Part shown: piece by piece, positions 1 through 64,000 of the stretch | How the letters are laid out: the number at the start of each line of letters is the position of its first letter | Numbering within the stretch: position 1 is the stretch's first letter | Origin: Novipirellula artificiosorum | GTDB lineage: Bacteria; Planctomycetota; Planctomycetia; Pirellulales; Pirellulaceae | NCBI RefSeq assembly: GCF_007860135.1 | Contig: NZ_SJPV01000004.1 | Coordinates: forward strand, 186,001 to 250,000 | DNA length: 64,000 nt | Reading direction: 5' to 3' | Notes under the pieces: model-generated | Told to the model about the DNA's origin: nothing | Seen by the model: only the letters and a program-made list of their open reading frames with translations | Databases searched by the model: none | Position numbers and translations under genes: made by a program

Positions 1-3000
1 TCGTCGCCGTCCCATCCCCTTCCAGGCAAGCCGCCTCCGTAGGTCGAAAGGTAAAACTTGCCCTCGCTGGGTACGACCTGCATGGCTTGTTTGCCTCGCA
101 TGTACTCGCCCATGAATGCGAAACCAGGAAACTCCTTCGCCGCCAATTTGGCGTCCGTCCAAACCGACGCGTTAGAATATTTTTTGATGACGGGCTTCTT
201 GGTCGCGTGATGGACTTGCACAAAATAGGCCCCGCGGGTTTTGCCATCCGCGCCGCTCAGCCAAGTTTGCAGCAACCCGTGACCTTTGGGCAGGTCCACT
301 TCAAACATGACGGACGCTTCTGTTCCGCCGAGTTTCTTTTCCAACGTTTGATCGCCGATCTGCAAGATGGCCTTGGTCGCACTCATCGACTGGGGTGCAT
401 CGTCGGGGAATCTTGACAGCCGAATCGAATAGTGCCCAGCCTGCACAACATTGACGGCCCAAAAGCCGTTGATGGCGAGTGAGTCATCGCCCAGTTGGTC
501 TTGTTTCCAAATCACATTCCCTACCGTTGGATGCCAATCGCGGACCGTCAGCAGCGTGGGGTTCTCGTCAGCCGCACCGAGTTGAAAGCGTGCGTAAGGT
601 TCACCGTCGGCAAACACCTCCGCAAAGTGATCTTCGTACTGGCGTTGCAAATCGCGGACAATCTCGGCGTACTGGTTCGCGACATCGCTCGTTTGTCCTG
701 GATCACGGACGATGTCGTACAGTTGGCCATCGACCAGTCGCCAGTTCTCGGTGAGCACCGCGTAGTGTGATTTCGCGCCGTGATGCTTGTCCGATTCCCG
801 CAGTATGGGTTGGTCCCCTTGTCGCTGCACGAACAACGTACGGTCAGGCCAGTTGTGAGCATTCTCGTCGATCAGAGGCTGCAAACTTCGTCCGTCAAAA
901 CGGGTGCTCTTGGGCAATTGCAGACCACACCAATCCACCAGTGTCGGCAGCCAATCGCGGCACGACGTGAGTTCGTCAACGACATGCCCCGCCTTTAACC
1001 GTACGGGCCAACGCACAAAGCAAGCGACTCGATGCCCGCCTTCGAAGACGGAACCTTTCTTTCCTCGCATCCCGGCGTTGAAACCATCGTCTGGGGAACT
1101 GCCGCTGGTGCCTGCGGCTGATCCGTTGTCTCCCATGAAGATGACAATCGTGTCCTCCGTGAGTTTGTTCGTTTCCATCACATCGAGAAGTCGTCCGAGG
1201 TTTTCGTCAAAGTGAACGATCTGTCCAAAGAATTTGGATCGCATCTCCGCATGCCCTTGTGCTCGGAACGGAGCCGAGTACTTCTGGGGAACCGTGTGCG
1301 GACTGTGCATCGCGTTAAGTGGCAGATAGACAAAGAACGGTTTATCCGATGGTTCGCTGACAAATCTTCGGCACTCCCGAAAGAACACGTCGGTGCAATA
1401 GCCGGCGATCTTTTCTGGCGTGCCGTTTCGATAGTACGTGTCATCAAAGTAGTCGTTGCCGATGGGGTTGCCGATCTCGTCGATGCCGCCGGCAAGGTGC
1501 CGCACGACATTCTGAAAACCGCGGAAACGGGGTGCGTAAGGCCATGCGTCCCCAAGGTGCCATTTTCCGAACATGGCGGTTCGATAACCGGATTTTGAAA
1601 ACAGATCCGCCATCGTGGTTTCATCTGCGCCAAGCAACTGCCGTCCCTGGACGACATCCCACGCTCCGACTCGCGTTGAGTAACGGCCCGTCATCAACGC
1701 CGCCCGTGTTGGCGTGCACACAGGATCGACGTGATAGTCTTCCAAACGAACGCTCTGTTGCGACAGCCGATCGAGGTTTGGCGTCTTCAGCCATGGATTC
1801 CCATGACAGGACATATCGCCGTAACCCTGATCATCGGTAACGATCAAGATAACATTGGGTTTCTTTGTAAGGTTTGCTTGCTTCGCACGTTTTTTTGTCG
1901 CAGCGGAAGTCAGCTTCACGCCCGGCGCGTCATGTTCCGTAGCGTGAAGATCGAATCTTGGTAGCACCTCGTTCAGCAGGTCTCGCTCGGTTCGGTGCTC
2001 GGCGGACACCGTATCCCAATCCGTGATCTGGTTGAAACGGATCAGGTCATCCGGCTGCGTGGAAACGTCCCACCATTTGTTGAATCCGTCCTTCATGACG
2101 CGTTCGCCTCGGATGATCTGATGCGCTCGGCTGTAGGCATAGATCCAATCACGATGTTTTGGTTTATCGGTCATCAGGAACGGCACCAGACTCTCGCCGT
2201 TGATTGGATAATCCACAGGAAGTTCGACGCCTGCAAACTCCGCGATGGTTGGCAACATGTCTGACAGATTGACCAGCACATCTTGCTCGCCGTGCTTCGT
2301 CATGCCAGGTGCGTAGATGATCAGCGGCACGTGCGTTCCTTTTTGCCGATCGGAACTATTCTTGCCGTACCCGGAAGTGCCGTTGTCAGCGCAGAAAATC
2401 ACGATGGTGTTTTCTTCGATGCCCATTTCCTTGATTTTGTTGCGGTACAACCCCATCTGATAGTCGAGATAGTTGATGTGCGTGTGGATGCCTGGTTCGG
2501 TCACGGTGCCGTGCGAGTCGTAAACGCCATGGTCGCCCGTTATATTCGGCTGCGTCCGCGTGTAACCCGTGCCGTCCCAGTGGATGACCGGCGTTCCCGG
2601 CCAACGGCTTTCTGATTCGGGGTTCAACCAGTCGAAAGCGTCATGCCCCAGGTGCGTGGTGTGGTACACAAAGAAAGGCTTGTCCTGCTCGTGCTGCCGC
2701 TCCATGAAGTCGAAAATGAAATCCAATTCGACGTCAGGTCCGTAGGTTCCAATCCCGAATGACTTCTCAGACTCAGCCGTGTTCGGCCACCACTGAAAGT
2801 CCCGGTCGTCGTGATTCATCAATCGGACGTGCGGATAGAAGTACCAACCGTGCTGTAAGTAGGAGTCAATCGGCTGGCCCGTGTCTGCATTCAGCAGCAG
2901 CTTTTTCCCCGTTTCCGTCTTATAACGCATCTTGAAGTCGGTGAACGGATTGTCGTTGTCCGAAAGATTGCCGGGGGTGAAGCAACCTTGGTCAAACCCG

Positions 3001-3479
3001 AACGCCTTTAAATCACCGGCCATTTGCGTCTTGCCGGCCCAATAGGTTCCATATCCGGCCTGTTGTGCAACGTGTCCGATCAATCGCGGCGAACTCCGAT
3101 ACAGCGGCCAAACCGTCAGCTTGCCATTTTCGTCGATGTATTGGCCCTTGTCTTTATTGTTCCACCACTTGTGCAGGTGCGCGTAACGGCCTGTCATCAT
3201 CATCGCGCGACTCGGGGAACAAACAACCGACGCCCACGCGGTCTTGACCCAACAGCCTTCGCTGGCCATTTGATCCAGAACCGGCGTTTTTGCACGCACC
3301 TTTTCATCGGTCGTGTCGCCTCGCGTCGGATGACTCCACACCGAAGAACCGTAAATCGGCAATTCCCTCGCACTGATGTCGTCTGCGTAAACGAGAAGGA
3401 TGTTGGGCTTTTCCGACGCAACCGCAACGGAAGTAAGAAGCGTCGTGATCACGAGAAGGGTAGAGGAAAAATGCTTCAT
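1..3479 (-). CDS. Fused sulfatase-sulfatase-DUF1080-type secreted protein (3' end outside window)
   Basis: One open frame runs from an ATG at 3479 to the left edge without a stop (at least 1159 codons; I checked every codon). It starts with a signal peptide ending near AVAS. Module 1 begins [11 protein letters not shown] and has the formylglycine motif CSPSR at Cys87. A lysine-rich linker (about residue 530-545) leads straight into module 2, which begins [16 protein letters not shown] and has CTPTR at Cys588 but no signal peptide of its own. After about residue 1110 a third module starts ([12 protein letters not shown], then [13 protein letters not shown]), resembling the region that precedes the DUF1080 (3-keto-disaccharide hydrolase-like) domain in planctomycetes. 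Sulfatases cleave sulfate esters; both modules keep the nucleophile motif. The gene lies 74 bp downstream of the PhoD-type gene. The fusion is direct observation; the DUF1080 call rests on resemblance because the domain is cut by the edge. Confidence 0.88.
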
Positions 3480-3553
3480 TTGAGTTTCGACTTCGGTGTT
3501 ACTTTCTCGTTCGCGGTGTTGTCTCTTTGTGATGCATGCTTGAACACTTTTTG

Positions 3554-5980
3554 CTACGGCTTGCCGCCGACGGCGATTGTCTGCGGAAAACCAGGGAACA
3601 TCTCTCCTTGGTTGCCAAGCCGGTACAGGGAAACCTTCGCCGTGCCTTCGTTCTTGTTGAACTCAACCATCCCGTAGCCACTTCCCTTGCGGTATCCGAT
3701 CATCATAGGATCTTCGGACTTAGGCAATCGATTGCTGGCGTATTCCGGGTTGCCAACCGCCAGCACGTTAATGGGATGGCCTGCGTCATCATGGAACTTG
3801 CCCGTAAAGTCCTGGTCGGGTTGCGGTGCTCCGTTGTTGACACCCGGCCACCAGGCACGGGGAAAGCCGTTGGCCGTACCTGGAACCATGAACGCGAATC
3901 CGGCATCGTCGAAATCATCGACACCGTGACGCAGCAACACGCCCAGGTGCTGGTCGCCGTGAATGGCCAACGCATTGCAATCTCCCAGGATCCGAACCGC
4001 TCGATTGCGTGCCGCCTTGGGCCAAGCGCCGCTGTCGGAGTAGCCGCGTGTGCGTTTCAGATTGTGCCCCGTGTGCGTTGCGGCCGTGCAGAAGATGGTT
4101 TGGGAAAGGGCGCACTTCATTTGCTGTCCTGTCCAGTCGGTGGCCCAGCGTTTGAGAAACGCCTCTTGCGCCTCGCCCAGCAGGTCTGCACCTTCGCCTT
4201 CTTGCCTTGTCGCCTCCGGAAGCGACAGGGGCCCAGTTTTGAACTTGCGATCTTCCAGGATCACGAATCCCACTCCGCCGTAAGTCATCTGGGTGAAGTA
4301 CGGCTTGATGCCGATCGCGGATTCCATGTCCACAGCGGGAGCGGGCAAGTGCCCCACATGTATCTTTTCAACGGCTTGGACCCAGTCGCCTGGCATCACA
4401 TATCCGCCTAAGGTCCAAGTGTTCTTGGAATCGCCGGCGGGTAAGGCTCGCCCGCCGTGCCCCCACAAATTCCCTTGGAAAACATCATGGTCATCCGGAA
4501 GGATGACGCTCGGACGATCCCGCAACACATCTCGCCACGTCCAACCAAATTGATAGTACTTGCGCAGGAAATCGACCATCGCGGCTTCGGTATCGTCGCT
4601 GCGATTCACTCCGAACCCACCGTAGCTCTCGTAGATTTGGTCGCCCGCAAAGTACACCATGTCCGGATCTTGCTCCTGCACTTGCGCAACCATCGCGGGA
4701 ATCGGAAACAGGTAGCCGTTATCACATGAAAAGCAACCAAGTTTTAGCGGTTCGTCCGCGTTCGGCTCACGTCGCACTCGACCGCCCCAGACGTACGGCT
4801 TGCCTCGCCATCCAAATCGAACCTGATAGAGTTTGCTTGTCGTGCTCGGCCAATCGTTCACGGTAAACGTGACCGTGCGACTCCGTTTGTCCATCGGCGC
4901 TGTGGCGATCTTAGCCCATTGAGGAGTCCCCTCCACATCAGCGGTCCACAATTCGGCTTCGTAATCGGCCCGCATCCCAAGTGGCGCGAATTGCGCTTGC
5001 AATCGTAATTGATCGTCGCTGAGCGAGTATTGGGACCAGAGGATCGGCCCGAACGATCGATCCGGAGTTTCCTTCACCAGATCGCCGCTGACTTGGAAGT
5101 CACGAAACGCAAACTGCGTCGCTGCATCGCCAACGGCTCGCAGCGAAGGACCGTTCGATAAAAGTGCCACTCCACCGAGCACCTCCTTTGTGGCGAATGA
5201 CTGCTGCGTGCTGATCGTGTTGGAACCCTGAGTCGCGGTCAGGGTAAGCTCAACCGTATCACCATCACGCTGGCCAGATAGTTTTAGTACGACGGGACCG
5301 TTTTGGAGCGAGAGGCTCTTGTCGGAAATGGATATGCCCACACGAAGCCGCCCGTCTTCGCGGAGGGTGGCATCAATCCAATGCGTTGCGTGAATCAAGG
5401 CGTGCCGGAAGTCATCGATACCTCCACGGCGTCCGATTCGAAAGCCAGCCGATTCGCCTTTCTGGGCCCCTTGGCCCAACGCCTCGACTTCGACGCTTGC
5501 CTCGAACGCTTCGCCGTCGCCGCTCAACTCGGCTGGCAAAAGACAAAGCGTACGATCTTTTAACGCTGGCGCAATCACCGAGCCATTGCGCAACGCCCAA
5601 TCGGTCATCGGGTTGGCCCACCAATCCGGACCGATCCAGAGACGAGTTCCTTCCCAATGCGATTGGTATCCGCCGAGTCGCTTGGATGGCTTCTTGGCTT
5701 TGGGTTCCTGCTCGGTTTGGGGTTGTGGCTTTGCTACCAAGAACGGTGCCAACGACGCAGCGACTTTCGGATCATTCCGTCCGGCATCACTCGTCTGCTT
5801 TAGGTCGACGCGAAACGCCTTACCAGCGCGTTCGACAAACCCTAGCGTGCGGAAACTCTTCTCGTCAGTCATGATCGAGGGAACATCGGGAGGACCATTC
5901 GGCACACCACGAGCCAGACTTGGAGTCAACACCAGTGCCAGCAAAAGAAAGAGTTGCTTCATTGAAAACGGGTTCTGCAT
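3554..5980 (-). CDS. PhoD-type alkaline phosphatase, secreted, 808 aa
   Basis: The protein starts [18 protein letters not shown], a signal peptide cleaved near SLARG. AGGAAGAGA sits 8 nt before the ATG and supports this start; an internal Met (MKQLF) is a second option. Residues about 60-310 are an N-terminal beta-rich region. The phosphatase core follows, with GCFSCDNGY near residue 417, YFAGDQIYE near 447 and the DDHDVFQGN metal-site motif near 497, as in PhoD-like metallophosphatases that hydrolyse phosphomonoesters or diesters outside the cytoplasm. The family usually has about 450-550 residues, so the extra length is the N-terminal module. It lies between a sulfatase and the fused sulfatase on the same strand, so it may remove phosphate rather than sulfate esters from the same polymer; that is inference. 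Confidence 0.85.
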
Positions 5981-6006
5981 TTCTGTCTCTTCCTATTTCG
6001 TAAGAC

Positions 6007-6168
6007 TCAGAGGGATCGGGATGTTGAAAGAGTGAGTCTTTTCTTCGGTTTCTTCAGCGACTGTAAAGATAAGTGACACTTGCCATCGGCGTCGCGCACC
6101 ATACTGCCGCCCCGGATGTAGTAGCGGTTGTCAATGAACTTAGCGGAAGCTGGAACGGGTGAGATCAT
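6007..6168 (-). pseudogene. Truncated gene start (53 codons), GH43/beta-propeller-like N-terminus
   Basis: An ATG at 6168 overlaps the stop codon of the upstream sulfatase (ATGA), the usual arrangement of a coupled downstream gene. The first 33 residues read MISPVPASAKFIDNRYYI, then GGSMVRDADGKCHL. This resembles the N-terminus of beta-propeller glycosidases (GH43-like), where GGS...DGKYHLFYSRW is common. After Leu33 the resemblance stops, the frame becomes Lys/Ser-rich and ends at 6007. In another frame the next about 25 codons read TVAEETEEKTHSFNIPIPLS and end just upstream of the PhoD gene. I read it as the remnant of a deleted enzyme gene. It could instead be a tiny real gene; the family assignment is from memory of the motif. 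Confidence 0.45.
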
Positions 6169-7628
6169 CGATTTGAAATCGAGGTTGGCGACTGCTTTTC
6201 ACCACGAGATGCCGCATCGATGGTTTTCTGACGCGTTTCTTCTTCGTTTCGCACGTTCTGACCATGCGCGTCGATCCACTTTGGCGAAATATTTTCTCGA
6301 TCCCACTGGGCGATCCGTTGCTCCAATCGCTTGACGGTATCGGGTCGGTCCGCGGCGATGCTGGTTCTCTCCCAGGGGTCATCCGCAAGATCGAACAAGA
6401 AGGTTTCGTTTTTGTATCCGCTTTGCACAAGTTTCAAATCGCCATCGCGAATGGCATAGCCGTATTGACCATCGCCCATCGCGTATCGCCAAAACAGGGT
6501 GCGTGGTTCTTGAGACGGCCTTCCGCTCGTAAGCATTGGAAGCAGGTCAATGCCATCGAGTTGATCGGCCTGGTCCGGCGAAACACCCGCGGCGGCTAAC
6601 ACCGTCGGGAAAATGTCGAGAGCAGAGATCGGCGATTTGATTGTGACTCCTTTGGGAACGCGCGACGGCCATTTCATCACAAACGGCACTCGAATTCCTC
6701 CCTCGAACAGCATTCCCTTGTGGCCGCGGTAGGGAAAGTTCACTGCGTGTTCCCTTCGCCCGCCGTTATCACTATAGAAAATCAGCAGCGTCTTCTCGTC
6801 GGCCCCGATTTCTTTGAGTTTCGCCATCACTCGCCCGATCCCTTCGTCCATCGCAGCCACCATCGCACCGTAAACAGCACGGCCGCCGTATTCGATGTGA
6901 TTGGTTTTCGCCAAGTGTCGTTTCGTGGCCTGATCGGGCGAGTGCGGAGCGTTGTATGCCAAGTAGAGAAAGAATGGCTGATCTCGATGCCGGTCGACGA
7001 ACTGAACTGCCTCCGTTGAAAAGTCGTCGGTCAGGTAGGTCAGTGAATCTTTTCCCACAGGATCGTCGCCGCGATGAACGCCAAGAGCAGCCGCCTTCTT
7101 TCCCGTGTCGCCCCAGTAGCTCATCCCGCCCGCACTGAATCCGAACCACTCGTCAAATCCGCGTCGATTGGGCCAGTAGGGTTTCGCATCGCCGAGATGC
7201 CATTTGCCGATGGCTCCGGTCGCGTACCCTGCAGATTGCAAAACGTTGGCAAGCGTCGTTTCCGACAACGGTAGCCCCGTTGCTTCACCTTCTTTGAACT
7301 CCGCATCGGGTTGCGGATTGCATTCGTGACCAAAGCGTTGCTGGTAGCGGCCTGTCAGCAAACCGGCTCGGCTTGGGCTGCAATAGGGATGCGAAGCGTA
7401 GCCGCACGAAAAGACAGCACCCGCTTCTGCGATCGCATCCAGGTGTGGCGTTGGAATCTCCTTGCAGCCGTTGAACCCAACATCGCTGTAGCCGAGATCA
7501 TCGGCAACGATCAGAACAATGTTCGGCCGCTCGGCCGTGACCCCAACGCCAAACGACGCCAACAGCAGAGCCAGAAGCCAAGAGGTGCGGGTGATTCGCA
7601 GAAGTTTGATCATGTGTATTCGGACCAT
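6165..7628 (-). CDS. Type I sulfatase (arylsulfatase-like), 487 aa
   Basis: The ATG at 7628 directly follows the TAG of the upstream sulfatase, so translation is probably coupled; an internal Met five codons later (MIKLLRITRTSW) is an equally plausible start. A signal peptide precedes AERPNIVLIVADDLGYSD, the metal-binding Asp pair. The formylglycine motif CSPSR is at Cys83 and is followed by [21 protein letters not shown] and FYSDNGG motifs occur in the usual order. The length is normal for the family. It is expected to remove sulfate esters from carbohydrate outside the cytoplasm; the substrate cannot be told from the sequence. The stop overlaps the truncated gene start at 6168. Confidence 0.92.
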   Translation of the reverse strand: MVRIHMIKLLRITRTSWLLALLLASFGVGVTAERPNIVLIVADDLGYSDVGFNGCKEIPTPHLDAIAEAGAVFSCGYASHPYCSPSRAGLLTGRYQQRFGHECNPQPDAEFKEGEATGLPLSETTLANVLQSAGYATGAIGKWHLGDAKPYWPNRRGFDEWFGFSAGGMSYWGDTGKKAAALGVHRGDDPVGKDSLTYLTDDFSTEAVQFVDRHRDQPFFLYLAYNAPHSPDQATKRHLAKTNHIEYGGRAVYGAMVAAMDEGIGRVMAKLKEIGADEKTLLIFYSDNGGRREHAVNFPYRGHKGMLFEGGIRVPFVMKWPSRVPKGVTIKSPISALDIFPTVLAAAGVSPDQADQLDGIDLLPMLTSGRPSQEPRTLFWRYAMGDGQYGYAIRDGDLKLVQSGYKNETFLFDLADDPWERTSIAADRPDTVKRLEQRIAQWDRENISPKWIDAHGQNVRNEEETRQKTIDAASRGEKQSPTSISNR

Positions 7629-9191
7629 CTATTGGCTTACCTGCTTCGTTTTTTGGCTCGGTTTCTTTGTGTAGGAAATCACGGGGCGTTTCATTTTGCT
7701 CGTCGGTTCTCGGAACACCCAGGGTTCCCACATCGTTTTGACCGCCTGCCATTCTTCGAGTGTTCTCGTAGGGAACCATCCTGGGACGCCGAACTTCTTG
7801 AAGTCGTAGTCGTCGACGTGCTCTTGAGCCCACTGACCCACCGTTGGCAGAGGGCAAGTTTCGGGAAAAACGCCAACCGCTCGGAAATCATCCGAAACAC
7901 CCTGGTCGTGAATCACGGTCGTTCGCCAAGATTCTAACTCGCTCAGCAATTTCGATTTGACGTTTGCGTAGTTCAGATCGTCCGCCACGTTGTGGACTTC
8001 GTGTGGATCGTTGCGGAGATCGAACAGTTCCACCTCCGGTTTGCGCTGCGCCATGAACGCAGCTTGCTCCGGCGTCAACTTTCCTTGTAGGTTCAACACA
8101 TTCAGCTCGGCGAGCGCCGGGTAGGCACTCTCTTTGTAAAAGCTCAGTTGACAATAAGCACGCTCTGGCATCAGATTCAAAATCAACTTGTGGTCCCGCG
8201 ACCGGATGCTCCGCATGGCGTCATGGGTATCATCCATCTTATCCCGGGCGGTAAAGACGTACTTCCGTTGCTTCACTTCGTCGCTAAATAGGTTTTTGCC
8301 ATGCAAGGGCACCGGCGGAGTGACACCGGCTGCATCGAGAACGGTCGCACAAATGTCGATCGACATCACCAAGTCATCGTTGACTTGACCAGGATCGACC
8401 TTGCCCGGCCAACGTAGGATCATTGGAATTCGAGTGCCTTCGTCGTACAGAAACTGCTTTCCGCGGATATGGCAGCGACCGTGATCGCCGATGAAGAAAA
8501 CGATGGTGTTGTCCGCTAACCCTTCGTCCTCCAGTCGCTTCAAGAGTTCACCGACCTCTCGATCGACAATCTGCATCTGCTCGAGTCCATTGGCCCAGTC
8601 ACGACGGATGAACGGTGTATCGGGATAGTAGGGTGGCAATTCCACCTCCGCGTTGTCGATTGGCCGCAGCGGATCGCGATTCCAAGATCGGTGGGTGCCA
8701 CCGAACGTGATCCGAGCAAAAAATGGCTGGTCCGGTTCTCGCTCGCTCCAGTCGACACCCATGAACAATTCCTCCTTCTTGTCGGGTAGGAAGTTGCAGT
8801 CGGTCTTCCTGCTCATCAGGCAGGTGAAATAGCCAGCATCGGCGAGCAAATGCGGAATCGGTCGGATGCCAAAGGGCAACGGTTTCTTGTCGTCGGTGCG
8901 GTGTTGGTGGGCACCCAAGTAGTTCTGATGAAAGCCCGTCATCATCGCGGAACGCGAGGTCGAACAGACCGGCGACGTGGTGAAGGCTCGCTCGTATCGA
9001 ATCCCTTCCGCGGCCAGCTTGTCGACGTTCGGCGTTTCGATCCCCTTCGTACCATAGCATGAAAGATCGGGCGACCAATCTTCGATGGTGATCCACAAGA
9101 TGTTCGGTCGTTCAGCGGAAACCGCAGAGGGAGCCAACACCAACAGCAGAATAGCGGCTGGAGCGATGCAGCGAGATCGTTTCAATAACAT
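7629..9191 (-). CDS. Type I sulfatase with atypical CSTSR motif, 520 aa
   Basis: The open frame extends up to 9269, but AAGGAATT lies about 6 nt before the ATG at 9191 (MLLKRSRCIAP) and the signal peptide begins there, so 9191 is chosen. The mature part starts ERPNILWITIEDWSPDLSCYG, where the usual Asp-Asp pair is Glu-Asp. The nucleophile region reads SPVCSTSRSAMMTG: Cys76 is present, but Thr stands where formylglycine motifs normally have Pro or Ala (C-x-P/A-x-R). GDHGRCHIRGKQF supplies the DH metal ligands. It belongs to the heparan-sulfatase-like branch of S1 sulfatases by the IEDWSP and GCYG style of its N-terminus. It is first in the minus-strand run and abuts the next sulfatase. Confidence 0.9.
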   Translation of the reverse strand: MLLKRSRCIAPAAILLLVLAPSAVSAERPNILWITIEDWSPDLSCYGTKGIETPNVDKLAAEGIRYERAFTTSPVCSTSRSAMMTGFHQNYLGAHQHRTDDKKPLPFGIRPIPHLLADAGYFTCLMSRKTDCNFLPDKKEELFMGVDWSEREPDQPFFARITFGGTHRSWNRDPLRPIDNAEVELPPYYPDTPFIRRDWANGLEQMQIVDREVGELLKRLEDEGLADNTIVFFIGDHGRCHIRGKQFLYDEGTRIPMILRWPGKVDPGQVNDDLVMSIDICATVLDAAGVTPPVPLHGKNLFSDEVKQRKYVFTARDKMDDTHDAMRSIRSRDHKLILNLMPERAYCQLSFYKESAYPALAELNVLNLQGKLTPEQAAFMAQRKPEVELFDLRNDPHEVHNVADDLNYANVKSKLLSELESWRTTVIHDQGVSDDFRAVGVFPETCPLPTVGQWAQEHVDDYDFKKFGVPGWFPTRTLEEWQAVKTMWEPWVFREPTSKMKRPVISYTKKPSQKTKQVSQ

Positions 9192-9563
9192 AAGTAATTC
9201 CTTGATGACTTCGAACATGACGCGGCAAGGCGTTAGCCGCCGACTCTGTGCTGGATAACTTCTCTTCATTCACCAGGTTTAGCGCCATTCCGCCCACTGA
9301 TTTCCCGCACCTTGCTTAGGTGGGGAAAGCACGCCATGCCCGAGATTGAGTGTTTTTCCAAAACGTTCTTTTATCATAGCGGTGGTTGTCCGGTCTGGGG
9401 ATTCGCTACGCAGGTTTATCCAAAGACGTTCTCCATTTGCCAGGCGCCGAGGGACAGGAACGGGGCAGCCGACCCGCTCGAACCGCGTGATTGCCTGGGA
9501 CTTTGGTATCCACCAGCGTGGTGGATGGTTGAGTTTTCCCGGCCGGAAAGCGAACAAAAAAGG
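9192..9563. other. Intergenic gap, no gene supported
   Basis: This 372-bp stretch separates the CBS-domain gene from the sulfatase run (both minus strand) and should hold the promoter of the sulfatase run and the end of the CBS transcript. A 92-codon minus-strand frame (9279-9557) has no ribosome binding site, and its translation resembles no protein I recognise. I see no strong hairpin or promoter motif. Confidence 0.5.
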
Positions 9564-10064
9564 CTAAGATTTGACCAGAAACCGGTGATTCATGATTTCG
9601 TGAACGTCGATCGATGTTCGTTCATCCTCACGCAGCTTCACCCACCGACGATAATACTCGTCCAACAACCGTAGCACATCGCTTCGGCACACCATGCCCA
9701 CTAGAAACTTCCCGTCGATGACTGGCAAATAGTGATAGTTGTGACTGACGAAAATCGACGACAACGCGAAAATATCGGTGTCAGTCGTCACGCAAAGAGG
9801 GTGCCGCTTCATGATTGTGGCGGCAGTCTGAATCGGCATCGGCGCTCCATAAAACAGCTCATTGCTGAGGTGCTCTAAACAATCGCCTTCAGAGATAAAT
9901 CCCAACAATTCTTTCTTGCTGTTCTCGTTACGAGCAACCAAGACGCTGGCAAGATCGTGTCGAACCAGGAAAGCAATCACATCCGCTAATCGCATCTCGG
10001 GTGTGACCGTATGTGGAACCGCCGTCATCAACTCGTTGGCATTCGGTGCAGGTTGCGGTTTCAT
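9564..10064 (-). CDS. CBS-domain pair protein, 166 aa
   Basis: GAGGAG ends 7 nt before the ATG at 10064 (MKPQPAPNANELM), which is preferred over the frame start at 10091 that would overlap the preceding gene. Two CBS repeats fill the protein: the first has the pattern LMTAVPHTVTPEMRLADVIA and VLVARNENSKKELLGFISEG, the second has IMKRHPLCVTTDTDIFALSS and LPVIDGKFLVGMVCRSDVLR. CBS pairs bind adenine nucleotides and act as energy sensors. There is no attached enzymatic domain. It follows the DksA-like gene by 11 nt, so the two are probably co-transcribed. Its placement near an N-ATPase and Hsp20 suggests a role under low-energy stress; that is inference. Confidence 0.88.
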   Translation of the reverse strand: MKPQPAPNANELMTAVPHTVTPEMRLADVIAFLVRHDLASVLVARNENSKKELLGFISEGDCLEHLSNELFYGAPMPIQTAATIMKRHPLCVTTDTDIFALSSIFVSHNYHYLPVIDGKFLVGMVCRSDVLRLLDEYYRRWVKLREDERTSIDVHEIMNHRFLVKS

Positions 10065-10075
10065 TTGATTCTCCT

Positions 10076-10498
10076 CTATAACGTAGAACAATCGACACAG
10101 GTCGTTGTGAAGGGCAGCAACTCTAACCGCTCTGGGGATATTGCCTTATCGCACTTAGTGCAGCGCCCGTAACTACCCTCGTCAATACGGCCTATCGCAC
10201 GCCGGATTTGATCGATCTCCTTTCGAGCCTGTGTACTCAACGATTGCAGAACCTCATCGTTCGACCGCTGCGAAGCTTGTTCCTCCCAATCTTCGTCGCC
10301 CGGTTGCCGCAAGCGGTTTTCAAGTTTCTCAACTCGATCGATATGTTCTTGAAGATTGTGTTGCAGACGCTGTCGAATTTCAGATAAGTCTTGCATCGCT
10401 CGATTTCCTCCCGAGTATTCTTTGGAAACGTCGTTGAATTCGATTTGGAACGCGTCGACGCCGTGAACCGTCTGATAGACCAGGAACGAGTGTGACAT
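10076..10498 (-). CDS. DksA/TraR-type C4 zinc finger protein, 140 aa
   Basis: The C-terminus carries a C-x2-C-x17-C-x2-C zinc finger (CTKC to CVDC) preceded by IGRIDEGSYGRC, the DksA/TraR signature. Upstream is a helical coiled-coil-like stretch (QRLQHNLQEHIDRVEKLENR). Family members bind the secondary channel of RNA polymerase and modulate stress transcription. Two starts are possible: ATG 10498 (MSHSFLVYQTVHG) with GGAGAGG upstream, and ATG 10396 (MQDLSEIRQRL) with a strong GGGAGGAAAT upstream. The second gives a 106-aa protein closer to TraR/YbiI size. The extra 34 residues match nothing I know. It lies 11 nt upstream of the CBS gene and diverges from the ZIP transporter. Confidence 0.85.
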   Translation of the reverse strand: MSHSFLVYQTVHGVDAFQIEFNDVSKEYSGGNRAMQDLSEIRQRLQHNLQEHIDRVEKLENRLRQPGDEDWEEQASQRSNDEVLQSLSTQARKEIDQIRRAIGRIDEGSYGRCTKCDKAISPERLELLPFTTTCVDCSTL

Positions 10499-10685
10499 TT
10501 CGGTCCTCTCCGTGGGACGAATGTGTGCGGAATTGCACATGACCATTGTGTGTGATTCTCAAAGTGCAAGTGCCGGACCCTCGCATCGACCACCACCGAA
10601 TTGAAAATCGCTTGGTACGTTGATTGCTCGAAGCAAGCACATCGTGATGAGGAGCAAATTTGATTCCGTTTCGGAGGCAAACAGA

Positions 10686-10808
10686 ATGAGTCGGGTAAAC
10701 CGGGAATGGCAGGCGCATGTTGAGGGTTGGATGCAGCGAGGGCCTTGGGGCGTTCACGAAAATGAAGCGGTAGTCGTCCACCCGGTCGCCAAGGGAGCTC
10801 AACGTTGA
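10686..10808 (+). CDS. Putative small protein coupled to the ZIP gene, 40 aa
   Basis: The 40-codon frame MSRVNREWQAHVEGWMQRGP... has a strong Shine-Dalgarno (CGGAGG, 8 nt before the ATG). Its TGA overlaps the TTG start of the ZIP transporter by four bases (TTGA). That pairing of a good ribosome binding site with a stop/start overlap is typical of a coupled leader or small partner gene. No signal peptide, membrane segment or known domain is visible; three Trp in 40 residues is notable. It could also be an untranslated leader that looks open by chance. Confidence 0.45.
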   Translation: MSRVNREWQAHVEGWMQRGPWGVHENEAVVVHPVAKGAQR

Positions 10809-11542
10809 CCACGCTCGCATGGATTGTTGTCTCCAGCATTGCAATGAGCGTGATCTCACTCGCCGGTGCGGTGACGTGGGTGATCAAGAAGGAAACGCTC
10901 GACAAACTGCTCTTGCCGCTGGTCGCGTTCGCCGCGGGGTCATTGATCGGCGGTGCGGTGCTACACATGATTCCTGAAGCAGTTGACCAGATGCACAATC
11001 GTCTTTCGATCTACCTCTGGCTTCTTGCCGGCTTTATGTTGTTCCTGGGACTGGAGCAATTTCTGCACTGGCATCACACACACAGTGCAACGGCGGACGA
11101 CACGCCTCCGCTGACGTACTTGATCTTGATTGCCGATGCCATTCACAATCTGATCGGAGGCATGTTTGTCGCAGCAAGTTTCATGGTGGACGTGCAGCTG
11201 GGTGTCACCGCCTGGTTGGTTGCGGCAGCTCATGAGGTGCCACAGGAGCTTGGCGATTTTGGCGTTTTGGTGCATGGTGGATGGACGGCAACGAAAGCAC
11301 TGGCGTTCAATTTCTTTTGCTCGATGACGTTCTTGGCAGGAGGCATTTTGGCGTACGCCGTTTCCAATCAGATCAATGTCGTGTTCTTGGTTCCCTTTGC
11401 GGCAGGAAATTTCTTGTACATTGGTGCTGCGGACTTGATTCCAGAAATCAAACATCACCACCGCATCAAGACAAACATCATCCACTACCTCGCGTTCAGT
11501 CTCGGGATCGCCTTATTGTTGGCAGTGCGGTTGATCGGGTAG
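10805..11542 (+). CDS. ZIP family divalent metal transporter, 245 aa
   Basis: The start is a TTG at 10805 with GGGAG 8 nt before it. The protein has about eight hydrophobic segments and the two ZIP metal-site helices: ADAIHNLIGGMFVA (TM4) and AAAHEVPQELGD (TM5, the HExPxE motif). A short His-rich loop (HWHHTHS) lies between TM3 and TM4, where ZIPs bind cytosolic metal. ZIP proteins import Zn2+ or Fe2+/Mn2+ into the cytoplasm. The length is normal for bacterial ZIPs. It diverges from the DksA-type zinc finger gene and converges on the hsp20 gene. Confidence 0.92.
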   Translation: MTTLAWIVVSSIAMSVISLAGAVTWVIKKETLDKLLLPLVAFAAGSLIGGAVLHMIPEAVDQMHNRLSIYLWLLAGFMLFLGLEQFLHWHHTHSATADDTPPLTYLILIADAIHNLIGGMFVAASFMVDVQLGVTAWLVAAAHEVPQELGDFGVLVHGGWTATKALAFNFFCSMTFLAGGILAYAVSNQINVVFLVPFAAGNFLYIGAADLIPEIKHHHRIKTNIIHYLAFSLGIALLLAVRLIG

Positions 11543-11602
11543 GGCCGGTCCCCACCAGCCATCACGAGCACGCCATCCATCACTGGACGACGGGAACCGG
11601 CC
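11543..11602. terminator. Candidate bidirectional terminator between ZIP and hsp20
   Basis: GGCCGGT (11543-11549) and ACCGGCC (11596-11602) form a perfect 7-bp inverted repeat, extended by a partly matching C run and GGG. It exactly fills the gap between two convergent genes ending at 11542 and 11606. The 46-nt loop is long and there is no U tract, so a Rho-independent role is uncertain. Confidence 0.35.
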
Positions 11603-11605
11603 ATC

Positions 11606-12121
11606 CTAGTGAACAGCGATTCGCTTTGCCTTGGCGTGCTCGCCCTTGGGCAAATGCACTTCCAGCACTCCGTTCTTGTAGGTGGCTTGGATCTCGCCCG
11701 CCTCGATCCCGTTGGGAACGATCATGCTTCGGTAGACCTTGCCGTACGAAGACGTGTTGCCCGGATCCGTACTACTTTCGGACTTGCGCTCAGCTTGAAC
11801 GACCAGCACACCATTATGGATTTCAGCGGTGATCTTCTCTGCGTCGATCGACTCGCCGATCAGGAACGTTCTTTGGTAGTCGCCCACGCCATACTCTTGC
11901 CGGAGCATGGCCGCGGTTTCCTTCCGCGCCGGAGCTTTTCCGTGATTCGTCAACGGTTCATTCTCATAGCGAATATCGAGGTTGTTGTCTTCGACGCCGG
12001 GCATGTCGCCATACAAAACCAGCTCATTTTCCGACTCGACAATGTCAAACCGAGGTCGGCAAATCGGTGATTGGCCTTTCGGTTCTGCTTCGACTGACGC
12101 AGGCCGAGGTGTTGTCAGCAT
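11606..12121 (-). CDS. Hsp20 small heat shock protein with duplicated end, 171 aa
   Basis: The ATG at 12121 is chosen; the frame opens one codon earlier with TTG. An alpha-crystallin domain starts at RPRFDIVESENELVLYGDMP and runs through YQRTFLIGESIDAEKITAE to the NGVL strand. Where the protein should finish with a C-terminal extension, it instead continues LVVQAERKSESSTD and YGKVYRSMIVPNGIEAGEIQ and reaches a second NGVLEVHLPK, ending AKRIAVH. The last half of the domain is therefore present twice. LTNHGK replaces the common LTIHGK. Hsp20 proteins are ATP-independent holdases that form oligomers in the cytoplasm. It diverges from the N-ATPase operon. Confidence 0.88.
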   Translation of the reverse strand: MLTTPRPASVEAEPKGQSPICRPRFDIVESENELVLYGDMPGVEDNNLDIRYENEPLTNHGKAPARKETAAMLRQEYGVGDYQRTFLIGESIDAEKITAEIHNGVLVVQAERKSESSTDPGNTSSYGKVYRSMIVPNGIEAGEIQATYKNGVLEVHLPKGEHAKAKRIAVH

Positions 12122-13990
<1,869 letters not shown>

Positions 13991-14014
13991 CGAAGAGCAA
14001 TCGATCGGAGCATC

Positions 14015-14407
14015 ATGAAACTAAAACTACTAACCCCGGCGAGAAGGGTCGTCGATCAATCGGTTACCAAGATCGTCGCTGAAGGTACGCACGGAAGTTT
14101 TTGCTTGCTCCCTCAGCACGTCGATTTTCTTGCTGCGTTGGTCCCTGGTTTGCTCAGTTGGGAGGACGAGGCTGGAGTTGAGCATTTTGCCGCTGTTGGG
14201 GATGGAGTCTTGGTGAAACAAGACAACGAGGTACTCGTTTCGTCCGCCCAGGCGACAGCGGGAACAAACTTGGAACAATTGAAGACAACCGTTCGCGAAG
14301 AATTTGCAACGTTGGATGACCGGCAACGAGCCGCTCATGCCGCCACCGCAAAGTTGGAAGCGAGTTTCTTACGCCGGTACATGGATTTCGCTGAGCAAAC
14401 GCCGTGA
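14015..14407 (+). CDS. atpC: N-ATPase epsilon subunit, 130 aa
   Basis: Starts MKLKLLTPARRVVDQSVTKI with GGAG before the ATG. The first about 85 residues match the epsilon beta sandwich (GSFCLLPQHVDFLAAL, then GVLVKQDNEVLVSS). The remainder is the helical part (TTVREEFATLDDRQRAAHAA). Epsilon couples the gamma shaft to the c-ring and regulates hydrolysis. Its stop overlaps the GTG start of atpQ (GTGA). Position directly after beta is the N-ATPase order, not the usual alpha-gamma-beta-epsilon order. Confidence 0.92.
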   Translation: MKLKLLTPARRVVDQSVTKIVAEGTHGSFCLLPQHVDFLAALVPGLLSWEDEAGVEHFAAVGDGVLVKQDNEVLVSSAQATAGTNLEQLKTTVREEFATLDDRQRAAHAATAKLEASFLRRYMDFAEQTP

Positions 14408-14703
14408 ACACCCAAGATTCGAAACGCTCAAATCTGAAGGCTGACTTGCAGCGAGAAGTCGATACGAAACAAACTCGAAAGATGGCCGCCAGAAGCGAAG
14501 GAGAGCGTTCGGCATGGTTCGGTTTGGGGATGTTCGGGTTGGTCGGTTGGTCGGTCACCGTGCCGACACTCCTGGGTATCATGTTGGGGCTTTGGATCGA
14601 TAAGCAGTGGCCGAGTCGGTTTTCGTGGACACTAATGCTGTTGGTCATGGGCGTCGCCGTTGGTTGTTTGAACGCATGGTGGTGGATCAAACAAGAAACG
14701 TAG
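14404..14703 (+). CDS. atpQ: N-ATPase AtpQ (AtpI-like membrane protein), 99 aa
   Basis: A GTG start overlaps the atpC stop by four bases. A charged N-terminal half (RSNLKADLQREVDTKQTRK) is followed by two hydrophobic segments, one at MFGLVGWSVTVPTLLGIMLG and one at WTLMLLVMGVAVGCLNAWWW, joined by LWIDKQWPSR. This is the AtpI-like, two-helix layout of AtpQ. AtpI-type proteins are assembly factors for the c-ring; a direct role of AtpQ is not established by the sequence. An 82-bp gap follows before atpR. Confidence 0.85.
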   Translation: MNTQDSKRSNLKADLQREVDTKQTRKMAARSEGERSAWFGLGMFGLVGWSVTVPTLLGIMLGLWIDKQWPSRFSWTLMLLVMGVAVGCLNAWWWIKQET

Positions 14704-14785
14704 GGGAAGTCGTCAAGATGTTCGGAACCGTGATCCCGAGCGGTCGCAACGGTTAACGGAATCCGCTACGAAACAAGGTGCAATC

Positions 14786-15055
14786 ATGATGTCAATCCCA
14801 TTCGCATTTCTATCAGGTATAGCCTTGGGGATGTTCTTCCTCGGGTCGCTGTGGTGGACGGTCCAGCGTCTGCCGAAAACGAGATTGCCGTGGTCGTTCT
14901 ACTTCACGAGTTTGATCGTGCGGATGCTTGTCTTGCTCGCTGGATTCGTGGTTTTGGCACGTCAAGATGATTGGCGATTGCTGCTTGCAGGCGTTCTCGG
15001 CTTTGTGCTGATTCGCACAGTTGGTGTGCGATGGGTCGCGCAGGAGGCACTCTAG
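14786..15055 (+). CDS. atpR: N-ATPase AtpR membrane protein, 89 aa
   Basis: Starts with tandem Met codons (MMSIPFAFLSG). Three hydrophobic stretches are visible: FLSGIALGMFFLGSLWW, FTSLIVRMLVLLAGFVV and LLLAGVLGFVLIRTVGV, with Arg residues inside or beside the second and third, as in AtpR of N-ATPases. AtpR is found only in N-ATPase operons and is thought to help assembly or ion loading of the c-ring. AGGAGG, the ribosome binding site of atpB, lies inside its last codons, and its TAG overlaps the atpB GTG by one base. Confidence 0.85.
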   Translation: MMSIPFAFLSGIALGMFFLGSLWWTVQRLPKTRLPWSFYFTSLIVRMLVLLAGFVVLARQDDWRLLLAGVLGFVLIRTVGVRWVAQEAL

Positions 15056-15759
15056 TGGATAGTATTCAGATCTCGCCCGACAATTGGATACTGTGGCAAT
15101 GGGAAATCTGGCCAGTCGTCAAGCTGAACGCCACGATCGTGTTCACTTGGCTGGTCATGGCGATTTTGGCGACGAGTTCATGGCTCGTCACGCGGCGACT
15201 GACAACGGGGACCGATATCCCGCGCTTTCAGAATCTACTGGAAGTGCTCGTGACTGGGATCCGGGACCAGATTCGCGATGTCAGCCGACAAGAGCCAGGG
15301 AAGTACCTGCCGTTTGTTGGAACCCTGTTCTTGTTCATCGCGATGGCAAATCTGCTCAGTATCGTGCCTGGCTATCGACCGCCTACCGGTTCCCTTTCGA
15401 CCGCCGCAGCATTGGCCACTTGTGTCTTCATCGCGGTTCCGTTGTTTGGAATCGCGTCACAGGGAATCGGCGGCTACTTCAAGCACTACGTCCAACCGAC
15501 CCTTTTGATGTTACCGTTCAATGCGATTGGAGAGGTGTCTCGGACCTTGGCGTTGGCGGTTCGGTTGTATGGCAACATGATGAGCGGCACGGTGATTGCA
15601 GCCATCTTGATCGGTTTTGTGCCATTTTTTGTGCCGGTGTTGATGCAAGCACTCGGGTTGTTGACCGGAATGATCCAAGCCTACATCTTCGCAGTATTGG
15701 CGATGGTCTATATCGCGTCGGCAAACGTGGCGCGGCGGCCCCCGTCGTCAGGGACCTAG
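15055..15759 (+). CDS. atpB: N-ATPase Fo a subunit, 234 aa
   Basis: The frame opens upstream at 14971, but that part is antisense-free atpR sequence read in another frame. GTG 15055 with AGGAGG 6 nt before it is the real start (MDSIQISPDNWILW). Five to six membrane helices are visible. The essential stator Arg is Arg170 in RTLALAVRLYGNMMSG, the counterpart of Arg210 in the E. coli a subunit. The C-terminus IASANVARRPPSSGT ends at a TAG lying at the edge of a palindromic repeat. It forms the ion half-channels in the membrane against the c-ring. Confidence 0.93.
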   Translation: MDSIQISPDNWILWQWEIWPVVKLNATIVFTWLVMAILATSSWLVTRRLTTGTDIPRFQNLLEVLVTGIRDQIRDVSRQEPGKYLPFVGTLFLFIAMANLLSIVPGYRPPTGSLSTAAALATCVFIAVPLFGIASQGIGGYFKHYVQPTLLMLPFNAIGEVSRTLALAVRLYGNMMSGTVIAAILIGFVPFFVPVLMQALGLLTGMIQAYIFAVLAMVYIASANVARRPPSSGT

Positions 15760-15807
15760 CCCAGGCTTCGAGCTGGGTTTGCATCACCCCCAGGCTTGAA
15801 GCCTGGG
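15760..15807. repeat. Pair of REP-like palindromes between atpB and atpE
   Basis: Two related hairpins sit side by side: an imperfect CCCAGGCTTCGAGCTGGG (15760-15777) and CCCAGGCTTGAAGCCTGGG (15789-15807), the latter with perfect 9-bp arms around one G. They begin one base after the atpB stop and lie inside the operon. They look like members of a dispersed palindromic family; an mRNA stability or attenuation role is possible but not shown. Confidence 0.7.
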
Positions 15808-15862
15808 CCACGTATTTTTTCGGCCAAGCCGCTTGGCGTTGTTTCAAACACAGGAGAACACG

Positions 15863-16129
15863 ATGGACGGCGATACGATGGTCGCTTTGGCCTCAATCAT
15901 TACGGCGGGTTTAACAATCGCGATCGGGTCGATTGGCCCAGCACTCGGGGAAGGCCGCGCGGTTTCGCAAGCACTCAACTCGATTGCCCAACAACCCGAT
16001 TCCTCCAACACCATCACACGGACTCTCTTCGTTGGATTGGCAATGATCGAATCGACCGCGATCTATTGTTTCGTCGTCGCGATGATCCTATTGTTCGCCA
16101 ATCCGTATTGGGACCATTTTGCACAGTAA
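15863..16129 (+). CDS. atpE: N-ATPase Fo c subunit with Na+-type ligand pattern, 88 aa
   Basis: AGGAG ends 7 nt before the ATG at 15863 (MDGDTMVALAS); the upstream TTG extension to 15833 is rejected. Two helices form the hairpin. Helix 2 carries MIESTAIY with ion-binding Glu63 followed by Ser64, Thr65 and Tyr68. This matches the E-S-T-x-x-Y ligand set of the sodium-binding c subunit of Ilyobacter. At the helix 1 position of the Ilyobacter Gln32 ligand there is Glu30 (ALGEGRAV), so two acidic residues face the site. Val63 of Ilyobacter is Met61 here. The ligands favour Na+ but the second Glu makes specificity uncertain. Confidence 0.93.
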   Translation: MDGDTMVALASIITAGLTIAIGSIGPALGEGRAVSQALNSIAQQPDSSNTITRTLFVGLAMIESTAIYCFVVAMILLFANPYWDHFAQ

Positions 16130-16150
16130 CCCAACGTCCCCCGCTTCAAG

Positions 16151-16909
16151 ATGGATATCGATTGGTTTACCTTCGTCGCACAAATCATCAACTTCCTGAT
16201 CTTAGTCGGGCTGTTGCGATGGTTACTTTATGGCCCGATCACGAAGGCAATGAGTCAGCGGGAACAAAGGATCGCAGATCGCTTGGACGAGGCGGATCGG
16301 CAGCGAAGGCAAGCGGAACAGGAAAAGCAAACCTACCAACAGAAATCTTCTGATCTCGACAGTCGCCGCGAAGAACTACTCGGGAAAGCCAAACAAGACG
16401 CCGACGATCAACGCAAACAATTGATCCAAAACGCACGCCGCGAGGTCGATCGACGTCGCGACCAGTGGACCGAGGCGTTCCAACGTGACCAGCAACAGCA
16501 GCGACATGAAACACAGCGAGAAACAGCAAAATTGGCAACCGCCATCGCCAGGCAAACGCTCGCACTACTCGCCGACACACCGTTGCAAGCCGGCATGGTT
16601 AGCCAATTCATTCGCCGACTCAGCGACATCGACAGCAAACAACGCGATCAGATTTTACAAAACTTGAAGGATTCGCAAGACACGATCGTCATCCGTAGTG
16701 GATGCGAATTGGGGGAAGAAGAGCAGCTGCGATTACGCGATGCCGTTCATGACTCACTCGGTCCAGGAATCGCCTTTCACTTTGAGATCGACGAGGAACT
16801 CATCTGTGGCATCGAGCTTGTCGCTGGCGGATACAGTTTGACGTGGAACGCGGGGGAGTTCATCAATGAAATCGACCAACAATTCAGCAAAGCGTTGAAA
16901 ATGGGATGA
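16151..16909 (+). CDS. atpF: N-ATPase b subunit with delta-like C-terminal domain, 252 aa
   Basis: The N-terminal helix [20 protein letters not shown] (residues 8-27) anchors the protein, followed by a long charged coiled coil to about residue 140 (heavily Gln/Arg/Glu). After residue about 150 comes a globular tail with [18 protein letters not shown] and [19 protein letters not shown]. The tail resembles the end of the F1 delta subunit, where DPSLIGGVRIRIGDYVVDGS is typical. The operon has no separate delta gene, so this tail probably does delta's job of joining stator to the F1 head. Ordinary b subunits have about 160 residues. The TGA overlaps the atpA ATG. Confidence 0.9.
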
Positions 16910-18402
16910 GCGAACTTAGCTACCAGGATGCGATCGACGACACATCGCTCAAACTTCACCGAGTTATCGACCAACACACAGCAACATTGAAGGTTCGAGA
17001 GACGGGGACGGTCAGCGATGTCGAACGTGGCATCGCTCGCGTGCATGGGTTGCCGCACGTTCAAGCGGACGAGATGCTGCGTTTCGCAGGAAACCTGCGC
17101 GGCTACGCATTCAACCTGGATCGTGACGAGGTGGGATGCGTGCTGCTGGATGATAGCGAGCGATTGCAGGCAGGAACACGAGTCGAGCGGACGCACAGCG
17201 TACTGGACACGCCCGTTGGCGATGGCTTACTCGGTCGCATTATCGATCCGATCGGTCGTCCGCTCGACAGTGGTCGCTCGCTCGATGCATTGGAACGATT
17301 GCCATGCGAACGTGATGCACCGCCTATCATACAGCGTGCGCCGGTGACCGTGCCGCTGCAAACCGGATTGAAGGTCATTGATGCACTGATCCCGATTGGA
17401 CGCGGACAACGTCAATTGATACTCGGCGACCGCCAAACGGGTAAGACAGCGATCGCAGTGGACGCAATTGTCAACCAACGCTGCCGTGATGTGATTTGCA
17501 TCTACTGTAGCATTGGCCAGCGAAGCACCAACGTCGCTCGCGTGATCGACAATCTGCGGCGGCATGATGCACTGCAAAACACAGTGGTCGTGATCGGTGC
17601 CAATGACGCACCGCCAGGCGTCCAGTTCGTCGCCCCCTATGCAGCGACGACGATTGGCGAGAATTTCATGGAGCAAGGTCGCGACGTATTGATCGTTTAT
17701 GACGACTTAACCGCTCACGCTCGTGCGTATCGGCACGTTTCCTTGTTGCTGCGCAGACCGCCTGGGCGAGAGGCGTTTCCAGGAGACATCTTCTACGTTC
17801 ACTCGCGACTGCTAGAACGAGCAACGCATTTGCGTACAGACGCCGGCGGAGGCTCATTGACGGCTCTTCCGATTATCGAAACCGAAGCTCAGAATGTGTC
17901 GGCTTACATTCCGACGAACCTAATTTCGATCACGGATGGACAAGTCTATCTATCGCCGAACCTGTTCCGCAAAGGAATCCTGCCAGCGGTTGATGTCGGT
18001 CGCAGCGTTTCACGCGTCGGTGGAAAGACTCAGTTGCCCGCCTATCGAGCGGTCGCTGGCGACTTGAGGTTAACGTATTCGCAATTTGAAGAGTTAGAAA
18101 AATTCGCACGTTTCAGTAGCCAGTTGGACGAGGACACTCGAAAGACGTTGGAGCGTGGAAAACGAATCCGAGAGATATTGAAACAACCCCAATTCCAACC
18201 GTTGGAAGTGCCAGAGCAAATTGCGTCGTTGCTGGCAGTCACAAGCGGTCGGTTCGACGAGGTCGATCCGATTGAGATCAGGCGAGCGGAACTGGAAGTG
18301 CAAGATGTGATGAAGAAAGACTTTCCAGAGTTGGGGGCGAGGATCCTGGAAGGGGGAAAACTGTCCGAAGATGACGTGGTAATATTGACGGAGGGAAGGT
18401 GA
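16906..18402 (+). CDS. atpA: N-ATPase F1 alpha subunit, 498 aa
   Basis: Starts inside the atpF stop (ATGA). Walker A GDRQTGKT is at 174-181. The arginine finger region reads [20 protein letters not shown], and the C-terminal helical domain follows ([20 protein letters not shown]). Alpha is the non-catalytic nucleotide-binding partner of beta. The length is normal. The N-terminus has the delta-contacting beta barrel ([17 protein letters not shown]). The next gene begins 76 bp downstream if the conserved start is used. Confidence 0.95.
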
Positions 18403-18478
18403 AACATGTGTGGTGAAAAACTACGGAGTCTCGTCCGAGCAAGTTTCTTCACCATGCAGTTTTCAACTTCGTTTGCCC

Positions 18479-19372
18479 ATGACAACCCTAGAAAACCTTC
18501 GCCGACAAATCGACACGGCGACCGATCTTAACTCGGTCGTCTCGACGATGAAGACGTTGGCCGCTGTCAGTATTCACCAGTACGAACAGGCCGCAGATGC
18601 TCTGGCCGACTACAACCGCACAGTCGAACTCGGCTTTCAAATCGCCTTGCGAGGCGAACGTCGGGCACTCGACCAACCCAGTCCGGCCGCCAAGATCGGC
18701 GCAATCGTCTTCGGTAGCGATCAAGGGATGTGCGGCCAGTTCAACGAACGGATCGCTGAGTTCGCGATCGAGTATCATCGACAAGCCAGTGACGATCCAC
18801 CCACGGGTCTGCTCGTTGTTGGTGCTCGCGCCCGAGCGGCCTTCATTGACGTCGGATGGAAGGTCGATGAAACCTACTCCGTGCCGACATCGGTATCGGA
18901 GATCAATGACTTGGTGCAAGCGATGATTCCGAGGATCGAACAATTGCGTACGGAGTGCGATATCGGCGCGATTCATACCTATTCCAATCGCCGTGCTGCG
19001 GCATCGTCCTTTGAGTCGCAACACAGTCAACTGCTGCCGATCGATTCCGGGCGAGTCGATGCTTGGCGAGAGAGAAAGTGGCAATCGCGATCACTACCCA
19101 CATTCGCTGCTCCGCGTCGGCAACTCATCTCGCAGCTTGCCCGACAGTACTTGCTTGTTTCTCTCTACCGCGTCTGTGCGGAATCATTGGCCAGTGAGAA
19201 CGCCAGCCGGATTGCTGCGATGCAGGCAGCGGAGAAGAACATTGAAGAACGGCTTGATGAGCTACAATCGGACTTCAATAGACTGCGGCAATCCGCGATC
19301 ACCGAAGAGTTGCTCGACGTCGTAACTGGATTTGAGGCGTTAAGAACGAAGCACGATGGCTCCCCACCGTGA
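18479..19372 (+). CDS. atpG: N-ATPase F1 gamma subunit, 297 aa
   Basis: Gamma is the central rotor shaft. The conserved N-terminal helix starts [20 protein letters not shown] and [16 protein letters not shown], so the ATG at 18479 is used. The frame is open to a GTG at 18410, but the extra 23 residues match nothing. No good Shine-Dalgarno precedes 18479. The middle has [20 protein letters not shown], the Rossmann-like part, and the C-terminal helix [20 protein letters not shown] is typical. It is the last gene of the operon, and the next recognisable gene is a broken GxxExxY gene. Confidence 0.92.
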
Positions 19373-19396
19373 ATCGATACCGGGTGGGCGACCTAC

Positions 19397-19536
19397 GTGG
19401 TCTCTGTGGCAAAACAAGCTTGCATGCTCGTATCGGTATTGGCAGCGGACTGAAGTTTGCGACGTTGATTGAGTGTCATTCGGACGGGATGCGTGAAAGA
19501 ATCGAGTACGGGCTTCAGGGTAGCCACAGAGATCAC
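19397..19536. repeat. CACAGAG-type inverted repeat upstream of the GxxExxY fragment
   Basis: GTGGTCTCTGTGGC (19397-19410) and GCCACAGAGATCAC (19523-19536) are inverted copies with one mismatch. The right copy continues as CGAGGGCACAGAG just before the GxxExxY start. Similar ACAGAG-rich leaders are frequently seen in front of GxxExxY genes in diverse bacteria (from memory). Confidence 0.55.
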
Positions 19537-19551
19537 CGAGGGCACAGAGAA

Positions 19552-19676
19552 ATGAGCGATGAATTGACGGAAAAGATCATTGGCGCAGCAATCGAAGTGC
19601 ATCGCATTCTCGGCCCTGGTCTGCTGGAGACGATCTACGAAGAGGCCCTTTGTCATGAGCTCGGTTTACGAGGTAT
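19552..19676 (+). pseudogene. GxxExxY protein, 5' fragment only
   Basis: From ATG 19552 the frame reads [20 protein letters not shown] and then [19 protein letters not shown], the N-terminus of the GxxExxY family (about 125 aa, PD-(D/E)XK-nuclease-related fold, function unknown). The similarity ends after about 42 codons at Arg-Gly-Ile; the frame drifts on to a stop at 19716. At the same point the opposing glycosidase gene loses its own similarity and ends. The fragment is therefore cut by a junction at about 19676. The rest of the gene is not in the window. Confidence 0.75.
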
Positions 19677-20678
19677 CCACACCAGCCGCGCAAGGTTGAT
19701 CCCCCGCTGTGGATAGTCTGCGCTGGAAATAAAATAGCGATCCTCTTCATCCTGAATGATCTCGGGAGCGTGTGCTGCGAGCTGAGCAACGGGATCCCGA
19801 TCGTGGAAATCCATCGGTGTATCCGAAGCATAGACAAACGTACGATAGTCGTAGGTGGACGGGTCATGGCCATCATACAATGCCTCGAGCTGCTCCCCTG
19901 AACCTGCGCTATCCCACAAGCACCAAAACAAATAGAAGACTCCATGACGCTCAACCAAGGTTGGGGATTCGCAGTTCCAGCTTTCCTGCGGCGCGGTGAA
20001 GATGTTGACCGGATCGGTCCAATTCACGAAATCCACCGACGTTACCAGGCTCACGGATCGGTTGCTGCAGCGAGTCAGGTAATAGGTCCCATTCCAAAAC
20101 AAGACATCGGGATCTCGCGTATTCTCTCCCTTGACCTTGAGTTTGCCTTTGTCCCTCCAGTCGAATAAATCGATCGATTCGGCTCGTCCATTGGTTGAGC
20201 TGATGAGCGAGAAAGCCTCGCCGATCTTGATGCAATGAGGTGCCCAGCCACAACCGCTTACATCGAGTTTCGGTTGGTCAATCCAAACCTGCGGACGCAT
20301 TGCAGTCGCCAGTTTCCCAATCGGTGCCAGCGCATGGAAACAAGTCCCTTCTCCCTCATGGACGCCATCATTCTCAGCTTTGTCGGGGCGGGTGATGCCA
20401 AAGCAATGCCACCGATCGCCTGAGCCATCCATGTCCGGGCCTTTGATATAGGTGTGGTCGTTCGTCTGCCAGTGAGTGTAGGTTTCCCCGTTCTTGTAGT
20501 TTTGGGTATCCTGTCCTGAGTACACATCGGGCTGCGGCTTGTAGATCAAAGTGTAGTCACCGACGATCGCCGGTATCTGCACGCCGGTTCGCACTGGAGG
20601 TTCGTCTGCGACAACGCAAACGGATCCGATGGTCCAGGCGATGACGCCACGTAGGAGTGACTCGAGGTGTTTTTTCAT
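19653..20678 (-). CDS. Secreted GH43-like beta-propeller glycosidase, 341 aa
   Basis: The frame is open to 20945, but the signal peptide starts at the ATG at 20678 ([20 protein letters not shown]), with AAAGAAG upstream. Propeller motifs of the GH43/GH32/GH68 superfamily are visible: [28 protein letters not shown] near residue 188, and [18 protein letters not shown] near 235, where a general-acid Glu is expected. It ends [19 protein letters not shown] plus seven residues (IPRKPSS) encoded by the antisense of the broken GxxExxY gene. It should act on furanoside or pyranoside chains outside the cell; the exact family is unsure. It diverges from the GH117 pair. Confidence 0.75.
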
Positions 20679-20963
20679 GGGTACGCTTCTTTCGTTGTAT
20701 TTGAGGGCTCCCTGGCTGCCTGTCTGCAACCCCTTGATCCAGAGGATGCCGGGCTGCATCGCTCGTAACGTCAGGGAAGCACACTGATTGCCAGGAACAG
20801 TGCCCCCATTCAACTTAACAACATTCGCATCGGTAAAACATGGTCGAGTGTCACCTCGGAGTATTTTCAGTAGACTCTTGTAATTAACGTTGCACTGCGA
20901 ATGAATACTGATGCAATCGTATTCTCCCTGTGTCCAAGATTCCAATCGGTGAGGCGTCGCGTA
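20679..20963. promoter_or_regulatory. Divergent promoter region, GH43-like / GH117
   Basis: The 285-bp gap separates two divergent secreted-enzyme genes and must carry both promoters. CATTCGCA (20822-20829) and TGCGAATG (20896-20903) form an 8-bp inverted repeat with a long spacer, which may be chance. No clear -35/-10 pair was found. Confidence 0.35.
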
Positions 20964-22232
20964 ATGAAGAAAACCATCCTTTTGGGAATGGCCTGGATTG
21001 CCGTCCTAGCCTGTGTCAGCCCATCGTCGGGTGACGAGTCTACAAAGGCATTCCCGTATGCGGTGACCGAGGAGGCTCGCAATCGAGAACTCAGCGCAGC
21101 GATGGATCGCACCTTCAATGGGCATGAAGCACCGCACATCAATGACAACGAGCTGTACACGCAATTCAAGTACACCAAGCTTGAGGGATTGGACTACAAT
21201 GGTGGCGATGGCACGGTTTCCCGCCGCGATCCGACCAAAGTGCTGTTTGAGAAGGGGAAATACTACGTTTGGTATACGAAGCGAGAGACGCCGACCAAGC
21301 CGATGGGGCCGATGGGGTGTACCGAAACGATTCCCTCGACGGACTGGGACCTGAGTGATCTTTGGTATGCCACCAGTGAAGATGGCTTCCACTGGGAAGA
21401 ACAAGGCGTGGCCGTGCCTCGCCCCCCCAAACCTGAACCGGGCTGGCGCAGCGTGACAACGCCCGGTATCCTGAAATGGAAAGGCAAGTTCTATCTTTAC
21501 TATCAAGCCTTCATGGAAGCCAGCGGCAAGCGAGGTGATTACTGTCCGGTCGCGGTGTCATGGGCGGATTCCGCCGATGGACCTTGGACGGCTGCGAACA
21601 AAATCGTGATTGAAAACGGAGCTGAGGGCGAGTGGGATCAGTTTTCGATTCATGACCCGTGCCCACTGGTTCACGACGGTCAAATCTTTCTCTACTACAA
21701 GTCGGCGTTCAACCGACCGGGCAACGTGTGGATCTGCCATGGGATCGCCATTGCGGACACTCCGCTCGGCCCGTTCAACAAGCACCCACTCAACCCGGTC
21801 GTCAATTCCGGCCATGAGACGACGGTTTTCCCTTTCAAGAAGGGCGCGGCGTGTCTGGCAATCCGTGATGGCCAAGAGCACTTCACCATACAATATGCTG
21901 AGGATTGGGTGAACTTTCAGATAGCGGCGATCACCGAACTGCTGCCGACTGCCGCTGGCCCGTTTGTTCCCGACGCGTTCACCGACACCAAAGACGGTCG
22001 CGGTATCACCTGGGGGATTTCCCATTTCACCAACGCCGGCAATGACTGGAAACGCAATCACACCGTGCTCACAAGATTCGACTGCGACCTCAGCCAAGAC
22101 GTTGATGACCCGGAAATGAAGCGGCATCAGATCGACTTCACCCCGGAAATGCACTATCAACAAGGGTTGAGCAAGAAACAACGGCAGCGTCAATTGGAAC
22201 AGACGGCTAGGCAACGTGCGGGAACTAAGTGA
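20964..22232 (+). CDS. GH117 alpha-1,3-(3,6-anhydro)-L-galactosidase-like enzyme, 422 aa
   Basis: The start at ATG 20964 (MKKTILLGMAWIAVLACV) begins a signal peptide; GAGG lies upstream. It has GH117 hallmarks: NDNELYTQFKYTKLEGLDYN, then SRRDPTKVLFEKGKYYVWYT. The three residues described as catalytic in GH117 are present: Asp89 in RRDP, Asp231 in SIHDP and His284 in SGHETT. GH117 enzymes release 3,6-anhydro-L-galactose, or L-galactose in some clades, from the non-reducing end of red-algal galactan oligosaccharides. The partner paralogue lies 265 bp downstream, across a palindromic repeat. Confidence 0.9.
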   Translation: MKKTILLGMAWIAVLACVSPSSGDESTKAFPYAVTEEARNRELSAAMDRTFNGHEAPHINDNELYTQFKYTKLEGLDYNGGDGTVSRRDPTKVLFEKGKYYVWYTKRETPTKPMGPMGCTETIPSTDWDLSDLWYATSEDGFHWEEQGVAVPRPPKPEPGWRSVTTPGILKWKGKFYLYYQAFMEASGKRGDYCPVAVSWADSADGPWTAANKIVIENGAEGEWDQFSIHDPCPLVHDGQIFLYYKSAFNRPGNVWICHGIAIADTPLGPFNKHPLNPVVNSGHETTVFPFKKGAACLAIRDGQEHFTIQYAEDWVNFQIAAITELLPTAAGPFVPDAFTDTKDGRGITWGISHFTNAGNDWKRNHTVLTRFDCDLSQDVDDPEMKRHQIDFTPEMHYQQGLSKKQRQRQLEQTARQRAGTK

Positions 22233-22241
22233 GCGGAATGA

Positions 22242-22366
22242 CGCTAAATCGAGATGCTTTTTTGTTAGCGGAGCGGCGCGAGCCGCCCGGTTTTACTATG
22301 GAATTGGCGAGGCCTCGATACCGGACGGTTTGCGCCGTGCCGCTAAAACTGGACCTCGATTTAGCG
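22242..22366. repeat. Nested inverted-repeat element between GH117 genes
   Basis: Outer perfect 12-bp arms CGCTAAATCGAG (from 22242) and CTCGATTTAGCG (22355-22366) enclose inner imperfect 27-bp arms (22265-22291 and 22320-22346; each arm starts TTAGCGG read 5' to 3' on its own strand and has a GGCGC core). The whole fills half of the 265-bp gap. It has no coding capacity and looks like a REP- or MITE-type element. Confidence 0.75.
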
Positions 22367-22497
22367 GTATTGGGCTCCCGCCTTGCCGCTCACAAATGGA
22401 AATTCGAAAGTGATTTCTCGTACGATGCTAAGCTGACTGGGCAACCATAAATAGTGAGAATCTGTCAGAACAAGGTTTTAGGAACAGGGGAATCGAT

Positions 22498-23760
22498 ATG
22501 AAGAATGTGTGTGGATGGTGTGGAATGACTCTGGCAATGCTCGTCCTGTCAGGCCAACTGGTCGCGCAGAATCATCCTCAGGGAGGCTTCCCCTACAAGT
22601 TCCCCGATGAAAAACCGGATCGCCCATTGAGCGCTGCGTTGGAACGCAATTACACGGTGTACCCCGCGGCTCGCCCCGAGAACAATGAACTCTACACGCA
22701 GTTCAAATACACGCGACTCGAAGGATTCGATTACAACGGCGGCGACGGCACGATCTCGCGTCGTGATCCGTCGAAGGTGATCTTCGCCGATGGCAAGTAC
22801 TACGTTTGGTACACCAAACGCCATACACCCACGCCACCCCAGGGAGCGCAGAACAGCACCGACACGATTCCCTCAGCCGACTGGGATCTGTCGGATATCT
22901 GGTATGCCACCAGCGAAGACGGCTTTCTATGGAAAGAACAAGGAGTCGCCGTGCCGCGTCCGCCCCAACCCAATGTCGGCTGGCGCAGCGTGACCACGAC
23001 CGACATCCTCGTTTGGGAAGGCAAGTACTACCTTTACTACCAGGGATTCATGGAAGCCAGCGGTCTGCGTGGCGATGACTGTCCCGTGGCGGTCTCCTCG
23101 GCCGACTCACCCGATGGCCCCTGGATACCCAGCAACAAGATCGTGATCCCGAACGGTGCCAAAGGCGAATGGGATCAGTATTCGATTCACGATCCCTATC
23201 CGTTGGTGCATGACGGAAAAATCTATCTCTATTACAAGTCCGACAGCAACGGCAAACCAAACATTCGCATGCATGGACTGGCGATTGCCGATCACCCGCT
23301 GGGCCCCTTCAAGAAACACCCGCTCAATCCGGTTATGGGTTCTGGACATGAGACAACACTCTTCCCGTTCAAAAGCGGCGTGGCGGCGCTAGTGATTCGT
23401 GATGGCAACGAGCACAACACGATTCAATATGCCGAGGATTGGGTCAACTTTGAGATCCAATCCATTGTGGAGCTCATGCCCAATGCTGGCGGACCGTTCA
23501 TTGCCGATGCATTCACCAACACCACCGATGGCCGCGGAATCACCTGGGGTCTCTCGCACTTCACCAATGCCACCGGCGACTGGAAGGCGAATCACGCAAT
23601 CTTGGCAAGATTTGACTGCGACCTCAGCCTGGATGTGAACGATCCCGCCATGAAAAAGCATCACGTCTATTTTCCTGTCGAATTGTTCTTCAATCAAAAA
23701 TTGAGCAAAGCTCAACGCGATCGTGCCATCGAAGTTGCGCGCCAAAGACAAACCGAGTAG
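22498..23760 (+). CDS. GH117 paralogue, 420 aa
   Basis: AGGGGAATC precedes the ATG, and a signal peptide follows (MTLAMLVLSGQLVAQ). It is alignable along its whole length with the gene at 20964: ENNELYTQFKYTRLEGFDYN, SRRDPSKVIFADGKYYVWYT. The catalytic set is conserved as Asp90, Asp232 and His284. Differences cluster in the loop TPTPPQGAQNSTDT (the partner has TPTKPMGPMGCTET) and around CHGIAIAD versus MHGLAIAD, so substrate fine specificity may differ. It probably acts with the partner on anhydro-L-galactose or L-galactose ends. Confidence 0.9.
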   Translation: MKNVCGWCGMTLAMLVLSGQLVAQNHPQGGFPYKFPDEKPDRPLSAALERNYTVYPAARPENNELYTQFKYTRLEGFDYNGGDGTISRRDPSKVIFADGKYYVWYTKRHTPTPPQGAQNSTDTIPSADWDLSDIWYATSEDGFLWKEQGVAVPRPPQPNVGWRSVTTTDILVWEGKYYLYYQGFMEASGLRGDDCPVAVSSADSPDGPWIPSNKIVIPNGAKGEWDQYSIHDPYPLVHDGKIYLYYKSDSNGKPNIRMHGLAIADHPLGPFKKHPLNPVMGSGHETTLFPFKSGVAALVIRDGNEHNTIQYAEDWVNFEIQSIVELMPNAGGPFIADAFTNTTDGRGITWGLSHFTNATGDWKANHAILARFDCDLSLDVNDPAMKKHHVYFPVELFFNQKLSKAQRDRAIEVARQRQTE

Positions 23761-23900
23761 CCATCGCCTCGGATCTCATGGTTCCCGGAGCTTGCAATAG
23801 AATTCGCCACCGAAATGTACGAGAGAAAGCGATAGGATGCCAAATGTACATTCGGCATGAGGTTGACGATTTTGAACTTGTCTCCACTTGAAGTATCGAT

Positions 23901-25541
23901 ATGAAGAAGAATCGTATTTTTGGTTTGGGTGTCGCCGGAATCGCATGTTTCGCAGGGATGGGGTTCGGCGTTTGCTTGGCGGAGACGCCAAACAAACCCT
24001 CCGAAGTGACGGCCGATTCTGGGGCGACTGCTTGGCCGAGCGTGCCGATGCCTAAGTTTGAAATCGCGGACGGCCCGTTTGCACCCAACTGGGATTCCCT
24101 GCGCAAGTTCTATGTTTGTCCGGAATGGTTCCGCGACGCCAAGTTTGGCGTTTGGGCGCACTGGGGACCACAATCTCAAGCGGAAGCCGGCGATTGGTAC
24201 TCACGAAGCATGTACATCGAAGGACACCCGCAATACCAACATCACGTCGAAACGTACGGGCACCCATCCAAGCATGGTGCGAAGGACTTGATGTGTGAGT
24301 GGAAAGCCGAACGCTTCGATCCCGACGAACTGATCCAGTTCTATCAACAAGCCGGTGCCCGCTACTTCGCCTTTATGGTCAACCATCACGACAACTTTGA
24401 TTCCTGGGACTCAAAATATCAGCCGTGGAATAGCGTGAACATCGGACCCCAAAAGGATCTGTGCCGACTGTGGGCCGATGCGGCACGAAAGCATGGCCTA
24501 CGATTCGGGGTCACCTTTCACAACACGCCCTACCGATGTTGGAATACGTTCATGCCGGCTTGGTACGGCTGCGATCGCAGCGGGACCATGGCGGGCGTTC
24601 CCTATGATGGCGCCGTCGCCGCCAAGGCGGACGGCAAAGGGACGCCGTGGGAAGGTCTCGATCCCCGCGACCTCTACGGTCCGATCCACAAGGAAAACGA
24701 GCCCTGCCCTGAGTTCGTCCAGCAGTTCCTGCTACGCGTGGATGACCTGATTCAGAATTATCAGCCGGACCTGCTCTATTTCGACGACGCCGTCTACCAT
24801 CTACTCGACAAAAACGAATCACTGCGTTTGAACGCCGTGCTCGGAATGCCCGACCTGCTGCCTCAGATTGCGGCGCACTACTACAATTCCAATCTAAAAT
24901 GGAACAACGGACGCATGGAAGCCGTGCTCAACATCAAACACGTTGCTGCGACTCCCTTGATGGAAGAGATGCTGTCGAGTGCCGTCGTCAACGACTTCGA
25001 GATGAAGGATCCGGACAAGCCGTTTGAGCATCCGTGGCAAACGGACACATCACTAGGCAGTTGGCACTACCGAAAAAATGACCGTTACCGTTCGGCGGAA
25101 CGAGTGATTCACCATCTGATCAGTATCGTCGCGAACAACGGCAACATGCTATTGAACGTGGCCCCTCGCGGAGACGGCACGATCGATGCCGAGCAGCGGC
25201 GGATCGTTAAGGAGATCGGCGACTGGCTTCGCATCAATGGCGAGGCGATCTATGGCACGCGTCCCTGGACGATCGCCCGGGAGGGCAACATTCGCTTTAC
25301 CCGCGACAAGACAAATACAATCCTCTACGCAACTTTCTTGGATTGGCCTGGGGAAGAGGCGAGCATCCCATCACTTGCCGGCGTCGATCGGACGAGCATC
25401 CAAGCAGTGCGGCTCCTAGGAATCCCACAACCGTTGACGTGGCAGACCATGAACGACGGCCTTAAGATCGAAATGCCCAAACGACCTGATTATGGAATCG
25501 CCTACCCCATCCGGATTGAATTTGATCGGGAACTCCCTTGA
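23901..25541 (+). CDS. GH29 alpha-L-fucosidase, 546 aa
   Basis: The signal peptide runs MKKNRIFGLGVAGIACFAGMG to LAE. The GH29 barrel opens at WFRDAKFGVWAHWGP and contains YFAFMVNHHDNFDSWDSKY and WNSVNIGPQKDL. The nucleophile Asp is expected in DLLYFDDAVYHL (Asp295 or Asp296). NGNMLLNVAPRGDGTI and RINGEAIYGTRPW close the barrel, and a small beta domain ends the protein. GH29 enzymes release alpha-L-fucose, some alpha-L-galactose, by a retaining mechanism. It lies 140 bp after the GH117 pair on the same strand. The ribosome binding site is weak. Confidence 0.93.
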   Translation: MKKNRIFGLGVAGIACFAGMGFGVCLAETPNKPSEVTADSGATAWPSVPMPKFEIADGPFAPNWDSLRKFYVCPEWFRDAKFGVWAHWGPQSQAEAGDWYSRSMYIEGHPQYQHHVETYGHPSKHGAKDLMCEWKAERFDPDELIQFYQQAGARYFAFMVNHHDNFDSWDSKYQPWNSVNIGPQKDLCRLWADAARKHGLRFGVTFHNTPYRCWNTFMPAWYGCDRSGTMAGVPYDGAVAAKADGKGTPWEGLDPRDLYGPIHKENEPCPEFVQQFLLRVDDLIQNYQPDLLYFDDAVYHLLDKNESLRLNAVLGMPDLLPQIAAHYYNSNLKWNNGRMEAVLNIKHVAATPLMEEMLSSAVVNDFEMKDPDKPFEHPWQTDTSLGSWHYRKNDRYRSAERVIHHLISIVANNGNMLLNVAPRGDGTIDAEQRRIVKEIGDWLRINGEAIYGTRPWTIAREGNIRFTRDKTNTILYATFLDWPGEEASIPSLAGVDRTSIQAVRLLGIPQPLTWQTMNDGLKIEMPKRPDYGIAYPIRIEFDRELP

Positions 25542-25652
25542 GCTTTGGCAATGAAAGAGAGCCGTCGCTGGACGGCACTCACACCGTCATGCAATCTGCC
25601 ATACAGTTTCGTTCTTAAAGAGCTCCTTCCCTTCAAGGCAAATGCTTTACCG

Positions 25653-26078
25653 ATGAACGGTGAAACGAATCTACGGACCTTGCTGCAAAACATGCAGCCC
25701 GAACTCCAAGATGGCGAATTCGTATTTTGCACGATGGAACCCGCAGCCGCGTTTGGACTTTGCCTTTCTCCCAGAGGTCAATTCCTTGAAAGCGAGGGCT
25801 TGACGCTGATTCTTGCAAAGGCCGAAGCCGAGGCGAACGAACTCGCATGCTCGTTTCCTTGCAGAATGATCACCCTCAGAATTCACTCCAGCCTTGAAGC
25901 CGTTGGTTTCCTTGCTGTCGTTACCGAAAATCTCGCTCAGCGAGGCATCGGCGTTAACGCCATCTCAGCCTACTTTCATGATCACCTTTTTGTCCCCCTT
26001 GACCAGGCTGACGAAGCGATGAACGTGTTGAAAGAGATCGTTCAAAATCCAGGGACGGGGCCGGATGACTTTGCGTAA
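25653..26078 (+). CDS. ACT-domain protein (DUF2241/ACT_3 type), 141 aa
   Basis: The frame opens at 25545, but similarity begins at MNGETNLRTLLQNMQPELQD and GEFVFCTMEPAAAFGLCLSP, the start of the ACT_3 family; ATG 25653 is chosen, though no clear Shine-Dalgarno is near. The second half has the ACT pattern ITLRIHSSLEAVGFLAVVTE and GIGVNAISAYFHDHLFVP. ACT domains bind small ligands, often amino acids. It has no signal peptide, so it is a cytoplasmic protein inside a run of secreted glycosidases. Its role there is unknown. Confidence 0.85.
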   Translation: MNGETNLRTLLQNMQPELQDGEFVFCTMEPAAAFGLCLSPRGQFLESEGLTLILAKAEAEANELACSFPCRMITLRIHSSLEAVGFLAVVTENLAQRGIGVNAISAYFHDHLFVPLDQADEAMNVLKEIVQNPGTGPDDFA

Positions 26079-26212
26079 GGTGACGGCCAGCGTCGCTCCA
26101 ATCGTACTCGTTCGTCAATCTTCGACCGCAGCCACAAGAGACATCCGATCCTCTATAGTAGGGATTCCCGCAAAAAAAACCTGCCTGCTCCATTGAAAGA
26201 AGGACATCCACC

Positions 26213-31602
<5,390 letters not shown>

Positions 31603-31654
31603 GCCTCTCAGCAGGCACTTCAGAAGACTCAGCGGATGAACTAGACTTGATTCG

Positions 31655-31671
31655 GTAAGCTGGAAGCTTAC
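31655..31671. repeat. Hairpin in the GH2-GH95 gap
   Basis: GTAAGCT-GGA-AGCTTAC is a perfect 7-bp stem with a 3-nt loop, 50 bp after the GH2 stop. There is no T tract, so it looks more like a REP unit than an intrinsic terminator. Confidence 0.5.
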
Positions 31672-31712
31672 GTCACTTTCCCTCCAAATCATTCCCACCC
31701 CTAAGGTCACGG

Positions 31713-34247
31713 ATGCATACTGCATTGTGGACTCCCGTACTTATTCAGCCCCTTGGCAGGGCTCCTTCATGCGGTTCGCTTCGGACCCTAACCTTGTGGG
31801 TTCTTTGCATTGCGTCGCTTTGCGTTGTGGCTGGCTCTCTTTCAAAATGTGAAGCAGCAGAAGGTCCCGCAGCCGCCCACTGCGCCGTTTCCACTCAGCC
31901 GCTCCCCGATTGGACATCCAGCTTTCTGACCGGCAACGGGAATATGGGCGTCATCATGAGCGGCGATCCCTACGAGGAGAAACTCGTTGTCAACGGCAAA
32001 CTTTACCTGCCATTGGGCTCGAAAGAAATCTTGCCAGATCTATCTGACTTCAAGAATGAATTCAAGAAAGCGGGGCTTGCTGCGGGCAAGGACGGGCCGG
32101 CGACTGTCCACAAGTTGATGTTGGAAAAGACCGATCACAAGTTGATCAATACCGATCCGTTTCACCCAGCGTTTCAGTTGCGGATCGCTTCCCAAGGTGA
32201 TCCCGACACCGTCACGAACTATCGGATGACAGAGGATTTTGCGACAGGCGAACTTCGAGTCCGTTGGTCTGACGATCAGGGCAACTGGTCTCGTCGACTG
32301 TTCGTGTCTCGCCCCGATGATGTCGTCGTGATGGCCATCGACGGACCACAAGGCAAGGTCAATTGCGAGCTGACGATGCAAGTCGAGCACCCGCAGGTGA
32401 AATCGGAATTGAAGCTCGAGGAAGGTTGGCTCGGCACACACAACACTTACCTGCAAGGCAAGGGTGGCTACGACAATCTGATCCGGGTTGTCCCTCAAGG
32501 TGGCCGAATGTCGCAGCATGCTGATCGACTGGCGATTGACGGAGCCGATCGCGTGTTGTTGATCATGCAAGTCAAGCCGTGGAAAACGCCGCTACCAAAA
32601 CAGCAAAGCGAGGCGTGGGCGTATTCGCCAAATCACCCTGATCTAAAGCTTCCGCATGCGACGAACCGTTTGCCAGGCATGAAAGAAACGCTCGCCGGAT
32701 TGCAGCCTGATTACGAAAAGCTGTTCGTTCCTCACGCTCAAGCACATGGCTCGCTCTACAACCGAATCCAACTGGACTTGGGCGGCGATCGGGAGTTACG
32801 CAACCTGACGTCTGAGGAGCTTCTGGCACGTGCCGCGAAGCAGGGCATGATGTCCAATGCACTCGCCGAACGTCTCTACAACGCTTGCCGCTACCTGACG
32901 ATTTGCTGCAGCGGCGACACACCGCCAAATTTGCAGGGCATTTGGACGGGAACGTGGAACCCAGCATGGAGCGGCGATTATACACTCGATTCGAATCTGC
33001 AGCTCGAAGTGCAATCGATGATGAGTTGTAACATGCCGGAGCTAATGGCGTCTTACTTCGATCTGGTTGACTCGTGGATCCCCGAGTGGCGGCTCAACGC
33101 AAAGAAGATTTATGGATTTCGTGGCGTCGTTTCCAATGCTCGCGCTTCGAACACTTGCCTGTTGCTGCATTGGGGCAGTCAGTGGCCGGGCGAGCAGGCG
33201 GCGATCGGCCTCGCTGGCTGGATGCTGCATTTCTACTATGACTATTATCTGTTTACGGGCGACCGCGATTTTCTCGCCCAGCGTTTCGTCCCACTGGCCA
33301 AGGAGATCGCGTTGTTTTACGAGGACTTCCTTTCGGGCACCGAAGATGAAAGTGGGAAGTACCAATTCTACATGGGCTATTCACCCGAGCACCGCTTGTA
33401 CGCCAACACGACCTTTGACATCTCCATCGCTAAGAACGTACTCACCACGCTCCTCACTGCCTGTCAAGAGCTCGGCATTGAACAGCAAAGCCAACCGAAG
33501 TGGCAAGCGATGCTCGACAAGATGCCGCCCTATTTGACCAACGACGCGGGCGAGTTGCAGGAATGGTCATGGCCAGGCGTGGGTGAAGACTACAACCAAA
33601 GGCATCATTCGCAGTTCCTGCCCTTGTACCAGTTTTGTGAGTTTGACCGCGATTCAACGCCTGAACTTTGGAAGGCCAGCGAATTGGCGTTCGAGCAGAA
33701 AGTGACACACTGGCTAAACGGCCCGAAACCGAATAGCAATCACATCACCCATGGCATGATGAATCAGGGACAATGTGCTGCACGTCTTGGCCGCGGAGAT
33801 ATCGTCTACGACGTCCTGTCGAGGATGGTGACGCGAAACTACGTCTATCCTAGTTTCATGATCTCCTACTGGCCTGATTTGAAAGGTTTCGGATTTGATC
33901 CCATCGGCACGATTCCCGACGTGCTCAACAACTCGCTGGTGTTCGCCTGCAATGACATTGTGGACGTTCTTCCAGCACTTCCGGAACAGTGGCCCACTGG
34001 TTCCATCAGCGGCGTGCTTTTACGAGGTCAAATCCAAGTCCAACAACTCACTTGGGATATCCCACGCGGCAAGGTCAACCTCACTTTGTTGAGTGACAAG
34101 GACCAAACCGTCACGCTGCGATTTCCTGAGCGTCTCCGCTTGCTGGCGGATCCCACCAGCACCCCGCCGAATTGCCAAAAACTCACGTTGACGAAACAGA
34201 AACCGGTGCACATCGAAATCACGCTCAGCGAACAGGAGAATCCGTAA
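31713..34247 (+). CDS. GH95 alpha-L-fucosidase/galactosidase-like, 844 aa
   Basis: A long signal peptide (hydrophobic core TLTLWVLCIASLCVVAGSL) precedes PLPDWTSSFLTGNGNMGVIM, the GH95 N-terminal domain. The (alpha/alpha)6 part has PPNLQGIWTGTWNPAWSGDY followed by TLDSNLQLEV. Canonical GH95 enzymes have N-x-N at this place; here it is Asp426-Ser427-Asn428. SYWPDLKGFGFDPIGTIPD leads to the C-terminal domain. GH95 inverts alpha-1,2-L-fucosides, some alpha-L-galactosides. The stop overlaps the start of the next gene by one base (TAATG), so the two are probably co-translated. Confidence 0.9.
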   Translation: MHTALWTPVLIQPLGRAPSCGSLRTLTLWVLCIASLCVVAGSLSKCEAAEGPAAAHCAVSTQPLPDWTSSFLTGNGNMGVIMSGDPYEEKLVVNGKLYLPLGSKEILPDLSDFKNEFKKAGLAAGKDGPATVHKLMLEKTDHKLINTDPFHPAFQLRIASQGDPDTVTNYRMTEDFATGELRVRWSDDQGNWSRRLFVSRPDDVVVMAIDGPQGKVNCELTMQVEHPQVKSELKLEEGWLGTHNTYLQGKGGYDNLIRVVPQGGRMSQHADRLAIDGADRVLLIMQVKPWKTPLPKQQSEAWAYSPNHPDLKLPHATNRLPGMKETLAGLQPDYEKLFVPHAQAHGSLYNRIQLDLGGDRELRNLTSEELLARAAKQGMMSNALAERLYNACRYLTICCSGDTPPNLQGIWTGTWNPAWSGDYTLDSNLQLEVQSMMSCNMPELMASYFDLVDSWIPEWRLNAKKIYGFRGVVSNARASNTCLLLHWGSQWPGEQAAIGLAGWMLHFYYDYYLFTGDRDFLAQRFVPLAKEIALFYEDFLSGTEDESGKYQFYMGYSPEHRLYANTTFDISIAKNVLTTLLTACQELGIEQQSQPKWQAMLDKMPPYLTNDAGELQEWSWPGVGEDYNQRHHSQFLPLYQFCEFDRDSTPELWKASELAFEQKVTHWLNGPKPNSNHITHGMMNQGQCAARLGRGDIVYDVLSRMVTRNYVYPSFMISYWPDLKGFGFDPIGTIPDVLNNSLVFACNDIVDVLPALPEQWPTGSISGVLLRGQIQVQQLTWDIPRGKVNLTLLSDKDQTVTLRFPERLRLLADPTSTPPNCQKLTLTKQKPVHIEITLSEQENP

Positions 34248-37200
34248 TGAAACCTTGTAAACGAGCGCACGCACGGTCCGCTATTGCTGGAATCACGTTG
34301 CTGCTGATCGCGCCGCTGGCTTCGCTTCGTGCTGCCGAATCGGATGCGAGCCTTCGCATGGACCCTTGGCATTGCATTGGTCCGTTCAAGGACGCGGCGT
34401 TCGGCAGTCTGGTTACGAGTTCTCGTCACCTGTTCGACGCCGAAGCGGATGTGTTGTCATGCGGTCGCGACGCTGCCGACCTTTCGCGGCAGTACGCGTT
34501 GCCGTCGTTTCCTGGCTATGAAAAGTTGACTTCACTCGCGTGGCAGAAACATTCCGAATGGTCGGACGGTTGGCGTCATTTGCTGCCGCGTGGTCCCGCC
34601 CCCTCACGTCATGAAACCGTTTATCTGTACCGCACACTCACGGTTCCAGAGTCGACCAGCGTCACCATGCGTCTGTATGCCGAGGATGCCGTGACCGTCT
34701 GGCTGAATGGCAAAAAGGTCGGCGCTGCGATTCGCAATTACGGTCCCGAGCACCGCCCTTGTGCTGTCGTAGAACCGTTGAATCTGTTGCCGGGTAAAAA
34801 CCGTCTGTTGGTCAAGATCACTTGCCTGTTTGGCTCGCATGGATTTGCTTTTGCTCTGGATGGTGTGACCGTCTCGAACCCGCTGCTTCCGACCGACTGG
34901 GACAAAGAACACATCCGACTGGATCCGAAACAGCCGCCACTGTTCAGCCCCGCCGACCGTCCACTGAACTTGACGCATGCCGATGAGCCATCCGATGACG
35001 CGGCATACGCCGCACGGCTGCGCAAGATCCGTTTCGAGGTGGAACAGCAGCCAATGTTCGATCCCGAACACTCCGTGATGGAACAGATGTGCAGTGAGTT
35101 GCCTCCGTCGGACGGAGCCGAGGCTTATCTTCGCTCGCTACGGGATCTTCGACCGCAGGTTACCGCAGCCCTGGTGCGGAATGCCTCGGACGCAGCCTTA
35201 GGCGATGCGAACGAGGCGGTCGAGAGCCACTGGATTGCCCAAAGCCGTGCTTGTGGCCCAATCCTCTTCATGCGACATCCACCTTACCGAATCAACGCCA
35301 TCGCTCCGCACACGTCGGGTGGTGCAACGCCCTCTGCAATCTGTGTCTGGGATCCTGAGCATCCGCAGGACGCGCCGCGTGTGGTGTTTGAGGAAGAGGG
35401 GCTGAGTTTGTTCGACATGAACCTCTCTTACGATGCTCGCACCCTCTTTTTCTCGGCTCGACGCAGCGGCGTGGAGGGAGGATGGCATGTGTACGAGATT
35501 GGTGTGGACGGATCGAACCTTCGTCAGATCACTTCGGGACCGAGTTCGGACATCAGCCCGTTGCCGCTGCCCAATGGGCGAATCGTCTTCATCTCGGATC
35601 GGGCCAGCACTTTTGTCCAGTGCCAAGCCCATACCGCGCCCCTTCTTTATTCCTGTGCCAGAGACGGAAGCGACATTCGAAGGCTCTCCGGCAACATCGA
35701 CAGCGATCACTCGCCCCAGATCATGGACGATGGACGCATCTTATTCACCCGTTGGGATTATGGCATCGAGAAGAACGTCGATGCGCGCCACGCGCTGTGG
35801 ACCATGAACCCGGACGGCACCGAGATGAAGCTGTTTTTCGGTAACACCATCGAGGACCCTTGTGGGTTCTGGGAAGCGCGCCCGGTTCCGGGGCGACCCG
35901 AAATCGTGTGTGCCTTCGGGCCACATCATAACTACCACGCCGGTATGGCCGGATTGGTATGGAATGGGCGCGGTCCCGAAGCGCCGCGCGGCGAAGGTTT
36001 CCGGTTCATCACCACCGAGCGACCCTTTTTCGGCGATACCACGGTTCCCTACGGTTGGCAGGACCTGTTTCCGGTCCACGAGCGTCTTTTCTTGGCCAGT
36101 TACGGTGGCGACGGTGGACACAAGAATCGGCTGTACTTGCTGGATGACCGTGGCAACCGTAAGTGTCTTTATGAGGCAGAGGGCGAACTGGGCTGCTGGA
36201 ATCCTATCCGTCTCGCTCCGACGGCGGTGCCACCGACCATCGCCCAAACCTGCACTCCGGTTCCCTGGCAATACCGCGATCCAGAAGAGATGAACCTCCA
36301 CCCCGATTCCGATACGGGCACGCTACTGCTTTACGATGTCTATCAAGGAATTGCACCCGATGTCGCCAGAGGCGAGGCGAAATGGATCCAGGTGATGGAG
36401 CAGGTCCAAAAGTCTCGCCGTATGGCAGATGGCGAGGCTTGGGGACACACACCCATCATCTCTCGCGGCACGGTTCACGTTCGCCGCGAAGTGGGCCTCG
36501 TTCCGATCGAGGCCGACGGGTCGGCTCATTTCACGGTCCCCGCACTTCGAAGCCTTTCGCTCAACGTGCTGGACGAGGAGGGCATGGCGCTGATGCGGAT
36601 GGGATCCGACATGCACGTCATGCCGGGCGAGATGCAAAGCTGTATCGGTTGCCATGAGAATCGAAGCGGGGGGGTGCCACCCTCTTCACGTGCACGTCAG
36701 CCGCTCGCGGCGATGTCCCCGCCGGTCACTCCGGTCATGGCCGACTGGGGCACCGACGGCATCATCGATTACCAAAAAGTCGTGCAACCGGTTTGGGATG
36801 CCTATTGCGTTTCTTGCCACAGCGGCCAGCAGCCCGAGGCGGGGATCGACCTGAGCGGCGACCGAACGCGATTTTTCTGCCAATCGTACGATCATCTCGT
36901 CGAGCGCGCGCTTGTGGATTGGTTCCAACCGTTCGCGAACGACTACGACGAGAACTCGCCCAAGACCGTCGGTGCGATCATCAGCCGACTCCGGCTCTAC
37001 TTGCTAGACCCAGAACACTGCGGCAAGACCATTCCGCCTGAGATGCGCCGACGCGTGTGGGCGTGGATCGACGCGAACGTACCCTACTACGGAACCTACG
37101 ACTACGCCGAGCTGCCAGACGCCAGCAGCAACCTGATCACACGTGGCCCCGGTGCGCGTTGTTCGTGGCAGACCGATGGCAATTGGGATGCCAAAAGCTG

Positions 37201-38155
37201 GCGGCGGTCTTCGGGGGGGCGACCACACTGGTTTTATGACGGCGTGAAGACGGTGTTCGACAAACGCTGCATGAGTTGCCACGTGCGTGAGGCTTACAAC
37301 GGTGGAACCTGGGGCTTCGGTGGCGGCCCGATGGACAAGCCAATGCCAGTGACCAGCCGGCTGTGGGAAGACCGCGGGCTCTGCGCCCACATGGCGACAG
37401 CTCGGTATGGCACAAGTATCCTTTACGGCCCGGAGTTTCGGATCAACTTGACGCACCCCGAGAACAGCGCGATGCTGCTTGCACCCTTGGCAAAACAAGC
37501 CGGCGGTTGGGGGCTGTGTCAGCAATCTGATGGGAAGCCCGTCTTTGCTGACTCGAGCGATACCGACTACCAGACGATGTTGCGCGGCATGCGGGTGGCG
37601 CAGTCGCGACTTTACACTTGGCCGCGAGTGGACATGCCGCCCACCCATGTGGATGCTGTGCGAGGGACGCTTGTCACCGGCACCGACTTCGGCGAGCCGC
37701 AAGCGGAATCGCCGGCGCTTTCCGCCGGGCTATCGATCTTGCCGAACACTCCCAAGGGAGCCGTCAACCTTGCCCGAGCTTCTCGGGCCACCAGCGACGA
37801 CGATGTTCCCGCTCAACAAGCGTCCGATACACCCGACAAAGCAATCGATGGAAACCCACAAACGTATTGGGACGACCGCGACGGCGCAGCTGAGTATGAT
37901 CTGAGTGTCACCTTTACGGAGCCGACATCGTTGTCGGTTCTGAGCATGACAGGTTGGCGTCACGAAGATTTCTCGCCCTGCGATTTCACGCTGCTCGCTG
38001 ACGGCAAACCGATCGGCAAAGTGAGGGATGCAGTCTATGCTGAAAACCAACTCATCCTCCGCTTTCCAACGATTCGCTGCAGTCGCTTCTCCCTGCGCAT
38101 CACCGCATGCTACGGCGGTTCGCCAGCGATCCGTGAACTCGAACTCTACGAGTGA
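34247..38155 (+). CDS. Secreted multidomain protein with three CxxCH motifs, HZS-alpha-like, 1302 aa
   Basis: A signal peptide (ITLLLIAPLASLRAAE) is followed by a beta-rich domain (to about 230, with MRLYAEDAVTVWLNGKKVG). Next comes a TolB/WD-like propeller with DGSNLRQITSG, NGRIVFISDRAS and MDDGRILFTRWDYG repeats. Cytochrome-like CxxCH motifs follow: CIGCH at 799, CVSCH at 854 and CMSCH at 1008. It ends with a discoidin-like (F5/8 type C) domain, SDTPDKAIDGNPQTYWDD onward. The layout resembles planctomycete proteins annotated as hydrazine-synthase-alpha-related; I do not claim hydrazine synthesis. A heme-linked redox step on the polysaccharide, or a binding role, is possible. It is co-translated with GH95 and converges on a sulfatase 28 bp away. 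Confidence 0.82.
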   Translation: MKPCKRAHARSAIAGITLLLIAPLASLRAAESDASLRMDPWHCIGPFKDAAFGSLVTSSRHLFDAEADVLSCGRDAADLSRQYALPSFPGYEKLTSLAWQKHSEWSDGWRHLLPRGPAPSRHETVYLYRTLTVPESTSVTMRLYAEDAVTVWLNGKKVGAAIRNYGPEHRPCAVVEPLNLLPGKNRLLVKITCLFGSHGFAFALDGVTVSNPLLPTDWDKEHIRLDPKQPPLFSPADRPLNLTHADEPSDDAAYAARLRKIRFEVEQQPMFDPEHSVMEQMCSELPPSDGAEAYLRSLRDLRPQVTAALVRNASDAALGDANEAVESHWIAQSRACGPILFMRHPPYRINAIAPHTSGGATPSAICVWDPEHPQDAPRVVFEEEGLSLFDMNLSYDARTLFFSARRSGVEGGWHVYEIGVDGSNLRQITSGPSSDISPLPLPNGRIVFISDRASTFVQCQAHTAPLLYSCARDGSDIRRLSGNIDSDHSPQIMDDGRILFTRWDYGIEKNVDARHALWTMNPDGTEMKLFFGNTIEDPCGFWEARPVPGRPEIVCAFGPHHNYHAGMAGLVWNGRGPEAPRGEGFRFITTERPFFGDTTVPYGWQDLFPVHERLFLASYGGDGGHKNRLYLLDDRGNRKCLYEAEGELGCWNPIRLAPTAVPPTIAQTCTPVPWQYRDPEEMNLHPDSDTGTLLLYDVYQGIAPDVARGEAKWIQVMEQVQKSRRMADGEAWGHTPIISRGTVHVRREVGLVPIEADGSAHFTVPALRSLSLNVLDEEGMALMRMGSDMHVMPGEMQSCIGCHENRSGGVPPSSRARQPLAAMSPPVTPVMADWGTDGIIDYQKVVQPVWDAYCVSCHSGQQPEAGIDLSGDRTRFFCQSYDHLVERALVDWFQPFANDYDENSPKTVGAIISRLRLYLLDPEHCGKTIPPEMRRRVWAWIDANVPYYGTYDYAELPDASSNLITRGPGARCSWQTDGNWDAKSWRRSSGGRPHWFYDGVKTVFDKRCMSCHVREAYNGGTWGFGGGPMDKPMPVTSRLWEDRGLCAHMATARYGTSILYGPEFRINLTHPENSAMLLAPLAKQAGGWGLCQQSDGKPVFADSSDTDYQTMLRGMRVAQSRLYTWPRVDMPPTHVDAVRGTLVTGTDFGEPQAESPALSAGLSILPNTPKGAVNLARASRATSDDDVPAQQASDTPDKAIDGNPQTYWDDRDGAAEYDLSVTFTEPTSLSVLSMTGWRHEDFSPCDFTLLADGKPIGKVRDAVYAENQLILRFPTIRCSRFSLRITACYGGSPAIRELELYE

Positions 38156-38183
38156 TCGTCCGCGATGCGTCCCATGCGATCCT

Positions 38184-39701
38184 TTACAGGTCCGATGAGT
38201 TTCCTTTGGTGTTTGACTTCTTGAGTTCGTTGTACGGGTTGCTTGGGCTGTCGGGTTCGTGGTGCGAGGGCAGATGAGTTCTCAGCCGAACAAGGACATT
38301 CTCATATTCAGGGTTGGAAGCCAGATTCGTGTACTCCAGCGGGTCGTCGGTGTGATCATACAATTCCTCGGCACCCTCGGCTCTACCGCCGTACCACGTG
38401 TACCGGTAACGCCCGTCGGTGATGGAGTGGTTCTTGTATTGGTAGGTTGTGAGCGTCGGGTAGGTCCACTCCTTAGCCGGATCGGCCAGCAATGCTGCGA
38501 AACTACGGCCATCGTTTTTGTTGTTGGGCGGTAGACCACACAATTCTAGGAGTGTGGGATAGATGTCGATCAGGTTGACGACGCCGTTGCATTGGATGTC
38601 TTTGTGCACGGAGCCTGGAACTCGAACGAGGAAAGGAACTCTCGCAGATTCTTCCCATAGGTTCGTTTTTCCATACTGTAATTTTTCGCTGAGATGCCAT
38701 CCGTGGTCTCCCCAGATCATGACGATCGTATTGTCCGCATAATCACTCTGATCAAGGGCATCCAATGTCACTCCGATGCAATGATCAGCGTAGCTAACAT
38801 TCGCGAGATAGGCACGGTTGGCTTGTGCGTGCATCTTAGTGCCATCGGCCAACCGGAAGCGATCGCCGGGTCCGAAGATCGGCCTGCTGTTGTCTCGAAC
38901 GATGTCATCGAGATCGTCGCGTCGAAACGGAGCCGGTACGACTTGATCCAGCGGATACAGATCGAAGAACTCCTGGGGCACGTACCAGGGAAGATGCGGT
39001 TTGGAGAGACCGAGCGCGAGGAAAAAAGGCTTGCCATCAAAATCGCGATCGAGTTGATCCGCCGCCCACTTGCAGGCCATGAAGTCTTTGGTTTCTTCGG
39101 TCGCAGCCTTGGTGGCGCCCCATGCAAATTTGGTCCCTCCGGCCTTGATGCCATCGATCTTGGGTTCTTCTTCCCATGAAAACCCTTTGTTGCCGCCGCC
39201 CGGATGAACGTGTTCATGAAACGCCCACTGACCTTCGTCCATCCCAGCAGGGTCACCATGCTTGTGAAATATCTTGCCGGCCGAAAGCGTGTGGTAGCCT
39301 CGGTTGCCAAAATACTCGGGCAATGTTTCAAGATCCTTTGCCTTGGACGCGTGCTTCAGATTCTGTCCATTCCCATAGACGCCGGTATGAGTAGCGTGCT
39401 TGCCGGTTAGCAGCGCCGAACGGGAAGGGCAGCAAACCGTGGATGGGCAATACGCTTGGGTGAAGACGATACCTCCCTCGCGGGCAAAACGATCCAGATT
39501 CGGTGTCTTCACCTGAGGATTCCCTCCCAAGCACCCGACCCAATCGTTCAAATCATCGATGGCCACGAACAACACATTGTACTTCGGAATCGATTCCTCA
39601 CCTTTTATCCGTTGCCCCGTGGTGAGGATCATGACGATTTGCAAACAAAAAAGCAGTAGCAGAAAGCCGGTCGTTCGGTGCAATAGGGGCTTGGTATTCA
39701 T
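38184..39701 (-). CDS. Iduronate-2-sulfatase-type sulfatase (S1_7-like), 505 aa
   Basis: The signal/anchor segment is TTGFLLLLFCLQIVMILTTG. The family start is YNVLFVAIDDLNDWVGCLGG. The nucleophile motif is CCPSR (Cys90) followed by SALLTGKHATHTGVYGNGQN, a pattern of iduronate-2-sulfatase-like S1_7 members. DHGWHLSEKLQYGKTNLWEE is the typical second metal-site region. Members act on 2-sulfated uronic acids or, in marine bacteria, on other sulfated sugars of algal polysaccharide. It reads opposite to both flanking GH runs, ending 28 bp from the CxxCH protein. Confidence 0.93.
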   Translation of the reverse strand: MNTKPLLHRTTGFLLLLFCLQIVMILTTGQRIKGEESIPKYNVLFVAIDDLNDWVGCLGGNPQVKTPNLDRFAREGGIVFTQAYCPSTVCCPSRSALLTGKHATHTGVYGNGQNLKHASKAKDLETLPEYFGNRGYHTLSAGKIFHKHGDPAGMDEGQWAFHEHVHPGGGNKGFSWEEEPKIDGIKAGGTKFAWGATKAATEETKDFMACKWAADQLDRDFDGKPFFLALGLSKPHLPWYVPQEFFDLYPLDQVVPAPFRRDDLDDIVRDNSRPIFGPGDRFRLADGTKMHAQANRAYLANVSYADHCIGVTLDALDQSDYADNTIVMIWGDHGWHLSEKLQYGKTNLWEESARVPFLVRVPGSVHKDIQCNGVVNLIDIYPTLLELCGLPPNNKNDGRSFAALLADPAKEWTYPTLTTYQYKNHSITDGRYRYTWYGGRAEGAEELYDHTDDPLEYTNLASNPEYENVLVRLRTHLPSHHEPDSPSNPYNELKKSNTKGNSSDL

Positions 39702-39825
39702 TCGAGGTCAGCCTGATATTTCGTTGGATACGGTGGGAAGAGGTTCCGCTATCTTACCGTGAATTTGGGGATGTGTTTAAACGCCGTCTGTTCAAAGACC
39801 GGAGGCGAGCACGGTGGCCGCCCCT

Positions 39826-40782
39826 TCAGATTTCCGCACTTGCGGGTCGGCCTGGGCGAGGTTTTCGGCTCTGCAGCGAATTGCGGCGATACTCGGTGGG
39901 GGAGGTTTTCTCGACTTGAATGAAGGAAACCCGCATCCGCTCTTCGCTTGGGAAGCCCGCCAAAAGCGCCACGGTCTTGACACCCAACTCGGTCTCGCGA
40001 AGCAGACGCTTTGCCCGGCTGATCCGGCAGGCCCCGATTTCGTCCAACACGGTGTGCCCCAGTTCCTGACGGAAGTGGCGTTCAAGCGCGCGTCGGCTGG
40101 ATGCCAATCGATCCGCAATTTTCTGGACCGAGAGCGAACGATGGCTATGTGTCCAAATCAGGTCCAAGGCGTCCCGGACCAGCGGGTCGCGAACGTCTTT
40201 GCTGCGAACGGTCCGATGCCCCCCTGGCAACTCGTCCCGCGCCGCAGCGTTTTCAACGACCGTTCCAATCAGCGACAGCGTCTGCATCGACAGCAGGATC
40301 GAGTTTTGGTTCGCATCTCGATGGATGCGTTGAAGCAGTCGGTCAAATGCCTTGGAAAGCATCTTGGGCGTTCTCGCGCGACGCACCGCGGCCTCCGGTC
40401 GCAAGACGTGAAGTTCGAGCAAGCGGTGAGTCAACTCGCCATGGAACGAAATCCAACGCTCCGTCCAGCCTGTCGATCGATCGGGACGATACCGATGCCA
40501 AACGCCGGGAAACAGGAACAGCAAACTGTCGGACGTGACGGCGACCTCTCCGGTCGGCTCTGACTCGAAGATGCCCTGGCCCTCGCTAATCAAGATGATC
40601 TGAAACTCGGGCAACACACGGCCGCGTGACCACTGAAAATCATACAGCCCCGGGTGACCCTCACAAGGATAGTCCTGACCGGCAGGGATCACACCGCGGC
40701 CCGCCCCGGTGACGTAAAGGCCCCAACGCATGACGTCATCGTTGACAGGCAGATAGTGATAGTAGCCATCGTAGTCGGCCAT
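39826..40782 (-). CDS. AraC family transcriptional regulator, 318 aa
   Basis: AAGGAG lies 9 nt before the ATG at 40782 (MADYDGYYHYLPVNDDVMRW), preferred over the frame start at 40851. Residues about 10-150 form an AraC-type cupin ligand-binding domain (PEFQIILISEGQGIFESEP, LFLFPGVWHRYRPD). The C-terminal double helix-turn-helix has SLSVQKIADRLASSRRALER and ISRAKRLLRETELGVKTVAL, with PTEYRR at its end. It diverges from the isomerase gene, so it probably controls it and the GH106/sulfatase genes behind it in response to a sugar. The gap holds a perfect 9-bp inverted repeat. Confidence 0.92.
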   Translation of the reverse strand: MADYDGYYHYLPVNDDVMRWGLYVTGAGRGVIPAGQDYPCEGHPGLYDFQWSRGRVLPEFQIILISEGQGIFESEPTGEVAVTSDSLLFLFPGVWHRYRPDRSTGWTERWISFHGELTHRLLELHVLRPEAAVRRARTPKMLSKAFDRLLQRIHRDANQNSILLSMQTLSLIGTVVENAAARDELPGGHRTVRSKDVRDPLVRDALDLIWTHSHRSLSVQKIADRLASSRRALERHFRQELGHTVLDEIGACRISRAKRLLRETELGVKTVALLAGFPSEERMRVSFIQVEKTSPTEYRRNSLQSRKPRPGRPASAEI

Positions 40783-40824
40783 GGTCCGTGACTCCTTACG
40801 CGGCTTGATGGGATCGATCGCAAA

Positions 40825-40848
40825 CGGCATTCTAAGCAGAGAATGCCG
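40825..40848. promoter_or_regulatory. Perfect 9-bp inverted repeat, candidate AraC operator
   Basis: CGGCATTCT-AAGCAG-AGAATGCCG, with a 6-nt spacer, lies 43 bp from the AraC start and 109 bp from the isomerase start, in their divergent promoter region. Its place and symmetry suit a regulator binding site. AraC proteins more often bind direct half-sites, so another regulator or a transcript hairpin is possible. Confidence 0.5.
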
Positions 40849-40956
40849 CAAAACAAGGGCTAATTAAATCCCTGCGCCTACGCCGTGTCGTTTAGAATCC
40901 GCATTGGTCGTCAAGCATTGATTCGGGAAACCCTTAGCGGATTGAGTGAGGGACAG

Positions 40957-42480
40957 ATGACAACTCAAGAGCCCATCAAGAATTCCATACGCCCGCGCAT
41001 CGGATTGTACTCGGTGGGGCACGCCCATTATTGGGATCAGTTCAAGGGGCTGCGGGATCGGCTGCTGGGCTACAACCGTTTTGTGGCTCAGCGGATGTCA
41101 GCCTGGGGTGAGGTTTGTAACGTCGGAATGATCGACGGCGAGAGCCATGCGCGGGGGGCAGCTGAGGATTTGCGTGCGGCAAATGTCGATCTGATCTTTT
41201 GTCATGCCGCAACCTACGCAATGAGCGCCTCGCATCTGCAGATCGCGAAACACTGCGGCCGGCCCGTGGTCGTGTTGAATCTGCAACCGGCAGCGTCCAT
41301 GAACTACGAACAGACAACCACCGGTGAATGGTTGGCACATTGTGTTGGATGTTGTGTTCCGGAAATCTCGAATGCTTTCAATCGAAATGGTATCGATTTC
41401 CACCTGGTGTCGGGGCTCTTGGGACTAGAACAGACACCCGCCATTTCGTTGGCCTGTGAGGAAACAGCCGGTCATCCCGAAGCGATCGCAGCATGGAAAG
41501 AGATTCATCGCTGGATCAAGGCAGCGGGTGTGGCGCGTACGTTGCGTGAAGGTCGAATGGGTTTTCTCGGCCACACCTATCCGGGGATGTTGGACATGTA
41601 CAGCGACTTCACGATGATCACGGCCCAGACCGGCATGCACGTCGAAATCTTGGAAATGTGCGATCTGGCGAAACTGGCCGAGTCGGTGACGGAGGCCGAG
41701 ATACGCGAGAAACGAGATCAGGTGAAGGAGATGTTCCTGGTCAGTGAAGACTCACCGTCGGATCCTCTCGCGCGGAAGCCGCAGCCGGAACAATTGGACG
41801 TTGCATGTCGGGTCGCGGTCGCGCAAGAGAAGATGGTTCGCGAGTTCGACCTGGACGCCCTGACCTACTACTACCGCGGCCGCGACGGTAACCCGTACGA
41901 GCAACTCCAGGAAGCGTTCATTTTGGGGCACTCCCTACTGACCGCACAAGGAATCCCCTGCAGTGGCGAAGGTGACATGAAGACGGCCATCGCGATGAAG
42001 ATTTGCGACATCTTAGGCGTTGGCGGTAGCTACAGCGAAATGGTCGCAGCGGACTATGACCGCGGCACCCTGATCCTCGGCCACGACGGACCGTTCCATA
42101 TCGCCATCGCCGACGGCAAGCCGATCTTGCGTGGGATGGGACTGTACCACGGCAAATGGGGGACGGGCGTCAGCGTCGAAGCAACCGTCCGCAAAGGTCC
42201 GGTCACGCTATTAAACTTGACTCAAACCGGCGACGGCAAGTTGCGTTTGATTGCCAATCAAGGCGAGGCCATCGAAGCGCCCATCTTGAAAATCGGCAAT
42301 ACGATGACGCACGTCAAGTTCGCCCAAGGTCCGACGCAGACGATGAACCAGTGGTTTGCCATGGCTCCCACACACCATGCCGCCATGAGTGTGGGTCACA
42401 ACATGGCAGACCTGAGCCGAGTTGCAACGATGATGGAGATCCCCTTCGACACCGTCGCCATTTCATCCGAGACGACTTGA
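40957..42480 (+). CDS. L-arabinose/L-fucose isomerase-like protein, 507 aa
   Basis: GAGGGACAG precedes the ATG at 40957 (MTTQEPIKNSIRPRIGLYSV). The protein aligns in style with L-arabinose isomerases: GLYSVGHAHYWDQF start, then metal-site residues Glu338 (CSGEGDMKTA), Glu361 (SYSEMVAADY), His376 (ILGHDGPFH) and His473/474 (APTHHAAMS). These match the E-E-H-H set that binds Mn2+ in AraA. It has no signal peptide, so it acts in the cytoplasm, interconverting an aldose and a ketose. With GH29, GH95 and GH106 nearby, L-fucose, L-rhamnose or a galactose-type substrate is as likely as arabinose; the sequence does not decide. Confidence 0.85.
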   Translation: MTTQEPIKNSIRPRIGLYSVGHAHYWDQFKGLRDRLLGYNRFVAQRMSAWGEVCNVGMIDGESHARGAAEDLRAANVDLIFCHAATYAMSASHLQIAKHCGRPVVVLNLQPAASMNYEQTTTGEWLAHCVGCCVPEISNAFNRNGIDFHLVSGLLGLEQTPAISLACEETAGHPEAIAAWKEIHRWIKAAGVARTLREGRMGFLGHTYPGMLDMYSDFTMITAQTGMHVEILEMCDLAKLAESVTEAEIREKRDQVKEMFLVSEDSPSDPLARKPQPEQLDVACRVAVAQEKMVREFDLDALTYYYRGRDGNPYEQLQEAFILGHSLLTAQGIPCSGEGDMKTAIAMKICDILGVGGSYSEMVAADYDRGTLILGHDGPFHIAIADGKPILRGMGLYHGKWGTGVSVEATVRKGPVTLLNLTQTGDGKLRLIANQGEAIEAPILKIGNTMTHVKFAQGPTQTMNQWFAMAPTHHAAMSVGHNMADLSRVATMMEIPFDTVAISSETT

Positions 42481-42558
42481 GCAAACCATCCGAGATCGAT
42501 CCATTCACAAAGTGATGAAACACCTTTTCCGGTTAAGCATCCGAGAGGAGCAAGACAA

Positions 42559-45500
42559 ATGACGATGATGAGAGCCATGATCAGTATCCTGGTGCTGCAA
42601 TCCGCGTTGTCCGTATTCGGTGCCGATGATCCTTTAGAGCGGCAGTTCCGAGAACTGCCCATGGAAGCACGGCGGCTGACCGGCCCCCTGTTCTGGATGC
42701 ATGGCGACGACAACGAGACACCACAGCGACTCGAAGCGTACGTCGAAAAGGTCGCCGAGGGGGGCAACGGCTGCTTCACCGCGGAGTCACGTCCGCATAG
42801 CGATTGGCTGGGACCCCGCTGGTACAAGGACCTTGATGTCTGTTTACAGAAAGCCAAGCAGCTCGATCTAAAGATGTGGATCTTTGACGAGAAGTGGTGG
42901 CCTAGCCAATCGATCGGTGGCACGGTCCCACCCCGTTATGCGGCAAAAACCCTGGTGGCCGAGGCCGTGGACATCACAGGCCCCATGGTATTCGAGGCCG
43001 ACGGATACAACGGCGAACGCTACATCGCGGCGGTGGCCGGGCGTCGGAATGCGAAACAGGAAATCGAAGGTGAAAGTCTGCTTGACTTGGCTCCCTTCAT
43101 CACCGACGGCAAGCTCACTTGGAACGCGCCGGCCGGCAATTGGAAAATGATCAAGTTCACGCACCAACAGGCGCCTGGTCTTGGACAACGCGGCGGCAAG
43201 GAACTCAGTGTGGACGGGGCGAGCCGGGATTGCACCGACTGGTTCCTCCAAACGGTCTATCAGCCGCATTACGATCACTTCAAGGGCGACTTCGGCAAGG
43301 CCATTCCTGGGTTCTTCTATGACGAACCGGAGACGAAGGGGGATTGGGGAAGCGAGCTCAATGTGATCCTTCACGAATGGGGTGTTGATTGGAAGAAGGC
43401 TTACGTGGCCTACAAGTTCAAACTTGCCGGCGACGACGATCTTGCAGCCCGCTACCAATACATGGAGGCCATTGCCGAGGCTTGGGGCCGTGTCATGTAT
43501 GGCGGCATGACCCAGTGGTGCCATGAACATGATGTCGTCTCGATCGGCCACTTCATGGAGCAAGGGTACCTCTATCTGCGCCCGGACTATTGTGCCGGCG
43601 ATATGATGCGGTTGCAGAAATACAGCGACATGGGCGGAATCGATCTGGTGGTTCGGCAAATGTATCCTGGCCAGCGGCCACACGACATCTACCAAACGCC
43701 CAAACTCGGTAGCTCCATCTCACACGTCTACGGCAAGCAGGATGATGTTGCCATGTGCGAGATCTTCGGTGGATACAATCAAGTCCTGACCTATCCGCAG
43801 ATGAAATGGCTGACGGACCAGCACCAAATCCGCGGCATCAACTTCATGATCCCGCATTCGTTTAATCCGAAAGCACCGAACGATCGCGACTACCCCCCCT
43901 ACTTCTACAACGACGGACAGGAACCACGATGGCCACTCTATCGTGTCTATGCCGACTACACGAGCCGGCTGAGTCTAATGCTGACCGGCGGTAGGCACGT
44001 TTGCCCCGTTGCCATCTTGTTCAGCGGCAACGCGAAGCGTGTCGGCAACTATGTGACGCCCGAAGACATGACCACGGTCCTGCAAGACGCGCTCTACGAT
44101 TGCGACTGGTTGCCATTTGAAGCGTTCGAGGCGGATGCCACCTTGGACGGCAAGCATGTCAACCTGCACCAGGAACGTTACCAGGTCCTGATCGTGCCGC
44201 CAACGGAAGTCATTCCCTACGCCACCTTGGCGAAGGCGAAGGCGTTCTTCGACCAGGGCGGCGTGGTCATCGGCTATGGTCAGCTGCCGACGAAATCGGG
44301 CAGCGTCGGCCAACCCTCATCAGAGATCATGAAACTCCGCCGCGCCATCTGGGGAAGCGATACGCAACCGGGTACGACGGCCTGTCGTACAAACGACGCC
44401 GGTGGTAGGTCCTATTTTCTGCCAGAAAAACCAGACGTGAACTCGATTTCCGCGGCTCTCCACCAAGATGCCGGCATCCCACCGGTCGTCGAGGTCCTCG
44501 AAGGCGAAACCAACAACTGGCTGCATGTTCTGCACCGCGTGAAGGAGGGGAAGGACGTCTTTTTGATCTGCAACCAGGACCACCAGAACGAGGCCAAGAC
44601 GTTCCGCTTGAAGGTCACTGCCGACGGGTTCCCCGAAGTCTGGGATGCCATGCGTAATGACATCACCTCCGTGGCCTTCAAACGCACGGGAAAGACGGTT
44701 GAGTTTCCTCTGCGTCTTGAGCCGATGGAGAGCATCTTGCTTGTATTTCATCCAGACCGGCGAGTTCTGCCTGCGAGAATCGAGGGCGATCTACTTCGTT
44801 CAGGGACGCCCATTGTAGTGAAAAGCGATTCAGCCCCCGTGTCGAAAAAAGCGGAAGCGAAAGAGAATCTTAATTGGTTGGCGGCAAGCTCATGGGTTTG
44901 GTTTCCGGAAGCCAATCCGCCCGCCGCCACCCGGTATTTCCGCAAGGCACTGACCTTGCCTGAGAGTGGCAAAATACGAAGAGCCGTCTTCACCCTGACC
45001 GCGGACAATTTTTTCGCTCTGTATGTCAATGGACAGGAGGCCGGAAAGAGCCAGGGGGATATCGACAATTGGAGAAGTTGGAAGAAGATCGACGTCACCC
45101 CGTATCTCAAGCCGGGCGCCAATTTGGTGGCGATCTCTGCGGTCAACGGGGGCACGGACCCCAATCCGGCCGGGATCCTGGGCCGCTTGCTGGTTGAGTT
45201 CGAAAACGGTGAGGCCGTTTCCGTATTGGTCGACGAGAGTTGGAAGACGACGAAGGAGAAACAGTCGGGCTGGGAAACAACCGCACTGGATGATCGCGGC
45301 TGGTTGGCGGCAGCACCGGTTGCGAGTTATGGGGAAGGTCCCTGGGGTCGTTTTGCTGGAGCCAAGGCCAACCTCGTCGTGGCGACACCCTTTTCAGGCA
45401 CCTGCGACGTACCGGGCGGGGTCGATCTGAGCACAGCACGTGTCTTTCTTGAAATGGATGAACTGAGGCAAGCAGAAGAGGCGGCGCGTGTGACGGTCAA

Positions 45501-45648
45501 TGGCCAGTATGCGGGCGGCGTGATTGGCAGACCCTACCGGCTCGACGTCACCCGATATCTCCAACATGGCGAGAACAAGGTCCTCATCGAACCTTTCTCG
45601 CCCAACTCAGTTCACCTGGTTGTCCGGGGAAAGAAAGAAGCAAAGTGA
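42559..45648 (+). CDS. GH106-like alpha-L-rhamnosidase A, 1029 aa
   Basis: GAGGAG precedes the ATG at 42559. The signal peptide ends near SVFGA. The GH106 N-terminal region starts with LERQFRELPMEARRLTGPLF and has KMWIFDEKWWPSQSIGGTVP; the barrel contains GFFYDEPETKGDWG and SIGHFMEQGYLYLRPDY. The Rossmann-like part has GGRHVCPVAILFSGN and VLIVPPTEVIPYATL. After residue about 760 comes an extra beta-sandwich module (SWVWFPEANPPAATRYFRKA, FALYVNGQEAGKSQG) like the N-domain of GH78 rhamnosidases. GH106 enzymes release alpha-L-rhamnose. The gene lies 78 bp after the isomerase. Confidence 0.85.
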   Translation: MTMMRAMISILVLQSALSVFGADDPLERQFRELPMEARRLTGPLFWMHGDDNETPQRLEAYVEKVAEGGNGCFTAESRPHSDWLGPRWYKDLDVCLQKAKQLDLKMWIFDEKWWPSQSIGGTVPPRYAAKTLVAEAVDITGPMVFEADGYNGERYIAAVAGRRNAKQEIEGESLLDLAPFITDGKLTWNAPAGNWKMIKFTHQQAPGLGQRGGKELSVDGASRDCTDWFLQTVYQPHYDHFKGDFGKAIPGFFYDEPETKGDWGSELNVILHEWGVDWKKAYVAYKFKLAGDDDLAARYQYMEAIAEAWGRVMYGGMTQWCHEHDVVSIGHFMEQGYLYLRPDYCAGDMMRLQKYSDMGGIDLVVRQMYPGQRPHDIYQTPKLGSSISHVYGKQDDVAMCEIFGGYNQVLTYPQMKWLTDQHQIRGINFMIPHSFNPKAPNDRDYPPYFYNDGQEPRWPLYRVYADYTSRLSLMLTGGRHVCPVAILFSGNAKRVGNYVTPEDMTTVLQDALYDCDWLPFEAFEADATLDGKHVNLHQERYQVLIVPPTEVIPYATLAKAKAFFDQGGVVIGYGQLPTKSGSVGQPSSEIMKLRRAIWGSDTQPGTTACRTNDAGGRSYFLPEKPDVNSISAALHQDAGIPPVVEVLEGETNNWLHVLHRVKEGKDVFLICNQDHQNEAKTFRLKVTADGFPEVWDAMRNDITSVAFKRTGKTVEFPLRLEPMESILLVFHPDRRVLPARIEGDLLRSGTPIVVKSDSAPVSKKAEAKENLNWLAASSWVWFPEANPPAATRYFRKALTLPESGKIRRAVFTLTADNFFALYVNGQEAGKSQGDIDNWRSWKKIDVTPYLKPGANLVAISAVNGGTDPNPAGILGRLLVEFENGEAVSVLVDESWKTTKEKQSGWETTALDDRGWLAAAPVASYGEGPWGRFAGAKANLVVATPFSGTCDVPGGVDLSTARVFLEMDELRQAEEAARVTVNGQYAGGVIGRPYRLDVTRYLQHGENKVLIEPFSPNSVHLVVRGKKEAK

Positions 45649-45770
45649 TCACGATGAGCAAGGCGGAAAACTGGAAGAAAACGGTCACTCCGTTCCCGGA
45701 TCGAAGGGACGGAGCCCCAAGACTTTCGGCAATGACAAATCACCAGGGAAACCACACACGAAGAGACTTA

Positions 45771-48026
45771 ATGAGGCCATTGCAATTTTTCATTTTGATC
45801 CTTTCACTCCTGGGGACGATGCTCCGTGGTTCTGCTGAGGAACCTGGCCGTTTGGAAAGGGATTTCAAGGATCCACCTGTGACGCTCAAGAGCATTCCTT
45901 TGTGGCATATGAACGGCGAACTCACCACAAAGGAGATCGTTTCTCAACTGGAGTCGTCTCGAAACGTCAGTGGATTCGGTGGCGTTGCAGTGTTGCCGGT
46001 TAGGCATACCAAACCGGAGTACTTGACGAACGATTATTTTGCTCGTTACGGAGACATTCTCGAAACCAGCAAGAGGCTTGGAATGAGTGTTGTCTTCTAT
46101 GACGACATCGGCTTCCCTAGTGGTTCGGCGGGCGGTCGGATGAAGGAGCAATTCCCAAAGGATGTGTCCTATCGTCTGGAAAAGAAAGAGTGGGACGTCG
46201 AAGGACCATGCGATTGGACTCAGCCGATCCCTGAAGGCACTTTCATGGGCGGCGTGGCGCTGAATCTTGATTCTTGGCAGAGACTGGATCTCATCGATGC
46301 GGCGAGCGACGGGAGGATTTCTTGGCAAGTTCCCGCAGGGGAATGGAAGTTGATGATCTTCACCTGTGTCAACGCTGGCGATCGAGTGGATTACCTCAAC
46401 CCCGACTCCGTCGACCGATTTCTCTCACTGACCTACGACCAGTATTACAAGCGTTTCCCGAACCACTTTGGTTCGACCATCACGATGAGTTTTTTTGATG
46501 ATATCAGTATTCGTCGTTGGGGAGGAACCGAGTGGACGCCTCGATTTAACGAGCGGTTCGAAAAGCGGTATGGGTACAATCCCGTCACTTTGTATCCTGC
46601 GTTGTGGCATGACATTGGGCCGGATACCGCGTCGGCCCGTATCGCACTTCACGATTTCCGAGCGGACCTTTTAGCCGAAGGCTATCCGCGGCAAGTCAAC
46701 GAGTGGTGTTCGGCGCATCGTATTCGTAGCACCGGTCACGCGGCGGGGCAGTACCATCCTCAACCTTCCTTTTTGACGGGCGATCAGATTAAGTTCTATC
46801 GCCACTGCGATATCCCAATGATCGATTCGATCCACTACTACGGACATGGTCGACCAGGATTCAAGCTGACCAGTTCCGCCTCGTACAGCTATGATCGCCC
46901 GCTGACAGCGGTTGAGATTTACGGAAACTACAAAGCTTTCGATAAGCAAACGCTCTATCGTTCTGGGATGGAACTGTTTGCACGCGGAGCCAATTTCTTT
47001 TTGCCGCACGGCATGTGGTACGATTCGGAAACGGTTCGAATTCCTCCGCTGATCTCGCACTTTTCCGACGAAATCGGCCCAGAGCTTGGCCCCTACAACG
47101 ATTGGTCGGCACGCTCAAGTTTACTGCTGCGCGGGGGGCGTCATGTTTCCGACATCGGAGTGCTGTACCCCGTGGCGACCATGCAGGCGTACGCACAGTT
47201 TGGAAAAGAGGAGCAAAAGCATCCTGGGTTGCGGAAGCCTGAGACTACGGATTTCAACCGGCTGAGCGATCTGCTGACCGGCGATATTCGACGTGACTTT
47301 ACGTTTCTTCATCCACACATTCTGGACGAGAAATGCCGAGTCGATGGTGCAACGCTGCATTTGGAGAACAAGATTAATTTTGAGCAGTACTCTGTCCTGA
47401 TCATTCCTGCCGTGAACGTGATCCATTGGAGCAATCTTGAGAAAATCCGAAAGTTCTATGAAGCAGGCGGAGTGGTGATTGGCACCACTGAGTTACCAAC
47501 GCAGTCGGCCGAGTCAGGTCACGATGATGATGTTCGAGAAACAATTGCAGCGATTTTCTCCACTGCGTCAGCGAATGAACACGGCTATGCCAAGAGAACG
47601 AACGAGGCGGGAGGAACTTCCTACTTTGTCCCTTCGCTCGACAAACACGGATCGGCCTTGGCAGCCGCCTTGCAAGATGCGATGCCGGTCGCGGATGTTC
47701 GCTTTGGCCAAGATGCGCCACAACTGGAGCATTTACCCCAGAGCGGCAGCCAGCCTCCCGCGAATAAGAAGCATACCGGCATGCTCTCCTACATTCACAA
47801 GATCAAGGACGACCACAATCTCTACTACTTCGCAAATTCGACGGATGGTCCTATCGAGTTGGATGTCGTTTTACGCGGGCAATTAAGCTTGCAATCTTGG
47901 AATCCCCACGACGGTCACATCACGGATGTCGATCATGCGACGGTGATTGACCATGGCGTAGCTTGCACGAAGGTGCGTTTGAAAATGAAACCGGTTCAAT
48001 CCGTGTTCTTTGTCGAGAAGAGGTGA
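45771..48026 (+). CDS. GH106-like protein B without C-terminal sandwich, 751 aa
   Basis: The start is chosen at ATG 45771 (MRPLQFFILILSLLGTMLRG), where the signal peptide begins. ATG 45732 would add NHTRRDLMRP, which gives a Tat-like RR motif, and the frame is open to 45645. The family core begins LERDFKDPPVTLKSIPLWHM and has FYDDIGFPSGSAGG, FFDDISIRRWGGTEWTPRFN and RSTGHAAGQYHPQPSFLTGD. It ends KMKPVQSVFFVEKR, just after the Rossmann-like domain, so it lacks the roughly 150-residue beta-sandwich tail seen in its two downstream paralogues. The substrate may differ from rhamnose. Confidence 0.82.
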   Translation: MRPLQFFILILSLLGTMLRGSAEEPGRLERDFKDPPVTLKSIPLWHMNGELTTKEIVSQLESSRNVSGFGGVAVLPVRHTKPEYLTNDYFARYGDILETSKRLGMSVVFYDDIGFPSGSAGGRMKEQFPKDVSYRLEKKEWDVEGPCDWTQPIPEGTFMGGVALNLDSWQRLDLIDAASDGRISWQVPAGEWKLMIFTCVNAGDRVDYLNPDSVDRFLSLTYDQYYKRFPNHFGSTITMSFFDDISIRRWGGTEWTPRFNERFEKRYGYNPVTLYPALWHDIGPDTASARIALHDFRADLLAEGYPRQVNEWCSAHRIRSTGHAAGQYHPQPSFLTGDQIKFYRHCDIPMIDSIHYYGHGRPGFKLTSSASYSYDRPLTAVEIYGNYKAFDKQTLYRSGMELFARGANFFLPHGMWYDSETVRIPPLISHFSDEIGPELGPYNDWSARSSLLLRGGRHVSDIGVLYPVATMQAYAQFGKEEQKHPGLRKPETTDFNRLSDLLTGDIRRDFTFLHPHILDEKCRVDGATLHLENKINFEQYSVLIIPAVNVIHWSNLEKIRKFYEAGGVVIGTTELPTQSAESGHDDDVRETIAAIFSTASANEHGYAKRTNEAGGTSYFVPSLDKHGSALAAALQDAMPVADVRFGQDAPQLEHLPQSGSQPPANKKHTGMLSYIHKIKDDHNLYYFANSTDGPIELDVVLRGQLSLQSWNPHDGHITDVDHATVIDHGVACTKVRLKMKPVQSVFFVEKR

Positions 48027-48139
48027 CTCTCAGGGCAACTCACTGTTCGAAGTTGAGATTTGTGCCCCTGACAACTCCGACGGAGATCGCAGAGAGGTTT
48101 TCCGTTTGGCGTAAGGCACCACAAACGAAAGAAAAATCG

Positions 48140-51100
48140 ATGACCAAATACCCATTGCCGCTCACCCAGCTGCTCCTTTTCCTTGTGACATCTTCCCCAG
48201 CCAATGGCGTGGATCTCGAGGACGAGTTCAAGAATCCGCCCGACGCGGCGCGGCCGGGGGTCTACTGGTATTTCATGGACGGAAATCTTGATCGCGAAGC
48301 GATGACCAAGGACCTCGAGTCAATGAAGGAAGCTGGAATCGGCAATTTGATCTTCCTCGAAGTCAACGTTGGCGTTCCGCGTGGGCCAGTCGATTTCATG
48401 AGCGAGCCGTGGCAAGACTTGTTTGTCCACGCCGTCCGTGAAGCCGAGCGTTTGGAAATCGACATCACGCTGGGCAGTGGTCCCGGTTGGAGTGGCAGCG
48501 GAGGTCCGTGGAATCGACCAGAAAACTCAATGCAACATCTTGTCTATAGCGAGACCGATGTCAGTGGCCCCAGCACGTTGGACCAGGTCTTGCCGATTCC
48601 CAAGCAGCGGACCGGTCCTTTTCATAAAACGCTCGATGACTGGTTCGAAGACGTTGTGGTTTTAGCGATCCCAAAGTCCGCGCCGGTCATTGATGACCTC
48701 GATCGCAAAGCGTTGTATTTGCGAAACCCCTTTTCGATTTGGCGAGGCGGCGAATCCCAAGCTTACGTGGATCCGCCGATCGCCAATGGCAAGGGATCAA
48801 CGGATGCGATTCCGATCAACCGAGTCGTCAACCTGACGGACCAAATGGACAAGGACGGTCGGCTCAAATGGCAAGTTCTCAATGGCGATTGGACAATTTT
48901 GCGAATGGCTCGGCGGATCACCGGTTCAAGCTCGCGTCCAGCGCCCGAATCAGGGCTCGGGTTGGAGTGCGACAAGTTCGATGCCACCGCGCTCGACCAT
49001 CACTACGCAAACTATTGCGGGAAATTGATTGAACGAATCAACCGGCAAGCACCCTCCATTCGGGAGTCGGAGCATGGGCTGACGACGCTTCACATCGATA
49101 GCTGGGAAATGGGATCACAGAATTGGACGGATCACTTTGCCAAGGAGTTTCAGAATGTTTGCGGTTACGACCCCACTCTCTACTTGCCCGCCTACGCAGG
49201 ACGTGCCGTGGCCAGCGAAGCGATCGCCGAGCGTTTTCTATGGGACATGCGTCAAGTCTCGCAAGAACTGATTCTTCGCAACCATGCGGGACACCTGAAA
49301 AAGCTGGCACGCCGCGATGGGTTAACGCTTTCCATTGAACCTTACGATATGAACCCGGCAAGCGACCTGGATCTCGGCGCGGTTGCAGATGTTCCGATGT
49401 GCGAGTTTTGGGCACTCGGCTTCTACGATACGACGTACAGTTGCGTTGAAGCGACCTCGATTGCTCATGTCTTGGGAAAACCGATCGTCGCAGCAGAGGC
49501 CTTCACCGGCCGGACACAGTATCGCGAGCATCCTTGGTCGATGAAGTCGATGACCGACTGGGCGTTTTGCATGGGGATCAATCGACTGGTCTATCACACC
49601 TTTGCCCACAAACCACTTGGCGACGATTTTCGCCCCGGTATGACGATGGGGCCTTATGGAACGCACTGGGATCGTGGCCAGACCTTCTGGCCGATGGTGG
49701 GGGACTATCACCAGTACGTGTCGCGATGTTCCCATCTCCTTCGCCAAGGCACCGGCGTCGCGGACATTTTGTATCTGACGCCCGAGGGGGTTCCGCACAT
49801 CTTCCGTCCACCCCATACAGCACTCGATGGGACCGACGTCTTGGCCGACGGACGCGGCTTTCGTTTTGACGGCTGCTCACCGAAGATGCTGATCGAACGA
49901 GCCGAAGTGCGCGGGAAACGAATCGCATTTCGTAATGACGAGGGGGGCTATGGAACGGAGTATCGCATCATGGTTTTGCCGCTGATCGAATCGATGACGC
50001 CGAAGTTGCTGGCCAAAATCGAATCGCTCATCGCCGATGGCGCGACGGTGATTGGCTTGCCACCGCGGCGCTCGCCGAGTCTGGTCGGCTTTCCCCACTG
50101 CGACGAAGAAGTCAAATCGCTGGCCACGAAGATTTGGGGTGGATTGGATGCACCGGAAACAACCACATCGATCGCCTATGGCAAGGGGACGCTGGTTTGG
50201 GGCGGCACGTCAACGACGCCGCTGCCAAGCTTGAATCAGGGCGAACGTACGGAGAAACCAACTCAATATCCCGACTATGCTTCCACGGCCACGATTCTGG
50301 ACTCGTTCGGTTTGGCCGAAGATTTTGCATCGGATCATCCGGTGCGTTTTATCCATCGGCGTGATTCGCAGCGTGACATCTACTTCGTTGCCAATCAAAC
50401 GAGCGAGACGATTCATCCGACGATGAAGTTTCGCACCCTCGCGAATGCCGGAAAGGCACCGATGCGGTGGGATCCGCTAACCGGCGAAACGCGACCGTTG
50501 GTGTTCACTTCCCATGAGGATCACACGACGATCGAGCTAACCTTTGCACCACGCCAAAGTTTCTTTATCGTCTTTGCGAAGACCGGGGCGGACTTACCCG
50601 TTGCATCCAAAACGAATCTGATCCGTAGCGAAACTCTCGATGAAGTTTCCGGTCCTTGGAACGTGGCGTTCAATCCCAAGTGGGGCGGTCCAGACGACGT
50701 CGTGTTTGATGCGCTTCAAGATTGGACGGAGCGTCCCGAACCCGGCATCCGATATTACTCGGGCATCGCAACGTATCGAAACTCGTTCAACTATGATCCT
50801 GCGAATCAGCCGTCTGAGAAAATCTATCTCGACTTGGGCACCGTCCATGACATCGCCCGGGTGCGACTCAACGGCGAAGACTTGGGCGTTGTTTGGTGTG
50901 CCCCTTGGCGAGTTGATCTGTCCTCGGCGGTTTCGCCGGGCAGCAACCGATTAGAAATCGAGGTGGCCAATCGCTGGCGAAACCGTTTGATCGGCGACAG
51001 ATTACCCGAAAATGCAAAGATGCGGACGGTGCAGTGGGATTCGGGTCTTCTCGGAGGTGAACCGTACAAGACTGGCCGCTACACCTTCTCAACCTTGCTT

Positions 51101-51187
51101 GGCCAGTTGCGTGCAAAGGAACCTGAGCCCTCCGGACTTTTGGGGCCAGTCCGTTTGGTACAAGACCGGGAACTTGACGGTAGGTAA
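48140..51187 (+). CDS. GH106-like alpha-L-rhamnosidase C, 1015 aa
   Basis: The signal peptide starts at ATG 48140 (MTKYPLPLTQLLLFLVTSS). The upstream frame overlapping gene B is rejected. The core has LEDEFKNPPDAARPGVYWYF, LGSGPGWSGSGGPWNRPENS, LHIDSWEMGSQNWTDHFAKE and a full-length tail (ATYRNSFNYDP, RVRLNGEDLGVVWCAPWRVD, LEIEVANRWRNRLIGD), ending LLGPVRLVQ. This is the standard GH106 layout, as in Bacteroides rhamnosidases of pectin and ulvan systems. Only a weak GAAAGAAA precedes the start; translation may be coupled to gene B, 113 bp upstream. Confidence 0.87.
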   Translation: MTKYPLPLTQLLLFLVTSSPANGVDLEDEFKNPPDAARPGVYWYFMDGNLDREAMTKDLESMKEAGIGNLIFLEVNVGVPRGPVDFMSEPWQDLFVHAVREAERLEIDITLGSGPGWSGSGGPWNRPENSMQHLVYSETDVSGPSTLDQVLPIPKQRTGPFHKTLDDWFEDVVVLAIPKSAPVIDDLDRKALYLRNPFSIWRGGESQAYVDPPIANGKGSTDAIPINRVVNLTDQMDKDGRLKWQVLNGDWTILRMARRITGSSSRPAPESGLGLECDKFDATALDHHYANYCGKLIERINRQAPSIRESEHGLTTLHIDSWEMGSQNWTDHFAKEFQNVCGYDPTLYLPAYAGRAVASEAIAERFLWDMRQVSQELILRNHAGHLKKLARRDGLTLSIEPYDMNPASDLDLGAVADVPMCEFWALGFYDTTYSCVEATSIAHVLGKPIVAAEAFTGRTQYREHPWSMKSMTDWAFCMGINRLVYHTFAHKPLGDDFRPGMTMGPYGTHWDRGQTFWPMVGDYHQYVSRCSHLLRQGTGVADILYLTPEGVPHIFRPPHTALDGTDVLADGRGFRFDGCSPKMLIERAEVRGKRIAFRNDEGGYGTEYRIMVLPLIESMTPKLLAKIESLIADGATVIGLPPRRSPSLVGFPHCDEEVKSLATKIWGGLDAPETTTSIAYGKGTLVWGGTSTTPLPSLNQGERTEKPTQYPDYASTATILDSFGLAEDFASDHPVRFIHRRDSQRDIYFVANQTSETIHPTMKFRTLANAGKAPMRWDPLTGETRPLVFTSHEDHTTIELTFAPRQSFFIVFAKTGADLPVASKTNLIRSETLDEVSGPWNVAFNPKWGGPDDVVFDALQDWTERPEPGIRYYSGIATYRNSFNYDPANQPSEKIYLDLGTVHDIARVRLNGEDLGVVWCAPWRVDLSSAVSPGSNRLEIEVANRWRNRLIGDRLPENAKMRTVQWDSGLLGGEPYKTGRYTFSTLLGQLRAKEPEPSGLLGPVRLVQDRELDGR

Positions 51188-51352
51188 GTGCGATTTCACC
51201 AGGACGACAAAAGATCTTTCAAGTGGCCGGCCAAAAGAAAGTAATACAATCATCCTCAAGACGGGTAACACGACGCAATGTCAAGAGACGGCAACACGGA
51301 TGGGCATACACTTCATGACAAGATCAGATCTACAAGAAAAGGAAACCAACGG

Positions 51353-54300
51353 ATGCGAATCGTTCTTGCATCGATCTCTCTCGTAGCGTTTTGTTTGATT
51401 TGTTCCGCCGTAACGGCGGACGAGTGGGAGGCGGGGTTTCGAAGTCCGCCGCACAGCGCGGGGATCCGCGCCTTCTGGTGGTGGCTCAACAGCAATGTCA
51501 CGAAGGAGGCCATTTCCCGTGACTTGGAGGAAATGAAAGCCAAGGGTTTCGGCGGAGCGTTGATTTTCGACGCCGACGGCAGCGATCAACGCGGGAATCG
51601 CAAAGTCCCCGCCGGTCCGGTGTTTGCATCTCCCGAATGGACGGAGCTGTTTGTGCACGCTTGCCAAGAGGCAAAGCGTTTGGATCTTGAACTGAGCCTG
51701 AATATCCAAAGCGGCTGGAATCTGGGTGGACCGAACGTGACGGCGGAAGAGGCGACACAAACGCTCGTTTGGTCAAAGACCGAGGTTGTGGGGCCGGTGG
51801 CTTTTGAAAAGACGCTATCAGCTCCCAAATCGCGAGTGTTCTACGAGGACGTGGCCGTGATTGCGATTCCCATTCCAGACATGCAAACAGGCACATCGAC
51901 AGCCGCAAGTGCGCAAAGAGGGTGCGTGCTCCTGGCCAGCTCATCGCAGCAAAATAGGCCTGTGGAATTCGCGATGGATCGGGATCCCGCGACCTTTTGG
52001 GTATCGGACAAGGGGCCTGACCTTGACAACCCCCAATGGCTGCTGCTGACGTTGTCCGAGCCGACAGAAATCTCGGCGTTGCTGTTGCAGGGTCGCCCGG
52101 GATATGGGCCGCGCGAATGCACGATCGAAGTCTCCTTGGACAATCGAACGTTTCGCACGATCCAAGATGCCTCGCTGCAGGACGGCGAAGCACTCAATCT
52201 GAGCTTTGAACCGCAGCAGGCAAAGTTTGTCAGGCTTCTCTTCACAAGTTCGTACGATGTCAACCCCGTCCGAGGCAAACCCCGCAATGTCCAGGTTTCA
52301 GAGATCTCGCTCGCTGGGATTGGAATCCCATCCCCGCCAGCCTTTCGTCCGATAAAAGACCTGAACCTCAAGGATGCTACACGGGAACTCGGCGGCTCGG
52401 CGCCCGATTGCCGCTTCCTGCTAGAGACGGATCCCGCGCTGGATGGTGAAGTCGCGGTAAGAAGCAGCGAGATTCGCAACCTCTCCGCAAAGATGGACGA
52501 CGAGGGAGTGCTTCGATGGGACGTTCCCAAGGGGCATTGGGTGATCTTGCGGATCGGACACACCGACACCGGCGCGCATGTTTCGACTCAGAGCAACGGA
52601 TGGGCCGGCCGCGTGCTGGACTACATGAACCCGGATTCGCTTGACGCCTATTGGACTCGGAATCTTGAGCAGGTGTTTCGGGCGATCGGCCCTCTCGCTG
52701 GCACGACGCTGCGCTACGTCCACACTGACAGCTGGGAAGGCGGCGGAATGAACTGGACGCGGGGTTTTGATCAGACGTTTCAGCGCAATCGCGGCTATGA
52801 CCCACTTCCCTGGCTGGCGGTTCTTGCGGGATACGTCGTCGATAGCCGTGAAGACTCGAACGCCTTCCTCGCCGATTTTCGCAAGACCATCGGTGACCGA
52901 GTCGCGGAGCATTACGCTCACTTGGCCGAACGGGCACGCGACCATGGGATGGCGACGCATCCCGAGTGTTCTGGCCCGCATGCAGGACCACTGGACGGAA
53001 TGAAGAACTATGGCCGTAGCGAGCTGATGATGAGCGAGTTCTGGTCACCGTCACCGCATCGCCCCAAAGCGACCAATCGATTTTTCGTCAAGCAAGCCTC
53101 ATCCGCCGCACACACCTATGGCAAACAACTCGTTGGCGCGGAAGGCTTCACCACGATCGGCCCACACTGGAACGACTCGCCATCGGCACACATGAAGCCG
53201 AGCTTTGATCACGAGTTTTGTGCGGGTTTGAATCTACTGTTCACCCACACCTTCACCTGCTCGCCAAAAGAGATGGGGATCCCCGGCCAGGAGTACTTCG
53301 CAGGTACCCATTTCAATCCTCAGGTGACTTGGTGGGACGATGCACCGACGGTGATTGACTATTTTAGGCGTTGTCAGTACTTGGCCCAGCAAGCTGACTT
53401 CGTAGCCGATGTGGTTTACTACTACGGTGATCACATCCCGAACATTGCGACGTTGAAAGAATCGGATCCGGCCGGCGCGCTGCCCGGCTATGATTATGAT
53501 GTCATCAGCGAGGAATCCTTGTTGTCGAGCTTGACGGTCGAGAAGGGACGGCTCAAGCTTCCATCGGGCATGGAGTATCGCGTACTGGTTCTGCCCGACC
53601 ATCGCGTTTTGTCGCTGGGCGCAATCACCAAGGTGGACGAGTTGGTTCGCGGCGGGGCCACGGTCCTTGGGCCCAAGCCGGTGCGTGCCGTAAGCCTTGA
53701 AGGGGGCGCGGATGGCAAGCAGCGCTACGAGAAGCTCGCGGACGGACTCTGGGGGACGACGGACCCAATCGACGACTCGAAAGGCAGTCGCAGGGTTGGC
53801 ACCGGGCGCGTGGTCTGGGGGATGCCGGCTCGCGATTTGCTAACAGCGGATGGCATCGCTGAAGACGTCGATTTTCTAGATGAAAGTTCTGCGTCCGCAA
53901 TCCATTGGATCCATTACCAAATCGGCGATGCAGATGTTTATTTTCTGTCCGAAGCAAATGGCGAGGCTGTCCGCGCGGATGTGCTGTTCCGTTGCGATGG
54001 CCGAGTTCCCGAACTCTGGGACGCGGTCGATGGATCGGTACAAGACGCCCGTACCTTCAAGTTCGTCGATGGGCGCACCCACGTGCCTTTGCAGTTCGAT
54101 GCCTACGGCAGCATCTTCGTCGTCTTCCGAAAGGCATCCTCGGGTGACCGAAGTTTGGGTCCGAACTTCCCGATCTACAGGACGACGCAATCGATTTCGG
54201 GTCCGTGGGACGTCACGTTCGATGCAAAATGGGGTGGTCCAAAGAAGCCCGTCCGCTTCGAGAAGCTGATGAGTTGGACCGAGCATCGCGACCCAGGGAT

Positions 54301-54673
54301 CAAGTTCTACTCTGGCAAGGCGGTGTACCGGACGACTTTCCATATGCAGAGCAATTCGACGGGCGCACCGTTCGCCATCGAGCTCGGTCAGATCAAGGAT
54401 ATCGGCATCGCCAGGGTGAAGCTGAACGGAACCGATCTCGGCGTGGTTTGGCGACCACCCTTCCGGCTGGACATATCCAAGGCCGCGAAGTCCGGCAATA
54501 ATGAATTGGAAATCGAGGTGGTCAACTCGTGGCGCAACCGCTTGATTGGCGATCAAGCATTGCCCGAGGACCAACGCCTGACGAAGACCAATGTCAGCGT
54601 CACACCACAGTGGCAGTTGGAGCCCTCGGGGCTTCTGGGTCCCGTTCATCTTCAAACCATCGAAACACCATAA
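51353..54673 (+). CDS. GH106-like alpha-L-rhamnosidase D with inserted discoidin domain, 1106 aa
   Basis: AAGGAAA lies upstream of the ATG at 51353 (MRIVLASISLVAFCLICSAV). The N-terminal core has AGIRAFWWWLNSNVTKEAIS and LSLNIQSGWNLGGPNVTAEE. Residues about 190-320 are an extra F5/8 type C-like domain (AMDRDPATFWVSDKGPD, LLLQGRPGYGPRECTIEVSL, KFVRLLFTSSYD). The barrel then resumes with YVHTDSWEGGGMNWTRGFDQ and THPECSGPHAGPLDGMKNYG, and the tail has VKLNGTDLGVVWRPPFRLDI and NSWRNRLIGD. Discoidin domains bind sugars, so the insertion may target the enzyme to polymer. Last of four GH106-like genes; a sulfatase follows 72 bp later. Confidence 0.87.
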   Translation: MRIVLASISLVAFCLICSAVTADEWEAGFRSPPHSAGIRAFWWWLNSNVTKEAISRDLEEMKAKGFGGALIFDADGSDQRGNRKVPAGPVFASPEWTELFVHACQEAKRLDLELSLNIQSGWNLGGPNVTAEEATQTLVWSKTEVVGPVAFEKTLSAPKSRVFYEDVAVIAIPIPDMQTGTSTAASAQRGCVLLASSSQQNRPVEFAMDRDPATFWVSDKGPDLDNPQWLLLTLSEPTEISALLLQGRPGYGPRECTIEVSLDNRTFRTIQDASLQDGEALNLSFEPQQAKFVRLLFTSSYDVNPVRGKPRNVQVSEISLAGIGIPSPPAFRPIKDLNLKDATRELGGSAPDCRFLLETDPALDGEVAVRSSEIRNLSAKMDDEGVLRWDVPKGHWVILRIGHTDTGAHVSTQSNGWAGRVLDYMNPDSLDAYWTRNLEQVFRAIGPLAGTTLRYVHTDSWEGGGMNWTRGFDQTFQRNRGYDPLPWLAVLAGYVVDSREDSNAFLADFRKTIGDRVAEHYAHLAERARDHGMATHPECSGPHAGPLDGMKNYGRSELMMSEFWSPSPHRPKATNRFFVKQASSAAHTYGKQLVGAEGFTTIGPHWNDSPSAHMKPSFDHEFCAGLNLLFTHTFTCSPKEMGIPGQEYFAGTHFNPQVTWWDDAPTVIDYFRRCQYLAQQADFVADVVYYYGDHIPNIATLKESDPAGALPGYDYDVISEESLLSSLTVEKGRLKLPSGMEYRVLVLPDHRVLSLGAITKVDELVRGGATVLGPKPVRAVSLEGGADGKQRYEKLADGLWGTTDPIDDSKGSRRVGTGRVVWGMPARDLLTADGIAEDVDFLDESSASAIHWIHYQIGDADVYFLSEANGEAVRADVLFRCDGRVPELWDAVDGSVQDARTFKFVDGRTHVPLQFDAYGSIFVVFRKASSGDRSLGPNFPIYRTTQSISGPWDVTFDAKWGGPKKPVRFEKLMSWTEHRDPGIKFYSGKAVYRTTFHMQSNSTGAPFAIELGQIKDIGIARVKLNGTDLGVVWRPPFRLDISKAAKSGNNELEIEVVNSWRNRLIGDQALPEDQRLTKTNVSVTPQWQLEPSGLLGPVHLQTIETP

Positions 54674-54745
54674 ATCCGGTCGAACGATTTCAATCGGCAT
54701 CGTTCAAAAGGATCACAAAGAAGTCGTCTCAACAGGAATATAGAC

Positions 54746-56245
54746 ATGACCCGAAAATACTCATCCAGATTGACCGCCGCGTGGATTCTTGTTCTTGCCG
54801 CGGCCTTCACACATGCAGCGGATGACCCGATCGGCAAGCCCAATGTCATTTTCTTGATGGACGACCAGCACCGTTGGGACACATTGGGAAGAGTGAACTC
54901 GATCGTCAAGACGCCCAACCTAGACGCCCTCGCCCAATCGGGCGTTTTTTACGATCAAGCCGTCTGCCAAGCGCCCATGTGTATCCCTAGTCGCAACTCG
55001 ATGATGCTGGGGTTGTATCCCAACCAAACAGGCGTTCTTCGCAACGGGCGCGGTATACCGGACGGGCAACTGCCCTCGCAGCCCCTACCCGAATTGTTCC
55101 GAGATGCCGGATATCAGACCGCCGGTTTCGGCAAGACACATTGGGGAGTGACCTGTTCCACTCGTGGTTTCGAAACCCGCTACATCGGCGAGTGTCTGGA
55201 AAAAGACGCTGTCATGATGATCGATGACGCTCCGGACGCAAAAAAGCGATACGATTCCGAAAGCCACACGATGGGCGCAGGCGAGGAGAACAATCTTGGG
55301 TACCTCGGGTTCACCAGCCAGCTGCCGGAGCTGGAACATCGTGATGGCTGGGTAACGGGCAAATGTTTGGACTTCATCGACAGCAAACTCGACCCTGAGC
55401 GTCCTTTGTTTCTCTACCTGTCTTTCCTCAAGCCACACGCGGGTCACAACGTCCCCGCCGGATATGAGAAGCAATACCGCTTAGATCAAGTCGAATACGC
55501 CAAACAGCCGCCATGGACGGAAGACCGCTCTCCCCATGCCGCCGGTGTCAACCGACGCGATCTGTACGTTGACTATTGGGGGAAAGCGACCGATGAGCAG
55601 TGGCGGTTGATGACCATGCGTTACCGAGCCAACTGCACGTGGATCGACGATATGTTCGGAAGGGTGTTGAGGGAGCTGGAGCGAAAAGGTGTCCTTGACA
55701 ACGCCCTGATTGTCTACTGCTCCGATCATGGCGAAATGCTCGGCGAACGCTTCTATCGGTTCAACAAGTACTGCCTCTATGAGTCCAGCGTTCGCGTACC
55801 ACTGATCCTGTCGGGCTCCGCGATTCCCGAGGAACTGCAAGGCAAGACCGACCATCGTCCGGCCGAGCTGGTCGACCTCTACCCCACTGTACTTGGCGCT
55901 GCGGGCATCACGATTCCGCAGCAGGCGGTTGGGATGAACCTGTTGGGCAAGGAGAGAAGGCCTGCGTCATTCTCCTCGTTGCACGAGCGCGGCAACGAGG
56001 CCGCTTTCATGTGGCGAACCGCTGACTACAAACTCATCCTTCGAATGAAACGCAGGGCAGACGACAATGCGTGCATGTATACGGCTGCCGATATCATCGG
56101 CGGCGAGTTCTACAACTTGGCCGAAGACCCTCAGGAGTGGTACGATCTGTATCCAGACCTTGCGGCGTCGCGGAACCCTCGCGAAACCATGACAAGGGAA
56201 TTGCTGAAGTTTCTCAAGTCTCAACGCACAATCACTCGTCCTTAA
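54746..56245 (+). CDS. Type I sulfatase, 499 aa
   Basis: AGGAA precedes the ATG, and the signal peptide ends near FTHAA. KPNVIFLMDDQHRWDTLGRV gives the metal-site Asp pair. The formylglycine motif is CIPSR at Cys79 (QAPMCIPSRNSMMLGLYPNQ). YCSDHGEMLGERFYRFNKYC is the second metal-site region; in this branch DHGEMLGE replaces the DNGG form. The stop is 11 nt before the next sulfatase start, so the pair is surely co-transcribed. It should remove sulfate from oligosaccharides made by the GH106 enzymes; that is inference from position. Confidence 0.93.
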   Translation: MTRKYSSRLTAAWILVLAAAFTHAADDPIGKPNVIFLMDDQHRWDTLGRVNSIVKTPNLDALAQSGVFYDQAVCQAPMCIPSRNSMMLGLYPNQTGVLRNGRGIPDGQLPSQPLPELFRDAGYQTAGFGKTHWGVTCSTRGFETRYIGECLEKDAVMMIDDAPDAKKRYDSESHTMGAGEENNLGYLGFTSQLPELEHRDGWVTGKCLDFIDSKLDPERPLFLYLSFLKPHAGHNVPAGYEKQYRLDQVEYAKQPPWTEDRSPHAAGVNRRDLYVDYWGKATDEQWRLMTMRYRANCTWIDDMFGRVLRELERKGVLDNALIVYCSDHGEMLGERFYRFNKYCLYESSVRVPLILSGSAIPEELQGKTDHRPAELVDLYPTVLGAAGITIPQQAVGMNLLGKERRPASFSSLHERGNEAAFMWRTADYKLILRMKRRADDNACMYTAADIIGGEFYNLAEDPQEWYDLYPDLAASRNPRETMTRELLKFLKSQRTITRP

Positions 56246-56256
56246 GGAAGCATCGA

Positions 56257-57774
56257 ATGGAAAACGATTCCCTGTCCAGACGCCCGTTTTTGCACCGTTG
56301 TTTGTTGTACGGGACGGCACTGACGCTGAGCCTGGGGATGTCGCTTCCGTGTAGGGGAAAACCGACATCCAAACCGAACATTGTCTTTGTGCTGACGGAC
56401 CAGTGGCGAGCTCAGGCCACTGGCTATGCCGGTGACCCCAATGTGAAGACGCCGAATTTGGATGCCTTGGCCGCCGAGAGCATCCATTTTGAAAACACGG
56501 TTTCTGTCTGCCCCGTCTGCACCCCGTACCGCGCCTCGCTGATGACCGGTCGCTATCCGCTCAGCACGGGAATGTTCTTGAACGATCTCTACTTGCCAGC
56601 CGAGGAGTTGTGCATGGCCGAGATTCTCAACAAAGTCGGTTACGAAACGGGCTACATTGGCAAATGGCACCTCGACGGACATGGCCGTGACGTCTTCATT
56701 CCCCGCGAGCGACGCCAGGGCTTTGACTATTGGAAAGTTCTCGAGTGCACGCACCAATACAACGACTCCTGCTACTACGCAGGCGATGACCCGACCCTCC
56801 GAAAGTGGAATGGCTATGACGCCTATGCCCAAACGAAGGACGCCCAGGACTACATCCGAAGCCATGCCCAAGCCGACGATCCCTTTCTCTTGATGGTGGC
56901 CTATGGTGGCCCCCACTTTCCTCATCACTCCGCGCCGCAGGAACTCAAACAATGGTATCCGGTTGATGGGATCAAGTTACGTCCAAACGTACCGGAACAG
57001 GGGCAGGACAGGGCCGCGAAAGAGGCGCAGGGTTACTACGCCCATTGCTCCGCGCTTGACCGTTGCGTCGGAGAACTGCTCAAGACCCTGTCCGAGACCG
57101 GTGAAGCCGAGAACACGATCTTCGTCTTTACATCCGACCATGGTGAAATGCTTGGCTCGCAGGGGCAACCCTCCTATGAGAAGCAGCGTCCGTGGGATGA
57201 GTCGATACGCGTTCCGCTGCTGGTCCGTTATCCGTTGCTTGCTGGCCACGACGGAAAGTCGGTAAAAACGCCGGTTAACACTCCTGATCTTTTGCCGACG
57301 TTGCTGTCGCTCGCTGGTGTCGCGATTCCGGATACGATTGAAGGAGAGGATCTATCACGGTTGATCCAGGACAACAAGACCGATGAAGATCGGGCCGCCC
57401 TGGTCATGTCGGTGTCTCCCTTCGCCGGATACTCAGGCGGCAAGGAATTTAGAGCGATACGCACCGCACGATACACCTATGTCTGCGATCAGGACGGCCC
57501 CTGGCTGATGTACGACAACCAAATGGATCCGTACCAGATGAACAACCTGATTGGCGATGCTGACCATGTCCGTTTGCAGGCAGAACTGAACGACAAACTG
57601 CAATCGAAACTCAAGCAAACAGGCGATCTATTTTTCCCCAAGCATCACTACCTGATGGAGTGGGGATATTCGGTGGATGATCGAGGCTGCATACCGTACT
57701 TTTACCAACACTCCAGGCAAGCCAAGAAGCCGGAAGACTTCAAGGTGCAGAGCCCCGCGAACAAACCCAAATGA
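56257..57774 (+). CDS. Type I sulfatase with Tat-type signal, 505 aa
   Basis: AAGGAAG lies 8 nt before the ATG at 56257. The N-terminus MENDSLSRRPFLHRCLLYGT carries a twin-arginine motif (S-R-R-P-F-L), unlike the Sec-type signals of the other sulfatases, so it may be exported folded. NIVFVLTDQWRAQATGYAGD follows. The formylglycine motif is CTPYR at Cys88, then ASLMTGRYPLSTGMF. TSDHGEMLGSQGQPSYEKQR is the second metal-site motif shared with the preceding sulfatase. If formylglycine is made in the cytoplasm before Tat export, this has consequences for its maturation. Confidence 0.93.
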   Translation: MENDSLSRRPFLHRCLLYGTALTLSLGMSLPCRGKPTSKPNIVFVLTDQWRAQATGYAGDPNVKTPNLDALAAESIHFENTVSVCPVCTPYRASLMTGRYPLSTGMFLNDLYLPAEELCMAEILNKVGYETGYIGKWHLDGHGRDVFIPRERRQGFDYWKVLECTHQYNDSCYYAGDDPTLRKWNGYDAYAQTKDAQDYIRSHAQADDPFLLMVAYGGPHFPHHSAPQELKQWYPVDGIKLRPNVPEQGQDRAAKEAQGYYAHCSALDRCVGELLKTLSETGEAENTIFVFTSDHGEMLGSQGQPSYEKQRPWDESIRVPLLVRYPLLAGHDGKSVKTPVNTPDLLPTLLSLAGVAIPDTIEGEDLSRLIQDNKTDEDRAALVMSVSPFAGYSGGKEFRAIRTARYTYVCDQDGPWLMYDNQMDPYQMNNLIGDADHVRLQAELNDKLQSKLKQTGDLFFPKHHYLMEWGYSVDDRGCIPYFYQHSRQAKKPEDFKVQSPANKPK

Positions 57775-57862
57775 GTTTGATCAAGAACTCCGCACGGTCA
57801 AGCGTTTCGGTCTGCTCCGTGAATCGTCGAAAGACTTGGCGACTTCCGCTACCACCCCAACG

Positions 57863-58336
57863 CTAACCCGGGCTATTCATGGATTCTTGAAAATGCATCA
57901 TAAGCACATTCACTCGTCTGGTTTACGGCAATGAGTCGAGAAGCAGTCTGCGCACGTTGGTGTACCGGATTTAGCCGGCATTTCTCAACCGCTGCCGCCT
58001 CAAAAGAGCGTCTAACTTAGGAAATGGGTTCAACCAAGGATAACGACCACGGAGTGGTCGAAGAGGGTAGCCGGAGGTGAAAGCGAAGCGAACACCCCCG
58101 GACCCCTGTTCCTCGATCGAACCGTCGACCACGTCGTGGTCGCAGATTCCGGCGTGGTTCTGCGATCCCTTCAGGATCGGCAAATCACCTATGTCGAGTT
58201 ATCCATGGGCATCGCTGCGCTCAGCCCATGGCTACCCTCTTTGACCACGTCGTGGTCACGGCTACCGGGCACTCACTAAGTTGTGTTCTCTCGAAAGGCG
58301 GTACACCAACTTGCGCCGTGAATAATCCGGGCTAAG
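57863..58336. repeat. Repeat-built island in convergent gap (MITE/REP-like)
   Basis: The 581-bp gap between convergent genes holds no supported gene. Outer imperfect inverted repeats of about 20 bp (57863-57882 and 58316-58336, core CCCGG..TATTCAYGG) and inner 22-bp ones (57951-57972 and 58294-58315, core TTGGTGTACCG) bound it. Inside are three related hairpins, CGACCAC-GGA-GTGGTCG (58044-58060) and two identical copies of GACCACGTCGTGGTC (58127-58141, 58243-58257), plus CCATGGGC...GCCCATGG (58203-58231). These could terminate both transcripts, or be a decayed non-coding mobile element. Confidence 0.7.
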
Positions 58337-58355
58337 GTTGAATCGGCACAGAGCG

Positions 58356-60131
58356 TTAATCGGAGTCGGTCCTGAGGATGAGATCGATAGAGTGAACATC
58401 GATCAGCCCGCTGCCGGTCATCGTTTCAGCGCCGAGTCGAAGTTCGCAGCTTCCTTTGTTGAGGTGAAACACGCCAAGAGGGAGCGGTTTGAAATCCTTG
58501 ACGAAGTAATGCGAATTCTCGACGCGTTCTTTTGACTTGTCGTAGAGGGGCGGATCAAATACTTCATGGACGATCTGGCTGACGGACACCTCCGCCACCG
58601 AGAGAGTGATTCTTGCACCTTCATTTCCGGCGGCGCAGGTGTAGTACACGATCGCCTCGTAGTCGCCCTGCTGACCCACGTCGATTGGCCAATGGATGTA
58701 GTCGTCAACGTTTGTCCAATTCTTGAAAAAAGAATTGTTCGGCGCTTTTGCGCTCCGCTGTATGGCACCATGGGGCTCGCCGTCACGCGCGGGTAGCGTC
58801 GTGCTTGGCCCGTATCCAACATGAAACGGTCGTCCCGAAAACTTGTCAAAGCACGCATTCATCTCCTCGGCGTGCAGTTGTGCTTTGCGTCTCAACTCGG
58901 ATGCGGCTTTGGGATACTCTTCCGACACGTCGACATGCTGCCCAGGGTCCTTGTCAATATCGAACAACTTTCCAGTCGAATCAAGTCGAAACCGCTGGGT
59001 ACGAACACTGACTTCCTTCTTCTTCGCTGCAAACAGCATTCGAGATGGCCATGTCGTTGTTTCGTTGAGGAGTAGCGGCTGAAGACTTGTTCCGTCGAGC
59101 GGCTTGTCGATCTTCAGATCAATGTTTGCCAAATCGGCCAGCGTTGGCAACAGATCAATTGCGCCAGCGATTTGGGGGATACTTGCCCCGGCGCGTATGT
59201 GGTCTGGCCAGCGGATGAACAAGGGTGACCGCAACCCACCTTCGTCAAGCGATCCCTTTTTACCTTTCATGCCTTGGTTCCAACGATAGGAATTGGGACC
59301 GTTGTCGGAAAAGTAGACGACAATCGTCTCCTCTCGCAGGCCCAGTTCGTCCAGCGTCTTGAGCACCCGCCCGACGTTCCAGTCGATGTTCTCACACATG
59401 GCAAGCGCAGCGCGTGTCATCATCAAGTCCTCTCGGTCGGGGTCGCGGTGACGCATGGCCAAATCCGCATCTTTGAACTTTTCATAGAAAGCGTCTGGAA
59501 CCATCATCGGCGAATGGGGTGTGTTGAGCGGCAAGTAGCAAAAGAAGGGTTGCTGTTGGTTGTCATTAATGAAGTCGATTGCATGCTCGGTAAAATCATC
59601 CACGATGAATCCTCTGCCTCGGACTCGTGTGCCATTGTGATCGAGTGGCGGGCTGAAGTAGTGGCCCCAATGTCCCGACGTGAACCCGTAATACTCATCG
59701 AAGCCGCGTTGGTTTGGGTGTAGCGGCGGTTGAGTCCCGTTGTGCCACTTTCCAAAGGCTCCGGTTGCGTACCCAGCCGACTTGAAGACATCGGCAATGG
59801 TTGTTTCCTCAGCATTCAATCGACCTTCGCCGCGACTGACGCCGCTAACACCGGTGCGAGGATAGTAGCGACCGGTCAGGAACTCGGCACGAGTAGGCGC
59901 ACACACTTGGCAGACATAAAAGTGCTCAAGTCTTGCGCCCTCGGCGGCCAGCGAATCAACATGGGGCGTTGAAAGATTCGTGTTGCCGTTGATACTAAGA
60001 TCACCCCAACCTTGATCGTCCGTCAGGATCACGACGACGTTGGGGCGGCGTGCCGCCGCAGATTCTGCCATGGCTCCCAATACGACGAGAGCCGCCAGGC
60101 TGGAAAGGATCCATTGAGTCGCGTGCTTCAT
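58356..60131 (-). CDS. Type I sulfatase with C-terminal beta module, 591 aa
   Basis: GGAG lies 9 nt before the ATG at 60131 (MKHATQWILSSLAALVVLGA), preferred over 60161. RRPNVVVILTDDQGWGDLSI leads to the formylglycine motif CAPTR at Cys77 and EFLTGRYYPRTGVSGVSRGE. GKWHNGTQPPLHPNQRGFDE and VVYFSDNGPNSYRW motifs are typical of arylsulfatase A-like enzymes. After residue about 450 an extra module (HWPIDVGQQGDYEAIVYYTC, EGARITLSVAEVSVSQIV) of the kind found behind planctomycete sulfatases follows; it may bind carbohydrate. It diverges from the next sulfatase and is convergent with run B. Confidence 0.92.
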   Translation of the reverse strand: MKHATQWILSSLAALVVLGAMAESAAARRPNVVVILTDDQGWGDLSINGNTNLSTPHVDSLAAEGARLEHFYVCQVCAPTRAEFLTGRYYPRTGVSGVSRGEGRLNAEETTIADVFKSAGYATGAFGKWHNGTQPPLHPNQRGFDEYYGFTSGHWGHYFSPPLDHNGTRVRGRGFIVDDFTEHAIDFINDNQQQPFFCYLPLNTPHSPMMVPDAFYEKFKDADLAMRHRDPDREDLMMTRAALAMCENIDWNVGRVLKTLDELGLREETIVVYFSDNGPNSYRWNQGMKGKKGSLDEGGLRSPLFIRWPDHIRAGASIPQIAGAIDLLPTLADLANIDLKIDKPLDGTSLQPLLLNETTTWPSRMLFAAKKKEVSVRTQRFRLDSTGKLFDIDKDPGQHVDVSEEYPKAASELRRKAQLHAEEMNACFDKFSGRPFHVGYGPSTTLPARDGEPHGAIQRSAKAPNNSFFKNWTNVDDYIHWPIDVGQQGDYEAIVYYTCAAGNEGARITLSVAEVSVSQIVHEVFDPPLYDKSKERVENSHYFVKDFKPLPLGVFHLNKGSCELRLGAETMTGSGLIDVHSIDLILRTDSD

Positions 60132-60334
60132 CCGTCTGCTCCAGGTTGATCGAGTCTTCATGGGGTCGCTGTCACGCTTCCACCAGCTGCTTTCCAGTGG
60201 TCCGTCCTACCCCAATTCTAAGCTCTGACAAAGCACCAGTGTATCGAATGGTGATGCCACCGGGAGCAACAACACAAACGATTCCCTTAGCGGTAGAATG
60301 AAACGCCGATCTCAAACACGGAACCCAACACAGA

Positions 60335-60351
60335 CATCGCTGTCAGCGATG
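60335..60351. promoter_or_regulatory. 17-bp palindrome upstream of sulfatase start
   Basis: CATCGCTG-T-CAGCGATG is a perfect 8-bp palindrome around one base, 20 bp before the ATG at 60372 and within the 240-bp divergent gap between two sulfatase genes. It could be an operator or a 5' UTR hairpin. Confidence 0.4.
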
Positions 60352-60371
60352 AAGCCATTTTTTTTCGCTCG

Positions 60372-61934
60372 ATGCTATCCCTTTCAAGGATCTCCCTACC
60401 GATGACCCCCTACCTGAGTGTTCCACTCGTCTTAGCGGTGCTTGCGATCTCTACCGCCCTCCAGGCAGCTGAATCCAACCGTCCCAACGTGATCGTCATT
60501 CTAGCAGATGACATGGGCATCGACTCGGTCTCTGCAATGAACGGCAAATTGGGACTCGAGACTCCCTCGATTGACGAGTTGTCACGTGAAGGCATGTCGT
60601 TTTCCGACGCGCACTCGACGTCAGGTGTGTGCACACCGACACGTTACAGTGTACTGACGGGGCGATACAACTGGCGTTCTCGGCTCAAACGCGGAATCGT
60701 GGGCAAGTGGGAGCGTCCATTGATCGAGGACCAACGTCTGACGTTGCCCGAGATGTTTCGAGAACATGGATACGACACAGCATGCATTGGCAAATGGCAT
60801 CTCGGTTGGCATTGGCCCAAGCAGGGCGGTGGAGTGACCGAAAAGGTCGACCAGATTGATTTCACAGCGTCCGTCAAGGGCGGCCCAAACGATCATGGTT
60901 TTGACAACTACTTTGGCGACGATGTTCCCAATTGGCCGCCGTATGCGTGGCGAGAAAACGATCGATTGCTAGGTGAGATCACGACGCAAATGAAAGCGGG
61001 GGCCATGCTCGGCGTCTCCGCTGGTCCGGCCGTTGCCGACTGGGACTTTCGTGCCGTCCTGTCCGAGTACTCGAAACGGTATTCCGAATACATCCGCGAT
61101 CGTGCCCAACAGCAGCGACCCTTCTTTCTTTACGTCCCGATGCCGTCGCCGCACACGCCCATCGCGCCACACGAAGATTTTCGTGGCAGATCCAACGTCA
61201 GCGAGTACGCTGATTTCCTGATCCAGACGGACCACGCGGTCGGCGAACTGTTGCGTGCTTTGAAGGAGACGGGGCAGGCTGACAACACGGTGGTCTTCTT
61301 CACCTGCGACAATGGAACATCACCCAAAGCTGACTTTGCTTCGCTCAATGCGGGCGGCGTACATTTGAACGAACATTGGCGAGGTTGGAAGGCAGATGCA
61401 TACGAGGGGGGACACCGAGTCCCGTTCTTCGTGCGTTGGCCCGGCCATATTCAGCCCGGCAGCCGATGCGACCAGACGATCACACTGGCCGATATCATGA
61501 GTACCTGTGCAGCGTTGCTTGAACACCCTCTTCCACCTGACGCCGCGGAAGACAGCGTGAGTCTGCTTCCGACCTTGATTGGCGATCAGGAGTTGACCCC
61601 GCTGCATCCGCTTGTCGTTCATCATTCCGTCTCAGGGCATTTCGCAGTCCGCAAAGGAAAATGGAAGCTGCTGTTGTGCCGTGGCTCGGGTGGTTGGAGT
61701 CCACCTAGCGAGTCGGAAGCCGACAAGCAAGGTCTTCCGCCCGTTCAACTCTACGACTTAGAAGCGGATCCGAAAGAAAGGTCAAATCTTCAGGCAAGCC
61801 ATCCGGAACTCGTACAGCAACTCACCGAAGAGCTGCGCCAAATCATCGAACGAGGGCGCAGCACACCCGGACCCAAGCAGCCAAATCACGCTGATGTAAG
61901 CTGGTGGGCCGGTTTGCCATGGGAGAAGCCGTGA
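60372..61934 (+). CDS. Type I sulfatase, 520 aa
   Basis: Starts are possible at ATG 60372 and at ATG 60402 (MTPYLSVPLVLAVLAISTAL), the latter after AAGGA; the signal peptide fits both. NRPNVIVILADDMGIDSVSA gives the Asp pair. The formylglycine motif is CTPTR at Cys87 from the first Met (SGVCTPTRYSVLTGRYNWRS). CIGKWHLGWHWPKQ, FFLYVPMPSPHTPIAPHEDF and FTCDNGTSPKADF follow in order. The length is normal. The facing gene 138 bp downstream is a GH95 enzyme on the other strand. Confidence 0.93.
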   Translation: MLSLSRISLPMTPYLSVPLVLAVLAISTALQAAESNRPNVIVILADDMGIDSVSAMNGKLGLETPSIDELSREGMSFSDAHSTSGVCTPTRYSVLTGRYNWRSRLKRGIVGKWERPLIEDQRLTLPEMFREHGYDTACIGKWHLGWHWPKQGGGVTEKVDQIDFTASVKGGPNDHGFDNYFGDDVPNWPPYAWRENDRLLGEITTQMKAGAMLGVSAGPAVADWDFRAVLSEYSKRYSEYIRDRAQQQRPFFLYVPMPSPHTPIAPHEDFRGRSNVSEYADFLIQTDHAVGELLRALKETGQADNTVVFFTCDNGTSPKADFASLNAGGVHLNEHWRGWKADAYEGGHRVPFFVRWPGHIQPGSRCDQTITLADIMSTCAALLEHPLPPDAAEDSVSLLPTLIGDQELTPLHPLVVHHSVSGHFAVRKGKWKLLLCRGSGGWSPPSESEADKQGLPPVQLYDLEADPKERSNLQASHPELVQQLTEELRQIIERGRSTPGPKQPNHADVSWWAGLPWEKP

Positions 61935-62072
61935 CGATCCCCACCGACTTGAACCCCGACTTTGACCCGGAAAGGTCCGGCAGCAAACGGAAGGGCAAGA
62001 ATCCGTAGACCCAAACGTCGTGCCGTGCAAGCGAAGCGAGCAGCAGCCCTGCCGCCTTGACCGGGCGTTTGG

Positions 62073-64000
62073 CTACTGCCAGGTGTTGTCGGCTTTGACG
62101 TTACGCGTTTGACCGTCCACCGCGACGCGAGCAACGGCTTGGGCGGGGTGTCGCAATCGGAACGCTTCAAGCTGTCCCTCCTTCCATCGCAGATCCACAT
62201 CAAAGCCACCACGAGCTCGAAGCCCATGGACCGAGCCGCTTCGCCATGGTGTCGGAAGCGCCGGCAGCAGCTCGATGAGGTATCCGTCTCTGCTATCGCC
62301 AATGTGACTCTGGACTAGCATTTCAGCGATGCCGGCGGTTGCTCCGAAGTTCCCATCGATTTGGAACGGCGGGTGCGTGTCAAAGAGATTGGACGTGGTC
62401 GATTTTCCGAGCAGTGCATGCAAGTTTCGCCAGGCTTCATCCGCTTGATGGAACCGGGCGCGAAAATTGATGATCCAGGCACGTGACCACCCGGTGTGAC
62501 CACCGCCTTTCGAGAGTCGGAAGTCAATGGATTTCTTTGCGGCCTCGACCCGATTCGGTGCCGACAACAGGTTATATTGGCGACCCGGATGAACAGCGAA
62601 TAGATGGGAGATGTGGCGATGGCCTGGATCGGCTTCCTCGTAGGGTAGCGCCCATTCCATCAGCCGTCCATCGCTACCGATCTGGGGTGCGGCGAGTTTT
62701 TCGCGAGCGGCACGAATCTCGTCCAGAACGGGATCTTGGACGCCAAGAACGTCGGCCGCTTCGAGCGTGTTGCTGAAGACATCCCAAATAATCTCCTGGC
62801 TCATCGAGGCTCCCATCGAAATTTGAAGCACCTCCTTTTCGCCGGCGATTCGAAAGCGGTTTTCGGGTGAGGTATCGGGACCGGCAACTAATTTTCCGCT
62901 GTTCGGATCGAGGACGAGATAGTCCAGGTAGAACAGGGCGGCTTCGCGAAGAGTCGGCCAGGCGCGTTGTTCGAGAAAACCTCGGTCACCGGTGAATCGA
63001 TAATGCTCCATGAAATGCTGACTGCACCACCCCGCGCCGTGTGGCCACATGCCATATTGGACTTTGCCAAAGACAGTGGTGAACAACCATGGATCGGTGG
63101 TGTGACCGATGGTAAAACCGCGTGCTCCAAAAGCTGCCTTGGCAGTTTTCCGACCGGAGGGAACAAGCGATTCGATAAAATCAAAGAACGGTCCATGGCA
63201 TTCCGACAAGTTGGTCACCTCGGCGGGCCAGTAGTTCATTTGCACGTTGATGTTGGTGTGGTAGTCGGAGTTCCAGGGCGCTTCGATCTTGTCGTTCCAG
63301 ATCCCCTGTAAGTTCGCGGGAAGATTTCCCGGTCTTGAAGAGCAGATCAAAAGATAACGACCAAATTGAAAATAGAGCGAGAACAGGGCTGGGTCGGTGC
63401 AAACGGGCAACTCGGAGGAGTTTGTCTGGAACTGGCTCTTGATCACAGCGAGCCTTTCGTCAGTCGGACGTGCGGCGGCATCCCAGCCACCAAGATCGAG
63501 AGAGACGCGATGGAACAGTTCTTGGTGTGCTTGCAGGTGAGACGCAAGCAACTTAGCGATCGGTTGCGTCTGTGCCCGTTTGATAATGGCCGCGTTAGCC
63601 GCTGCAAGATCGAGAGCGAGCGGTTCGCTGGGGTCGCCTTGATGGTAGTTGGTTTGAGCCGACAAGTAGACCGTCAGGCTGTTCGCACCCGTGACTTGGA
63701 GGCTGGCATCGCCGTCTCCTTTCACGGTGCCGCCATCCGCAACCGCACGCAATAGGCAATGGAAGCGAACACCAGGTTGTTCGCCATTGTGGTTCGCCTG
63801 GCCGTGCATCGCAATGCTGACATTGTCAAACAAATCCACGGTGAAGTCGGCGGGTCGGCTCAACGCCAATGAGCCGCTGATGTTGCCTGGTTTGTCCGCA
63901 GTCCAGCGGAACACAAGGACGTCGTCGGGGGCAGACGCGAAGACCTCTCGCGTGTGCGTCACTCCGTCAATCGTAAACGTCGTCGTGGCGATCGCGCGAT
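62073..64000 (-). CDS. GH95 alpha-L-fucosidase (5' end outside window)
   Basis: The stop is at 62073 and the frame stays open to the right edge, reading [20 protein letters not shown] across the last bases, so the true N-terminus (signal peptide and start of the GH95 N-domain) is missing. The catalytic region is canonical: [20 protein letters not shown] and [20 protein letters not shown], with the N-x-N pair of the inverting mechanism. [32 protein letters not shown] and [20 protein letters not shown] are further GH95 hallmarks. It is a true GH95, unlike the diverged copy at 31713. Confidence 0.93.

Follow-up and report, generated by a model that had tools for sequence, protein, structure and literature searches.

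A putative L-rhamnose catabolic cluster with four GH106 enzymes, two sulfatases and an AraA/FucI-fold isomerase in Novipirellula artificiosorum

Background

A stretch of 64,000 nucleotides from Novipirellula artificiosorum (the window) carries a sugar isomerase next to four large GH106-like genes and two sulfatase genes, raising the question of which glycan such a set would degrade and which sugar the isomerase would handle. A sequence-only reading had described an AraC-isomerase-GH106-sulfatase system without a known counterpart which, together with GH117, GH29, GH95 and GH2 genes upstream, could act on a sulfated polymer rich in 6-deoxy-L-sugars and galactose. Here we examine the locus by family, active site, fold and neighbourhood in relatives. 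The PMC articles cited are used in excerpt.

Results and discussion

Gene content and genomic setting

A Pfam scan of the window identified, from 39826 to 57774, a divergent AraC regulator followed by the isomerase, the four GH106 and the two sulfatase genes on one strand, all with matches exceeding the curated cut-offs (Table 1). With gene starts chosen from reading the translations, the gaps between the isomerase and the second sulfatase are about 10-170 bases, confirming the compact single-strand run first described. The regulator that had been counted as its first member is real, but it lies on the opposite strand. Its AraC counterpart encoded beside RhaT-GH106-isomerase in Rhodopirellula sallentina shares 63% identity with it over 314 residues. 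The divergent intergenic region contains a single perfect 9-base inverted repeat (40825-40848), the core of which was absent from every other locus compared in the operator search, the window's own copy excepted.

Table 1. Features of the cluster and its surroundings (positions in the window)
Feature	Coordinates	Strand	Evidence and remarks
Neighbouring block: two GH117-like, GH29, ACT-domain, GH32, GH2, GH95, HzsA-like cytochrome protein	20901..38155	+	Pfam
S1-type sulfatase, CCPSR motif, behind regulator	38184..39701	-	PF00884, 163 bits
AraC-family regulator	39826..40782	-	PF12833 and PF02311; ORF to 40851 (TTG), ATG at 40782
Divergent intergenic region	40783..40956		174 bases
Sugar isomerase, AraA/FucI fold	40957..42480	+	Pfam, NCBIfam, structure model; ATG at 40957
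GH106_1, distant GH106, motif DEPE	42559..45648	+	PF17132, 114 bits
GH106_2, distant GH106	45645..48026	+	PF17132, 99 bits; likely start near 45771
GH106_3, canonical GH106	47963..51187	+	PF17132, 531 bits; likely start near 48140
GH106_4, canonical GH106, inserted F5/8-type domain	51278..54673	+	PF17132, 545 bits
S1-type sulfatase, CIPSR motif	54746..56245	+	PF00884, 167 bits
S1-type sulfatase, CTPYR motif	56257..57774	+	PF00884, 195 bits; ORF opens 56071, likely start 56257
Sulfatase, convergent, possible member of module	58356..60161	-	PF00884, 210 bits
Sulfatase, possible member of module	60372..61934	+	PF00884, 179 bits
GH95, possible member of module	62073..63962	-	PF22124, 545 bits

In the 9.2 Mb genome, GH106 is represented by about 10 genes and a fragment (13 search rows, two genes giving two rows each). 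As four of these copies are packed into 12 kb, their clustering goes beyond chance. Sulfatases number at least 150 in the genome (150 of 324 candidates scored) and, being so frequent, lend the adjacent pair less weight on its own. A scan for promoter-like and terminator-like signals gave no excess, the counts being at or below chance. The 39 window frames scanned with Pfam gave neither a polysaccharide lyase nor a sugar transporter nor a SusCD pair. A SusC/SusD-like pair is the mark of the polysaccharide utilisation locus sensu stricto of Bacteroidota, and this designation was rejected for lack of any SusC/SusD match in those frames.

GH106 enzymes and sulfatases

All four GH106 proteins belong to PF17132, with 99-545 bits against a cut-off of 29. 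GH106_4 was aligned to 6q2f and 5mqm, and the metal ligand (D458), acid (E461) and base (E593) of BT_0986 (PMC6828813) were positioned by counting on the 5mqm alignment; locus L128 was left out of this column comparison. Equivalents of the three residues are kept in GH106_1, GH106_3 and GH106_4, while GH106_2 retains the Asp and the base Glu and has Ser at the acid Glu position. According to the same excerpt, active Ram106B enzymes likewise have no match at the acid position. GH106_1 shares the Asp-Glu metal motif with Ram106B/GH106_dist of Thermotoga, Caldicellulosiruptor and Niabella and differs from them by added C-terminal domains, which match GH2/GH78 sugar-binding and lectin domains. Ram106B/GH106_dist are proposed to be intracellular (PMC6828813), whereas the window's GH106 proteins start with hydrophobic leaders. 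Among 119 family genomes, the host included, relatives of GH106_1 occur in five and of GH106_2 in three at E 1e-60; in Pirellulaceae PLA7 a 78% relative of GH106_1 lies on a different contig from the isomerase.

The maturation motif of S1 sulfatases, Cys-x-Pro-x-Arg, is present in all three sulfatases read, namely the one behind the regulator and the two that close the run. The first of these two has a 76% identical relative inside the module of a congener.

The isomerase

Pfam matches of the isomerase are to Fucose_iso_C, AraA_central and Arabinose_Iso_C, with 30-33 bits each, and no signal peptide was seen in its translation. In a fold comparison its structure model (pLDDT 90.3) scored Z 34 with L-arabinose isomerases against Z 27 with L-fucose isomerases; with 4f2d it gave Z 33.6 and 2.8 A over 457 residues. 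Residues E306, E333, H350 and H450 of AraA, which we take to be the metal/catalytic residues, align to E338, E361, H376 and H474, invariant across 36 sequences. Judged by the model, the protein is an aldose isomerase of the AraA/FucI fold with its metal-site residues kept.

Neither known L-rhamnose isomerase fits. RhaA was rejected as there is no PF06134 match and the single RhaA of the genome is encoded elsewhere, and RhaI as TIGR02635 is not among the NCBIfam matches, nor is RhaI found in the genome. With its own RhaA encoded, the genome could dispense with this isomerase for plain L-rhamnose. No fitting NCBIfam equivalog was found, and no description of the clade turned up in the literature searched (few subscription journals), the excerpt of PMC3870299 or NCBIfam; a literature search for COG2407 with rhamnose found no publication. 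The bacterial L-rhamnose pathway comprises RhaA/RhaI-RhaB-RhaD/EW-RhaM-RhaT under AraC, DeoR or LacI control (PMC3870299). Isomerases of the clade adjoin RhaM, RhaT, RhaEW-type, RhaA or AraC genes in relatives, but the types named in that excerpt are RhaA and RhaI, and the window's isomerase is neither.

Relatives of the isomerase

Of 259 isomerase relatives, the best 80, all in named loci (some ending early at contig ends), were examined with neighbour profiles built partly from the same loci and with families named by Pfam; L-rhamnose genes lie near the isomerase in 52 of them. In these 80, RhaM was a neighbour in 27, GH106 in 14, RhaT in 13, RhaEW in six, GH78 in four and RhaA in three; the scored rhamnose genes were absent in 28. 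Among loci with paralogous isomerases, one of seven had rhamnose genes, that of the congener (L122, with GH106 and GH78), in the order AraC / isomerase paralogue-GH78-sulfatase-GH106-sulfatase. The order in Paenibacillus hemerocallicola is AraC / isomerase-GH78-binding protein-sulfatase-GH106. The isomerase directly adjoins a GH106-type gene in PLA7 and two Rhodopirellula, as well as in several Firmicutes and in one MAG each of Hydrogenedentota and Armatimonadetes. A synteny survey had been suggested; in the relatives examined, the gene set as a whole was not found conserved.

Ten of the 119 family genomes have the isomerase or a paralogue (one of them, G064, by a weak match of 27% identity), all inside the 17 with GH106 (Fisher 1.8e-10, kinship uncorrected). 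G087, G007, G024, G041, G060 and G064 have isomerase relatives of at most 44% identity only. The same ten are all inside the 39 with GH29 (Fisher 6.0e-6), so that the co-occurrence with GH106 partly reflects general glycan degraders.

RhaA is present in 33 of 49 named isomerase genomes (a selection from the 80 loci), and 12 of the other 16 have RhaI above the cut-off, on which ground we rejected the idea that the isomerase simply stands in for RhaA. Of the remaining genomes, G148 has a RhaI match of 493 bits, below the cut-off, and G125, G127 and G129 have weak matches or none. Among 18 genomes, a strong rhamnulokinase match is missing in these last three, of which one is only 1.2 Mb and possibly incomplete, and also in G126 and G128, though both have RhaA and RhaI. 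In the three MAGs without detected RhaA or RhaI, the isomerase may be the sole rhamnose isomerase. As RhaA or RhaI accompanies the isomerase in most genomes that have it, its substrate may otherwise be a rhamnose variant, for instance an O-methylated or epimeric 6-deoxy-L-hexose carried by the sulfated polymer. We tentatively suggest, at somewhat less than even odds, that the clade is a third, unrecognised isomerase type in deoxy-sugar catabolism, coupled to GH106/GH78 in Planctomycetota, Hydrogenedentota, Verrucomicrobiota and Firmicutes.

Proposed function and alternative explanations

From its gene order, families, active-site residues, fold and neighbourhoods, all read from sequence, the run is most probably an AraC-controlled cluster for using the L-rhamnose of a sulfated polysaccharide of algal or microbial origin (probability roughly 0.7). 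This is the most likely reading given the isomerase neighbourhoods and the congener and Paenibacillus loci with GH78, GH106 and sulfatase. The sulfated 6-deoxy-L-sugar polymer proposed earlier is thereby supported and, through the identity of the GH106 enzymes and the isomerase neighbourhoods, narrowed to L-rhamnose. Presumably secreted sulfatases would remove sulfate esters, and the four GH106 enzymes, presumably exported too, would remove alpha-L-rhamnosyl residues from different linkages or settings. The released sugar would enter the cell, where a cytosolic isomerase would convert L-rhamnose, or an aldose closely related to it, into a ketose for a kinase and an aldolase encoded elsewhere. 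The genes may be co-regulated.

The isomerase might instead be an L-fucose or L-arabinose isomerase lying here by chance, leaving a cluster of rhamnosidases and sulfatases only. Its Pfam domains and AraA fold point that way, but it reaches 54 of the 622 bits required for the NCBIfam AraA equivalog (NF002795) and 39 of the 700 for SftI, and rhamnose genes surround it in 52 of the 80 best loci of 259, making coincidence improbable. A more specific substrate would be ulvan, the green-algal sulfated rhamnose-uronic acid polymer of which L-rhamnose is a major component (PMC13050008). The ulvan locus of Pseudoalteromonas marina PUA1001, as excerpted there, has GH106, two sulfatases and sugar isomerases, as here. 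It also encodes three ulvan lyases and TonB-dependent transport, for which no counterpart was seen in the window, and it differs from the window's four GH106 genes in a row. With no ulvan-lyase or GH105 match in the 39 window frames, where Pfam may miss lyase families, we regard ulvan as an unlikely substrate.

A wider alternative is a single large locus that runs from GH117 at about 19.7 kb to the second GH95 at 64 kb and acts on one sulfated fucose-galactose-rhamnose polymer, as the sequence-only reading had implied. The GH117, GH29, GH95 and GH2 genes it listed upstream were recovered by Pfam, together with GH32, ACT-domain and HzsA-like cytochrome genes, and these glycosidases, like the sulfatases, lie around the module. 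Relatives of the window's second GH95, at 36-40% identity, occur in three of the 80 isomerase loci (best of 259), all from Paenibacillus (L071, L096, L104), and rhamnosidases of Verrucomicrobiota are reported to lie among sulfatases and GH2/GH36 (PMC8857213). But two minus-strand genes, for a sulfatase and the AraC regulator, separate the upstream block from the isomerase-GH106 run; tblastn searches of 130 loci with proteins of the window gave no relatives of GH117, GH32 or GH2, and only short or distant GH29-like matches in two isomerase loci. With GH29 and sulfatase genes so abundant in the genome, such neighbours probably arise by chance. GH117 is expanded across Rhodopirellula, one species having 44 genes and another 31 (PMC4807772); a literature search for Zg3597 with GH117 found nothing. 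The link between the isomerase and fucosidase-type enzymes thus appears weak but not nil, action of the upstream block on the same polymer, and with it the presence of fucose and galactose there, is conjectural, and a single locus seems doubtful.

Known systems and significance

For the preferred rhamnose cluster, a close parallel is offered by the GH78/GH106-sulfatase neighbourhoods of Verrucomicrobiota, which also belong to the PVC superphylum and for which use of sulfated methyl pentoses was inferred (PMC8857213). They come from another phylum, with GH106 as one orthologous group and at most six rhamnosidases per MAG, and the methyl-pentose isomerases named in that excerpt are fucI and rhamA. 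The rhamnosidase-sulfatase locus is therefore an already published concept (PMC8857213, PMC13050008), and the earlier statement that no such locus is described holds for the exact gene set, unseen in the literature searched and in the relatives examined.

Sulfated glycans rich in rhamnose and fucose are reported to resist degradation and may act as a carbon sink (PMC8857213), and knowing the genes that release rhamnose makes this idea testable. The isomerase clade offers both a marker and a concrete enzyme for biochemical study, and might account for a step of deoxy-sugar catabolism that lacks an explanation far beyond the planctomycetes.

Organization of the module

Pfam and the frame listing of the window place the AraC, isomerase, GH106, sulfatase and upstream glycosidase genes where the sequence-only reading had put them. 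The window spans bases 186001-250000 of contig 4 in a host genome of 9.2 Mb.

Selected features of the window
Feature	Position	Strand	Remark
Run of three sulfatases plus a PhoD-like phosphatase	3-9269	-	First frame 1451 aa in the genome, with two sulfatase stretches
ATP synthase genes	12596-19372	+	Beta, delta/epsilon-type, A, B, alpha, gamma; between two sulfatase-rich stretches
Three GH43/GH117-type frames	19653-23760		One on the minus strand overlaps the start of the next; nearest solved structures of the second, 4u6d and 4u6b
Upstream block	20901-38155	+	GH117, GH29, GH32, GH2, GH95 and others
1327-aa protein	34172-38155	+	Matches the middle domain of hydrazine synthase alpha; its cytochrome and F5/8 hits are weak
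AraC regulator	ATG at 40782	-	Divergent from isomerase
Perfect inverted repeat	40825-40848		9-base arms, 6 between; AraC-isomerase divergent region
Isomerase	start 40957	+
GH106_1	42559-45648	+
GH106_2	45645-48026	+
GH106_3	47963-51187	+
GH106_4	51278-54673	+

On the plus strand the isomerase is followed by the four GH106 genes and then by two sulfatases, and 174 bases separate its start from the AraC ATG. With likely starts chosen, the translations of all six GH106 and sulfatase proteins begin with a hydrophobic leader; the isomerase translation has none. Allowing up to 3 mismatches, the inverted repeat occurs just once in the window; the other fetched loci all lack its core. Elsewhere in the window, the order of the ATP synthase genes resembles that of N-type ATPases.

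GH106_3 and GH106_4 are canonical members of their family (531 and 545 bits, Pfam), and the solved enzymes 6q2f and 5mqm align with GH106_4. GH106_1 (114 bits) and GH106_2 (99 bits) belong to the family more distantly. PMC6828813 names D458, E461 and E593 as metal ligand, acid and base of BT_0986 (5mqm). With BT_0986 positions counted on the alignment of 5mqm with GH106_4, and active-site columns labelled by 6q2f numbering, the equivalents of all three are kept in GH106_3 and GH106_4. GH106_1 also retains the Asp, Glu and Glu (motif DEPE); in GH106_2 the acid position is occupied by Ser. This Ser is not in itself proof of inactivity, because the active Ram106B enzymes, with Asp-Glu at the metal motif, reportedly also lack the acid match (PMC6828813).

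Comparison with known systems

The sequence-only reading knew of no described locus with this gene set. Rhamnosidase-sulfatase sets are already published: sulfatases surround rhamnosidases in Verrucomicrobiota MAGs (PMC8857213), and an ulvan locus has GH106 with two sulfatases (PMC13050008). Pontiella strain F1 has 56 rhamnosidase genes, with rhamnans suggested as substrates by its authors (PMC7356697), and freshwater Verrucomicrobia MAGs are rich in GH29, GH78, GH95 and GH106 (PMC5615132). What is new is the occurrence of four GH106 genes together with this isomerase, whose clade is the least explained component.

Parts of the module recur in other arrangements. A locus of the congener G087 has GH78-sulfatase-GH10 and then a minus-strand AraC gene divergent from isomerase paralogue-GH78-sulfatase-GH106-sulfatase; the paralogue is 41% identical to the isomerase, the sulfatase between GH78 and GH106 76% to that at 54746, and the GH106 49% to GH106_3. 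Paenibacillus hemerocallicola has a minus-strand AraC gene divergent from isomerase-GH78-solute-binding protein-sulfatase-GH106. In the Pirellulaceae relative PLA7, a sulfatase and a GH106_3-like gene precede a 78% relative of GH106_1 on the same strand, apart from the isomerase. Such mixed composition fits the report that the operon-like clusters of one planctomycete are often heterophyletic (PMC4807772). In another locus, L132, a protein with DUF4062, NACHT and formylglycine-generating-enzyme-like parts (2656-5712) adjoins a GH106-sulfatase cluster.

Substrate and upstream block

The substrate suggested by the four rhamnosidases and the sulfatases is a sulfated glycan that contains rhamnose; candidates are ulvan, rhamnan sulfate and an exopolymer of microalgae or cyanobacteria, with none singled out. 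The upstream block, which the earlier proposal had joined to the module, is divided from it by two minus-strand genes, and its GH117, GH32 and GH2 proteins have no relative by tblastn in the 130 fetched loci. Three Paenibacillus isomerase loci (L071, L096, L104) contain a relative of the window's second GH95 (36-40% identical). GH29 is matched in L039 and L040 (168 residues, 30%) as well as in two stretches of the window's own genome away from the isomerase (L108, L117). Some relatives may thus have a fucosidase-type partner, though not regularly. The 1327-aa protein has relatives in L119, L132 and L137, where GH106 genes are close by, and in L140, close to an isomerase paralogue.

The isomerase and rhamnose metabolism

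Pfam matches of the isomerase are weak and split between fucose and arabinose isomerase domains, and NCBIfam offers no equivalog for it (AraA, 54 of 622 bits; SftI, 39 of 700). When superposed, an AlphaFold2 model (38 sequences, mean pLDDT 90.3) scores Z 32.0-34.4 against L-arabinose isomerases (452-462 residues) and Z 26.5-27.4 against L-fucose and D-arabinose isomerases; Z drops to 9.9 for the entry listed next. Alignment to 4f2d pairs the metal-binding and catalytic residues E306, E333, H350 and H450 of E. coli AraA with E338, E361, H376 and H474, invariant in 36 of 36 sequences including six paralogues. Given the AraA-like model and these residues, the protein is very likely a functional, metal-dependent aldose-ketose isomerase.

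Of 259 relatives from a scan of one genome per species, we analyzed the best 80, which have 58-81% identity and are spread over Planctomycetota, Hydrogenedentota, Armatimonadetes, Verrucomicrobia and many Firmicutes. Clustered neighbours (Pfam) include L-rhamnose mutarotase RhaM, the rhamnose symporter RhaT, RhaA, an FGGY kinase and a RhaEW-kind aldolase-dehydrogenase fusion, besides a sugar-binding protein, two-component and AraC regulators, GH106 and GH78. By profile counts, 52 of these best 80 loci have at least one of RhaM (27), GH106 (14; 15 in a second count), RhaT (13), RhaEW (6), GH78 (4) and RhaA (3), and 28 have none of these scored genes. Rhodopirellula sallentina and R. rubra have AraC divergent from RhaT-GH106-isomerase, with AraC 62-63% identical to that of the window and GH106 63% to GH106_4. 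Six of seven paralogue loci of the family lack the scored rhamnose genes; the seventh, from the congener, has GH106 and GH78. A second paralogous clade (L139-L143, about 37-39% identical to the window's isomerase) has no scored rhamnose genes in its neighbourhoods.

Among 119 family genomes, the isomerase or a paralogue is present in 10, all within the 17 with GH106 (Fisher 1.8e-10, relatedness ignored). The same 10 fall within the 39 with GH29 (Fisher 6.0e-6), so the GH106 statistic partly marks glycan specialists; gene adjacency is the stronger evidence. The genome itself encodes RhaA on C11, next to a gene for pyruvate kinase; the seven proteins scanned there include no further rhamnose gene product. 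It also encodes a rhamnulokinase-like protein (469 bits, under the 528 cut-off) and a RhaE-like aldolase. RhaA occurs in 33 of 49 named isomerase genomes searched; among the other 16, RhaI is over the cut-off in 12 and under it in one, and three have neither. Since most isomerase genomes have RhaA or RhaI, the isomerase mostly adds to the standard pathway, perhaps as an inducible isozyme or as an enzyme for a rhamnose variant.
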